Shown one piece after another: positions 1 to 64,000 of a stretch of DNA of 64,000 nucleotides; the stretch's first letter is position 1, and every line of letters starts with the position of its first letter. A program made the position numbers and the translations under genes. Below the pieces are notes generated by a model. That model ran no database searches. It had not been told where the DNA came from and saw only the letters and a program-made list of their open reading frames with translations. Source of the stretch: Stieleria bergensis (GTDB taxonomy: Bacteria; Planctomycetota; Planctomycetia; Pirellulales; Pirellulaceae); assembly GCA_007745635.1 (NCBI GenBank), contig CP036272.1:592772-656771 (forward strand). Direction: 5' to 3'.

Positions 1-103
1 GCTGGTGTAACGCATCGCCAACCGTCGAGGCGTTCAATTGGATTTCGTCAACGCCATCACATTGCGCTTGCAAGACAGAAGGGACTTCAATGGTGATCGC
101 CAT
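1..103 (-). CDS. MoaD/ThiS-like sulfur carrier protein, N-terminal fragment
   Basis: On the minus strand an ATG at 103 opens a frame that runs off the left window edge after 34 codons, beginning MAITIEVPSVLQAQC and reaching a segment LNASTVGDALHQ. A short beta strand at the extreme N-terminus followed by a 'tVgeaL' segment about 25 residues later is the usual start of ubiquitin-fold sulfur carriers of the MoaD/ThiS family (about 80-95 aa), which carry sulfur as a C-terminal thiocarboxylate for molybdopterin, thiamine or cysteine synthesis. The diagnostic C-terminal Gly-Gly lies outside the window, so the pathway cannot be told. No clear Shine-Dalgarno sequence precedes the ATG. The call rests on N-terminal pattern only; a short unrelated protein remains possible. 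Confidence 0.55.
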   Translation of the reverse strand, partial: MAITIEVPSVLQAQCDGVDEIQLNASTVGDALHQ

Positions 104-264
104 AGGGAGTTCAGCAGACTGGTAACGAGAAGTGAATCGGATGCCGCTGGAGAGATTGTAGCTCAGTCTATTGCAGTTCATAAAGCTAGGCTTTCGAAGG
201 TTTCTCAGCCGAGAATCCCTGCGGTTTGGGCTTGCAATGCAGTCCTGATGGATGGTTTGAGCGG

Positions 265-1368
265 TTACGCATTCAGGACAGAGTCAATTGAAATCGCCTG
301 CTGTTGTTTCGCCGAAAGGTAGCAGGCGTCGACCAGCGCCATCGTTTGCAAGTTGTCTTGGCCACTGGTCTCCGTTTGCTGATCGTTTGCAAGTGCGGTC
401 AGTAGTTCAGCCATCGGACCTAAGAAGGCGTCGGGGAACCAGACGTGATTCCAGCGCGGCTGGTGCCAGCGTCCAGTTTTCGTCAGCGTGTACTCCAGTG
501 TGCTTGGTTCTCGTTCGGGATACTTGGGCCAGCCGATGGTGCCTTTGGCCATCCCTTCGGTGCCTTCGAGACGATAGTGGATTCCCAGGTCGGCTTGGGC
601 GCCCTCTCTGGCGGGACCTGCCCAAACATCATCACAGATCTGGCAACGCAGACCGCTGTCGTATTCCAAAATGTACAGGCCGATCCCATCTTGATGAGCA
701 AACTGGGTGCGTGGGTCGGTGCGAAAGCTAGCGAAGACTCGTTGGGGTGTGCCAAACCAGCAGCGCATGGTGTCAAGGTGATGGATGGACATGATCCGGC
801 ATGTGACCCAGCCTTGTCGCTGTTGCCAAGGCATCCAGTGAGGAATGGCGCGCATGTCAAGCGTGGCCAGCACTGGGTCGCCGAGCCAATCGCGTCTTAA
901 CAGACTGGTCGCCGCGCGCACGCTTTGGTCGTACCGCATGTTTTGATTGACCGAAAGCGTGATGCCTGCTTGCTGGCAAAGGGCTACGATTTGCTTGGCC
1001 TCTGACAGGTTCACTCCTAATGGCTTTTGCGCCAAAATTCCGCGCAGGTGATCGCGCTGGCAAGCCGCCTGGATCACCTCCAGCAGACAGTCTGGTGGGA
1101 CGGCGATGTCCAGCACATTGATGTCTTGGTTGTCTAGCAACTGGTGGTAGTCGGCGTAGACAGAGGGGATGTCATGTCGCGCGGCAACTTGTTGTGCGGT
1201 GTGGTGCGTTCGCGAGGCAATCCCGGTGGCATGAATTCCGGCCGCTGCATAGGCGACCAGATGGCAATCCGCCATGATGAACCCCGCGCCGATACAGCCG
1301 ATGCGAAAGTCTGTGACCTCCGGAACCGGCGGCAGGTAATCAGCGGGCGTGATCTCGTAGTCGCTCAT
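265..1368 (-). CDS. Gfo/Idh/MocA family NAD(P)-dependent oxidoreductase
   Basis: A 367-aa protein with an N-terminal Rossmann fold (GCIGAGFI dinucleotide loop near residue 25) and the family's KP motif (AQKPLG, with Gln replacing the more usual Glu before the catalytic Lys). The C-terminal half follows the alpha/beta substrate domain of glucose-fructose/inositol dehydrogenases, with a His pair in [13 protein letters not shown]. Members oxidise or reduce sugars, inositols and related polyols; the substrate cannot be read here. The frame is open further upstream to 1425, but I choose ATG 1368 because it overlaps the stop of the upstream SGNH hydrolase gene as ATGA, the classic arrangement for translational coupling. 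No signal peptide, so cytoplasmic. Confidence 0.88.
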
Positions 1369-2147
1369 GCTTCGTCTGGGGTACCGAGCACATCGGCCAA
1401 GCGGCGTTTGATCAGCCGCGACCAAAGTTTGTAGCCGTCTGGATTGAGATGCAGCTGATCGTCCACGAATAGTTCGCTGCGCGGCTGTGTGTTTGTATCC
1501 AAGAAGTTGCCAGCGGTGGGGATGAAGTGCGTCCCGGGTGTGGTGAGGGCAACCTTTCGCAGTCTCGCATTGGCTTGGCGAATCGTTGGCCAGACATCAA
1601 ACCGCTTTTTACAGGGTGTGATCTCGATGATGAAAAACGGGGCAGAGCTCTGGTGTTGTTGGGATTGTTCGATGATGTGGCGCGTCAGGCATTCCACTTC
1701 GTCGATGCTTAAGTCATCGTCGCTGCCGACGATTCCGTTGCCAACAAACATCACGATGGCGCGATACTGATGCGGTTGCACAATCTGCTTGGCAAACACG
1801 GCCATGTCACTGTACTTTGCGCCTCCATAGCCACGGCGGATCGTTTGGTAGGGCGTCATATCGGTGGCCATCGTGTCCCAGCGCCGAATGCTGCTGCTGC
1901 CGATAAACAGCACCGCATCGGGGTTATCTTTTTGGTTGGCATTCAGTTTGTCAAATGCGGCGATGTCTTTGGACCAACGTTTGATCGCAGCTTTTTCAAA
2001 TCGCTTGATCAAGGCGTTTGTGGGCTGGTCGCAGACGTCATTGGAACTTGGCCGCCCTTGACGGTTCGCATCTTGGGCCAAGGTGGTGGTGGCTAGCCAG
2101 CAGGTCGTGACCAGCAGGGTCAGTGCGAATCTCATGTTAGAACTCAT
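1365..2147 (-). CDS. secreted SGNH/GDSL-family hydrolase
   Basis: A 260-aa protein with a cleavable signal peptide (hydrophobic [15 protein letters not shown], cleavage likely after AQ at about residue 25). The SGNH blocks are visible: block [11 protein letters not shown] with the nucleophilic Ser, block II GGAKYSD with the oxyanion Gly, a weak block III at [11 protein letters not shown], and block [12 protein letters not shown] with the catalytic Asp-x-x-His. Such enzymes are esterases, often removing acetyl groups from carbohydrates, outside the cytoplasm. It overlaps the following oxidoreductase by 4 nt and the two probably form an operon. A second ATG four codons in (MRFALT) is an equally good start for a signal peptide. 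Block III lacks the usual Asn-Asp, so activity is likely but not certain. Confidence 0.85.
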
Positions 2148-2309
2148 CGATGCGGCGGTATCAGGACAGGCGGCCTAGAAGCACAGGCGATGCAACAGTG
2201 TATTCGCTTTTGTTGGCACCGTGTGGTAGCGATCTGCCTGCCGCGTGGTGTCCGCAGTCGGCGATCAAGCAATTGAGCGGCGGTGGCTGGTGGCCAGCGG
2301 ACGGTCGAT

Positions 2310-2349
2310 AAAAAAAGCCCGCACACAAGTCAATGTGTGCGGGCTTTTT
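2310..2349 (-). terminator. intrinsic terminator downstream of tRNA-Ser, probably bidirectional
   Basis: Ten perfect GC-rich base pairs (GCCCGCACAC at 2317-2326 with GTGTGCGGGC at 2335-2344) close an 8-nt loop. The stem is flanked by seven A on the left and five T on the right, so each strand reads hairpin plus U-tract. It lies 38 nt past the 3' end of the minus-strand tRNA-Ser gene and about 160 nt upstream of the SGNH hydrolase start, isolating the two units. Confidence 0.88.
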
Positions 2350-2387
2350 GTTCGATCTGGTCAGTCGCGATTGCGAGACCAGGAAAG

Positions 2388-2470
2388 CGGAGGGCATGGG
2401 ACTCGAACCCACAGCCCCTTACGGGGTACGTCAGTTCCAGTGACGCTGCTCACCAATTCGCTTACCCTCC
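2388..2470 (-). tRNA. tRNA-Ser(GGA)
   Basis: On the minus strand the sequence folds as a class II tRNA. The acceptor stem is GGAGGGT/GCCCTCC (last pair T-G). The anticodon stem CGTCA/TGACG closes a loop CTGGAAC with anticodon GGA, reading UCC and UCU serine codons. A long variable arm CCCC-GTAA-GGGG is typical of tRNA-Ser, and the T-arm has loop TTCGAGT. CCA is not encoded after the discriminator base. The gene lies just downstream of rho on the same strand and is followed by a strong terminator. Confidence 0.95.
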
Positions 2471-2574
2471 GGGAGCGGCCAAATTCTAATCCGAACAGGC
2501 CGCGAATGCCTAGTGCCTGAGCGGGCAAAATCGCAGACCGCTCAAAAGACACCGCCAGATCCATGGCGTTCGCG

Positions 2575-3897
2575 TTACAGCGAAGTTTTTGCGCCGCTGA
2601 TCAGCTTGATGAATTCATCATTGCTTTCGAAGCGACCGAGTTGTTTCGTCAGTTGCTCCATCGCCTCGCTGGGGTGCATGCTGGAGAGTGTCCGACGCAG
2701 CATTGTGACGGCTTCGTAGGTCTCGTCGTCGTGCAGCAATTCTTCGCGGCGAGTACCACTTTGGCTGATGTCAATCGCTGGCCAGACACGGCGGTCAGCC
2801 AAGCGGCGATCGAGCACCAGTTCCATGTTACCGGTACCTTTGAACTCTTGGAAAATCGCTTCGTCCATTCGGCTGTTGGTATCCACCAAGGCGGTGCCGA
2901 CAATGGTTAGCGAGCCCCCTTCTTGGAAAGCACGAGCGGTGGCAAAGAGTTTCTTGGGGATGTCCATCGCTTTGATGTCCAGACCGCCGGACATCGTCGC
3001 TCCACCGCGTCCACTACGGCCAACCCACTTGTTAAACGCACGTGCAAGGCGGGTGATCGAGTCCAGCATCAGGAACACATCTTGGCCCATTTCAGCCAAG
3101 CGGCGAGCGCGATCGATCACCAGTTGGCTAAGCCGCACATGGCTTTCCACGTCCATGTCCAGGCTACTGGCAACGACTTCACCCCCGAGGACATTGCGTC
3201 GCATGTCGGTGACTTCTTCGGGGCGTTCATCGATCAGCAAGACGATCAGTTTTAGCTCAGGATGATTGGCTGCGATCCCGCCTGCGATATCTTGCAGCAT
3301 GATGGTTTTACCACTGCGTGGCGGAGCAACGATCAGTGCACGTTGTCCTTTGCCAAGTGGTGAAAGCAAGTCAATCACGCGGTTGGTGATCGGTTTTTGT
3401 CCGCGTTCCAGATGCAGCCATTCTTCCGGATTGATCGCCGTTAAGCTGTCAAAGGATTTGACATCTGGATAGGCCTCTGGCGAGATTCCATCGACGTCTA
3501 GGATCTCGCGAATCCGCGGCCCTTGCTGACGCTTGGTCTGCTGCATCATCGCTTTGATGTAGACACCTTGTCGCAAACCAAAACGCTCGATCATTGTGCC
3601 AGGCACAAAGGGGTCGGTGCGTTCACGCGAGTAATTGTTGTCGCGGCTGCGCAGGAATCCATACCCGTTAGGGTGCATTTCCAAAATGCCTTCACAGTCC
3701 TCTAAGGGAGCGTCTGTGATGACATCCGCTTCGCGATCGTAGTTTTGTGAGCCATTACCGCCGGGGCCTTTCCGCCGACGTCGTTGGTTCTTCGGCTTGC
3801 CATTGTTTCCCGAGCCATTGTTTCCCGAGCCGTTGTTTCCTGGGCCATTGAATTGGTTTCCAGGTCCGCGGCGGTTGAACCGTTTCTTTTTCGCCAT
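2575..3897 (-). CDS. rho: transcription termination factor Rho
   Basis: A 440-aa ATP-dependent RNA translocase that ends transcription of untranslated RNA. Residues 68-135 are the cold-shock-like RNA-binding domain (GILEMHPNGYGFLRS). The RecA-like motor follows: Walker A APPRSGKT (191-198), catalytic Glu in LIDERPEEV (222-230), Walker B VFLMLDSITRLARAFN (from 274), the Q-loop MSGGLDIKA (302-310) and the R-loop region RRLADRRVWPAIDISQSGTR. The usual N-terminal SAP-like Rho_N domain is absent; residues 1-65 are instead a basic, Gly/Asn-rich tail with (GNNGS) tandem units from a 15-bp DNA repeat. Insertions of this low-complexity kind are known in several Rho lineages and may bind RNA or phase-separate (inference). 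The last residues KLISGAKTSL are ordinary for the family. Confidence 0.97.
   Translation of the reverse strand: MAKKKRFNRRGPGNQFNGPGNNGSGNNGSGNNGKPKNQRRRRKGPGGNGSQNYDREADVITDAPLEDCEGILEMHPNGYGFLRSRDNNYSRERTDPFVPGTMIERFGLRQGVYIKAMMQQTKRQQGPRIREILDVDGISPEAYPDVKSFDSLTAINPEEWLHLERGQKPITNRVIDLLSPLGKGQRALIVAPPRSGKTIMLQDIAGGIAANHPELKLIVLLIDERPEEVTDMRRNVLGGEVVASSLDMDVESHVRLSQLVIDRARRLAEMGQDVFLMLDSITRLARAFNKWVGRSGRGGATMSGGLDIKAMDIPKKLFATARAFQEGGSLTIVGTALVDTNSRMDEAIFQEFKGTGNMELVLDRRLADRRVWPAIDISQSGTRREELLHDDETYEAVTMLRRTLSSMHPSEAMEQLTKQLGRFESNDEFIKLISGAKTSL
3801..3845. repeat. 15-bp tandem repeat inside rho (3 copies)
   Basis: Two identical 15-bp units (cattgtttcccgagc on the plus strand) and a third with three mismatches encode the GNNGS repeats of the Rho N-terminal tail. 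The unit is in frame, so gain or loss of copies would change tail length without breaking rho. Confidence 0.9.
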
Positions 3898-5276
3898 GAG
3901 TCATCCAGAGAACGACACTGATTTCCTTTGCCTCGAAAGAATGAATGCGTGGGCAGCAGCGTCGATTCGGCGTATATAGTCAGAGTCCGCAGGATATGAA
4001 CATTCACGACTGCCTTGCGAGGACTGCGGAGATAATCGCAAGGAGTCAATCCAGTAGTTGTGCAGGACCAAGCTGTTGTTTGGTCCATCAGTATCTAGGG
4101 GAGAACAGCGATCGCTGAAGCAAGTGGTTTGCCGGAGTTGCACTTCGCAAGTGCAACGAGCAAGCGTTTCAAAGCGTCCATTCCTTTCAACTTGTTCGCT
4201 GTTTCAGCATGCCAAGTGGCATGTCGCATTGTTTCACAAGGTAAGCCGTTGCGGGCTGCTTCCAAAACCTCGTGAAGGTTATGTCCTTGCCAACTGAACT
4301 GTGTTGCTCGTCTGCACCGCTCACTGAACGGCACTCCTCATTCATGACAGATTCACTGAATGTTTTGCGAGCAAAACGCAGCGAGACTGCTGGTGAGGTT
4401 GAGTCCGTGCCAATCAATGGGGGCAGCAATCAATGCAGCCAATGTGGTTGGGCAGACGCAGTCCAAACGGTTGGTTTGGGGAGGTTAATCTTGGGAAGCA
4501 GATTCACCAAGTATCAGAACCATCACACCGACCTTGGTCGGTCACGTCACAACATGTCACGCATGATGTTTGTGTGTCTGTGATATCGCGGCGGAGAAAG
4601 TTTCCTGCAGTTTCGTGCCAGGGGGATCCCGCCTTAAAAGCTGTGGCAACTATAACTTGTCTTTTCTGCTTGTCAAGTCGACTTCAAAGGGGCGGCGGTC
4701 GAGGGTTTGCAGGCGATCGGAAATCAGTCTCCCCCCGGCCGCCGGTGATGATCAAGATTTGCCACGCCTGGCGGTCGTCAAGCGCCTGGCCGTGGTCAAG
4801 CCGCCTGGCTGCGGCCAAACGCTCGGAGTCGCAGAGCCATTGCGGGTGATTCAGCCCGTTCGGCCGATTCCAACTGGGCTGATGATCGATCGCTGAGCTG
4901 GCGATCGCTGGCGCCAGCCCCGATTGTTGAGCGGGAATGAGTTTTCTCTAGTTTGCCAGGACTCTCTGGCTTGTTGGCTGATTTTCTTGTTCAGTTGGTA
5001 TGGCGTCAAAGTTCGCCTATTTTGTACTTTCCGATTAAACGAATGCCCCGCGATGGCCGATGCACATCGTGAAGCGTTGCGCTTGGGAAACCGATTGCGG
5101 ATTTGGCCGCAATGATGCAGCACAAGACAGTGTTGCCACGACTTGATTTGAATGCGTTGCACGAAGCAGTCCGCGTTCATCGGTCGCCACGGAGCCCATG
5201 GCTGAAGGCACAACGCACGACAGATACCTTATTGGCAGCCACAAAATTCCTTTCGGATTGATAGCAGGAACGCAGG
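3898..5276. other. 1.4 kb intergenic region upstream of rho, no convincing gene
   Basis: No frame here has a recognisable domain or a credible start. It holds the divergent upstream regions of rho (minus) and the thioredoxin-like gene (plus). Visible structure: a perfect 9-bp hairpin GTTGCACTT-CGC-AAGTGCAAC at 4137-4157 and a shorter one (CATGCC-AAGT-GGCATG) near 4210. Around 4760-4830 there is a GC-rich stretch with repeated 'cctggc' and 'gtcaag' words. A minus-strand 79-codon frame (4095-4334) just upstream of rho is the only one with a mildly protein-like sequence, but I do not call it. Confidence 0.5.
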
Positions 5277-6551
5277 ATGCGACACGCAGCAATCTTGGCC
5301 GTAGTACTAACCTTTGCTGGGTTGGCTTCCCACCACGCAGATGCTCAAATCGCTTGGCAGAAAGACGGTCCGACGGCATTGGCGAAGGCCAAAGCCGAAG
5401 GCAAGTTGATGCTATTGCACTTCTACGATGACAACTGCATCTACTGTGACAAGCTCGAAGAAGGGGCGTTTCAGGACGCCAAAGTGATCGAGGCGATCAA
5501 TCGCAATTATGTGACGATCAAAGTGCACGCGATGAGCAATCCAAAGCTCAAAAATCAATACAAGGTCGATGCTTTTCCGACCGAAGTGATCGTGACCACC
5601 GATGGCACGCTGTTGAACAAATACACCAGTCCACAGAACCCACGACACTATGTGCTAAGGTTGGCCGAAACGCGGATGGCTTACACACGCAATTTGGAAC
5701 GAATTGCCGCTGCCAAACCAACTTCAACGACACAGCCAGCAGCGGCACCTGCCGCCACACAGCCTGTTGCCACGCAGCCCGCTGCAGCCACATCAAACGG
5801 ATTCGCGTTGCCAAACGCCGTCCCCACTGCGTCGGCTACGCCGGTCACTGCCAATCCAGCACCTGCCAATCCAGCACCTGCCAATCCAGCACCTGCCAAT
5901 CCAGCACCTGCCAATCCAGCACCTGCGACTGTCAGTGCACCAAGCGGTGGCTTTCAGTTGCCTGCGGGACCCGCTTTGCCACCTGCAGCTGCTCTGGCTG
6001 CGGACACCGCTTCACAGCAAGTGGTGCAGTCAGCGGAGTTAAAAAGCAACGCAACAGCCGTTGTGACCGAAACAAGTGTGCCGGAAGCAAACGCGGCTGA
6101 AGCAGCTGCGACCAATGCTCAGCCATCCTCTGCACCGCTTGCCAGTGCAGCAAAGCCCGCAAGCTCGCGGCCCAAGTTGGCGATGGAAGGCTTCTGTGCT
6201 GTCACGGTTGTCAAAAAGGAGCAATGGGTTGAAGGCAAGACCGAATTCGGCGTCATTCACTTGGGCAAGCTGTACCTGTTTGCCAGCCAAGAGACGATGG
6301 ACGCTTTCTTGAAAGAGCCGATGCTGTACACGCCGGTCTTGAACGAAATCGACGTGGTACAGTTCTTTGACGAAAAGAAGATTGTCGTTGGGAAACGCGA
6401 ATGGGCTGCCTTTGATCCCGTTCACAATCGCATGTTCTTCTTTGCCGATGAAGATTCTTTGGTCAAGTTTGAAAAGCAGTTTGAACGCTACGTTGATCCA
6501 GCGATCGACGTGATGCAGCGAGCCGTCAAGGAATCAAATCCCGAGACGTGA
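5277..6551 (+). CDS. secreted thioredoxin-fold protein with Pro/Ala linker and C-terminal YHS-like domain
   Basis: A 424-aa protein with a signal peptide (AILAVVLTFAGLASHHADA, cleavage near 24). Residues 25-130 form a thioredoxin-like domain with redox motif CIYC (Cys54, Cys57) and the cis-Pro segment DAFPTEVI, resembling DUF255/thioredoxin_7 proteins that handle disulfides outside the cytoplasm. Residues 140-300 are a low-complexity Ala/Pro/Thr linker containing five NPAPA units. Residues 303-415 resemble a YHS-type domain (EGFCAVTVVKKEQWVEG, then LGKLYLFASQETMDAF and LNEIDVVQFF), a small fold seen in metal-transport and periplasmic proteins. The gene stands alone; its 3' end converges on a minus-strand gene 28 nt away. 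The thioredoxin call is firm; the YHS assignment is by pattern and less sure. Confidence 0.82.
   Translation: MRHAAILAVVLTFAGLASHHADAQIAWQKDGPTALAKAKAEGKLMLLHFYDDNCIYCDKLEEGAFQDAKVIEAINRNYVTIKVHAMSNPKLKNQYKVDAFPTEVIVTTDGTLLNKYTSPQNPRHYVLRLAETRMAYTRNLERIAAAKPTSTTQPAAAPAATQPVATQPAAATSNGFALPNAVPTASATPVTANPAPANPAPANPAPANPAPANPAPATVSAPSGGFQLPAGPALPPAAALAADTASQQVVQSAELKSNATAVVTETSVPEANAAEAAATNAQPSSAPLASAAKPASSRPKLAMEGFCAVTVVKKEQWVEGKTEFGVIHLGKLYLFASQETMDAFLKEPMLYTPVLNEIDVVQFFDEKKIVVGKREWAAFDPVHNRMFFFADEDSLVKFEKQFERYVDPAIDVMQRAVKESNPET
5851..5925. repeat. 15-bp tandem repeat inside the thioredoxin-like gene (5 copies)
   Basis: Five perfect in-frame copies of ccaatccagcacctg encode consecutive NPAPA units in the interdomain linker, so copy-number change would alter linker length only. 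Confidence 0.95.
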
Positions 6552-6579
6552 TCCAGCTGATGAGCCGACGCAGTGGCAC

Positions 6580-6861
6580 TTACGGCCGCTGCTGACCAGG
6601 GTTCTGTTGATTGGCATTCTCTGATTCGGGCCGCGCATAGCCGGGACGCACGCCCATCAGAATGCATGTTGCCGCCGTCAGAGAGATCACGCCAATGAGC
6701 AGCCACAGTGCTCGTGCGGTTGCCATGCCATAACGCTGCTTGATGCGATCAATGGATCGCAGACGATAAGGTGCTTGCCAAGAGCTTGCCGCAGCCAGCA
6801 GTGCAATCAGTCCCGCGATGATCGCGATACCAGAGACAATCCAGTCACTGAAGGATTCCAT
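6580..6861 (-). CDS. small two-helix membrane protein, function unknown
   Basis: A 93-aa protein with two hydrophobic helices (IVSGIAIIAGLIALLAAA near residues 8-25 and ALWLLIGVISLTAATCILMG near 51-70) separated by a short basic loop RLRSIDRIKQRYG. A hydrophilic Asn/Gln/Pro-rich tail ends the protein. The hairpin topology with a basic connecting loop predicts both termini outside the cytoplasm. I recognise no family. It lies 76 nt downstream of the HEAT/TPR gene on the same strand, and the two may be cotranscribed. Confidence 0.65.
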   Translation of the reverse strand: MESFSDWIVSGIAIIAGLIALLAAASSWQAPYRLRSIDRIKQRYGMATARALWLLIGVISLTAATCILMGVRPGYARPESENANQQNPGQQRP

Positions 6862-6937
6862 GCTCGCGACCTTGTACGAGTCGGTGATGCGGCGTGATGG
6901 CCAAGTCGTTTGAAAGCGGATTCAAAACCACTGACGA

Positions 6938-7606
6938 CTAAACGTCGCTGCGTCGTAAACGGCGTCGCAGAGTGCGGAGTTGCAATCGAGCGTTATCGCA
7001 GTGCGGGTTGATGGTGATGCATCGCGAGAGTGCCTTGATCGCAGCTGGGATTCGCTTACGAGCAATTTCGCAGCGGCCGATGGATTGCCAAGCGGTGAAG
7101 TGATAACGGCAACGCCATAAGCATTGCGTGTAGCATTCAATTGCTTGCTGATAGTCTTTGGTTGCATGCAGGCAGAGCCCGAGCTGATAGTGGGCTTCAG
7201 CATACGAAGGGCATTGTGCAATCAATGTTCGCAAGATCGGCATCGCAGCGCTAAAGTTACCGCCATCAATCAAGTGCATCGCACGCAACAATCGCTGTTG
7301 GTGAACGGGAGCTGCGGAGCGAACCATGATGGCGCGAAAGCTGTCCTCGGCGACCATGCGCACCCCGCGATCCTGATCGCTCATCGCCCGGCCGATCACT
7401 TCAAGCAAGCTTGCATCACCAAGAATCCCCAACGCGATGCCAGCCGCACGTCGTTGTTCCATGTCGCCGTCACAAAGCAGGCGAGCGAGCGTCTCAGGGC
7501 TGTAGTGGCGATCAACTTCACTGGCAAACCGAGGTGAGTCGCAGGTCGACAGTAACCGGCGATAGGCGATTGCCAAGTGTGTTGTGTGTACAAGCGGGAA
7601 GGTCAC
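6938..7606 (-). CDS. HEAT-repeat plus TPR protein
   Basis: A 222-aa cytoplasmic protein without a signal peptide. Residues 35-95 contain two HEAT/PBS-type alpha hairpins (QRRAAGIALGILGDASLLEV and GVRMVAEDSFRAI). Residues 105-205 contain three TPR-like hairpins (AEAHYQLGLCLHATKDYQQA, then FTAWQSIGRCEIARKRIPAA) and end in an Arg-rich tail LRTLRRRLRRSDV. Such scaffolds mediate protein interactions; the partner is unknown. The combination in so short a protein is uncommon but fits the many small TPR proteins of planctomycetes. Confidence 0.78.
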   Translation of the reverse strand: MTFPLVHTTHLAIAYRRLLSTCDSPRFASEVDRHYSPETLARLLCDGDMEQRRAAGIALGILGDASLLEVIGRAMSDQDRGVRMVAEDSFRAIMVRSAAPVHQQRLLRAMHLIDGGNFSAAMPILRTLIAQCPSYAEAHYQLGLCLHATKDYQQAIECYTQCLWRCRYHFTAWQSIGRCEIARKRIPAAIKALSRCITINPHCDNARLQLRTLRRRLRRSDV

Positions 7607-8443
7607 GAGGATGTCCGTGGGTGATCGATAAGTGCTGAGGCGGGAGAGGATGAGGCGGTCGGAAAAGTCCAGCCGAGTTCAGTCAACGGCGCCGATGGTT
7701 GGCTCGTGTTGCCAATCTTGCGGCCGGTTTTGCTGCAGTCTGGGGCACGTTTTGCAGCAGTGGCTGGGACAGTTCGATTGGAAAAGCTGAGGTTGGATGC
7801 AGCAATTGCTGGCGTGGTTCCGCCCTCGTCTGCTTTCCAAGAAATTGTCGCCGTGACGTCAGCAGTTGTGGTGGGTGGGATTTCAATGCGCAGTTCGTTT
7901 GGGGACTAGTTTAATTGCCGTTGGCGCTGGATACAACAATGGGCGCTCACAGTTTTGGGTTCAGCGATTAACTTTGCTCTGCTCACGCCCCTACAGCCCT
8001 CCGTTGTCTCGCGTTACACGTCCTCTCGCTGGCCGCCCGTTACAATGGACTTTTCAGCTTGGTCTCTGCGCTGTCTTTCTATCTTCTCGATCTCCGGGAG
8101 TTCGGCAAGATCAGTCTGGCCTGGAAACCAGCAATCGAATGTCCGAACGTAGCGTTTATAACTGGCTTTTAGGCCTCAAAGTTTACCTGTCTGACAAACT
8201 GACCCTGATCCGTTGCTTAGCGTCGTTGGTAGAGTTAGGATTGCGAAGTCAGGTTGTTTTCCATTGTTGCCGTTCATGGCGCTCGAAGAGACCGTTGTTG
8301 CCCATTGTTTTGCTAGCAAGCAAGCGGCATGTTGGGTCTGGTTTGTGTGCGATGCAAAAAGAGAAAATCATTCGATGTTTGCCGAAAACATTTTGCTGGT
8401 CAGCCGCTCTGTGCTTCAGGCACTTGGGCAACGGCTCCCCGCA
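7607..8443. other. 0.8 kb region without a supported gene
   Basis: Between the divergent HEAT/TPR gene and the STN-domain gene. Several open frames exist but their translations are Cys/Arg-rich with no domain. One plus-strand frame ends at 8447 with a TGA that overlaps the chosen ATG at 8444 as ATGA. From an internal ATG at 8138 it would encode about 102 aa (start MSERSVYNWLLGLKV). I mention it as the only candidate and do not call it. Confidence 0.4.
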
Positions 8444-9748
8444 ATGAATCGGCACAGGCTTTCCAAGATGCAGGATCGCTTGCTTGCCTCTGGTCCGCAG
8501 CATCGCAATCGGCTTCGCTGGATCTTGCTTTGTGCCATGCTGTTTGGTCTTGGCGACAGCCCGGTGTTGCCCGTGAATCCATTGGTTGCCACGGCAATCG
8601 CCCAGCGCCCCCAGTCATTGACTTTGACGTTCCAACAGCGCTGCCAATTGCCTCATGGTGCAGTGATTGAGCGTGTCCCGTTGCGTCAGGCGATTGATTC
8701 GGTTGCCAGGCCAGCCACGCCGACGTCGCTGAATGTCTGGTTGGATCGGTCGGTTAACCCGGATCAGTTGGTTACACCTGGGCCGCTGGGGCCTACACGC
8801 TTTGCGTCTCTGCAAGCGATCGCATCGGCGGCAGGTTGCCTGAGCGTTGCTGCGGGTGATTGCCTGATCATCGGACGGCCCGATTGGGTTGCCGCCATCG
8901 TGATGGAGCACCACCAAACGCTGGCAATACGTGCCAGTCGAGAGCGTCGGCGCATTGACATTCAATGGCCACAGTTGACGACACCTGAACAGGCTGTGGC
9001 TCTCTTGCGGCGCAAAGCACCGTGGGCAAAGTTGTCGCTACGAGAGCTTCCCCATGATTTATGGCCAGCGGTCAACTGGCAGCGTGTGTCGCCCGCGATG
9101 GCTTGGTTGTTGATCGAAGGGCAGTTTCTTGAGACAGCACAGATCGAAGGGAAGGCCAAGGTCGCTTTTCGGAAAGCGTATGGTGGTCCGTTTGCCGTGG
9201 CTGCCGCTCAACGCTCTGCGGAGGCTGTGGCGGACTTTCCGGTCACTGTTTCCGCCGGCGATGTCACGGTGACTGGTGACATCGAAACACACGCGCGATT
9301 CTGCGCACTGTGGCTGGGCGCCGCATCGCAGCAAGATCCACCGCAACTAAATCCGCGCAATCCAGCCGACCAGGGCAACCAGCCTGGGCAGCAAGATCAG
9401 CCCTCGGCCGGCGAGTCAATGGAGGATGTGGTCTCTCCGTCAAATCCAGGCGATGGCAGCGAACCTACAGTCGCTGTCATGGATCCATGGAAGGTGTTGC
9501 GCGCCGATCGCCGACAATTCACTTTGCAGGTGATAGATAAGCCAGCCGGGGCAGTGCTGTTGGCGTTGTTGCAAAATGCCGGCATTACCGCGGAGATCGA
9601 TCCGGAAGCGAATCAAGCGGCTCAGACGTTGGTCAATTTGCAAGATCGAGACCAGACGTTGGAGCAGTTAGTGCGCCAGGTTTTGCGGACCGCATCGTTA
9701 AAATTAACGGTTGGTGCGGGCAAAGCACGGGTCGTCCCTGCGGATTGA
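8444..9748 (+). CDS. secreted protein with C-terminal STN-like (secretin/TonB short N-terminal) domain
   Basis: The frame is open from 8213, but the best signal peptide follows ATG 8444: a basic stretch RLSKMQDRLLASG, then RNRLRWILLCAMLFGLG and an AIAQ cleavage site. From there the protein has 434 aa. Residues 55-290 show two repeats of a small alpha/beta arrangement without a family I recognise. A Gln/Pro/Gly/Asn-rich linker (about 300-345) follows. The last 80 residues read FTLQVIDKPAGAVLLALLQ...DQTLEQLVRQVLRTASLKL, the pattern of the STN domain found at the N-terminus of secretins and TonB receptors. Here it is at the C-terminus and no secretin barrel follows, so a periplasmic interaction role is the most that can be inferred. 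ATG 8468 is an alternative start. Confidence 0.68.
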   Translation: MNRHRLSKMQDRLLASGPQHRNRLRWILLCAMLFGLGDSPVLPVNPLVATAIAQRPQSLTLTFQQRCQLPHGAVIERVPLRQAIDSVARPATPTSLNVWLDRSVNPDQLVTPGPLGPTRFASLQAIASAAGCLSVAAGDCLIIGRPDWVAAIVMEHHQTLAIRASRERRRIDIQWPQLTTPEQAVALLRRKAPWAKLSLRELPHDLWPAVNWQRVSPAMAWLLIEGQFLETAQIEGKAKVAFRKAYGGPFAVAAAQRSAEAVADFPVTVSAGDVTVTGDIETHARFCALWLGAASQQDPPQLNPRNPADQGNQPGQQDQPSAGESMEDVVSPSNPGDGSEPTVAVMDPWKVLRADRRQFTLQVIDKPAGAVLLALLQNAGITAEIDPEANQAAQTLVNLQDRDQTLEQLVRQVLRTASLKLTVGAGKARVVPAD

Positions 9749-9843
9749 TTCCGAGCGCGTTTTTCGCTAAATCGACTGTGATCAAGGCTGCAGTGTTGCT
9801 ACCGTCTGTGGTTGCCGATGATTGCGACTTGTCTTGTCGCTCC

Positions 9844-9947
9844 CAGCCTGTTAACTCAGCCTGTTAACTCAGCCTGTTAACTCAGCCTGTTAACTCAGCC
9901 TGTTAACTCAGCCTGTTAACTCAGCCTGTTAACTCAGCCTGGCAACC
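9844..9947. repeat. intergenic 13-bp tandem repeat (7 perfect + 1 diverged copy)
   Basis: Seven identical copies of cagcctgttaact and an eighth diverged copy occupy the gap between the STN-domain gene (ends 9748) and the RNase Z-like gene (starts 9996). Each copy contains the palindrome GTTAAC, so the array presents evenly spaced palindromes 13 bp apart. No spacers, so not a CRISPR. Confidence 0.97.
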
Positions 9948-9995
9948 CAGCCCAGCTCATTCGTCTTCCGAACGGTTATTGGAGAACCATTAGCA

Positions 9996-10835
9996 ATGGT
10001 AGAGAACATCCCTTTGATTCGTCATTGTCATGATGGACTGACGATTGAGGGTTATTCACGTGCAGCGGTCCAAACGTGTTGGCGACTGAACGAATTGAAA
10101 TTGCTGTTTGATGTCGGTGCTCACCCATGGGACTTCATTGGTACGCCGACGTTGTTCATCAGCCATGCGCACTTGGATCACATTGCTGCACTGCCGTCTT
10201 ATGTGTCTCGGCGACGAATGATGAAGATGGAACCTCCGGTGGTCTATTTGCCTGATTCGGCGGTGGATGATGCCTGGGAGATGTTGCAATCGTTTCGTCG
10301 GTTGGATCGAGGCAGTATGCCTTGCGAGCTGATTGGCATCAAAGCCGGTGATGAAATCGAGCACGGTCGAGAATACTTGGTGCGCGCCTTTCCCATGCGT
10401 CACACGATCACCGCCTTGGGGTTCGTGGTGTACCAGCTGCGCAACAAGCTGAAGCCCGAGTTCTTGAAGTTGTCCGGTGCTGAGATTCGCGACCTCAAGC
10501 AAAATGGCACGGAAATCACCACTGAACAACAGGTGCCGATCTTTGCCTACACCGGAGACACGTCACCACGTGGTTTAGATAACAATCCAGAGTTCTATCA
10601 AGCCAAAGTGCTGATCAGTGAGATCACCTTTGTCGCGCCTGAGCACCGCAAGGACTTGATTCACAAACATGGTCACATGCATGTGGATGATTATCGCGCT
10701 CGAGCGGACCAGTTTGCTAATGAGTTAATCGTTGGGGGGCACTTGAGCACGCGTTATCACGACAAGCAAGTGGAGACCCTGGTCCAACGAGCACTGCCAG
10801 GCATGCTGGATGATCGGCTCAAGCTGTGGATCTAA
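9996..10835 (+). CDS. metallo-beta-lactamase-fold hydrolase, RNase Z-like
   Basis: A 279-aa cytoplasmic protein. The metal-binding signature SHAHLDH (His57, His59, Asp61, His62) is followed by MRHTITALG (third His ligand), YTGDTS (bridging Asp) and GHLSTRYHD (terminal His). That order, and especially the C-terminal H-x-S-x-R-Y motif, match the tRNase Z branch of the superfamily, which trims tRNA 3' trailers. The neighbouring tRNA-Ser lacks encoded CCA, so such an activity is needed in this organism. At 279 aa it is somewhat shorter than bacterial RNase Z (about 305-330) and lacks an obvious exosite arm, so it could also be a related phosphodiesterase. It converges with the zinc-ribbon gene, 9 nt apart. 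Confidence 0.82.
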   Translation: MVENIPLIRHCHDGLTIEGYSRAAVQTCWRLNELKLLFDVGAHPWDFIGTPTLFISHAHLDHIAALPSYVSRRRMMKMEPPVVYLPDSAVDDAWEMLQSFRRLDRGSMPCELIGIKAGDEIEHGREYLVRAFPMRHTITALGFVVYQLRNKLKPEFLKLSGAEIRDLKQNGTEITTEQQVPIFAYTGDTSPRGLDNNPEFYQAKVLISEITFVAPEHRKDLIHKHGHMHVDDYRARADQFANELIVGGHLSTRYHDKQVETLVQRALPGMLDDRLKLWI

Positions 10836-10844
10836 GCTGTGGCA

Positions 10845-11798
10845 TTACCGCACCGTTTGCATGCCCAGTGATTCGATCCCGCAGTAACAACGCAGGGCAA
10901 CCGTGCACAGCAGGGCCGCAAACGGCAACGTGACGACCAAGCCGATACCAAACAGGCCAAAGCCCAGGGCGATGCAGCCCGCGATCCAGCATCCAATCAA
11001 AAACGATGTCAGTGGATTGGCGGTGCTGATCTGTAGGCTGATCATCAAGTTCTGCTGCCGGAACCCGGTTGCCTCGCACAGTGGTAACAACGGCCAAAGC
11101 ACCGTCAGCGAGCCGATCGACAACAGCAGGCCAATCAGCGAGGACAAGCCAATGCTGACGGTGCTGCCCACTGCAGAGGATTGAGCCGTCATCTGTGACG
11201 CGACGACCGGCACGCTGATGGCGATTGCTTGAGCGACCAACAGGCAAAGCGTCGCCAAGCTGGTGGCGATCAAGCCGTTGAATGATTGCGATGGGGCATC
11301 CGAGGGATCTGTTTTTGGCTCCCCTGCCGCATGGTCGGTTACTTTTCTCGCACGCAAGAATGCCTGCCAAGCAACAAAGCAAAGTGTCAAGGCAATCACT
11401 GGCGAATAGAAGTACAGCCAGCTGATGTCTGCTTTGGGGTTGTCAATCAGCGTCTGATTCGCCTCCAGGATTGGCATCACGATCAACGCCATCATCACCA
11501 CCGCTGGAATCAAAAACCAGGCTAACAAGTACCCGTAATGTCGGCGCAATAAGGCAAAGGCCAGCGACGTGATCATCTCAATTCGAATGTTTGGCAGCGT
11601 CTGATCACGATGGTGCTCGCTCAGTAGGTTGCGCACTTGCTGCACCGGCGTTGCAATGTGTTGTTGCAACGTCGACGCGGTGAAGCTGGCGTTGCAGGCC
11701 GGGCAAAACGATGATCGACCTTGCGCCGAAAGCGGAAGCTCCAAGACGGCTTCGCAGGCAGGGCAAAGTTGCTGAAATGAATCCATGGTGTCAGTCAT
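10845..11798 (-). CDS. zinc-ribbon multi-pass membrane protein
   Basis: From ATG 11798 the protein has 317 aa. The N-terminal 40 residues carry two Cys pairs (LCPACEAVLELP and FCPACNASF), a treble-clef or zinc-ribbon of the kind found at the N-terminus of many planctomycete membrane proteins. About six hydrophobic segments follow (for example YLLAWFLIPAVVMMALIVM, GLIATSLATLCLLVAQAIAI and LIGCWIAGCIALGFGLFGIG). The frame is open further upstream to 11843, but the extra 15 residues are unlike a protein start; ATG 11786 is a second option. Function unknown. It is the last gene of a co-directional minus-strand group, 51 nt after the NosR-like gene. Confidence 0.7.
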   Translation of the reverse strand: MTDTMDSFQQLCPACEAVLELPLSAQGRSSFCPACNASFTASTLQQHIATPVQQVRNLLSEHHRDQTLPNIRIEMITSLAFALLRRHYGYLLAWFLIPAVVMMALIVMPILEANQTLIDNPKADISWLYFYSPVIALTLCFVAWQAFLRARKVTDHAAGEPKTDPSDAPSQSFNGLIATSLATLCLLVAQAIAISVPVVASQMTAQSSAVGSTVSIGLSSLIGLLLSIGSLTVLWPLLPLCEATGFRQQNLMISLQISTANPLTSFLIGCWIAGCIALGFGLFGIGLVVTLPFAALLCTVALRCYCGIESLGMQTVR

Positions 11799-11849
11799 TT
11801 GCCCAGTTAGACAGTAAGAGTGGTCACAGCGCGTCTGCAACAACGAATG

Positions 11850-13631
11850 TTAAATGCGAACGCAAATGGCTAGCACTAGCAGCGTGACGGCAGTCGCATC
11901 AGCCCATGTTAGTTTGTCACTTCTGGCGTTGCGACGCAAGTAATCCAGCATTCGACCTGTTGGGCACCCCAGTCGGCAGTAGGCCATCGGGATCTTCGCT
12001 GAAATCGCTAGCGTCACCAGTGCGAACACAATGGCGGTTATTGGAGCAATGCCAAGCAGGTAGGCATGAAACGGTTCCCAGCTGGAGAGGTCCGCCTGCG
12101 GTCTGAACAGCAGCATCACATAGGCCGCTGTCAGCGAACCACCAGGCAAAATGAGCAATGCTTTTTGTAGCCGTTTGGTCCGCTTGGCGGCGCTGTGTTG
12201 CTGAGCCTTGCTGGTGCGTTTTCGCTTGCGTCGTAAGAGCTGCTGGGCCGCCCCGTGTGGGCAGAGGTGATTGCAATAGGGATTGCTTTTGCCCAGCGGC
12301 GGAGACAGGATCGCGATGGCCACCACGGCGGCCAGGACTGGAGCGATTCGCCAAGGGATGCCACCCTGTGCCCAACCAGCAACCAACGCCAATGACACCA
12401 GGTTGCCCGCCCATAAACCGATCACTGCGATCACCGTCACAAGCCAGGTCCGGCGAAAGGCAGCATTGCGAAACCAGGAGAAATGCCGCAGCAACGGCAG
12501 GGCCAGGATCAACAGCAGGCAACACAGATCCGCCCAGCGCATCGTGTGCAGCCATGGCTGGATCACATCTTGCCAAGCTTTGGCGGTCCAGGGGCGTGAT
12601 TGTTTTGCCGCGTGTTGGATCGCGGCTTGTTTTTCCAGTTGCCATTTTCGGACGCTGCGCACCAAGGTTTCCGCCACCGCCAGGCTGGTCATCGTCGCTC
12701 CGGAAACGCCTTCGACACCCGCTTCTTGCAGGTCGAATGTGGCTAGTTCTGAAAGCGTCTTGCCTTTGAAGATCGCCCAGAAACCGTACTCCGTTCGGCA
12801 GTATCGCACATAGGGTTCGTTGTCGTAGGAGGTCAAGATTTGCAGCTGGCTGATCTTGGCGGGTTCGCCGTCCGTACTGGCTGGCAACCACAGCAGTACA
12901 TCGGTGGGGCCCTGATAGCCGGCGACATCATCGGCAAAGTCAGCTGTTCGCAGTAAACGACCAATCGTCTGTCCCTGTTTGTCGTCGACACGGTACAGCA
13001 GGTCTTCTTTGGCAATGGAGTTGGCTTCAGCAAAGTACGTTTGGACGGTTCCCAGTAACAGTGGTTCCTGGAAAATCAGTGACTCGCGTTGGCCACCGAT
13101 CCGTTGCAAGATCCCTTCGCTAATCGCCATCGACGTCAGCGTTGCCCCTGAAACAGCATCGATTGATTGATCGCTTGGCGGGCCCGACCATGTCCAGTTT
13201 TGAAACTGAGTAAAGAAGTCAGCATCCTGACGAACGGCTTCCACGTGCTCCACTGTATCGTCGCTGCTCAACAGCGCCACGCCCAGCATCATGTCATTGG
13301 TGTCAAGCACCAGTAGACTGTTGCTTGGTCCGCGATAGCCGACGGCATCCGCTGCTTGGGGGAGCGTTGTGCCTGCTCGGCCGAGCAGTTTCCCCTGGGC
13401 ATCATAAAAGGGCCAGAATCCATTGGAGTCGCTTTGCGGGCCGATCGCGTCGGCTCCGCTGGCGATCGCTTGGATGGCCTTCAGCGGAGGCGCCAAGATC
13501 TCAGTGGAATCGGAACCCTGCGAAAGCGTTCGTTGTTGGACGGGGCTGGGCAGCAGCAACAGCAAGCTGGCAACCAGTGCCAAGCGTAACCCATGAATCA
13601 GTGCAGCAAGTTTTCGACGAGGCGGTGCCAT
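11850..13631 (-). CDS. NosR-like membrane protein: two FMN-binding domains plus Fe-S polyferredoxin-type membrane part
   Basis: A 593-aa protein. A signal-anchor (LRLALVASLLLLL) exports two tandem FMN-binding domains of the NqrC/RnfG/NosR type. Each ends in the flavinylation-like motif SGATLT (161-166) and SGATMT (310-315), where Thr carries covalent FMN in characterised relatives. Five or six TM helices follow (370-545), with two cytoplasmic cysteine motifs CNHLCPHG (Cys453, Cys457) and CRLGCPTG (Cys552, Cys556), as in NosR/NapH/RnfE-type electron-transfer proteins. It probably moves electrons across the membrane to an exported acceptor. No nosZ, nap or rnf genes are visible nearby, so the partner is unknown. 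Each Cys motif offers two Cys, fewer than a full ferredoxin domain. The doubled FMN domain distinguishes it from canonical single-domain NosR. Confidence 0.85.
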   Translation of the reverse strand: MAPPRRKLAALIHGLRLALVASLLLLLPSPVQQRTLSQGSDSTEILAPPLKAIQAIASGADAIGPQSDSNGFWPFYDAQGKLLGRAGTTLPQAADAVGYRGPSNSLLVLDTNDMMLGVALLSSDDTVEHVEAVRQDADFFTQFQNWTWSGPPSDQSIDAVSGATLTSMAISEGILQRIGGQRESLIFQEPLLLGTVQTYFAEANSIAKEDLLYRVDDKQGQTIGRLLRTADFADDVAGYQGPTDVLLWLPASTDGEPAKISQLQILTSYDNEPYVRYCRTEYGFWAIFKGKTLSELATFDLQEAGVEGVSGATMTSLAVAETLVRSVRKWQLEKQAAIQHAAKQSRPWTAKAWQDVIQPWLHTMRWADLCCLLLILALPLLRHFSWFRNAAFRRTWLVTVIAVIGLWAGNLVSLALVAGWAQGGIPWRIAPVLAAVVAIAILSPPLGKSNPYCNHLCPHGAAQQLLRRKRKRTSKAQQHSAAKRTKRLQKALLILPGGSLTAAYVMLLFRPQADLSSWEPFHAYLLGIAPITAIVFALVTLAISAKIPMAYCRLGCPTGRMLDYLRRNARSDKLTWADATAVTLLVLAICVRI

Positions 13632-13704
13632 ATCCGAAGGAGACTCGATTCTCTAGCAAGGCGTTCAGCGGACGCAAGGCAAACGAGTTGCGTTGCTGGA
13701 TGCG

Positions 13705-14397
13705 TCAGTGAAGTGGTGGGCGAGCATGGTGCCGGCGTATTTGATTGATCCATTGCAGCGCTGGAGCATAAGATCGGATCAATTTTGTGATCTGACTGGT
13801 CGATGCCTTCCATGGCTTGCACAGTAGGCTGGGTTGGCCACCGGCGACCCAGAGGTCATTGAGCAGCAAAGCCAAAACAGCCGGTCGGTCTGGATTGCGC
13901 TCTCCGAGTCGCAGATCGGCTCGATGATACTTCGCTCGCAAATCAGTTTCCAATGTTGGGGGCGAAAACGTCAAGGGTGCTTCCGGCCGATGGGCAGCCG
14001 AAGAGGCTTGCTCGCCAGGCATGACCATTGGGACGATTGGGCTGGCAGTGCGCACGGAAACTGCCATCACGAATCGTAATCGCTGCAGCGCAACCTCTCG
14101 GTTTTTCACTTGACTGCGTCGCTCGGTCGCTTCGGCACCGACATCGGTTGGGCGATGAACCAGAAAGACGCCGCTGCTGGTTTTGTTGCGATGCTGTCCG
14201 CCCGGTCCACTGCGGCGCTGGGCGCGGAACTCGCACTGCTGGTTCAATTCGTTTGTGCTTAACAAGCTGGGATGCGTGTCTTGGAACAAGCGGCACTCAA
14301 GCCGTTCTGATTCAGCAGGAAATTGCGCCTCCCCACGCTGTGCTTCGCGGCTTTGTGCTGCGCCACTTTCCGCGGAGCGATCGGTGCGTTTGGCCAT
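13705..14397 (-). CDS. GGQ-domain release-factor-like protein (RF-1 domain, ArfB/PrfH-like)
   Basis: A 230-aa protein with the peptidyl-tRNA hydrolysis motif RRSGPGGQHRNKTSSGV (Gly66, Gly67, Gln68) followed by VFLVHRPTDV and RSQVKNREVALQRL, the standard RF-1 domain core. The stop-codon-recognition domains of RF1/RF2 are missing, so it resembles stand-alone GGQ proteins such as ArfB that rescue stalled ribosomes. The C-terminal 100 residues differ from ArfB's short basic tail: LGERNPDRPAVLALLLNDLW followed by a basic WINQIRRHHARPPLH end. It starts 15 nt after glutamate dehydrogenase on the same strand and is probably cotranscribed with it. Ribosome rescue is inferred from the family, not shown here. 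Confidence 0.85.
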   Translation of the reverse strand: MAKRTDRSAESGAAQSREAQRGEAQFPAESERLECRLFQDTHPSLLSTNELNQQCEFRAQRRSGPGGQHRNKTSSGVFLVHRPTDVGAEATERRSQVKNREVALQRLRFVMAVSVRTASPIVPMVMPGEQASSAAHRPEAPLTFSPPTLETDLRAKYHRADLRLGERNPDRPAVLALLLNDLWVAGGQPSLLCKPWKASTSQITKLIRSYAPALQWINQIRRHHARPPLH

Positions 14398-14412
14398 GGG
14401 CGGTGCGTTTTC

Positions 14413-15660
14413 CTAGACGGACGTCATGCCGGCGAGCTTGGACGCGTTCAAGACCCGTCCGATGCCCAGGTAGTAAGCAGCGGTTCGCAAGGAAACATTC
14501 TTCGACTGCGCGACTTGCCAAACTTGTTCAAAGGAATTTGACAGTGTGTGGTCAAGTTCTTGACGCACGCGATCAAGCGTCCAGCGGTAGTGTTGGCGAT
14601 TCTGTACCCATTCAAAGTAACTCACCGTCACACCGCCCGCGTTGGCTAAAATGTCTGGCAAGACCGTCACGCCACGCTCATTCAATTGATCATCGGCGTC
14701 GGGCTCAATCGGTTCATTGGCGGCTTCAATGATGACCTTCGCTGAAATGTGATCCACATTGGACGCGTTGATCACACCACCCAGAGCGGCTGGGATCAGG
14801 ATGTCGATCTCAGGCAGCGTTAGCAAGTCATCCACTGGCAGCACTTCGCAGCGATTGAAACCGTGCAAGGTTCCGTCCGGATTGTTTAGCTTGTGGTGCA
14901 AGACAGCTCCCATGTCCAGCCCCTCTGGATCATAATAGGTTCCCGTCATGTCGCTTAGGGCAATGATGGTGAACATCGATTCATGCAGAAACTTGGCGGC
15001 ATGTGAACCGACATTGCCAAAGCCTTGAATCGCGACCTTGGTGTCAGCAGGCTTCATGCCCAGGCGATTGCAGGTCTTGATGGTCAGCGTGCCCACGCCG
15101 CGGCCGGTGGCTTCTTCACGGCCGACGGCGCCGTATTCTTCGACCGGTTTGCCGGTGATCACCGCTGGATGAAAGCCGTGGTACTTTTCCCATTGGTTAC
15201 GGAACCAGGACATGACCAGATGATCGGTGCCCATGTCGGGAGCTGGGATATCGGTGTCAGGGCCAACGATGTCATGAATCTGGTCCACAAAGGCTCGCGT
15301 CAAGTGTTCCAGTTCACGAGTGCTGAGCTGTTTGGGGTCCACGCCGATGCCGCCTTTGGCGCCGCCATAGGGAAGGTTGGCGACGGCGGTTTTCCAAGTC
15401 ATCAGGCTAGCCAGTGACCGGGTTTCATCCAAATCGACTTCGGGATGGAATCGCAGACCGCCCTTCATGGGACCACGGCTCTTGTTGTGCTGGACACGAA
15501 AGCCAACAAACGTGCCCAGTGAACCGTCATCGCGTTCGATCGTCACTTGGACTTGGATCTCACGACGAGGCATCAGCAGCGCCTGGCGCATGTGGTCGTC
15601 GATTTCTAACAAGTCGGCGGCGCGATGAAAGTACTTGCTGGTCGATTCAAAGGCTTTCAT
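14413..15660 (-). CDS. gdhA: glutamate dehydrogenase (Glu/Leu/Phe/Val dehydrogenase family)
   Basis: A 415-aa cytoplasmic enzyme interconverting glutamate and 2-oxoglutarate plus ammonia with NAD(P). The N-terminal catalytic domain shows PMKGGLRFHPEV (Lys66), TWKTAVANLPYGGAKGG (Lys90 and catalytic Lys102) and PAPDMGT (catalytic Asp142). The nucleotide domain shows GFGNVGS (from residue 213), then LIPAALGGVIN and ILANAGGVTVSYFEWVQN. Length matches the ~415-430-aa hexameric NAD-type enzymes (RocG/GudB-like) rather than the ~450-aa E. coli type; the cofactor is therefore more likely NAD (inference). It heads a minus-strand run of four genes, with 225 nt of upstream sequence for its promoter. Confidence 0.95.
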   Translation of the reverse strand: MKAFESTSKYFHRAADLLEIDDHMRQALLMPRREIQVQVTIERDDGSLGTFVGFRVQHNKSRGPMKGGLRFHPEVDLDETRSLASLMTWKTAVANLPYGGAKGGIGVDPKQLSTRELEHLTRAFVDQIHDIVGPDTDIPAPDMGTDHLVMSWFRNQWEKYHGFHPAVITGKPVEEYGAVGREEATGRGVGTLTIKTCNRLGMKPADTKVAIQGFGNVGSHAAKFLHESMFTIIALSDMTGTYYDPEGLDMGAVLHHKLNNPDGTLHGFNRCEVLPVDDLLTLPEIDILIPAALGGVINASNVDHISAKVIIEAANEPIEPDADDQLNERGVTVLPDILANAGGVTVSYFEWVQNRQHYRWTLDRVRQELDHTLSNSFEQVWQVAQSKNVSLRTAAYYLGIGRVLNASKLAGMTSV

Positions 15661-15885
15661 GACTTCACTCGGGCATTCATGGTTGGTGATGATGGATCAA
15701 TCGCAGGAGCCTGACTGCGGACGGGCAGGGTGCAGCATCGCCAGATAAGGTGCCTTCATGCTGCATTGAAGGTTCCCTTGCGCACCATTCATCATAGGTT
15801 CTTCGGCAAGTTGTTGTCGTCGTCGGGAGCGATTGGCGCGAAGATTTCCTGCGGGTTCGCACTCGGTCGATCTGGCGAAGCGTCG

Positions 15886-16878
15886 CTAAGCGGCGACGGG
15901 CTGATCAGAGAGCTGGAAACGAACGGCGCTTCGACGTTTGGGGGCTTGCCCGCGCTGCTGTTCTTGCTGATAGATCGCGATCACACGGCGCTTGACGTCG
16001 ACCTCTTCTGGCAACCACTGAGTCACAGTTCCCGTACGATAGTATTCCTGTTTCAGTTCGTTGACTTGGTACTGGTTGAAGCGACTTTGAAACAGGTTCT
16101 TGGCCGCGATCCAAGGCGTCTTGCTCAGGGCACTGAAGTATCCGCGATGGAACGCCGTCGGCTTGACGGCGTGGCCGGCGATCGCTTGAGCGTCCGCGGT
16201 GGCACGCTCCAAAACTTGGCTGAGCGTCGTCAGGGCCAGTGAGAAAAGCTCGGCTAGCAAATCCATGCTGGTCGACGTTAAGCCTGCGGTGGGTGATTGC
16301 GGTCCGTCGTCGAACACGTAATGGTCCATCAGGTCGTCGCAGCGCTCATGCGCAAATTCGGCACCCGCCAGCATGCAACCGCCCAGCCAGCCAACCTGTG
16401 TGGAAAGATCAAGATGAATGCTGAAGTCCCCACGCTGGCAACGCTGATAAATCTTGCCGTAGTGCTTTCGGATGCTACTTTCCAGCGGCAGGTGAACGAG
16501 CGCTTCGCGATCGTTGCTGACGGTGTGCAACGGCTGTAACACATCGGTCAGATAATGGGAGAGGATCCCAAACGCATGCGCCGCATCGGCGTACTGTCGC
16601 ATCGCGATGTAGGTCACCAAACGGTCGTACCATTGGTGTGCAACACGCGGTGCGCCGCCCCATGAGCCCTGATCAACGTGAATGTTGTGGTTATGAAAGT
16701 CACGGAATCGTTGGTCCGGATCGACCGCGCCGCGTAACAAGCGACGGTGATGCTGTAGAAACCAGCACGCTAGGTTTTTCGCCTGGGGCGTCTGGACCAG
16801 CGGCAAGCAATCCAGCGCAAAGCGATGATGCGTGCTGGTGCAATGAGTGTTTCGAATCAGTGAATAAAGTTTGTTCAT
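15886..16878 (-). CDS. zinc-dependent phospholipase C-like protein
   Basis: The frame is open from 17058, but the first 60 codons give a Cys/Arg-rich sequence unlike a protein. From ATG 16878 the 330-aa product starts MNKLYSLIRNTHCTSTHHRF. Metal ligands of the S1/P1 nuclease-phospholipase C fold are visible: the early His pair (17, 18), the His-rich DFHNHNIHVDQGSWGG, and the hallmark AHAFGILSHYLTDVLQPLHT (His101, His108, Asp112, His118). Proteins of this type cleave phosphate esters with three zinc ions. No signal peptide is present, unlike classical secreted PLC, so a cytoplasmic substrate is possible. The tail (from about residue 270) is basic and lacks homology I recognise. Confidence 0.8.
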   Translation of the reverse strand: MNKLYSLIRNTHCTSTHHRFALDCLPLVQTPQAKNLACWFLQHHRRLLRGAVDPDQRFRDFHNHNIHVDQGSWGGAPRVAHQWYDRLVTYIAMRQYADAAHAFGILSHYLTDVLQPLHTVSNDREALVHLPLESSIRKHYGKIYQRCQRGDFSIHLDLSTQVGWLGGCMLAGAEFAHERCDDLMDHYVFDDGPQSPTAGLTSTSMDLLAELFSLALTTLSQVLERATADAQAIAGHAVKPTAFHRGYFSALSKTPWIAAKNLFQSRFNQYQVNELKQEYYRTGTVTQWLPEEVDVKRRVIAIYQQEQQRGQAPKRRSAVRFQLSDQPVAA

Positions 16879-17095
16879 CGGCCACATCGATTCATCAGCG
16901 CAAGATCGAAACGCTACCGTACGCCTTGAGGCTCTGCGGCCACAAGAGCGAAAGCAAGGCTTGAGCGATTCACACGCGAGATTCCCTTGGCAATCCGCCC
17001 TGGATTGGCGGTTCAGGGCCCTGGAGGAGCATTTCTGGTACGAGCAGCACAGGCACATGCTCAGCGGCGGGAAGTTCTGTGCCTCTCAGCTCAGT

Positions 17096-17205
17096 GGCTC
17101 TGAGACACAGCGGCTCTGAGACACAGCGGCTCTGAGACACAGCGGCTCTGAGACACAGCGGCTCTGAGACACAGCGGCCTGAGACACAGCGGCCTGAGAC
17201 ACAGC
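17096..17205. repeat. intergenic 16/15-bp tandem repeat (7 copies)
   Basis: Five perfect copies of the 16-bp unit ggctctgagacacagc are followed by two copies of a 15-bp variant (ggcctgagacacagc). The array lies in the 464-nt divergent gap between the phospholipase-like gene (minus, starts 16878) and the DinB-like gene (plus, starts 17343). The rest of the gap shows no gene. Confidence 0.97.
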
Positions 17206-17342
17206 GACTTTAGCGTTCAGCGGCTTTACTGCTGACCACGCGGCGCGTTAGGCTTTAGCAGCGGCTGTCGCAGGCCGCCTCTAGAACACCGGATTTGCCA
17301 TCCGGTTCGGTTGACTCGTTTGAAATCATTTTGGAGCACGCC

Positions 17343-17882
17343 TTGACAGACAATAGCAATTCACAGCTGATCGGACCGATGATCATCGCTTCTGCGGAAG
17401 TGGGCGTCGGGTATGCAAAACGATTACTCGAAGGGGTGACCGAGCAGAACTTTGCTCGCTGGGCATCGGTGGGTGGGCAGGCGGTGCAGTCGAATCATCC
17501 CTGCTTTGTGCTGGGGCACCTGAGTCTGTATGCGCCGCGCGTTGTCAAGGAACTGGGCGGTGATGCAGCGGGGATTGAGCCGAGTGACAAGTACGTCGAG
17601 CTCTTTGGCAAAGATTCGCAGTGTCAGGATGATGTTGACGGCAGCCTGTATCCGCCCATGCAAGAGGTCGTCGATGCCTTTTTTGGTGCTCACCAGCGAG
17701 CGATCGAGACGTTGGCAACGGCCAAGGACGAGCAGTTCGGTCAACCCAATCCCAACGAGGCGATGGCCGCACGCTTTCCCACCATTGCGGCGATGCACTC
17801 GTTTTATCTCAGTGGCCATGTGATGATTCACATCGGTCAGTTTAGTGCCTGGCGCCGCATGCAAGGCTTGTCACCGGCTTAA
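17343..17882 (+). CDS. DinB-like four-helix metal-binding protein
   Basis: A 179-aa protein from TTG 17343, chosen because a GGAG Shine-Dalgarno lies 6 nt upstream; the frame is open to 17295 but that start is also TTG and has no such site. The helical pattern and the histidines fit the DinB/YfiT superfamily: an early His in SNHPCFVLGHLSLY and the C-terminal HVMIHIGQFSAWRRMQGL, where the His-x-x-x-His pair completes the metal site. Family members include thiol-dependent S-transferases and many uncharacterised proteins; the substrate is unknown. It stands alone, with the tandem repeat array upstream and the FG-GAP gene 173 nt downstream. Confidence 0.75.
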   Translation: MTDNSNSQLIGPMIIASAEVGVGYAKRLLEGVTEQNFARWASVGGQAVQSNHPCFVLGHLSLYAPRVVKELGGDAAGIEPSDKYVELFGKDSQCQDDVDGSLYPPMQEVVDAFFGAHQRAIETLATAKDEQFGQPNPNEAMAARFPTIAAMHSFYLSGHVMIHIGQFSAWRRMQGLSPA

Positions 17883-18055
17883 GCTGCCCAGCAATCGCTT
17901 CCAGCGACTTGATTCAAGCTTGTCGCTCCATGCAGCTCAGCGCACCGATCAAAGCGTCTCGCGAATCCCGGCAGTCGGCCTCTGCGTGCATCATTCCCAC
18001 GCATGGGCTATCATGGGGGCTCCTCCCGCCTTCTTCCTTCCGCGATTCGCAACCG

Positions 18056-21000
18056 ATGATCAACCTTCTCTCCCGCTGCGCCTGTTGCTCATTAGCAGCG
18101 CTGGCTTTCAGTGCGTTTGTCTCCGCCCAGAGTGCAACGTCGACGACTTCTCAGGGGCTTGCAAAACAGAGCGAGTCTGAATCGGGCACGCTTGAGCCGC
18201 TGCCGTATAACGATGAAGACTTGGTCGTTGACCTAGGCGTCGGCCTGTGGGCTTGGCCCTTGCCCATGGACTATGACGGGGACGGCGACATGGATCTGTT
18301 GGTGTCCTGTCCCGATAAGCCGTCCAATGGCGTTTACTACTTTGAAAATGCCAGTAACGATCCCAAGGTCAAGCTGCCCGTGTTTCGGCCTGCGGTACGG
18401 TTGGGGAAAACCGGTCACAACATGCAAGTCAGTTACGTTGCCGGGCAACCACGTCTCTTGCGTGAAGGATTTGAAATCGTACGAGACGATTCGGGGCGAT
18501 TTGATTTTGATCAACCCCAGCGCATTTATCCCAAAAGCAACGTGCATTCGAATCGTGTCCGCGGCAACATGTGGCGGTACGTTGACTTTGATGGTGACGG
18601 CGACCAAGACTTGATCGTCGGAGCTGGAGACTGGACGGAATATGGCTGGGACAATGCTTATGATTCTCGTGGACGCTGGCATAACGGCCCACTGCACGGT
18701 TACGTCTACTTGATTAGCAATCAGGGTTCCGACGAACAACCCAAGTACTCCGACAAACCGGTCAAGCTGCATGCAGGTGGTGCCGCGATTGATGTGTATG
18801 GCTGGCCGTCACCAAACTTTGTTGACTTTGATAGCGATGGAGACTTGGATTTATTGTGTGGCGAATTCTTGGATGGCTTCACTTACTTTCAAAACGTTGG
18901 CACTCGCAGGGAACCGGAATACGCCGCTGGTCAAAAACTGAATGATGTCAGCGGTCATCCGCTGCAAATGCACCTGCAGATGATTACGCCGACGGCTCTT
19001 GACTGGGACAAAGATGGGGACGTGGATCTGATCGTAGGTGATGAAGATGGACGTGTTGCGCTGGTTGAAAATACGGGCACTCTGCGTGACGCTCAGCCTG
19101 TGTTCTTGCCGCCCAAGTATTTTCAACAGCAAGCGGACACGCTGAAATTCGGAGCTCTGGCAACACCGTTTGCCTACGACTGGGATCACGACGGCGACGA
19201 AGACATTCTGTGTGGAAACACAGCTGGCAACATTGGCTACTTTGAAAACTTGGGGACACAAGCAGGGGGGACACCACGCTGGGCAGCCTGCCAGTTGATT
19301 GAAACGAAAGTTCATCCCGATGCGATGGCAAAGCCATTTCGTGTGATGGCCGGTCCTAGCGGTTCGATTCAAGGTCCCTGCGAAGCCAAGTGGGGTTACA
19401 CCACACTGTCGGTCGCGGATTGGGATCAGGATGGTGACGCGGACATCGTTTACAACTCGATCCTTTCCAAAGTTCAGTGGCTGCGAAACGAAAACGGCCA
19501 ACTGTACGAATCCGACCTCACCCGCACGCCTTCTGAGATGCCGCCAGCGTGGTACTGGTGGCAAACGAAAACACCCGCCTCGATCACGCAGTGGCGAACG
19601 ACTCCGGTGGCGATTGACTTTGACGGCGATGATCAGCTGGATTTGCTGATGTTGGATCAGGAAGGTTATCTGACCTTGCGAAGCAATCTGGGGTTGGCCA
19701 AACGCCTCTTCATTGACGCCAATGGAAATCCCATTCGTTTGAACCAGCGTTCCTGTGGCGGATCAGGACGCTATAAGCTTGCCGTGGTGGACTGGGACGG
19801 TGATGGCCGATTGGATGTCTTGGTCAATTCCGAAAACGCGGCTTGGTATCGCAATTGCCTGGATCATGAAGGTCGAATTGTTCTGAAGAAAGTTGGCAAC
19901 CTGGCCAAACGCAACGTGGCCGGTCACACGTCCAGCCCGGCTGTTTGTGATTTCGACAACGACGGCAAGCCTGACTTGTTGGTGGGGGCTGAAAATGGAC
20001 GCATTTATCACATTCGCCATCAAGACTGTGTCCAGTTCTCTGAAGCACAGCGCTCCGTCACGCTGAATCTTCAACCCCCTCAGCCGCGCATGCCTGGCTT
20101 GATCAGTGAGCAGTTTGTGTTTAACAAACCGCCGACGCCTCAGTGCCATGCTTCGACGGTCGTGCAAACGACGCGTGGGCTGGTCGCCGCCTGGTTTGCA
20201 GGCACTCGGGAAAAGAACAAAGACGTTGGCATCTGGGTGAGCTATCACGACGGCAGTCGCTGGTCAGCGCCGCGTGAAGTGGCCAATGGCGTTCAGCATG
20301 ACGGCCTGCGCTATCCCTGCTGGAATCCCGTTTTGCATCAGACACCGGGCAGCGGTCCCCTGTTGCTGTTTTTTAAAGTGGGGCCCAATCCCGCCGCGTG
20401 GTGGGGCGAAATGATGATCAGCGACGACGGTGGGCGAACCTTTGGCCAGCGCCAACGTCTGCCTGAAGGGATCGATGGTCCCGTGCGCTGCAAGTCGATC
20501 GTGACCCGCGATGGAGGATTGCTTTGCGGCAGCTCGACGGAGTTCGATGGATGGCGCGTGCACTTTGAAAAAGTTGACCTGCAAGATGGCAAGCCAACCG
20601 CTTCGTGGCAGCGCATTGGTCCGATCAATGATGCTTCCAAGTTCAATGCCATTCAGCCCACGTTTCTGCGCCATCAAGACGGTTCCTTGCAAGCGCTCTG
20701 CCGCACCAAAGAAAGCGTCATCGCCAGCACACGCAGCCAAGATGGCGGTCAGACTTGGTCGCCATTGATTGCCACCGATTTGCCCAATCCGAATTCAGGA
20801 ATCGATGCCGTCAGCCTAGCGGATGGTCGGCATTTACTGATCTACAACCACTTGGATAGCGGGAAAGGCCAGTGGGGCCCGCGTGGTCAATTGAATCTTG
20901 CCATCAGTCGCGACGGCGACCACTGGACGCCAGTGGGAGTCCTCGAGCAAGAGGCCAAAGCCGAATTCAGTTATCCGGCGATGATTCAAACCGCCGATGG

Positions 21001-21088
21001 TTTGATTCACGCCACGTACACTTGGAAACGCCAAAAGATCAAGCACGTGGTCATCGACCCGGCAAAGTTGCAACCGATTAAAGACTAG
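18056..21088 (+). CDS. secreted FG-GAP/VCBS-repeat protein fused to a BNR sialidase-like domain
   Basis: From ATG 18056 (signal peptide CACCSLAALAFSAFVSAQ) the protein has 1010 aa; the longer frame to 17909 has no signal sequence. Residues 65-640 carry nine calcium-binding blades, each with a D-x-D-x-D-G-D-like loop: DYDGDGDMDLL, DFDGDGDQDLI, DFDSDGDLDLL, DWDKDGDVDLI, DWDHDGDEDIL, DWDQDGDADIV, DFDGDDQLDLL, DWDGDGRLDVL and DFDNDGKPDLL. These fold as an integrin-like propeller. Residues 690-1005 match the BNR/sialidase-like family common in planctomycetes (TPQCHASTVVQTTRGLVAAW, then blades such as SDDGGRTFG and SQDGGQTWS). The likely role is binding and hydrolysis of sulfated or sialylated glycans outside the cytoplasm. 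It is 4 nt from the next gene and so probably heads an operon. Confidence 0.85.
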   Translation: MINLLSRCACCSLAALAFSAFVSAQSATSTTSQGLAKQSESESGTLEPLPYNDEDLVVDLGVGLWAWPLPMDYDGDGDMDLLVSCPDKPSNGVYYFENASNDPKVKLPVFRPAVRLGKTGHNMQVSYVAGQPRLLREGFEIVRDDSGRFDFDQPQRIYPKSNVHSNRVRGNMWRYVDFDGDGDQDLIVGAGDWTEYGWDNAYDSRGRWHNGPLHGYVYLISNQGSDEQPKYSDKPVKLHAGGAAIDVYGWPSPNFVDFDSDGDLDLLCGEFLDGFTYFQNVGTRREPEYAAGQKLNDVSGHPLQMHLQMITPTALDWDKDGDVDLIVGDEDGRVALVENTGTLRDAQPVFLPPKYFQQQADTLKFGALATPFAYDWDHDGDEDILCGNTAGNIGYFENLGTQAGGTPRWAACQLIETKVHPDAMAKPFRVMAGPSGSIQGPCEAKWGYTTLSVADWDQDGDADIVYNSILSKVQWLRNENGQLYESDLTRTPSEMPPAWYWWQTKTPASITQWRTTPVAIDFDGDDQLDLLMLDQEGYLTLRSNLGLAKRLFIDANGNPIRLNQRSCGGSGRYKLAVVDWDGDGRLDVLVNSENAAWYRNCLDHEGRIVLKKVGNLAKRNVAGHTSSPAVCDFDNDGKPDLLVGAENGRIYHIRHQDCVQFSEAQRSVTLNLQPPQPRMPGLISEQFVFNKPPTPQCHASTVVQTTRGLVAAWFAGTREKNKDVGIWVSYHDGSRWSAPREVANGVQHDGLRYPCWNPVLHQTPGSGPLLLFFKVGPNPAAWWGEMMISDDGGRTFGQRQRLPEGIDGPVRCKSIVTRDGGLLCGSSTEFDGWRVHFEKVDLQDGKPTASWQRIGPINDASKFNAIQPTFLRHQDGSLQALCRTKESVIASTRSQDGGQTWSPLIATDLPNPNSGIDAVSLADGRHLLIYNHLDSGKGQWGPRGQLNLAISRDGDHWTPVGVLEQEAKAEFSYPAMIQTADGLIHATYTWKRQKIKHVVIDPAKLQPIKD

Positions 21089-21092
21089 ACAC

Positions 21093-21962
21093 ATGAAGTT
21101 TTCCATACGCACGTTGCTTGTTTTGACCCTGGCCGTCGCCGTTGCGATTGCCTTGGTGATGAAGCTGTATCAATCCCGTGTGCAGCAGGAGAGACTGTTA
21201 GCCCGTCAGGCACAGTTGCAATCGCTGCAGGCTGAGTTGCAAGCTGTCAGCGGATCAAGCGAAATGCGGCAAGCGATGGCGGATCAACAGGCGATGTATC
21301 AGCGCGCCCGGCAAGATGCGTTGGATCACTTTGCCATCCTGCAAGCACGCGACAGCAAGATTGAAGATCGTGGGCCGGGGGTGGTCTCACTGCGCAGCGT
21401 GCCCGAGATCACCGGTCTTGGTGAAGGCAACCGGACCAGTTTTCGAGTTCGAATCCCGGCCGACCGCCAGGTCTGGCTTAAGTATGTGGCTGCACCCGAT
21501 CCGCCGAGTGCGACCACCGAACGATTGGACGAACTGGCAATCGAATCCTTGCAGCCCCAGCCCATGGAATCAAGTTCGGGCGGGGAGCCTTCCGGCTTTC
21601 AGCATCCAGGTGGCTACGCCTTTCCATTGCCGACCGGAGAGCACGTTCTGACGGTCACCTCCAACCGTGTCGAGTCTGATGATGATGAGGGAGAGACGGT
21701 CCACGAATTTCGGATTCAGTTCGGCGATCAAGTCTTGTTGCAGTCCTCGCATCGTAGCAGCGGCACATCGGCCTTCGGCACGGTCGCGTTAGGGAGTTCT
21801 CGGCAGAGCGACTATCAACCTGGCAAAACACCTCACCGACTGCTGCGTCTCCGATTCAATCGGTCGCAAGGCAGTGGGCCGCCGGTTGCTCATCTCTGGC
21901 TGGGTGAACAATCGAGCGATTTGCCTGCTTTTCCGGGACTGGCCGGCCAACCCTTGCAGTAA
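21093..21962 (+). CDS. single-pass membrane protein with coiled coil, function unknown
   Basis: A 289-aa protein. Residues 5-24 (IRTLLVLTLAVAVAIALVMK) form an N-terminal membrane anchor, residues 28-75 a Gln/Leu/Ala-rich coiled coil, and the rest a beta-rich exported domain containing an HVLTVTSNRVES segment and a late LLRLRFNR strand. It begins 4 nt after the FG-GAP/sialidase gene, implying cotranscription. Its layout (TM, coiled coil, beta domain with an RIP/RVRIPADRQVWLKYV strand) is shared with the next gene, suggesting two paralogues or a hetero-oligomer. I recognise no named family. Confidence 0.72.
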   Translation: MKFSIRTLLVLTLAVAVAIALVMKLYQSRVQQERLLARQAQLQSLQAELQAVSGSSEMRQAMADQQAMYQRARQDALDHFAILQARDSKIEDRGPGVVSLRSVPEITGLGEGNRTSFRVRIPADRQVWLKYVAAPDPPSATTERLDELAIESLQPQPMESSSGGEPSGFQHPGGYAFPLPTGEHVLTVTSNRVESDDDEGETVHEFRIQFGDQVLLQSSHRSSGTSAFGTVALGSSRQSDYQPGKTPHRLLRLRFNRSQGSGPPVAHLWLGEQSSDLPAFPGLAGQPLQ

Positions 21963-22004
21963 CCGGTTCACCATTGATCCCTCTCCTTTGCCAAGTCATC
22001 CTGC

Positions 22005-24151
<2,147 letters not shown>

Positions 24152-24335
24152 GCGTGTCGGGGACGTAGCGAGCTGTTTGGCGAGCTGTGTTGGCAGGGGG
24201 TGCACCGGCGATCAGCCAACCCTGCGATAGCGCGATTCTATTGCTTGGCCATCATTGATATGCTATTTCAGTGATTTCATGACCTGATGGTTTTCTCCCT
24301 CCTGCCTTCCCCCCCCACTTGCTTAGGGATTCTTA

Positions 24336-27300
24336 ATGCCCCTCCGTTTCCTTCGTGGCATCGCGTTGGCGATTGCCTGCACGGCGCTGCTGTTGTCGAC
24401 GCTTTCCGTCAATGCTGACGACTCTGCCTCGTTCCAAATTCTCTTTAATGGCAAGAACCTCGAAGGCTGGAAAGGCCTGCCAGGCCTGTGGTCTGTCGAA
24501 GACGGTGCCATCACCGGACAAACCACGGACAATGAGCCGATCAAAGCCAACACTTTCTTGGTCTGGCAAGGCGGAGACGTTAGTGACTTTGAATTTCGCT
24601 GCTTGGTTCGATTCGAAGGCAACAACTCCGGAGTTCAGTATCGCAGTGAATTGACCGATCCCGATGGTTTGGCACTCAAAGGCTATCAGGCTGACTTGCA
24701 TCCACGCGCCGACTACATGGGCATGATGTACGGCGAAAAAACGGGACGTGGCATCATCGCTACCGGTGGCCAGCAAGTGGTGATTTCTGCTGATGGCAAA
24801 AAACAAGTCACGCCGATTAACGCTGATCACAATGCACCGACGGAGCGCTGGAATGAATTGCGTATCATTGCCGTTGGCAATCGTTTGGTCCATCAAATCA
24901 ATGGCGTCACCACCACTGATCTCACCGACAATCATCCCGAAGCCTTCGCGACGGGCCTCTTGGGACTGCAGCTTCACCGTGGACCGGCGATGAAAGTCCA
25001 GTTCCGCAACCTATTGTATCGGAAGCTCACGGCTGACCAGGGCGGGGAACTTCTCGATTCGTTGGCAGCCCCGACCGCTGCGGCTGAGACGAACGACGAA
25101 GCAACGGTGAAACCCAGCAAACAACCGCTGGAAACCTGGCTGCGATCCGCACCGCAACCACAATGGGTTTGGGCCAAACGTGCTGGCAGCAATCAAAAGG
25201 TCTGGTTTCGACGCGCGTTTACCGCCAAGGCGAATATCAAATCAGCGCGTCTTTATGCAACCTGCGATAACCGTTTGCAACTGTTTCTCAATGGCAAGTT
25301 GATTGAAAAGAGCAGTCGTTGGGAACAAGCCACCGCACTGGATGTGACGAAGGCCGTTCGCAGCGGGCAAAATCTAATTGCTTGTGAATGCCAAAATGAT
25401 GGCGGCATTGCAGCGCTGATTGCAAAAGTGACTATCACCTACGCGGATGGATCCGAACAACAGGTTGCCACCGATAGCACGTGGAAACAAACTGAGAAAC
25501 CTGTTGGTGACTGGAAACAAACTGGCACCGATGACAGCGATTGGTTGGCCGCAGTAAAAATCAATGCACTCGGTGAAGGCCCTTGGGGGATTCCTGGAAC
25601 AGCGACCGGTGGCGGTGGCCAAAAAAACAATCTGATTCGCCCCTATGAAATCACTGCCCCACCTGGCTTCGAGGTCACCCAGGTCTACGAGGTTCCTCGC
25701 GATCAAGGCAGTTGGGTTTCTTTGGCATCCGACGACAAGGGACGCTTGTATGCTTGCGATCAAGGCGGTGCGGGACTCTATCGTCTGACGCTTCGCAAGG
25801 GCCAAGACGCTCTGGTTGAAAAGGTCTCTGTCGGTTCGTTGCAAACCATTTCTGGCGCACAAGGGTTGCTGTGGGATGACGGCGCTCTGTGGCTTCATCG
25901 CAACGGTGGTCACCTCTATCGACTCACGGATTCCGATGGCGATGACATGCTAGATAGCGCCCAGCAGTATCCTGGAACCCGTGGGGGCGGCGAACATGGC
26001 AATCACGCGGTGATCAAGACGCCTGATGGAAACGCCATTTATATGGTCGGTGGCAACATGGCTCCGCTGGCTGAACACCAACGTAGTCGTGTCCCCACTT
26101 GGTATGAAGGGCACTTGATCACTCGCATGTGGGACTCCAACGGTCACGCTCGAGGGCGACTGGCTCCCGGCGGTTGGATCACCCGTTTGGATCCTGAGAC
26201 TAAGCAGCAAACCGTTTTAACCACCGGATTTCGCAATGAGTACGATGCGGCGCTGAACCGTTTCGGTGATCTGTTTGCTTATGACGCGGACATGGAATGG
26301 GACCTGGGATTGCCGTGGTATCGTCCCACGCGAATCTGTTTCGCAGCCAGTGGAGCCGATTACGGTTGGCGCAGCGGTTCAGGGAAGTGGCCCACTTATT
26401 ATGAAGACACGTTGCCACCGGTGGTCGAGATCGGGCCCGGGTCACCGACGGGTGTGATCTCCGGCTTGGCAACCAGCTTTCCCACCAAGTATCGCGACGC
26501 TCTGTTCGCTTGCGACTGGACGTTTGGCACAATGTACGCCATCCATCTTCAGCCCGACGGGGCAGGCTACACGGGAACCGTTGAGCCATTCGTTTTTGGA
26601 GCTCCCTTGCCGCTAACCGATGCCACCGTTGGGACGGATGGCTGTTTGTACTTTGCTGTTGGTGGCCGTGGGACAGCATCGGGGGTCTATCGTGTTCGCT
26701 ACGTTGGCGATCAATCCACTGACTTGCCAGCGGACCTTGATGCCGCTGCTGCAGCAGCACGTGAGCAACGTGAAAAGCTGGAACGCTTCCATGGGCTGGT
26801 CGACAATCAGGCGATCGCCGAAGCCTGGCCGCATCTCTCCAGCACCGATCGCTACATCCGCCATGCGGCACGCATTGCGGTTGAAAGTCAGCCGGTTGAT
26901 TCGTGGGCCGCGAAAGTGGCTGATGAAACTGATCCGCAAAGCAAAATCACGGCAACCGTTGCTCTGGCTCGCCGTGGAAATGAGTCGCACAAGGATGCTG
27001 CCATCGCCGGCTTGCTGAAACTGCCTGCGAGCGAATTGACGCATGGACAGCTGCTGGGGTTGCTGCGCGGTTATGCGTTGATCTTCACCCAGCTTGGCGC
27101 GCCGAGCAACCCTCAGCGCCAGCAGGTGATCGATCAACTTGATGGGCTTCTGCCCAGTAAGCATGCTGATCAGAACCGCGAACTGATCCGTGTGCTGGCT
27201 TACTTGCGCAGTCCCACCGTGGCGGCAAAGGCCATGCAGTTGATCAATGATCGCGGGGCGCCCAGCGTCCCACCTTGGTCGGACTTAGCCAGCCGCAACG

Positions 27301-28100
27301 CATCTTATGGCGGTCGCATTCTCGACTTGATGAAGTCGCCGCCACCGTCGGATGAAATCATGTACGCGTACTTGATTCGCGAATTGCGTGATGGCTGGAC
27401 GCAAGCACTGCGGCGCGATTACTTTACCTTTCTTAACGAAGCAGCAAAGACATCTGGTGGTGCCAGCTATGCAGGCTATTTGACGCGAATTCGCGACGAA
27501 GCTTTGGCGCTTTGCACCAGTGAGCAACGGGTCGCACTGAACGAAATCACCGGCGAAAATTTTGATCCCAAGCCTGATTTTGACATCGCTGAAATCAAAG
27601 GGCCTGGCCAGAGGTGGACCGTCGGTGCGGTCGCCAAAGAAATGCGTGGACCGAAGGACTTTGCGCAGGGACGATCCATGTTCTTTAGCGCCAAGTGTGC
27701 CGCCTGTCACCGGTTGCGATCTTACGGAGGCGCTATCGGACCTGACCTGACCAGCATTCCTAACAAGTTTGATCAGGACTATGTGATCGAAGCCATCGTG
27801 AATCCCAGCAAACATATCTCCGATCAGTACGGTTCCTCACGCGTGCTGACGATCGATGGCCAGATTCTTGAAGGCTTGGTGGTCAAGCAAGACAATGGTG
27901 ACCTGGCCCTGTATCCCGTCGGCCAAGATGCGAAACCTGTCGCAATTCCTGCTGAGGATGTGGAATCGATCAGCGAAAGCAAGGTTTCTCAGATGCCAGC
28001 AGAATTGCTCGACACATTGAGTGCCGAAGAGGTGCGTGACCTGATCACTTACCTGATGTCCGCTGGTAATGAAAAAGATCGCCGCTGGACGAGCAAATAG
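24336..28100 (+). CDS. secreted DUF1080 / jelly-roll / beta-propeller / HEAT / PVC-type haem-binding fusion protein
   Basis: A 1254-aa protein with a signal peptide (GIALAIACTALLLSTLSVNA). Domains in order: DUF1080, the 3-keto-disaccharide hydrolase/LamG-like fold (about 30-230, FNGKNLEGW at its start); a beta-sandwich like those accessory to glycosidases (285-410, RLYATCDNRLQLFLNGK); and a six-bladed propeller of the glucose/sorbosone dehydrogenase-like PVC family (430-800). An alpha-helical HEAT-like region (830-1080) follows, then a C-terminal haem domain with CAACH near 1121 and distal QMPAELLDTLSAEEVRDL (candidate Met ligand). It probably oxidises or hydrolyses a sugar and passes electrons to a c-type haem in the periplasm. 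Such multi-domain proteins are a signature of planctomycetes and Verrucomicrobia. An 8-C run precedes the start at 24308. Confidence 0.88.
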   Translation: MPLRFLRGIALAIACTALLLSTLSVNADDSASFQILFNGKNLEGWKGLPGLWSVEDGAITGQTTDNEPIKANTFLVWQGGDVSDFEFRCLVRFEGNNSGVQYRSELTDPDGLALKGYQADLHPRADYMGMMYGEKTGRGIIATGGQQVVISADGKKQVTPINADHNAPTERWNELRIIAVGNRLVHQINGVTTTDLTDNHPEAFATGLLGLQLHRGPAMKVQFRNLLYRKLTADQGGELLDSLAAPTAAAETNDEATVKPSKQPLETWLRSAPQPQWVWAKRAGSNQKVWFRRAFTAKANIKSARLYATCDNRLQLFLNGKLIEKSSRWEQATALDVTKAVRSGQNLIACECQNDGGIAALIAKVTITYADGSEQQVATDSTWKQTEKPVGDWKQTGTDDSDWLAAVKINALGEGPWGIPGTATGGGGQKNNLIRPYEITAPPGFEVTQVYEVPRDQGSWVSLASDDKGRLYACDQGGAGLYRLTLRKGQDALVEKVSVGSLQTISGAQGLLWDDGALWLHRNGGHLYRLTDSDGDDMLDSAQQYPGTRGGGEHGNHAVIKTPDGNAIYMVGGNMAPLAEHQRSRVPTWYEGHLITRMWDSNGHARGRLAPGGWITRLDPETKQQTVLTTGFRNEYDAALNRFGDLFAYDADMEWDLGLPWYRPTRICFAASGADYGWRSGSGKWPTYYEDTLPPVVEIGPGSPTGVISGLATSFPTKYRDALFACDWTFGTMYAIHLQPDGAGYTGTVEPFVFGAPLPLTDATVGTDGCLYFAVGGRGTASGVYRVRYVGDQSTDLPADLDAAAAAAREQREKLERFHGLVDNQAIAEAWPHLSSTDRYIRHAARIAVESQPVDSWAAKVADETDPQSKITATVALARRGNESHKDAAIAGLLKLPASELTHGQLLGLLRGYALIFTQLGAPSNPQRQQVIDQLDGLLPSKHADQNRELIRVLAYLRSPTVAAKAMQLINDRGAPSVPPWSDLASRNASYGGRILDLMKSPPPSDEIMYAYLIRELRDGWTQALRRDYFTFLNEAAKTSGGASYAGYLTRIRDEALALCTSEQRVALNEITGENFDPKPDFDIAEIKGPGQRWTVGAVAKEMRGPKDFAQGRSMFFSAKCAACHRLRSYGGAIGPDLTSIPNKFDQDYVIEAIVNPSKHISDQYGSSRVLTIDGQILEGLVVKQDNGDLALYPVGQDAKPVAIPAEDVESISESKVSQMPAELLDTLSAEEVRDLITYLMSAGNEKDRRWTSK

Positions 28101-28162
28101 GTCGCTGATGTCGCCCGGATGGCAGGCTGCCTGGCAGCAGCGATGCTTGTCAGGCAACAAAA

Positions 28163-28225
28163 AACCGGAACCGACCGCCGGTTGCTCATGGATGATCCAT
28201 GAGCCTCTGGGCGTTCGTTCCGGTT
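28163..28225 (-). terminator. nested palindrome, probable terminator of the REP-type transposase gene
   Basis: The outer stem AACCGGAAC (28163-28171) pairs with GTTCCGGTT (28217-28225). Inside it GCTCATGGA-TGA-TCCATGAGC (28184-28204) forms a second perfect 9-bp hairpin. Read on the minus strand the outer stem runs into six T, giving an intrinsic terminator about 60 nt past the stop of the minus-strand transposase. The plus strand has no T-tract. A branched palindrome next to a REP-associated transposase could instead be a REP-like substrate. Confidence 0.6.
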
Positions 28226-28285
28226 CATGACTGTTAATAAACCGCCGCGTCAAAATGAGACCTGGCGGTTGAGATCCAAGTTCGG

Positions 28286-28963
28286 TTACTTGGCGCTCTT
28301 TGGTGGTCGGCCCATGGGATTAATCGTCGACCACAGATCGAATTTGTTGGCCATTCGCTTGCGCCATTTTGGATCACCGTACGGTCGGTCCCGTTTGACG
28401 CATGTCTGCAATTCGGCCAACTGATCGGGATCAAACTTCGCGTTGACTTTTGCCGTCCAACGTGGTGGCTTCTTAACGGGCCAAGGTGCCAAGAATTGTG
28501 GTTCCAGCTTGGGCTTTTGAACCGATAGGTACAGAGAACCATACTTGTAGTCCTCGGCCTTTTTGGATTTCTTGGCACGCAAGCCATTGCTTTCGACAAA
28601 CCGGCACACGTCTAGAAAGTACTCGTTGTCTTGCACGATGAAGCTCTTAAAACGCGATTGATAGAGCTTGCCTTCGTCTTCGGTCTTATGGGTCACCAGA
28701 TAACGCTGCGCGTGCGTGGCAGCCACAAAACGCATGAATTCGCCCATCTGGCGATCTTTCTTGGGACGCAGGACCAAGTGCCAATGGGTGGGCATCAAGC
28801 AGTACGCGTACATCTCAACAGGATAACGTTCTAGCCCTTCACCAAGTCGCTGAATAAAGACTTCGAAATCCTTCGCTTTGCGAAAGATCTTTTTTCCTTC
28901 GAAGCCTCGATTGAAGACGTGATAAATCAGACCAGCTTTGTCGAGTCGATTTCTGCGTGGCAT
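28286..28963 (-). CDS. REP-associated Y1/HUH transposase (RAYT-like), nucleophilic Tyr replaced by Phe
   Basis: A 225-aa single-copy relative of IS200/IS605 transposases. The HUH metal motif is present (MPTHWHLVL, His60 and His62), as are the N-terminal YHVFNRG and the conserved block NEYFLDVCRFVESNGLRAK. In the usual block the residue four before Asn is the nucleophilic Tyr (for example Tyr115 in E. coli TnpA-REP); here it is Phe122. The protein should therefore bind DNA but not cleave it by the standard mechanism. RAYTs do not move as IS elements but maintain REP palindromes; palindromic sequences flank this gene on both sides. The 60 C-terminal residues are basic (KWRKRMANKF) and longer than in the E. 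coli protein. Confidence 0.88.
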   Translation of the reverse strand: MPRRNRLDKAGLIYHVFNRGFEGKKIFRKAKDFEVFIQRLGEGLERYPVEMYAYCLMPTHWHLVLRPKKDRQMGEFMRFVAATHAQRYLVTHKTEDEGKLYQSRFKSFIVQDNEYFLDVCRFVESNGLRAKKSKKAEDYKYGSLYLSVQKPKLEPQFLAPWPVKKPPRWTAKVNAKFDPDQLAELQTCVKRDRPYGDPKWRKRMANKFDLWSTINPMGRPPKSAK

Positions 28964-29485
28964 TAGGTTCTCCGAGAAATGTTGTGTTCGTCAAAAAATG
29001 AAGAGTGATCCCAGCCCCTGAGCACTCAATCCCTTTGGGGGTATGATGGAAGACCATTCGGGTTTCGTGTTTGGCCTGCTCTTCCAGCAGGCCGAGCAAA
29101 TCGAAAGGTCTTGGATAGTTCGCCGTCGAAATGACAAAACAATCGGAAATGGGTCAGAGCCTTAATCGTACTCAAATAAACAGTAATACAAGCTCAACTT
29201 AAGAAGTATTCAATGCAACATTCATGGATTGGCTGCGTAGTTCCCACAAAACAGACGTTCTAAAGGGGGTTTCCAAGCTAGCCCTGCCTGGATCGATTGC
29301 CTGTTGGACCATCAAGCTAACAAGGGGGACAGAATGGTGGGTGGGCCTTCGGTGCTCTTGCTAGTGGGTTGTCTGCCGTAAGGAGCGCGTTGGCGTCGTG
29401 GTTCTGTCCCGTTACCCGTCACTGTCCCGGTCCCCGTTGTTGCTCTCACAGAACCCGTCACCATTCTCAATCGCGAGCAGGTGTT
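28964..29485. other. 0.5 kb intergenic region with palindromic, REP-like sequences
   Basis: No gene seen. It contains an 8-bp hairpin GGCCTGCT-CTTCC-AGCAGGCC (29073-29093) and a 9-bp inverted repeat GGGACAGAA (29326-29334)/TTCTGTCCC (29402-29410). A further half-site ACAGAACC (29448-29455) is complementary to 29400-29407. These lie between the transposase start and the 3' end of the giant gene, and may be REP-type remnants or a terminator for the giant gene. Confidence 0.5.
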
Positions 29486-32400
29486 TTAGCCCCACAGCAG
29501 ATCTGCAGCGTCGAGCCACAGATGCTCCTCTTCTAGGAGTGACTGATCAATCAGTGTTTGGTGCAATTTCGCGGCAGCGAATTGCCGTCGCTGCCTGCGC
29601 TCGCTCAGCTCGTCACTGACCAGCATCACCGTCGTGGCGATTAATAGCGTTGTGACCAGCAAAGATGAGGGCGACTGCGGCCAATCACGCCCTAAGCGGG
29701 GTGCATGTCCCTCAATGACGTGGCTGACTGATTGATCAAGGGGCAAGTGGACCAGCGTTTCAGGGACAAAGCACTTCACGGATAAGGCGCCGGTGATCCC
29801 CGCGGCCATCTGGCCGTAATAGGCGTACTGAACCGCTGTCCGATCATCGTAGCCAGCCAATTTAGCGTATCCGTAACCCAATCCGGCGCCAGTTGCATCG
29901 AACAGGGCCGCTTTCAGGGCGTATCGAGCAGCGCCAGATGGTCCCTGGACAATTCGTCGCATCAAGGCCGCGCCACCTGATCCGGCAATCCCGCCTGCCA
30001 GCGAGCCAATCATGTATCGATTGGTTGCATCATCCATGGCGGCCGCTGTGGAGTAACCCAGCAGTCCTGCAGCCAGCCCGGCCAGCGCTCCCGATGGAAC
30101 TGAAAAACCATACACAGCGCTTAGGCCCACCGACCAGAAACCGATTCCCGATCCCATGAGTTCTCCCTGGATGTGGGCATCAATCACACCAGCGGCCATG
30201 CCAGCGGCGGCGTACCATCCGGCGGCGGGTGCCATGGCGAATGCGACCGTGGCAATGCCCACCGCTTCGATCGCGGTGGCAATCGTCTGGGATTCGATGC
30301 CAAAGAGCGTGCCATGGTGCAGCCCTTGCTGGCCTGAGGAGACGATCCATTGCCCGACGCTGGTGAGCCCGATGGCGTTGGTTGCCATCCCCGCTTGAAT
30401 GATCGCTTGGTTGCCCGCCCAGACCAGTCCATCGGCAATCGATCCGGCGACCGAATCAACCGCTTCGCCAACTGCGACGAAGGCGTCAATCAGCGGCGCG
30501 AGCATGTCCTGCAAGGCTTCCGTGCTGACCTCGGTTTGGTCGTTCTCGAATGCAGCGCTCAGGACGGGATCGATTCCCATGCCGTAAGTCAACGTGCCAA
30601 AGGAATCATTGTGAACGAGCACAAACTGGTCGGTGCCTGGCAAGCGAACAAAGTAGTTGTGAAACGCGGGGACACAAAAGTTGTAAACTTCCTGGTGACG
30701 GCTAAGATCGTTGCCCGGCGTCTGGATGGATAGCAGTTCGCCCGTGGAGGTTAACAGCTGATCGCCGGCTTTCAATTGACAGGCGTCTTGGAATCGGCCT
30801 GAGCCATCGGCCTGTTGAATAAAAACTTGGTGGCGAGGCGTTAACCAGAGTTGGCTTTCGCCTGCACTGATTGCCATCAATGGTTGTCGACCTTTGTGAT
30901 AGAGTTCTGACACGGCCTGGCAGCACAGGGTTTTCCGTGGCAAGTCCATGCACTTGACTCGGTCGTTCACCTTGATGGTCTCAATTCGCTTTGCTTGGCC
31001 ATCATGCATGAGCACTTCCGTGCCCGCTGGGAAACAGTACTGTCTTGCCAGTGCCTGTGCTTGGTCCGCGCTGCCAGCGAGTTCTGCGGCGCCACTGGCC
31101 TGGGTTCCACTGAGCACAGCAGGCAGCACCATCGCTGGCTCGCCTCGAAAGCCTGCTGCGGCCAGAGATTCTTTGGTGTTGGCAAAAACGGTGGCGATGG
31201 TTGTGGGGTGCACCGCGGGGATGCCTTGGCTGACTTTCGCGGAATGTGCTCCCAGATCGGTGTCCAACCAAATGGGATTTCCCACCGCAGCGCTCGCTAA
31301 TTGGCCTGGCAGGCCCGCTTGGTTGTCACTGCTGTCAAAAAAGTCTAGCAACTCAGCATAGCGATCCTGGCCCTGGACATCGACTTGGTCGACTCCATGA
31401 ACAAAATCCACTTCTTGAGCGATCACATGATCGATCTCTACGTCGATGCTTTGCTGATCGCCGGCCACGTTTCTCGAACCCGACTGCGATCCTGCGCTGG
31501 ACCAGCGGCGAGTTACGTGACCGGTGCGTTGATCACTTTGCTGACTGAACGAGTAGCTCTCGTCGCCGGATAAGGTGACGTCGTAAAGGCCACTTGGATG
31601 GGTTCCCGATTGAGTCAGCGTGTAGACATCGGTACCGGTTTCGGTGGAGGCTTCCTGTCCCAGAATATGGTCTGATTGGCTGTTTCGTTGGAACTCTTTG
31701 AGGCCCTGGCCTGATAGCGTCGCGGTCAATGCATCACCTCGATCAACCGACTGTTCAAATGAGTACGATTCGGTGACGTCGTCGGTTGAGTTTGCGATCC
31801 CAATGATCGAGTTTCCGGAGGTGAGCAAGCTTTCTGTGGTCGCTTGCATGCTTTGGTAATCCAGGTCACCATGATTGTGAGTGCCCCGTTGGTGTAACGA
31901 CTGGTCGCTGATCAGGTCGCCTGTTGTGCGGAAAATCCCCGTGATCACGTTGCCTTCATTGATAAGCGTTGCCGTGCTTTTCTGTGTCTGTTGCGCGACA
32001 TAGTCGGAGCGATCGTCGTTGCTTCGAATGGATTGAGTCACCTCACTTTCGAACGCCTGCTCACGTTCGCTTTGAAAGCTGCCCGTCCATTGATTCGAGA
32101 CAGACAGATCATCGATCACGGTGGTGCTTGTTTGCAGCCAGTCCAGGTTGTCGCCTGCGTCGGTCAGTAATTGCCGAGAAACGGTTGCTGCCGATTCCTG
32201 GTGCAAGCTGTCTTCACTAACGCCAGTGACCAAATTGGCTTGGCGCGAAGTGGTGGTCACTTCGTCCGAATCAATGATGGTTTCATAGCTTTCAGGACGA
32301 TTTCCCCGTTCGATCCGACGGCTGCTTGAGCGGCTTTCGGTTTCGCTGCTTAGGTTGCCTTTTAATTCATTCCGTGTTGTGATGGATTGAGCGGTTAAGG

Positions 32401-35400
32401 AGCTGTCAATGGAGACCGTGTCCGTGCCATTCTGGTACCAGCCCTCCTGTCGATGGTTGGTGGTTTGAGTCAACGTTTCAGTGATGGAAGCGTCGGTCGT
32501 GATTCGATTGCCAGTGATCAGTTGTTCGCTGGTGGCTGATTCTTCTAATTGGTTGTTCGTCGAATGATGCGGCCAGGTTGAAAGGTGACTTGCGGTTCCT
32601 TCCTGTGATTCATTCACATTCCGCTCATAGGATCCTGTCCATTGATTGCCTGTTTCGCTTGCGACACTTTGAGTCGTCAGCTGGCTTGAGTCGAGTTGCT
32701 GAAAATCACCGTTGCGAAGTTCGGCGTCACGAGCCTGAGAGAGCTCTGTCCGTTCGCTTCGCTCAAACTGTCCTGATAAGCGATTGCCGGTCGTCGTTTC
32801 CACAGAATTCGAGTCGGTCGTCATCGAGTCTTCGATCACCTGAGTTTGGTTTTCGGACAGCGTGTTGGTGTCCGTTGTCACGATGGCATGGCGATCCAAG
32901 GTGTACGTGCCACTGATGTGGTTGCCCTGATGCTGCTGAGTGGTCGTTGCCTTGGTGTTGGATTCACTTTCAATCAGTAAGGTTTGATTCTCGCTGGTCT
33001 GATGGGAGAAGCTTTCCGAGAGGGTCGTTGACTGCGAGTCAAAGTTTGCCTCACGCGTGTTTCCCGATTCGACTTCTTCGTGAGTCACCGATTCGGTGCT
33101 GTTGGATTCGACCCATTGGTCTTGGTTTTGTTGCACTTGATGAGTGGCGGTGTCGTTGGTGACAACGATCTGATTCACATAATCACCCAGCACAGCGTTG
33201 CCCTGCGTCGTTGTGTTGGATCGGTGCACCAAATCGCTTGTCAGATCGGTGGACAAGGTTTGGTTGGTTGTTTTCACCGTCGAAGAGGTCTCTTCGTTGG
33301 TCTCGGCGTTGGAGGTGTATTCGCCTGTGATTTGGTTTTCGCTGGCTTGCTGAGTGGTTTCGCCGGTGGTGTGACTGACCGAGGCAATGCTTTGGCCTTG
33401 GTTTTGTTCGCTGCGTTCTCGTGTAACATCGTGATTGTGCTGGCTTTGCCTGGCGAACACTCCCGTCACGACGTTGCCCGTGGAGTCAGACAGGAGAGTT
33501 GACTGGGAGGTTGTTTTTTCTGTTGTTTGCGCGCCCTGGTTGTCGGTTTCAGTGGTTTGAGTCAATGCCGAGGTGGACGTGGTGGCAAGGGTTTGCACGC
33601 CGGTGATTCGATTGCCGTTGGCAGTGCTGGTTTGCTCTTGTGAGCTATTGGCGGTTCGGTGAACCTGATACGTTTGATTGGAGCTGGTTTCGCTGACGGA
33701 TCCATCGCGCTGCAGCGTTGTTTGTTGCTCAAAGTCTCCTGTGATCCGATTCTCTTCGACTTGAACTTCATCGCGAATTGAATCGGTGCTGGCGATGTCC
33801 ACCACGGAGAAGCCCGCGTTGTTTTCCTGGGTCGTTCCTGCGGATTCGGTCTCGGTCTTTGTCAGCGAGGCGTTTGCCCCGGTGAAGTGATTGCCTTGAC
33901 TGGTTGTCGATGATTCCGTGGTGCTGCTGGATCGGTGATCTGCGGTCAGAGTCAGGTGTTCAAAGGTTTCAGAGAAGGTGTTGACGGCGTTTGATTGCGA
34001 TGTCGTGCTGTAATCCCCCGTGACACTGTCACCCAGTTCGGAAGCTGTGGTTTCGATGCTTTGTGTGGTGATGGAACGCGTCGCCGGTCCGGATTCATTG
34101 CTTTGTTCGCTATCGGATTGGTCCATCTGGCTTGTTGAGCGAGAGTAGCGTCCATCGATGCGGTTGCCGTCTTCGCTTACGACAGTCGTTGTTGACGTTT
34201 GATAGGCCGAGGTTGACTGCTCGACTTGGTTGCGAAGGGACCCGGTGGAGGATTCGTCGCGTGTGCTCTCGGTCGTGTCGCTGTACTCTCCGGTGTATTG
34301 ATTGCCGTCGCTTGTTAGCGACGTGATGGTTGTGACGCGAAGGTCTTGACCAGTGACCAGGGTTTGATTGACTAAGTCTCTGCGGATGATTTCGTTCGTC
34401 TCGCTTTCCGTTTGGAGGCTGAAGTCGCCCCCGATCCAGTCCGAGTTTCCTTCCGAAAGGCCGCTGGTCTCTCGCCTCACCGTTTCCGTCACGACTTCAT
34501 GATGGATTTGTTGCCGGTTGGATGATTGCAGAAGTTCATCGAAACTGGACTCGCTCTCATTTGTTCCCTGGATTTGGTTTCCCGAGTTCAGTGCATGGGT
34601 GTTGCGCTCGAGAGTGGCGGATTTGGTTGCCAGGAGCCCGCGATTGCTGGAGCTTTCATCCTGCTGTTCACTGACATTGGATTCTTCGCTGGAGCTAAAC
34701 TGTCCCGATAAAGCATTCTCAGTGATGGTCCGGAGGTTGTTCTCTTGTCCCTGGCGAGTCACAACAACCTGCAGGCCTTGGTTAAGTTGTGTTTCTGTGG
34801 ATTCGTAGGTTCGGTTGATTTGGAGGCTCGAATCAGTCTGGGATGTGAGTGAGTTTCCGGATCGCGTTTCATCCATGGATCGAGTCGATTGTTCGTCTCT
34901 GGTTACCGAGAGGGGGCCATTCGTCTCGGTGACATGATTGGCTTGTTTTACTTCACTATGGCTGTTGCCTGAGAAGACACCGCTGATCAGATTCCCCGAC
35001 GTGGAATTCGAGTACTGATGGGTTTCAACGAGAGTTGATTCGTTTCGTAAGGTTTTGTTGTTTTCCGTGGTCGTGATCGTCGTTTGTTGATGGCCGGAAG
35101 AGGATTCTTCATAGTCACCCGGGATCAGCCAGTCGCTGCGGTTGCCGGTGGATTCATAAGTGGTTGCTTCAACGACATCGATCAAGGACGTGCTGTTCTC
35201 GAGTGTTTCCTGGCGGGTGCGCTGGCCAGAGGTCGTGGTTTCGACCACATTGGTTGCCTCAATTGCATTGCCGGAATACGTTGAGTCCTGTGCAACCGAC
35301 TCCGTCACCTGAGCGATGACGATCAAGGGTTCCTGGGTGACGGTGGAATCAATCGTTGATTCTGTTTGGCGGTTGGCTTGCCCTGATCGCACACCTGTGA

Positions 35401-38400
35401 GCGAATTGCCTGTTTCCTGATCATCAAGGGTCAGTGATTCGGTGGCCGAGACCTGTTGAAGGTAGCCTTGATTGGAGGTTTGTTCGTCTAGTTCTGTGTC
35501 GGTTTGAGTCGAGGATTGCCGCGAATAGTCTCCGGTGATTTGGTTGCCAGTTTGAAGGACGGTGGTGTTCGTTTGTTCCCTCGACTCGGTTTCTGTTTGC
35601 TCGGTTTGGTTGGTCGAATCCGAGTTGCGTTTCACGCTGGTTGCGACGGATTCCTGGCGAGTTTGATGCCCTGTCACTGCATTTGTTTGTTGACGTTCGA
35701 TGCTGGTGGTGTCAACAGACAATTGCATCTCGATGAACTGTGACCCATTTTGGCTGAGTTCCTGTTGGTTGGATTGTGCGGTTGAAGTCCGTTCGGATTC
35801 AGCGGTTCCTAAAACGGAGTTGCCAATCTGTTCGGTCTCCGTCGTGGTTTTGACGTCGATCGTTGTGCTGACAGACAGTGGGCCGTTTTGTAGATGTTCT
35901 TCAATGACGGTGGTTGATTGCTCGGACTCGGATCGGTTGTATTGACCGGTGATTTGATTTCCAGAGGAGTTGCCGGTCGAGTCCGCATTCGATTGAGTGG
36001 TGGTATGGGAGGTGCGGGGCAGATTGCCGGCGGTTTGATCAACAGTCGTTGTCACATCGGATTGCCATTGTTCATCGAAGTCGCCCGTGACCGCATTGCC
36101 GCTGCGGTTGGTCGTTGTGCGCACCGTGCCGTGCTGGCTTGATTCGATGTTTTGCGTCAACTGCTGTGAGTTTGACTGGGTCGCGATCGTTTGTTCGACG
36201 GTCTCTTCGCTAGAGAACGTACCCGTTGCCGTATTTCCCGTTGTATTGGTGCGGCCGGACACTGAAGTCGTCTGCTGTAGGTGAGTTGTTTGGGTTCCCT
36301 GCCACTGGGATTCGGATTTGTCTTCGTCTGACGTTGTTGTGCTGCGCTGGTGATAGCTTCCATCGAACGCGTTGGCGGTCCGCGTTTGGTCCGTTTGCAC
36401 GGAAAGTTGCACGTTCGTTTCGGCGACAATGCCTTGATTGCTGGAATCCGTGTCAGTCTGAACCAACTGGCGGATTTCGGTTGTGCTTTGCTGGTCCCCA
36501 CTGGCTGCATTGATGACGCTTTCGGTGAAGCGATCGATTTCCATGCTTGAGGTTGTTTCCATCACACGCCCTTGGTTTACCGTTCGGGTGGCCTCCGCGG
36601 TGGTTTCTTCACCGGTCAGCGTGATCTCGCTGATCGCGGTGTGGCGATCTCCACGTTCAACCTCTCGCTCGTAGGATTCGATTTTCAGGTCGCTGGTCCG
36701 CTGTTGAGGGTGCTGGCTGGACTGGCTTTCAGTGTTCAGGGTTGTCGACCGCACCGTGCTCGCATAAAAGCTTCCGTCGGTTAGGTCATCCTGACGCTGC
36801 ACATTGGATGTTGCTTGACTGGCACTTGATGACGTCAGCGTCATGTCGAAGTGTTGCACTTGATCGATGGTTTCAGACGACATGTTGCGTTGCGTTTCGC
36901 TGCTGGCTCGGCCGGAGATCTGATCCCGATAGCGGAAATCATTTTGAGTCGTGCGAGTTCGCGTCCCCGTGATTTGTTGTCGGTCCTGTGGCAACATGTG
37001 CCCGTCGGCAATGACCAAGCTTTCGAACGAAGCGGTTTCAATCACGTCCTGCAGAGGCGTCAAGTCAACCGGCGATGGTTGCTGTGGATCGCTGGGCAAA
37101 CCACCGCTGTAGGAGAGGCTGATTTGCTGAGAGTCCTGGATGGTTTCCGATCGTTGTGAGGAATGTTTGGTGACTGCGTCGCTGTACGCGCTGCCGGTGC
37201 TGCTTGAATCGGTGATGGTATGGATGGTTTGAGTTTGTGATTGGTTCTCAGTGGTTTGCGTGGTCACTTGTTGGCTAGACGAGCTTTCGGTGGAATGGCT
37301 GATGCCGGTGAACTGATTGTCGCTGCGCTCGGTCTGTTGCGTTGCAGTGGTGGTCGTCCAGAGCAGGGTTTGGCGATCGGCCAATTTGGTTTGCTGTTCG
37401 ATGGATGTTTCTGTTTCAAGATCGACTTGCTGAACTGATTCACCGGTGAATCGATTGGCTTCCGTGTTGGAAGAGGTCAGGGCGGACACGGTTGACTGGG
37501 ATGTGGAGACCGTGTTGCCCTGCTGTTCGTTTTGTTCTGTAGAGGACTGCTCGGATCGCATCGCCGTTTCAATCAGATCACCCGAGTGGGCGTACAGGAT
37601 TGCGTTAGCACTGGAGTCAAATGAAAACGTGGTCAGTGAGTCGGCAACTGTCGCTTGTTGAGCGACACGCTGCGAGGTCTTGCCGTGGCCAGATTCGGCC
37701 GTTCGCCGATGCGTGACTCCAAGTCGCACGTCACCGTGGCCAGTGACTTCGGTTTGCTTGGAAGTGATCGTGCGACCGTTCTGTTGCCGGCTGCCGAGTA
37801 CGAAGATCGAGCCAATGTCGAACTGCTGAACATCGATGGTGCTTTGCGAGTAGCGTTGGAACTCGAACGTTCCGGTGCGATCGTTCCCGGAAGATTGGTG
37901 AGTTGATTCCACGTGGCTGGACGTTGTGGATTCTGATTGGCCTTGCCCATAGGCTGATTGCGTGTTCGTCTCTGAAGTGCTGGTTTGTGTGTCAATGATG
38001 TCAAAGACACCTGTCATTCGATCGCGTGAGTGTCTGGTGGTTTGTTGGCCGGTGACGATCGATGACACGTTGTCTTGCTGGCCAGCAATCTGTGATTGCG
38101 TTGATTCCACTTGTCGCAACTCTGTTTGGCGAACGGTTAGCGAATCGCCTGCAAAGAAACCGCCGGTTTGTTTTTCATCCCATGTCGTCGTGGTGTCGAC
38201 CTTCGATTCTTTCGCAAATTCGGTGTCAGCGTCGTGCAGGATTTGCGTTTCAACAATGACATCCGACTGCCCATCAACGGTGAAGTAGTATTCTCCGTCG
38301 GTGAAGCTCGCGTCAGAGTCATTCAGAGTACCGCCTGTGCGAGTGGTTTGCTGGAACGCCGATGTCGTGGTCTGTGAATGCTGGCCTTGGTTAACACGAT

Positions 38401-41400
38401 GGCTCGATTGATCGGACTGACTGCTGGTGGATTGCTCCACGAAGAAGGTTTGAGACTGGGCATCAAAGGTTTTGTGGAGTTGGTCATCAACGGTATCGAT
38501 TCCGCTTGAAACGGTTTGCATTGGCCCGTGAACGTCGATGCGATTGACCAATTCGGATGTGCTGTCGGTGTCGATCGTAAGTTCGTAGTCTCCAGTGGAT
38601 TGGATCGTTCCATACGAATGACGGTCAGACTGAAGATGGCGTTGTTCTTCGAAGCGATGGATCGCGTTGCCGCCTTGTAGAAAGGATTCACTGACGCTGT
38701 TGATCGCCCAGTCACGATGAATCTGTTCGCCATCATCGCTCCATTCACGCAGTGTTTGCTCAGTGCTTTGTTGTCCTGATCGAAAGAAGTCTCCTAAGTC
38801 AGTGAGATTGGCCCCTGCGATTAGTGATTCGATTTGGCCTTCTAATTGAGGTGAAAACAGATTGGTTCCAGACGTCTGATAGACCTGTGTGTCACTGGAG
38901 GTGAGCTGCCAGTCAAATCCTGCCGTGCCCGCGTTCTTTTCATCGATAAACGAGCGTGCCAGCGAGCTGTGCATCGTTGCTTGTTGCCCTGCTGAGTCGA
39001 TCTTGATGGCCGAGTCAATGGAAATCTGTCCATCAAACGCGGTTTGATAGCCCTGCACGGTAAAGCGATCGGGAGAGAAATTGACTGCGTCTAGGCTGCC
39101 AAACGCCAGCACCTTGCGAACATTGATCGATGTGCCGTCGGCTTCGTCACGCCGGTCAGGAGTGCCGCTTCCATCGTTGCCAGCTTGTTGAAGTGCAAAC
39201 GAATAAGCGAACGCTGCCGTGCCACGAGACAGCACTTCGTAGGTTCCACTTGCCCGATCGACGACGGCCACGGTGCGTAGGCCCAGTGAGGTTGGGGCGG
39301 TCGTGGATTGTAGATCCACAGCATCGCTTTGGCGCGGTGCAGATAAGTCAATGATGAGATTAGCGTCAGGTTCGCCGATCGCTGCGGGAGCCTGCGGTGA
39401 TGCATAGCTTTTCACCAGGGGTGGAGACTGGGTTCCATCGAGTTCATCCAGCAGTAATCGTTCGATGTCCTCTTCGTTGGCAACATTGACCACGTTGGCC
39501 AGAGAGACAGCCACGCCACCGGTGCGATACTTGTTGTCGGTGATCTGGACTGTGATCGCATACGGGCCTTCGCGTTGATACTGATGATCTGTGACAACTT
39601 CGAAGGTCAGCGGAATGGAATTGCCAGCGCTGTCACGTTTTGGAATGACGCGTCCGATTGCTTCATTGCCGTCGCCAAAATCAATTCTGGCTTCAAACTG
39701 TGACGCAGACGCATCTGGGTTCCCGGCAACAAAGGAGGCGACCGCCGCAGAACCGGCGCGTTGGGCACTGCGGTTTTCGCTTAGTGGACGCCCCTCCAGG
39801 GAATAGATCACGTCGCCGGTGGCGTAAATCGGTGCTGTGCCCCGAATGATGCGATCCGAAGAGACGAACGCGACTTGCCCGCTATTGTTGACCACGTCAA
39901 AGCTGTCGATCGAGTCAATCGCCCCAATCCCCGGCAGAATCTCTCCAAGATCAACGATCTTGGAATGTCCAAGGTAATGGCTCTCTGGCAACACACCGTC
40001 GGCCGATGAATCGTCGTTGGACGGAAAATAGAAACGCGTCGAATGCAGTCCCTGGTTGCCATCTTGATCCTCGGCCATGAACGTAATGGTTAAAAACGGT
40101 GTGCCGTCTGGTGTTTCAGCATCACTGCCGATGATTCCCGCAAGTCCCGTTTCCAGATCTTCGTCCGAGTCCTGTTCATGCGGCTCTGAGGGAGCTTCAC
40201 CGTTTGATGTGGAACCGCTTGGCGACGGCGCCGGACTGATTCCTTGTAAGCCATTGATCCCCAAGGGGCCGGGCAGAAAGTCTTTGATCGCGCCGATCCC
40301 AATCCCATCGATGGAGACTTCGTTGGCGTCGACAATGGGGTCGTTCGAAACTCCTGCGACCTTTGTCCAGTGGCCTGATTCGGGATCAATGGCGTACACG
40401 CCGACCCCGCGCGGCCCGTCCGCGACGGTGGCAATGTACCCGTGATCACTAATGGCCAGTTGACCATGAAGCGGTGACATGCCAAGGTCAAAGACATTTC
40501 CGTCGATGTCCATTCGATAGGCTTGTCCATCGCTGACAAAGACACTCCAGCCTGAATCCGAGATCTGCAAACGACTGACCGGACGATCAATCGGAAAGCT
40601 GGCGAAAGGAAACTGTCGATCTTGGCTGAAGGTAACTAACTGCAAGCCTGCGTCGGTTTCCGAGTCATTGGTTTGCGCAACAAAGACACTTTGCCCAAGG
40701 TTATTGACGGAGATCGATTCTGGATGGATGACATCGAACGGAGTGACATACAATCGATCGGCAAAAATGGGGATCAACGATGTTGCCAACGCGGCGGTTC
40801 GAATGCGATCGAGATCATATTCACCCGGTTCCAGCAGAGCGTTCCAAACGGGATCGACGGGGGTGTAAAAGGCACTTGCCCAAACGGGATCGTAGGTCCA
40901 GATCCGTGGGACCATCGTCCAAGACAACGTCAACGAAGCGCCAACGGCACCGGGCAGAACTCCCGCTGTGGTCAATGCCATCATGTCCGCCCACTTGGGA
41001 TCACCCCACCGTAGGCCCGCCGCCGCCATCCCTGAATCGCCGACCGCGACTTGATACGGGGCCACAAACGATTCCTGTCCTTCACTGGTTAAGGCTGGCT
41101 CCGCGTTCCACAGTTCCGCATAGCTAAGGGCAAGATCAACCTCGTCTAAAACAGGAGTGCCCATGGCAAACAAGCCTGTGACGGCTTTGGTGTTCATGTG
41201 CCGCTGGGCAAGCAACTGATTGGCATCGTTCAGTTGGACCTTGTCACTGAAACGAGCCATTGGCGAAACACTGTAGTCATCGCGCGGCGGTGGCGAGACC
41301 TCTGATGTCCCAAACGCAAATCGCTCTGGAACCAACGCCACCGAACCACTGTCCTCTGACCAGACATACAAGTTGTCACGCTGTGCCTGCGTGACACGGT

Positions 41401-44400
41401 ATCCAATGTTCCCATGGTTATTGATCGAAACTCCGGCGCCAATCTGCTCGTATCCCGATGCCACTAACTCAAACGCGTATCCGCTGGGGTTGCTTCGCAA
41501 GACGATCTGTACAACACCACTGCTGTCCGCTTGATTGCTGCCTACCGATTCGACTGGTGCGGAGCCGTCAGTCAATGCGGCCTGCGCTTGTATGTCAACT
41601 GGTGCTTGTATGTCAAACGGTGCTTGCATGCCAACCGGTGCTGAGGCCAGGCTGGTTTCTAGCGAGTAGACAAATCGATCAATGACATCGATTCCCTGTG
41701 CTTGAAATTGGGCAATGGTTTCGCTGTTGGTTGGGTCGTATCGAAAGCTTCCGTCGGGATGAACCGTGACCCGAGCGCCATATTGGCTGACGCCATCAAA
41801 CACCGCCTGCATTGAATCTTGCTGGCCGTCATCTGGGTCAACGTCATTGATCAGTAGACCTTGCTGAGCAGGTATCTCCAGGACTTGAGAAGCCACGGCC
41901 CAGTACCCGCGTTCGATGCCATCGTCACCTGCGACGGGCGCATCATCGACACCGATCACCTGCAGTGTGACGGTGGCTGAACGCGCATTGGAGTGCAGGT
42001 CACTGGCCCAGTAGACAAAGCGATCGGTCGCCAGTTGGCCGGCGCGGAGGTGTTGAAACGCAGCGCCCGGTTGGTAGTCAAAACCTCCGTCTGGACGAAG
42101 CGCAACGGTGCCGCCTTGTTCGGTTTGTAACGCGGTGCGACTGGGATCGACACGCAACGTGTCGCCATCCCAATCGAGATCGTTCGCCAGCACGCCCTGG
42201 GCCGAGTCAATCACCAAGGAACCCGTCGCCAGGATGGCAGGGTAAGCATCGTGAATGATCTGCGGAGCATCGTTCTGGCCCTGCCAAACCACGTGAACCG
42301 TGGTTTCCGTTGAATCGTCTTGCCCGTCGTGTACTCTGGCCAGGAAACTGTCCTGCATGGTCTGGCCATCGCTCAGCGAGCGAATTTCTGGACTGGAAGT
42401 TGCGTCGACGGTTAGGGTGCCATCTGCTTGAACGTGAACCGCAGCACCCCTCGCGGTTTGAACCGTTCTTGCTTCGGCGGTCAACGCGGCGTTGGCGGCC
42501 CATCCATCGGGATCAACCGCAGCGTCTAAGAGGTTCGGAGCCTCTGTCGCCACGGGTTGCCCGGATTGCCAATATCTCAGCGTCACGTTGTTCAGGATGG
42601 GGGCTTGATTCAGGCTGGAGCCGACAATGATTTGTGCAACCGCAACGCGGGCACTCTCTGGCAGTTGCTCGACGGTTCTGCGGTCACTGGCGCGATCCGA
42701 GAGGCGATACCGAATCTCGTCAACTTGGGTTTCGCCCGCTGGCAAGTTCTGCAGCACCGTAACGTCTGAAGGATCATAGATCCAATGGCTGCCATCAAAG
42801 GTGATGGTCGCCCCTAGCATCGACCGCCATTGAATCGCTTCAATGGCAAGGGTATCGTTTCGATCAATGTCTTGGTCGTTTTTCAGCAGTGATGATTCGG
42901 GGATCACCAAGGACTGATTCGCTCGGGTTGCCAGTCGTTGTGGGGCAGCAGCCCAGTCGTCGTTGGCCCAGTCGTCGTTGGCCCAGTCGTCGTTGGCCCA
43001 GTCGTCGTTGGCCCAGTCGTCGTTGGCCCAGTCGTCGTTGGCCCAGTCGTCGTTGGCCAAGGGTTCATCATTGACACCAGCGATGGTCAAGAACACTGTT
43101 GCTGTGTGCTGTAGATCAGGTGCCGTTGTCAGCGTGTAGGTGAACGAGTCTACAATGCTTTCCCCGGCCGCCAAGCGATCGTAAACACCATGGCTGTGCA
43201 AGACCCAGGTTCCGTCGCTCTGGACATCGACACTGGCTCCCCATGTGGTTTGGCCAGTGCTTTCTAACAGCGAAAATTCGTCGGGAGCCGATCGATCGAT
43301 CAAATCGTTGTCCAGCACGCCGGCGGTCTGAATCCAACTTGAAGCCTGATTGGCCGTCAGGCGAACGAAGTCATTCTTTGCCACAGAATGCTGGGGATCC
43401 GTCATCCACAAGGGATCCGGCAACCAGAGAGAAGACAGAACGGTCCGGCGCTGTTCCGTGAGATCATCATCCATGATCAACTCCGCAACGCCTGTTGTCG
43501 GGGGCGCTGACGTTTGCAGGGTCCACCGGCGGACCTGACCGTCGGCCAATCCAAGCCGATGATCCGAGGATTCGATCAACAGCGAATCAGCTTGTCGCTC
43601 AATTGACCACCAACTTGGAACCTCGCTGAATTCCAAATCCAGGTCTGCTGGCAATGGAAGCTGGATCTGATCGATGGACGCGTGTCCCGAGATGGCGGGG
43701 GAGAGAACAAAGGTGTACAGGGACTGTTGACCAATGGCCTGAACTTGAGAGTGCAATTGACCGGCATGCTGGGAGGCTGTGTCCCAGTTCAGTTCAATGA
43801 CTTGGCTTTGCCGACCATCGATGTCCGCCGCCTGAAAGTACAGCGTTTGTGGCTGGCCAGCGGCCGGCGCGCCCAGAATGGATTCGACCTGATTCGACGA
43901 GAGTTCAAACTGGCCGCTGTGCAGACTTGGCAGGAGGTCAAACACACGATCGTTGAAGCCCGGATCCGCGCTCACCTGCGCGATGACGAGTTCGCGATCT
44001 GACAAGACGACGCCTTGAACGGCAGGTGCCAACCAGGCTCCACCACCGGATTGTTGAAGCTCGAAAGTTGGTGGCAGGAGCGGCCCATGCGTGATCAAAA
44101 GCTGTTCGCGACGAGTCACGCCCGATGCGGTTTCGGCCGTTACCTCAATCAGGTTCTGGCCGGCATTGAGAGTCACAGGGATCCGCGCCCGTCCCTGATC
44201 GTCGGTCTGAATCATCACGTCGGTGCCCGAGAGCGTGAGTGTCAGATCAGGTTCGCCAGTCACGTCAATCATCACGTCGGACAAAGGCGTGTGGTGCGGA
44301 TTGCTGGCTGAGCGATCTGATTCTGCTAATTCAAGTTCCTGTTGGCCAGGAACCCGCGAATCGATCGACAGCAGGAGCGGGGGCGTCTCCTGAGAACGAT

Positions 44401-47400
44401 TTCCAGCTGGGTCTTCGATGGTGGCTGTGATTGAGTGGACTCCATCCGCCAGCGGTCCCAACGTTTGCTGGGCCACTCCCGTCGAATACACCTCCGAGAC
44501 AGCGTTGCCATCAAGATGAAAGGTGACCAGTGCACCACGCTGAGCAAACAGTCGCACCGTTGGGCGAACACTGCCCGTCAGATTGTCCGTTGCACTGACG
44601 CCCCAGTCATCGCTGGACAGAAGGTCGGCAATCGAGTCAACCGATGGCGCCGTGCGATCCAGGTCAAACACCAGTTCATTGATGCGTTCATTCCCGTAGA
44701 GATCAATCGCTGTGGCCTGAACGATGTAGCGACCGTCGGCCAAGGCAGTATCCGGTGAAGTTTCCAGTGCGTCGGCCAGCACTGTTTCTTCAAGGCTGAT
44801 CACTCCGTCTTCTAGATCTGCAAAGACAGAGTGTTCGCTGGAGCCATTGAGGCTAATCTGTACGGCAACCAGTGGTGAGTCGTCGTTGACTTCCAGACGC
44901 AAGCTCGGATCGTTTGTTAAGCCGTCATTCGAATGGCGACCACTGTCGTGGTTTAACGAGAGTCGCAGATCAGGGGCCGTCTCATCGATGAAGTGAATCG
45001 AAATGTCCGAGTGGATTTCATTGCCCGCAACATCCCTGGCAACCACGTGTAACGCGTTCAGCCCTGGCAACAACGAAATTTCGCCGATGGCAAGATGTCC
45101 TTGCTGATTGGCCCGGTTGAAAGAAAGCAGTTGTTGATCGCGGTAGACTTCAACCGTGACGTCTGCGTCCGCTGTCGCTTGCAGTTGCACGGTTGATCGC
45201 GCGGTGTGCCAGCGACTGCCGAGGTCAGGTCGTTGGTGCTGGCGGGGTAATGACAGGATGGGCTGATTGATGGTTTGATCGAGCGTTAGGAATAACGGGG
45301 CAGTGTAGGGGCTCGTGTTTCCGGCGAGATCAACAGCCTGTGCCACGAATCGCTGAGACCCCGGAGTCAGATCGGCCAGGAATCCGATGCTCGAATCCGC
45401 CGCCTGCGAATCCACCAGTCGGCCATCAGCGAATAAACTCACCCGACTGGACGCTTCATGATTCAGTCCCGTCTGTAGCATGACGGTTTGTTGGTTGGTA
45501 ATCAGGTCGCCAACCAATGCTGAGTCATCGATGGCATTCAATTCCAGTGAACTTGGAACAGATGGTGCAAGTTGATCAAGGGTGAATTGGAACGGCACCG
45601 CCTGAGCACGGTTGCCGATTTGATCCACTGCGCGAACGGCAACGCTGATCACGCCATCAGCCATTGGCTGTAGCGATGACGTTTCAAACTGACGTGGATC
45701 AAATTGCAGTTGGTTGCCGACAAGCAACCCCAACGCGTGCACCCAGACGCCGTCGTTGACCTGGATTTCGACTGCGGCTAACTGGCTTGCATCAAGGATC
45801 GTGGCGACAACCGTCGCGTCGCGAGTGATCAAGTCGGTGGAGTCGAAACCTGTGTCATCGGCTAATTCAATCGAAATGTCTGGCGGGCTAACATCGGGGA
45901 CAGACACATGCAGTTCGGTGTTCACCGTGGCGTGATTTCCAGCATCATCAACGACCGTGACGCGAAATGGATTGGAGCCCTCGCGTAGCAGGAGGTCGTC
46001 AAACTGAAAATGGCCGTCTGCGTTGGCAAGGGTTTCGTCGAGTGGAATCTGTCGCCCATCGCCACCGAACAGCATGGCCCGTTGCCCCGTCGTCGATTGC
46101 CCCTGCGGGATTTGCCCCGTCAGGCGGCCACGGTCTGCATTGACTTGGGATAGATCTATCTCGGGAATCAACGGTGCCGTGGCATCGATCGTTACCGACA
46201 GTGGTGGGCTTTTCTGTCCCACATTTCCTGCGGCATCGATCCAGTGATAGCGAACGAGATGCGAGCCCTCGTTCAAACCATCAATCGTGACGTGATTCGT
46301 TTGGTCTCCCGAGACGTTGCCCGAGACTTGGTAGCGACCGTGTTCAATGTCATTCACCCAGACCACGACTTGTCCAGGTTCACGAAACGGGATGGCAAAG
46401 GTCAGTGACGATGACTTTGTTAAATCATCATTGTCATGGATGCCGGTATCGCTGGCGGGAACCAAATCGGGAGCGGTTTGCGCTGAAATCGCGCTGCGAT
46501 CGAGTTGCACTCTAATGGTCGACGTTGCCGAACGATTCTCGTATTCATCGATCGCTTGGAACTCTAATTCATAATGCCCGTCGGGCAGTTGTGCTCCGAG
46601 GACCGTTTCGAGTTCACTGGTTGTTAGCTGAATGACGCCTTGGGCGAGTTCTGTGCCCACGGTCGGTGCAGTGACCAAATCCACTGCATCGAATTCAGAC
46701 ACGACGCCAAGTTCATCGTTCACGGTGGCACGGATGTACAAGTGAGCCAACGGGCTTTCGTCAAGCCAACTTCCCGTGATGGCCAGATCATTTGTTAGCC
46801 CATCGCCTGTGTATCGACCGTTATCATTTGCCAGTCTGACGGCCAACTCAGGAGCAGCGGATTCGGGACGCATGCGAACGATGGCCAATGTCGAGTGGCT
46901 TTGGTTGTTGAACGCATCACGCACCGACAGTTCGACGTGATTGATTCCAAAGTTCAGCGGAATCCCGGTGAGTTCGAAGTGTCCGTTTGGATCGGCAACC
47001 CAGGTTCCAGGCAATCCCAGGATTTCGACGAGGGCTCCCGGTTCGGTCTGCCCCTGCAAGACAATCTCGCCGGTCTCCGTCATGCGATCGTGGCGAACAC
47101 CCGTGTCGGTTGCGGCGCTTAGGTCAATTGACTCAATGACTGGGGCCGTGCTGTCAATCAAGACCGTCAGTGGTGGCGACAATGGACTGTGATTGCCAGC
47201 CAGATCGATCGCTTGAATCTGAAACTGATAGTCACCATCGCCTAAACTATCCAGTTGCAAGGGAAAGGTGCTTGTCGGTCCAGCAGCGACTGCAATCGGT
47301 TGTCCATTTTGAAACAAACGCATCGCGACATCGTGATCGACCTGTCCTTGGATTTGAAAGTCGCCTGTGCGAAGGGTGAGGGTGTCGGCAGCGTTTGGAT

Positions 47401-50400
47401 TGCCAGCCAAGGTGGGTGGTAACGGTGCCAGCGGCGCTGTCTCATCCATGTCAAAATCAATGACGACCTGTGGACTGTGGTTGCCAAAGCGATCTTCAGC
47501 GATGATTCCAATCCAGTAAGCTTGGTCTGTGATGGGCAACTGATTGGCGGTCAACAACTCCTCTAGCGAGAGTTGCAGACTGTTCTCAGTCGATAGGCTC
47601 TCGATCCAGTCCTGCGCGTTGAGCCCATTGACAGAGACGTTTAACGAGCTGATCTCGCTGTAGTCATGGACAAAGACGGTCAGCAATGCATCGCGACGAA
47701 ACGTCTGTGAAAACGATGGTTCAAAGTTGGGCAGCGTCAGTCCTGCTGTCACACGCGGTGCATACTGATCGACAAACTTGTTTTGCAAATTGGTCCAAAT
47801 GGTGAAGTCATAGCGGTCAACGCGTCCATCAGAATCCAAGTCGTGATGGGCAACGTAGTGTTCGTTGCCTTGCAGCGTGTTAAGACTTTGGCGAATGGTC
47901 AGCCAGTCGTCGTGCAAGACCTGACTGTCACCGTTGACATCTGCCAGCAAACGATGGAAAGGGAGGCTGGCGAAGGGTGACGTGGAGTCGGCATCCATTC
48001 CCATCGTCTGTCTGCGATTGGCAGCGCTGGCAATTCCCGTGGTCCGCAGCGTTAAATAGTATTGATCATCTTTGTGGATGAGCCCAGAAACATGGATCTG
48101 TAACGTCGCTGAATCAGCATCGTACTGGTAGCGATCCGGTGGGATGACGATGGGATGCCCCAGCGCATCGACCACTTGAACATCGGCAGCAACGTCCGAG
48201 AACCAAACGTCTTGGTTGAAGGTGACGCTCAGCTCATCAATCGATGATCGTTGGAGGTGGCCGCGATTGATTTGGAAATCCATGAGGGAAACGGGCTGGG
48301 CGATGGTGTGACTGACATCAACCTGCACCGTGACGGTTTTACCGATCGGATCGGCGGAACCATCTTGGGCGATCGCAGTCACCATCACTTGATCTTGGCC
48401 GCTCCAGCCCACCGATGGAATCAATTGCAAGTTCTGCAACTGGTCGGCAGTCAATCGCCAACGACCATCCTGCTGGCGCTGGCCGGCGCTTAGCATCGCT
48501 CCGACAGGTAACGAATCGATTTCAATCAGCAGCATTTCACTGCCATCGAGATCGGTAGATTGGGCGTCAATGATCATCGCCAGGGTTTGTTCCTGGTCGC
48601 CAGAAAGTGGATTCGCTACCAGGATTGGAGCATCTGTGACCGGCAAAATCTGTAGCGATACCAGCGTTTCTTCGCTTTGAAGCCCTCGATGGTCCGACGC
48701 GGTGTACGTGAAGAAGTCGTCGCCCGAGTAATCGGGCATCGGGGTATAGGTCACATGGCCCGTTTCATCGTCGATTTGCAGCGTCCCATGGTTGGGTGCG
48801 GAAACGATCACAAGGCTGTTAGGGTTCAGTTGTTCTTGATCATTCATCAACAGATCCAAGGTCGTTGATTGATCTTCTAGCATCACCGCCTGGTCGCCCG
48901 CAGTCCAGGGTGGCGTCAACGTGTTGCCTCGCAAGTTGAGCGTGTCCACGATCACGGTACTGTCCGCGTGTCCTTGGCCGATGAGATCAAAGGACAGGAT
49001 CGCCAATGAGCCAGTGGTGACGGTGGATAAATCGATTTGCACATGCATCTGACCGTTCGTCCACTGACCACCGAGGTCATTGCTCGGTCGCGCTGGTGTG
49101 ACATCCACCATGGTGACACCGTTTGCCGTCATCGCCGTTCCATCCGCGGCAAAGCTTAGCAACGCGTCGCTGTCATGTTGCGTCAACGCTGGAACCAAGG
49201 GTTGCAGCGTCTGAGCGTCTAAGAGTGCGACTTCAAACGCATCAGGAGCTCGATCTTCTGTCGCATTGAGTTGCAGTCCCTGGAGATTGAATTCCAAGAC
49301 GGTTGCTGTTTGCGGAACATAGAACCCTTGTCGTAATGAACTTCGTGAACCAGGCGATTCGTGGATCTTCGCTTGCCCTGATTCAATCACGGCATGGCCA
49401 CTCGGGGACCAACCCGAAACGGTGTCGAAATCACCATTGCGGATCCCAATGATCGCATCATCCAGGATGACCAACGAGTGCGCGAGGGGCCCCGGTGAAC
49501 TGGACGGTGGATTGACGGTGACGCTGGAGATGGACGCTGTGGAGAGCGAGAACGGTCGCTCAATTTCAGTCGCTGGTGCTTTGACTGCGGACTCCGGTTC
49601 GCCGGTTGTCGCCAGGAGATTGGCCCCCACGATCTGCCGATCCGGATCAAAAAAGAATCCGCGATGTGAGACCGGACTTTGCTGGCTGCGACGGATGCCA
49701 AAATTCACTCCCAGCCATTGGCGATCTTGCCGATCGATCACTCCGTCGACGTTGAAGTCAGCGCGGCGGTTGTAGTTCAATTGGCCAAACGTTGCTCCGC
49801 TGTGATCCCAAAATTGCTGACTGTCGTAGCCCGAGACTGCTCCATCGCCGTTGATGTCGCCGATCAGGTCGATCGTCAAGCGATAGTCACTGGCGGCCAG
49901 CATCTCAGATGCACCGATGTTCAGAGCGTAGAGTCCGGCCTGGTGGACAGCATACACCGCCGAAACCCCGTCGCCGTGACTGCCAATGGCGAGCGGTTGC
50001 AAGCCATCGATCTGCGGCACGGCGGGCGAAAAGTGTCGCCCGTTGCCCTCTAGGTGCACTCTTAGCCAGACTTGTTGATGAGCGGTCTGCTGCAATTGGA
50101 CGGGATCAATTCGGAAGGCAAAGGACTCGATTTGCTGGGGGGACAAGCGACCGGTTTGTTCGAATCCCGCAAATTCCACCGTGCCGCCCAAGTCCTGCCG
50201 AATGGGACGCTGAGATGGGTAATGTGTTCCACCACCGTTGGAATCTGTTGCAACCTTTAGCACGTTGAGGGTGGGATCGTCCACCAGCGGAAGATAACCG
50301 TACGCATGCAATCGCAGCGGCGCTGAATCATCATCCGCTTCGACCCGGTAGACAGCGACAAGACGATTCTGGTGATCAGATTCATATTGCAATTCAGCAT

Positions 50401-53400
50401 CAGGCAAGCGGATGGCGGTTGGGCGTCCCTGTTTGTCACGCACGATCGGAACAAACGTGCCATCGCCGAATCGCAGTCCACTGTCACTGTTTTTCACGAC
50501 CGTTTGGTCAAGCACTCGGCGTTGAAGAAACTTCCCTTGTCCGTTCAGGTGGTCGATCACGCCATCGGCATAATGAATCGACAAGGCCTCCGCAGCGGAT
50601 TCTGAATCATCTTGTTGGACCGCGCCTGGATGGTAGGGAACACCGTTGATTGCATCGTAGAACGTGTCGCCACCACGAATCAAGCGTTGACTGGGCGATC
50701 GTAGCTGAACATTGACGCCGTCCTGGCTAACCCAATGTGGTTCAAAGTACTGTGGGCCACCGGTGGATGCTGGCGCCTCAATCGCGAGCGGTTCGAAGCG
50801 GAACGCGACGCGGCGTCCCTCCTTGAGCGTTAGGTACACACGCTGTCCCCACCGGATGCCTTGCCGGACGGGGTAGCCGCCTTCGTCGCTTCCAGTCACT
50901 GGGACAGGGTATTGAACGTGGTAGTCATCCCAGGTGAATTGCCATTGATCTGTCAGTGCATCGTATCTGCGCTGCAGTGCAAAGGGTTTGTCGTTCACCT
51001 CCAGCACCGCATCAACGTCCACACGCTGAAAGCCCTGTGTTTTGTCGCTGGTCAGGATCTCGATCGGCTGTTCGATCGAGGCAATGTTTCCTGACAGATC
51101 GGTCGTCGTGAGTCGCAAGCGATAGTGTCCATTGGCAAACCGTCGGGGGTCCAGGGTGGTCAACAAACTCTCGTGACCAACGATGTCGTCTTGATTCAAC
51201 AAGCGTGCTGACTGGCTGTCCGTTGCGACCAGTTCCAGAGTCCAGTTCAGCAAGTTGGGTGCAACAATGCTCGCTCGGATCTCTCTAGGCTCGGTGATCA
51301 ACGCATCGTCAAGGTTGGACCAGGCGATCTGCATTGGCTGATTGACAGGGCCGCTTCGTGGCTTGAGTTCGCGTGATTGGGTGCCGATGAAACCATCGGC
51401 ATCATGGGCCGTAGCTGTCAGGTGGAGCGACTGATCAGCGGGCATCTCTAGAGAACCGACGCCGTTTGCATCCAGCGTGACGGGTTGTTCATTGGCCACC
51501 AGTGAACGCTGCACGATCGCTGCGATTCCGCTGGCTATCACTTGGACACGGATCGATTGGCCGGGTGTGGCTGCTTGCAGCGGCGTGGTCACGATTTCAA
51601 TGATTGGCTGACTGGCGATCGCAGTCACGTGGACTTGCAGCGTGCCTCGCGAGATAGCCACGCCATCGTCAACCAATAAGTCGATCACATGCACACCCAG
51701 TTGGCCGGGACTGGGGGACCAGCGAATGACAGGCCGTTGTTCATCGAACGTCGCGCCCTCCGGCAGGTTTGCGACCGTGTACACCAAGTCGTCATCCCTG
51801 TCCAAGTCATCAGCCTGAACTTGATATTCGAATGGCTGGCCGACCAATGCTTGGGACACTGCATCTGCAATCTGAGGGTTTCGATTGAAATCTGAGATGA
51901 TCATTGGAACCGTGACCTGCTGGGCCGCGCCCTGAGCATCTGTCAGCATGAGGTCAATGGAATACCGTCCGGCCTGATCGAAGTCGGGCAGCCAGCGAAC
52001 TCGGCCGCGACTGGGATCGAAGCTGGCGCCTCGGGGTAAGTTGGCCACCGACCAAGTCGCCGAGTCTGCATCGGGGTCCGCCCCAAACACTCTGAATTCA
52101 AGGGGCGATCCTTCACGCCCAAACTGTGGCAAGGGATTAGAGATCAAGGGCGCTCGATTCGTGTTCGCGACATCAATCGTCAATTGAAATGACTGTGCCG
52201 AGGCTCCATCACTGACATGCAGGCCAATGGTGTGTGTGCCCGCTTGGTCATGAGCTGGCGTCCAAAACAGCTGTCCCGTCACAGAATCCAGGCGAGCGCC
52301 TAGCGGCAAGGCGGTGCTGGTCCAATGCAAGGCGTCATCCTCCGGGTCCGAGGTCTGCCACTGCATCGCCAATTCTTGACCCTCACTGACTTGAACCGAG
52401 GCGGTTTCCATATCAGCATGTTGCAACTGCCCTGCAGAGCGATCAAGCAATTCCACGCTGTTCACCTGCGGCGGCGAGTTCTGTTGACGAACGATCAAGT
52501 CAAATGGTGTTGTGGTCGACAAGGAACGATTGGTCTCTCCGTTGCCAGAGTCCCTTGCCGTGACGGTGACCTGGTAACGTCCAACGTCTGCTGTGCCGGG
52601 ATCGAACTTCAATAAGTACTGCCCGTAAACCGGTCCTGCCAACAGCACTGCTCGATCGGGTAGTCCCGAAAAAGTGACCGACAGTGGCTCTTGATCGGCA
52701 TCGAAAACCTGGAGAGGTACTTGGACGCGCGTGTCGACTAGGGCAACGGTGTCGGGAATGGGCTCGATCGTTGGCGGCTCATTTTCGCTTAACACGACCA
52801 CCGAGAAGTCATAGCGTGACTGAGCGATGAAGTTCGCTCCCTCGCCGTCGCCGTCATCCGTGGCAACCAGGCTGAACGTGTAGCTTCCCCGGTCGCCCAC
52901 CGTTGGTTGAAGCTCGATCGTTCCGGTTCCGTCCTGATGGTCGCTGAAACGAATGAACGATGGCAACGCAGCATGGTCGGCCCAACGGTTGAGTTGCAGT
53001 GAGACTGGATTGCCTTCGGGGTCGGCGGCTGTCACAGGGACCTGTAGCGTTTGGTCTCGCGTGATTTGAATCGCATCAATCGGCTCGATCACAGGAGCCA
53101 GGTTGATCGGCTGGACTTCGACCACCAAGGTTGTTGAGGCCGAATGGAGTTGTTCTGTTCCATCGCCATCGTCGATGGCGGTGACTTCAATTTCAAAGCG
53201 TCCCGATTGATGATGATCTGGTGTCCATTGAAGCTGTGCCGTTTGGAAATCGAACGTCGCACCGGCTGGCAAGTTGCTGACCTGATACTGCAAGCGTTCA
53301 ACAGGATCCCCGTCATGATCGGGGTCGATCGCGCGCATCGAGACATCAAGCGACTGGCCTTGCTGGAGGTAACGAACCGGTCGATTTTCAAAGAACGGAA

Positions 53401-56400
53401 TGCCGTTGGCATTGAGTACTTCAAACGGCAGCGTCAATTCGCTGGAGTGCTGGCCGGCATGAACTTGAATGGGAATGCTCAACTGCGACGGTGCAGCGTA
53501 GCCAACGCGCCACTGCAACAAACCGGTTTGATGATCTAGCGTGGCGCCACTTGGCAAGTGTTCCGAAGTAAAGGATAAAGTGTCGCCGTCGGGGTCGCTT
53601 GCCTGAACGTGATGCAGCACGAAGTCTCCCTGTCGGACGGTCAAGGAATCAACGAGTGTGACAAGAGGTGCTTGATTGAGATCCATGACGTCAATCGTAA
53701 AAGCGTGTGTTGTCGTCTGCTTGCCATCGCTGGCGAAGAGAGTGACATCCCGGTAGCGGCCTGCGGAGTCCGCTGTCGGTGACCAAAGCAGATGATTTGA
53801 ATCGGGGTCGAAAAACATGCCCGGCGGCAGGTGATCTGCCCAGACCTCGATGGGATCGCCGTCGACATCTAACGCATTCAACGCAATCGCCAGTGATTGG
53901 TCTTCGCGTAGTGTGAGATCGCTAGGTGGATCAATCCACCGTGGAGGACGATTTCCACCAATCACTTGCAGTTCAAACGCTGTCGATGCGATCGCTCCCC
54001 GCGAATCGATCACGATGACCCCGACGGTGGTCTGCTGTGGGGAGTCGCTGTTGGTCTGCCAGGAAAGTAAGCCAGTCTGTTCATCAAGTTGCATGCCCTC
54101 CGGTCCATCGACCAGCAGGAACCAGAGTTGACTGCCGTCGGGGTCTTGCCCCTGGAGTTGATGTTGGTATAAAGCTCCCGCATTGATTGACGCGGGATTT
54201 GGTTTCTGGAGTTGCGGCGGTTGGTTGACCGTCGCGCTGGCAAACAGAGTTGGAACGAAGTCCGCCGAACCGACTTCATCAAGCGACAATTCAACGGTCA
54301 CTGAATCGGTGCTTTCACCGGGACGCAGGCTCAATGTCTCGGGTAAGGCGGGGGCAAGATCCACGAGCCAGGTGTTCAATTGCGGCGACCACGCGGCATT
54401 CAAGGGGACGGAGTCCGATGACGCACTGTTGGGACTCAGTCCCAGCGACATCGGTAGCAAGAGATCGTATGGCGTGCGATTGGTGAATCGAACCTCGTAA
54501 CGAACGGTTTGTTCCAAACGGTGGTATCGTGTCCCGGTTATTTCCCATTCAACTTGTGCCGTAAAGTCACTGACGGTTTGGAAGGCAACTTGATAGGCGG
54601 TCGGCAGCGGGAAACCGCCACGGCTTTCGATGCTGGGGACCACCGTCAACTGATAGTCACCGATTTGCATGCCTGCAACGGAAACCAACGCCGTGCGTGA
54701 ATCCGCGTCATAAATTATGGTGTTGATTTCGACCTGATCGGTGGGTTGATAAGTGTCGCTCGGATCGTTGCGGTAACTTAGAAGGTAGTTGTCCGGATTA
54801 AGAACTGATCCCGGATGATCAGGGGCGTGTTCGTTCATCGGTTGGCTGAAGGTCACGCGCAACGTTGCCAGTGGAAGCGCGGCGATCGTTCCCGGTGCGG
54901 GACGCGTCGCGACGACCTGTGGAACGCTGACCGTGCTGAGCCGGTCAACGGTGTCCGTCTGGCTGACATAGATCGCGCCATCACGTCCTGTCATCACGAC
55001 ATCGCCGCGCGTGCCACCACGGGCGATGATTGCGCGTTGCCCACTGCCGGGGTCAATCATCGTGAGATGGCTGCCCTGGTCCGTCGGTTCACCGTTATGA
55101 GACACAAACAAGAGGCCTGACAAAGCCGTTTGCGGTTGCCCAAAAGCGATGGAATCAATCGGCGTCTTGAACTCCGCGACGGTGGATGCTCGTCCCGTTT
55201 CCGAAAACTGCACCACACGATCACGCTGGGGCCAAACCACCGCATGCAGTCGCCCGGATTCGTCAAAGGCCAAGCTGCCGTAACGCAAGTTTTGATCGCG
55301 TGTGAATCGAGTGAATTGGTGACTTTCAGGATCAAAACGCTCGACGCCGAATCGAGAGCCAACGAAGACATTCTGCGAAATTGGATCGATTGCTAGTCCC
55401 AAGGTCAGTCCGTCACCATATTGCTCGATCAAGGATCCGTCGCTTGGATCAAGTAGCAGCAGTGGGCCGCCACCGGTTGTCGCCCACAGACGCCCAGCAT
55501 CATCAAACTGCATTTGATAAACAGGGTAGGGCAGTTGGTGAATCAGGGCTGCGGCGGTGCCTCCGGCGTGTCGATCGCCGCGCTGACCAAATCGATACAG
55601 TTGATTGCGTCCACTGCCGGCAACAATCCACCAGTCGCCCTGGGGTGACTGGGCAATTGCAGTCGGACCAATGCCCGATGCATCTTGCAAGCCACTAAAG
55701 TTGCCCGCAAAGCGCTCCAATTGAAAAGGCTGGACGGCGGACTGAAAGGAGGGTTGCGAGGCTCCATCCTCCTCCGTCGCGCTGACGACTTGCTGAGCCG
55801 CTGCGGACAGTAATGGATGAGGTGCGCTGGTGGTCCGGGCCGCCCGTGGGATCACCGGTGGCACGCTGGTTCCACCGGCGGCCGGCTGCCCGGTCACCGA
55901 GTGAACACTGCCATCAAAGGGAACGATCGCCCCAAGCGGTGGTGAGGCTTGATTGCCGGCCCAGTCGGTGGCCAGTGCCAGGAACTGATAGTTTTCTCCT
56001 GGAAGCCCTTGGAAGACGCTTGAGCCTTCGGGCTGAGCCTCCTGCCGTTTCCAAAGTTGGTAGTTGGTTCCATCTTTGGACACATAAAGTGACACGTGCC
56101 GCACCCCGCTCCCTTCGGTCTCCTCGTTAGCCAGCCAGGAAACCTGCCACCGTTCCTCGGTTTGTGAGACCGTTAGAGAAGCCACTGGCGGTGTCGCATC
56201 CAATTGGTAGATCAATGGCTCGGCAGCATCCGGTGCAGTGAGATCGGATTGCCATGAGGCACCCAAGCGAATCGAATTGCCAGTGCTGGCCGTGGGAAGT
56301 GGCTGGACTTGGTAACGTACATAGCCCGCACCGTCACCCCTGGCGTTATTCGGTGGCAACAGTCCTCGCAGTTGATCCGTCAAGACTTGGCCCGTGGCAG

Positions 56401-59400
56401 GGTCAATCGCTTGAATCAACCAAGACGCGGTGGAGTGAGTCGCGTCGATGCCAGCGCTTAATCGAATGTTGAATCCCAATTGTTCTTGGAGTTCATAATC
56501 GCGTTGATACTGTGGTCGGCCTGTTGGCAGGGTCAGTTGCAAATCCCCAAGCCGAATCTCGCCCAGCGTGAAACGTGTTGGATCGATCAGCGGATCCAGT
56601 GGAACGTGCAGGCGAATCTCGTTCAGATACCGGCCGTTCTTTGTTGTGTTCTGAAAATGAACCGCCATCGGAATCGCTTGATCCGCTGCCAGGTAACCGG
56701 ACGATTGAATCGCCAGCGGTCCTTGCTGGGAGATCGTGCCGGTTGCAACGCGATCCGATTGCGTTTCACCCACGGGGGGATGAAGCGGGAACAACGGCTG
56801 CTGATCATTGGTCAGGATGCCATTGACTTGATAGTCTGCGGGGATGCCAGTGTCGCGTTGGTGGAACGGCACCCAGGGCACGTAGACGCGAGTGCTTTGA
56901 AAGTGCGTCGGTGACTGCAGCCCCAGGTCAACGTCGTCGATCGTCGGTACGATAGCAACAGGGTTGGGGTTTTTCAGCATCGCTAGCAACGCAAGCGAAT
57001 CCGCTGTGAAACTGTCACCGGACAATTGAGTTTCCGCCAACTGATCTGAGTCATGCCCGTACCACATCCGCAGTTGTTGAAACAAATCCACCGGATTGCC
57101 ATTTGCGATTGCTGTTTGTCCCGCGGGGCCATTGAGCACTAACCCTGCAAGCGACGCCACTTGGCTGATCAAAACGGTATCAATCGTGGACAGCTGATCC
57201 ATTCGATGCAGCTGACCGGAGGATCTTAAGGAATCGAGATACAGCGCCGCCCACTGATTGGCGTCAGCGGCCAAGGAGACCAAAGCAACATCCGCGCCGG
57301 GATCTTGCAGAATCCCTTGGCGCAGGATCTCGCCCTGAGTGATTGCATAACGAATGAATTCGTCTTCGGTCATCGCTGTCGCCGAGGCAGCGACATGGAA
57401 CTGGAATGGGACCAAGGGCTGAACTAAAAGATTGGGGACAGAGCCGAACGTTTCCCAAAGCAAGTACAGCCCCGGCCAGATCAGATCCAGAGCCTTGGGA
57501 CCTTCGGCCAGCAGGTCCGTTTCCGCGTATTTGGGAAGCGCCTCGTAGATCTTTGCTTTGAATTCTTCCCAGGCGTGATCATGCAGCGCTTGCAAGCCGG
57601 GGTAGGTTTGTACATCAAAACTGATTCCCGTCATCTCCTGAGCGGCATGCGCAAAGGCGTAGCCTGAGGCCGTCACGTAACCGTCCAAGTTCAACGCTGA
57701 GTCCAGCAGCGCCCACTGTTCTGAATCACTTGATTCACCCAGCGATGGTTGCCCACCTAAGTTGGATGCAAAATGTAAAAACGGCAGGTTATGCACCTGA
57801 CGGTTGACGCCTAATGCAGGGACTTGCACATCAAAAGCCACATAGGACGCATCCACATTGCCGATGTTCTGCAAACTAAGACTGTAAGTGCCGTTATCAC
57901 CTGCGAAGACATAGCGAGGGCCACCAATGCCAACGGCGATCTCGGCTGGCACCGTTGATTCGATCAAGAAACGATAGGGTGCGACAACGGTTTGACCATC
58001 TGGGTTGATCACCTGTACGTCGTACAGGCCATGCAAGGCCTCGTTAAACTGAAATCGGACGCGGAGTTCGGTCGCTGACAGATGCTCGATTGCCGCCGGT
58101 TCGATCTCCGCGAACCCCGGACGCACTAACCGCACGACTGCGTTGGTATCAAATCCTGCACCATGAATAGATGCCGTTACCAGTCCCGTGTCGCCAGCGA
58201 AATCGGTTTGCACATCGGTGATCGTCAGTGGCAGGGTCCTGGCCAAGACCTGAACGGGGATTGGGTCGGGGTCGGGTGCGATCACAGCGCCCCGGTTGCG
58301 CAGCAAGACGTAATAGATGCCAGCTCTTGTTTGCGGAACGATTGCGCTGGCCTGTGTGGAAACCAAGCCCGCCGAACGAGCATCAAACTGATTGACAGTC
58401 GGGGCTTGGCCGTACCGAACAAACACTTCGTTGCCCGTTGCCGAGTCGCTGTTGATGGCTACTTCCAAGGTTTCGCCCGCTGAGACCTGAACGGCAAACA
58501 ATCGATCTGCCGTCGCGATCTGTGAATCCAGTGCCGTGCCCAGTTGGATCGTTGTGGGCGTGATGGTCAGAGTGGATGCTGAGGCTCCCGCGTTGTTCTC
58601 GTTGGCATTTTCTTCATAGGCTTGGTCGAAGATGTCGGTGCGAACCAAGGCGTAATAGGTGCCAGGAGTCAAAGCGGGGGCGGCAACGGTGATGACTTTC
58701 GAATAGCTTTCCCCTGCTGCTAAAACGCCGTCAAACTCGCTGGTTGGCAGCACGTGGTCTGTTGCGTCCCACGCCGCGTCCTGGCTTAGATAGACGGCAT
58801 CAAACCAGCGCCCTGTGACCGGTTGGTCGCTTTGATTGGTGACTGTCCACTGCAGCTGAAACTCCTGCCCGACTTCGCTCAGCTCGCTAACCTCGATCGA
58901 GGAGACCACCAAGTCGACGGGAGCTGGAAGCTCGATGAGCGTTGGCACCGGATCCGCGTTCGTGTTGTTGTGCTCCTGTTTCCCTTCGAGCACCTTGCCG
59001 TGAGCGCTGCGGCCCAATGGATCTGTGACGACCATCACGTGAAAAGGACCTAAGAGATCCGGGGGTAGATCCAACAAGACGCTGACGGTGCGCTCTTGGC
59101 CAGAGGGCAATCGGTCTTCATGCCGAAAGGAATCTAAGTAGAGGTCCGTGGTCACATCTAAATACTGATCGCGTGAAAGATAGACATGATCGAACCAAGC
59201 GGTTTGGTCAGGTGGCATTGCACTGCCTTCGTTCGCGACCTGATAGCTCACTTGAATCTGACCAGCCTTGGGAGCTCGCTGGGGAGCCTCGACGGTGGTC
59301 ACTTGCAGGTCTGGAAGTGTGGTCGCGTTCACATGCAACGGGAGCGTCAGCGCATTGTTTCCCTCGTTTTGGAATTCATGAACCCGACCGCGAGCGGATC

Positions 59401-62400
59401 GTCGTGCCGCTTGTGATGCCAAATCCCAAGGTGCTAATTCACCAGGCAACTCAAACTCCAAACCGGTCAGTCCCAAACCAATGTGGCTTGGACGGTTTCC
59501 GCGATCCCGACTGGCCGCAGCATCGGCAAACACGGTCACGAAGAAGTCACCCTCGATGCCCGCTGGGACATTGACACGGACCGTCCGTGTTTCGTGCTGT
59601 CCGGGATGCAACACTCCGACACGCGGTGATGCCAACAATTGAGTGTCGGTTTGATCGAGGGAGGGATCATGTGAGAGAAACACTCGATCCGTCCACGACG
59701 TTTGACGTGTGGCCCGATTGCCCACGTTGGTCACGGTGTACGTTATCTCGATTGATTGTCCGGACGCAACGACAGCGGGGATCGTGACGTCGCTAACCTG
59801 TAGATCAGCTTCGTAATAGCTGATCGGCAGATCAACTCGGAACAAGTTATCGCGTGGATCTTCAAACGCCCATCGTTGGAAGTGGCTGAGCCAATCCTGA
59901 TTGCGTCCCTGCTGGATCGGAAACCAATCGGTCCGCAAGATTCGTGAGTCATAGGGAAACACCAAGGGGCTAAGATCATTGTTTGCATTGAGATGAATCC
60001 ATAGCGAATAATTTCCGTCGGTGCCCTCAGGCAACTGGATCTCTTTTTCAATGGTATAGCGATCGCCGGGCTTCAGTGGCTGGCTGGCAAGATGAGTGGC
60101 TTCGCCCAAGTAGGATGCTCTGTGACGATGAAACTCTTGGTCTGGTGAAAGCCACAGAAAGTCCTTCCAGTATCCAGTGCCCGGCCAGAGGGTTGTCTGG
60201 CCAACGTTCTCAACGGTGTATCGCAGCGAGACGACTTCACCCGATTGAGCTTGTTGAGGCAATTCGAAATCCACAATCGCAAGGTTGGCCGCCTGGACGG
60301 TTACATCAACAGGAGCGGCGCGCCAGTTGTTTTGTTCGTTGATTTCGGTGACGGTTTGAATCACCGGTTGGGTGTCGATCGCGCCCAGGCTTTCATAGAT
60401 CACTGACAAATCGAGACCACCGCTGGAGGGCTGCACCGCATCGGTAATCACGATCAGGTATTGACCTGTGGTTGCCGGTGAAAGCAGGATCGAAAGTTGT
60501 TCGGCATAGGAACCACCAGCGACCAAGCCGCCTTTGCGTTGCACTTCGCCAAGCAAGAACGTGTTGGCATCGTCGCGATTTGGGTTGGGCGAATCGCTTA
60601 GATACACACGGTCGACCCATGGCCCCGGACCGGCGTCGCTGAGCCCCCGGTTTTGCACGACCCAGGAGACGTCCAGTTGCTGTCCCGCGGTCAGCGATGC
60701 GGGGGCATCGATCTGAGTGACCTGTAGATCGGCAAGCGATCCGATGATGTCAATCGCGGCAGCTTGATAGTTGTTGTTGTCCGCTTGTAACGGATCGTCC
60801 AAATTGATCTTCGTCGAGAGCGTGTCTTCCACGATCCTGTCATAGGAGTCGACCCACGGCATGATGTACCACTTGCCCGATGGCAGCTGGTCGGGGAGCG
60901 TCACTGACACCTGTTCGTCATAGCCGGCCAGACTCTGTAGGCTGCCTTGGTGGGTTTCGCGGCGCAGCAAATGGTCGCCTTTACCAGGGTGTGGTCGATT
61001 GCGATCCTGGGTCAACCAAATGGATTGGTCCCACTGCATGGCGTTGGCATCGTTGACGCTGCGAACGGTTTCACCTGGTCCATAGTTCGTCACCGTAAAG
61101 CGAACATCAATCGTTGATCCCGCGATGGCCTGATCTGCGACGACAACGTCTTCGACAACAAGGTCTGGCAACGGCGTGGGCTGAATGAACAACGATTGGA
61201 CTCGGATGTCATTGCCGTCGTGAGGCCATTGGTCAATCTGGTCCTTCGCGTCGGTTTGCACGATCACATAGGCGTCGCCGCGAAATCGCATGGGAACCGT
61301 CAAGCCGCTGACTTGCGAAGCGTACTCCGCGCTGGATTCCAACGCGCTAACCGAATCAACCTCACCCAGCAACAGGTCCGCTTCATCGATGGACGCATCA
61401 AGCGACAGGTAAACACGATCCACCCATTGTTCTGACCCTGTTGCCGCTGTTCCCTGGTTGATCACGGTGAAGGAGGGCGCCAGGACTTGACCGGGGCTTA
61501 ATTGTTCGGGGATGTCGATCGAGCTGACTTGCAGATCAGGTCGCCGATGGGCGTTGACCACGACGTTCTGTTGCCGTTGATTGTTGGTGACCGATTGGCC
61601 TTCGTAAACGTCGCCGATCGCGTCAGTGATCACGACGAATTCAAACGCGCCGGCCAGCTGGCCGGGGATTTGCACCGACTCGCGGCGGGTGTAGGACTGA
61701 CCAGCCAACAGTGATTCGCCGCGACGATAGCTTGCCAGCAAACGGTCGCCGGATGCGCCACCGGGCGCGCTGGCCGGATCCAGCGGTCGCAACAGCAGGC
61801 GATCCTGCCAACCGGTCAGCGAGTTGGCATTGGTGACAAGATCTCCGTTGCCAGTATTGCTGACGGTCCACTGGACATCAATCCGGCTGTCTTCGGTAAA
61901 CTGCTCGGGGACTTGAAGGGATTGAATCTGCAGATCTGGCAATGGTGGTTCAGTGATTGTTACCAGATCACTGAGTGCCCCGTTGTTTTGATCGAAGATA
62001 AATTCATAAGGCGCCTGCCGTGCAGCGCTGCGGACGACAACGTAATGTTCGCCCTGTAAGCCGTGTGGAATCAAGATTTCGGCTTCGTGCGTGTACTGTC
62101 CCCCAACGGCAACTTGTCCAAAGTGTTGCCACTCAATCAACGTGCCGTCAATTGGCGCCGCGGACTGCCAATCGTCCGCCGGTTGGCTCATCAGGAAAAT
62201 TTGGTCCACCCAATCGCCGCGATCCGTGATGCCCAAGCCTTGGTTTTCCACCGTCCAGCGAACTTGCAATGTTTCGCCGGCGTCAATCTGGCCAGCCAGT
62301 TCAATCTCCGTGACAACCAGATCCGCAGGCAACGATTGCATCAAGTCGATGGGCTGAGATGCTTGCCGGACGTTGTTTGCCTCCTGTTGATTCTCGAATA

Positions 62401-64000: not shown

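Follow-up and report, generated by a model that had tools for sequence, protein, structure and literature searches.

The window analysed here is a 64,000-nt stretch of the Stieleria bergensis genome (bases 592772–656771 of a single contig of 7,107,266 bases). Its minus strand carries the C-terminal 11,504 codons and the stop of a giant gene (29486–64000), and the frame is free of stops from 29489 to the window edge, as an earlier note on this DNA had claimed, with a TAA at 29486–29488. The frame continues without a stop for another 943 codons into the adjoining stretch (L002), and its first ATG is located at genome base 659570 (L002:3571), 2,799 nt outside the window and ten codons after the upstream stop. 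The leftward extension proposed in that note therefore recovered a start and found no stop directly upstream of the nominal TTG at 63844, which is internal, as had been suspected. With its N-terminal 933 codons (L002:773–3571, outside the window), the gene has a CDS of 37,314 nt encoding 12,437 amino acids. At the given base composition, the chance that 12,437 random codons contain no stop is about 1e-209, and the other five frames contain 345–523 stops each. GC1, GC2, and GC3 are fairly steady along the gene, with a lower GC1 in a zone rich in S, T, Q, and N. The giant ORF is thus confirmed as real. A perfect 15-nt tandem repeat of 7.2 copies within the gene (42951–43058), read as repeated ANDDW, is a slippage-prone spot at which the frame is kept. 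The size that led the earlier note to rank the product among the longest bacterial proteins is real, but congeneric products reach 13,990 aa and an Omnitrophota ORF of 39,678 aa has been published (PMC10066038).

The N-terminus (MPSRSVSK...SPFESLEDRRVLAA), to which those of the homologs are similar, resembles the planctomycete extracellular motif PF07595 (Planc_extracel) with 17 bits, under the cut-off of 25.5 (E 0.01). This was the sole match in the N-terminal 933 aa, where no TPS domain of the CdiA/two-partner secretion kind was found, and no classical signal peptide was recognised in the protein.

Thirteen other genomes of the genus (Stieleria-like planctomycetes) were searched with Hint-end and N-terminal queries, and 15 homologous genes were detected in 11 of them: two each in G001, G003, G006, and G012 (denoted a and b below) and one each in G002, G004, G007, G009, G010, G011, and G013. 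With the same queries, no homolog was found in G005 or G008, and G009 has a possible part of a second one on a short contig. Fourteen of the 15 are open over 12,782–13,995 codons; the G007 homolog (L069–L071) is broken into several frames, the longest of 6,880, 4,667, and 1,734 codons, through either error or decay. The 14 open homologs align with the window protein over 12,024–12,170 residues at 38–40% identity, which is lowest at residues 9501–10000 (13–22%). Being collinear over at least 12,024 residues, they rule out both an artefact and a recent mosaic. Judged from this alignment, the architecture is old and collinear, which leaves the proposal of growth by repeated fusion weak. The longest congeneric product, that of G004, has 13,990 aa counted from the first Met. 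A protein of S. varia, Pla52n_23610, also of 13,990 aa, is listed as a 'tandem-95 repeat protein' with a predicted role in adhesion (PMC7717043), and the window giant itself exceeds the cut-off for the tandem-95 family NF012211 (164 bits against 90, window positions 40601–52600). Hint-C-like matches also occur in open frames of 10,696 and 11,157 codons belonging to another family of this class (G107:C1:3927861 and G445:C1:6663140); giant Hint genes are not restricted to the genus.

The body of the protein is that of a surface-type repeat protein, in agreement with the earlier note, with matches to CARDB, He_PIG, Big_9, Big_13, and Cadherin_4/5. All the domains described here and below lie on the minus strand. 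From the N-terminal side, they comprise a CARDB repeat region (approximately 58601–63403; PF07705, 190 bits, five stretches), He_PIG/cadherin-like Ig repeats (approximately 51581–54253; PF05345, 165 bits, six stretches in 52001–64000, with further He_PIG matches in the adjacent piece), and Big_13 Ig-like repeats (approximately 43901–47503; PF19077, 214 bits, five stretches). The two internal dockerins that had been proposed were recovered as two dockerin-like stretches matched by PF00404 in the piece 40601–52600, one placed by eye from the translation (49700–49870) and the other being the best Pfam stretch (47798–47944, residues 1553–1601 of the piece); despite them, no cohesin family member was found in the genome. 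Many Pfam names do match, as the count of at least ten domain types implied, but most are variants of Ig-like or cadherin-like sandwiches, to which dockerin and Hint are added.

The Hint domains near the C-terminus, the split in one of them, homologs that end in toxins, and a repeat of 46 residues in more than 30 copies went unnoticed in the earlier note. The repeat (consensus GN.ITG.FS...NQ..., 32375–37459) has 32 copies above a threshold set from shuffled segments and forms the S/T/Q/N-rich zone; 30 of 31 spacings are multiples of 46 within two residues. Nine scored homologs (of the 15) contain 34–43 copies, and G036, a giant of another genus with only an N-terminal stretch in common, contains none. 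In a model of eight repeats (pLDDT 94.7), the chain forms 16 antiparallel strands, each about 20 residues long, and the best structural match was an apoB100 entry. The repeat precedes Hint in the window giant, as RHS repeats do in a split-Hint carrier of G005. No match to RHS repeats (PF05593) was obtained in pieces that jointly cover the whole giant protein.

At the C-terminal end lies a complete Hint domain, Hint1 (CFPAGTE ... TPRHQVF ... VHN, 30608–31036; PT-HINT PF07591, 42.9 bits, cut-off 27.7). It is complete in all 16 giants, and its first Cys and final HN are kept in 16 of 16. A Gly/Ala-rich hydrophobic linker domain that aligns across the 16 homologs (29777–30607) leads to the first 12 residues of a second Hint, Hint2-N (CFVPETLVHLPL, 29738–29773). 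A predicted membrane helix follows (LLVTTLLIATTVMLVSDEL, 29606–29662, hydropathy 1.74, with more Lys and Arg after the helix than before), and then SERRQRR. The window Hint2-N deviates from the others (CFVPETLVHLP versus CFVAGTPVxxP), and in the whole genome the codon pattern for CFV[AP][GDE]TxV matches only there. Conservation is 0.70 in the Hint2-N motif versus 0.13 directly after it and 0.40–0.44 before it, so that only the contrast with the following residues is sharp; an ungapped measure (0.87/0.53 versus 0.18–0.34 before) overstates the contrast and includes three tails found by the motif itself.

The giants fall into two states at this end. Eight of the 16 (G001b, G002, G003b, G004, G006b, G009, G012b, and G013) have a complete Hint2 (CFVAGTPVHIP or HLP...VHN) that continues in frame into a variable end of 143–170 residues. 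These ends differ among most of the eight; those of G002 and G009 resemble each other, and the G006b end has its first part in common with them. The G012b end matches Tox-REase-2 just under the cut-off, and for the other seven no Pfam match was obtained at E 0.05. The eight short-tailed giants (the window gene, G001a, G003a, G006a, G012a, G007, G010, and G011) end 78–112 residues after the Hint2 Cys with about 12 Hint residues, a hydrophobic helix, and a charged tail; the window gene itself ends without a toxin. Hint2-N also ends three other large proteins, each encoded directly upstream of a Hint-C gene (described below). The hydrophobic helix after Hint2-N was present in 11 of 11 tails, although weak in two (hydropathy 1.33 and 1.48), and the net charge after it is negative in 4 of 11. 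On a tree of the body, built without G007, the short-tailed giants form two separate groups, one of the window gene, G010, and G011 and the other of G001a, G003a, G006a, and G012a, with the fused G004 as sister to the latter; the tail state therefore changed at least twice.

The remainder of the second Hint is found in separate genes, here called Hint-C genes; their products have an N-terminal helix, then this remainder, and then a variable domain. In G001, G003, G006, and G012, such a gene starts 68–73 nt past a giant stop; in G012, its variable domain is Endonuclea_NS_2. Hint-C genes also occur away from the giants: the window genome, G010, and G011 each have two (in G010, one of them is about 5 kb from its giant), G007 has two and a broken one, G002 has one, and three lie on fragments of G009 (85% complete, 1,210 contigs), where no short-tailed giant was seen. 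In G008, Hint-C-like genes are present and the pattern match is absent. Toxin families over their Pfam cut-offs are Colicin-DNase/WHH, Endonuclea_NS_2, and AHH, with Tox-REase-2 just under. Among 49 scored Hint-C proteins, TxxH is present in 47 and HN in 48, a count to be read with the filter, which itself required H, P, or Q followed by N, D, or G. After HN comes A, S, M, N, L, or another residue, with S or T in 13 of 49 and Cys in none. In the Hint model, confidence is low at residues 14–17, which may come from alignment depth, as 26 of 34 rows are without the start. Outside the genus, there is a case in which a single short protein contains such a Hint in full (G021, L144).

In the window genome, the giant has no Hint-C gene as its neighbour. 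The next gene downstream encodes an IS200-like (Y1_Tnp) transposase (28286–28963, minus strand; PF01797, 35.7 bits); it starts about 520 nt downstream of the giant, at the place of the Hint-C/toxin gene in four congeners. An IS110-family transposase gene is also located downstream (22627–23841). The two Hint-C genes of this genome lie at 2.889 Mb (L127) and 3.011 Mb (L128). They share 91% identity over about 1.69 kb, ending four nucleotides past the last Hint codon, and beyond this junction both the toxin and the following small ORF differ. A break of this kind at the Hint/toxin junction, as read from the two sequences, is typical of toxin exchange in polymorphic systems. The L128 toxin matches Colicin-DNase/WHH (32.1 and 29.0 bits, cut-offs 25 and 25.1), and the L127 toxin has no Pfam match. 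Different small ORFs of 236 and 150 aa (L127:6401–7111 and L128:7168–7620) begin 15 and 22 nt after the toxin genes and, by a guess from position, may be candidate immunity genes.

Taken jointly, two separate genes cover the second Hint once, and its catalytic residues are divided between them, Cys1 on the giant and TxxH with HN on the Hint-C protein. The presence of a Hint split between the giant and the Hint-C genes is strongly supported by these sequence data, and we hypothesize that the halves work in trans. A conserved N-terminal part joined to exchangeable C-terminal toxins, with recombination at the junction, is what L127 and L128 display. We therefore favour, with a probability of roughly 0.6, a polymorphic toxin system with a split Hint in which the giant acts as the scaffold. 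The scaffold would be exported while its C-terminal helix keeps it anchored in the cytoplasmic membrane (N-out), and the Hint-C/toxin protein would be a type II membrane protein (C-out). The predictions place the two halves on one face of the membrane, and they could meet on its outer side to rebuild a working Hint. Cleavage at the scaffold Cys and after the Hint-C HN would then free scaffold and toxin, or ligate both. Class 1 splicing needs a Cys, Ser, or Thr directly after the final Asn. With S or T there in only 13 of 49 Hint-C proteins and Cys in none, ordinary splicing is unlikely and cleavage or BIL-type chemistry is favoured, and the split Hint is likened to cleaving or BIL-type Hints and not classed as a splicing intein. 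One scaffold could be armed with toxins from unlinked cassettes, of which the window genome has two, and antibacterial competition would be the likely use, as in other polymorphic toxins. A bolder version, which we regard as speculative and on balance doubtful, is that toxin cartridges are covalently loaded in trans: Hint-N and the membrane-bound Hint-C/toxin protein would assemble outside, and a BIL-type reaction would ligate scaffold and toxin while cutting both from the membrane, arming one filament of 12,400 aa with several toxins encoded far away.

Other explanations account for part of these observations. The artefact reading, in which lost stops, a misassembly, or a frameshift joined several genes, could draw on the perfect 15-nt repeat within the gene and on the broken G007 copy, but is refuted in practice by the fourteen open collinear homologs, and we give it hardly any weight. 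It is also improbable that the product simply serves as a giant adhesin or matrix protein, with Hint domains that do no more than trim the C-terminus, the link with toxins being confined to sister genes. The protein is mostly Ig-like domains and beta repeat, and its complete Hint1 has no toxin after it, both of which suit such a role; yet over the whole length of its body and C-terminal linker it is homologous to the eight genes that have a full Hint2 and a variable end, and the window branch retains Hint2-N.

A stronger competitor, though still a tentative one, is that the giant is an adhesin whose toxin end is vestigial. The window branch would have lost its toxin, Hint2-N would be a relic, and the Hint-C/toxin proteins would act alone, perhaps by Asn-driven C-terminal cleavage without the first Cys. 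A transposase gene stands where a neighbouring Hint-C gene might be, the Ig, cadherin, and CARDB repeats fit adhesion, and the S. varia homolog has been described as an adhesion protein (PMC7717043). However, a relic is not expected to be the best conserved part of the tail, nor to be found again at the ends of three further large proteins whose genes lie immediately upstream of Hint-C genes, nor to be followed by a hydrophobic helix in every tail.

If the scaffold reading holds, one class of giant genes in planctomycetes acquires a role that can be tested, and trans loading, if true, would extend to several kinds of giant proteins in this group. A natural Hint is seen here to be shared between two predicted membrane proteins, with the division near residue 12. 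The reading predicts that a single Cys in a 12,437-aa protein controls the release of toxins encoded megabases away. Should the halves react, bacteria could keep one very costly scaffold while its warheads are swapped through small cassettes at unlinked sites, and natural N-halves of very short length would become available to biotechnology.

Known atypically split inteins splice ordinary host proteins, and engineered inteins include 11-residue S1 splits. To our knowledge, a Hint split near residue 12 is known from engineered inteins only, and a natural split Hint for weapon assembly would be the first. The atypically split inteins VidaL (6vgv) and Cat (6dsl), among the matches listed, likewise combine a short N-half bearing the catalytic Cys with a long C-half bearing TxxH and HN; in the giant system, however, each half belongs to a different predicted membrane protein, and a toxin is attached to the C-half. 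Among bacterial intein-like (BIL) domains, PDB 2lwy is a single chain, whereas the Hint of this system is naturally divided after about residue 12. As for RHS toxins, the split-Hint carrier of G005 (P0121, Stieleria tagensis) has RHS repeats together with CARDB and He_PIG, while the window gene has the 46-residue beta repeat at the RHS position.

Planctomycete giant genes and tandem-95 adhesins belong to the same gene class as the window gene, and the S. varia product equals that of G004 in length (PMC5177795; PMC11573180; PMC7717043). In the parts of these papers that concern them, such genes have been counted or called adhesins, with no mechanism attached; section 12 of PMC7717043 describes the S. 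varia gene as an adhesin and makes no mention there of Hint, toxin end, or split for it. The closest parallel is with polymorphic toxin systems that carry a HINT pre-toxin domain (Zhang et al., 2012; PMC3482391), which, as outlined there, share a long repeat backbone, a HINT just before the variable C-terminal toxin, recombination at the junction, and standalone cassettes. The giant family differs from the systems outlined in having two consecutive Hints and a backbone of about 12,400–14,000 aa, and in that half of the giant homologs divide Hint2 between a scaffold and a toxin protein, each with a predicted membrane helix.
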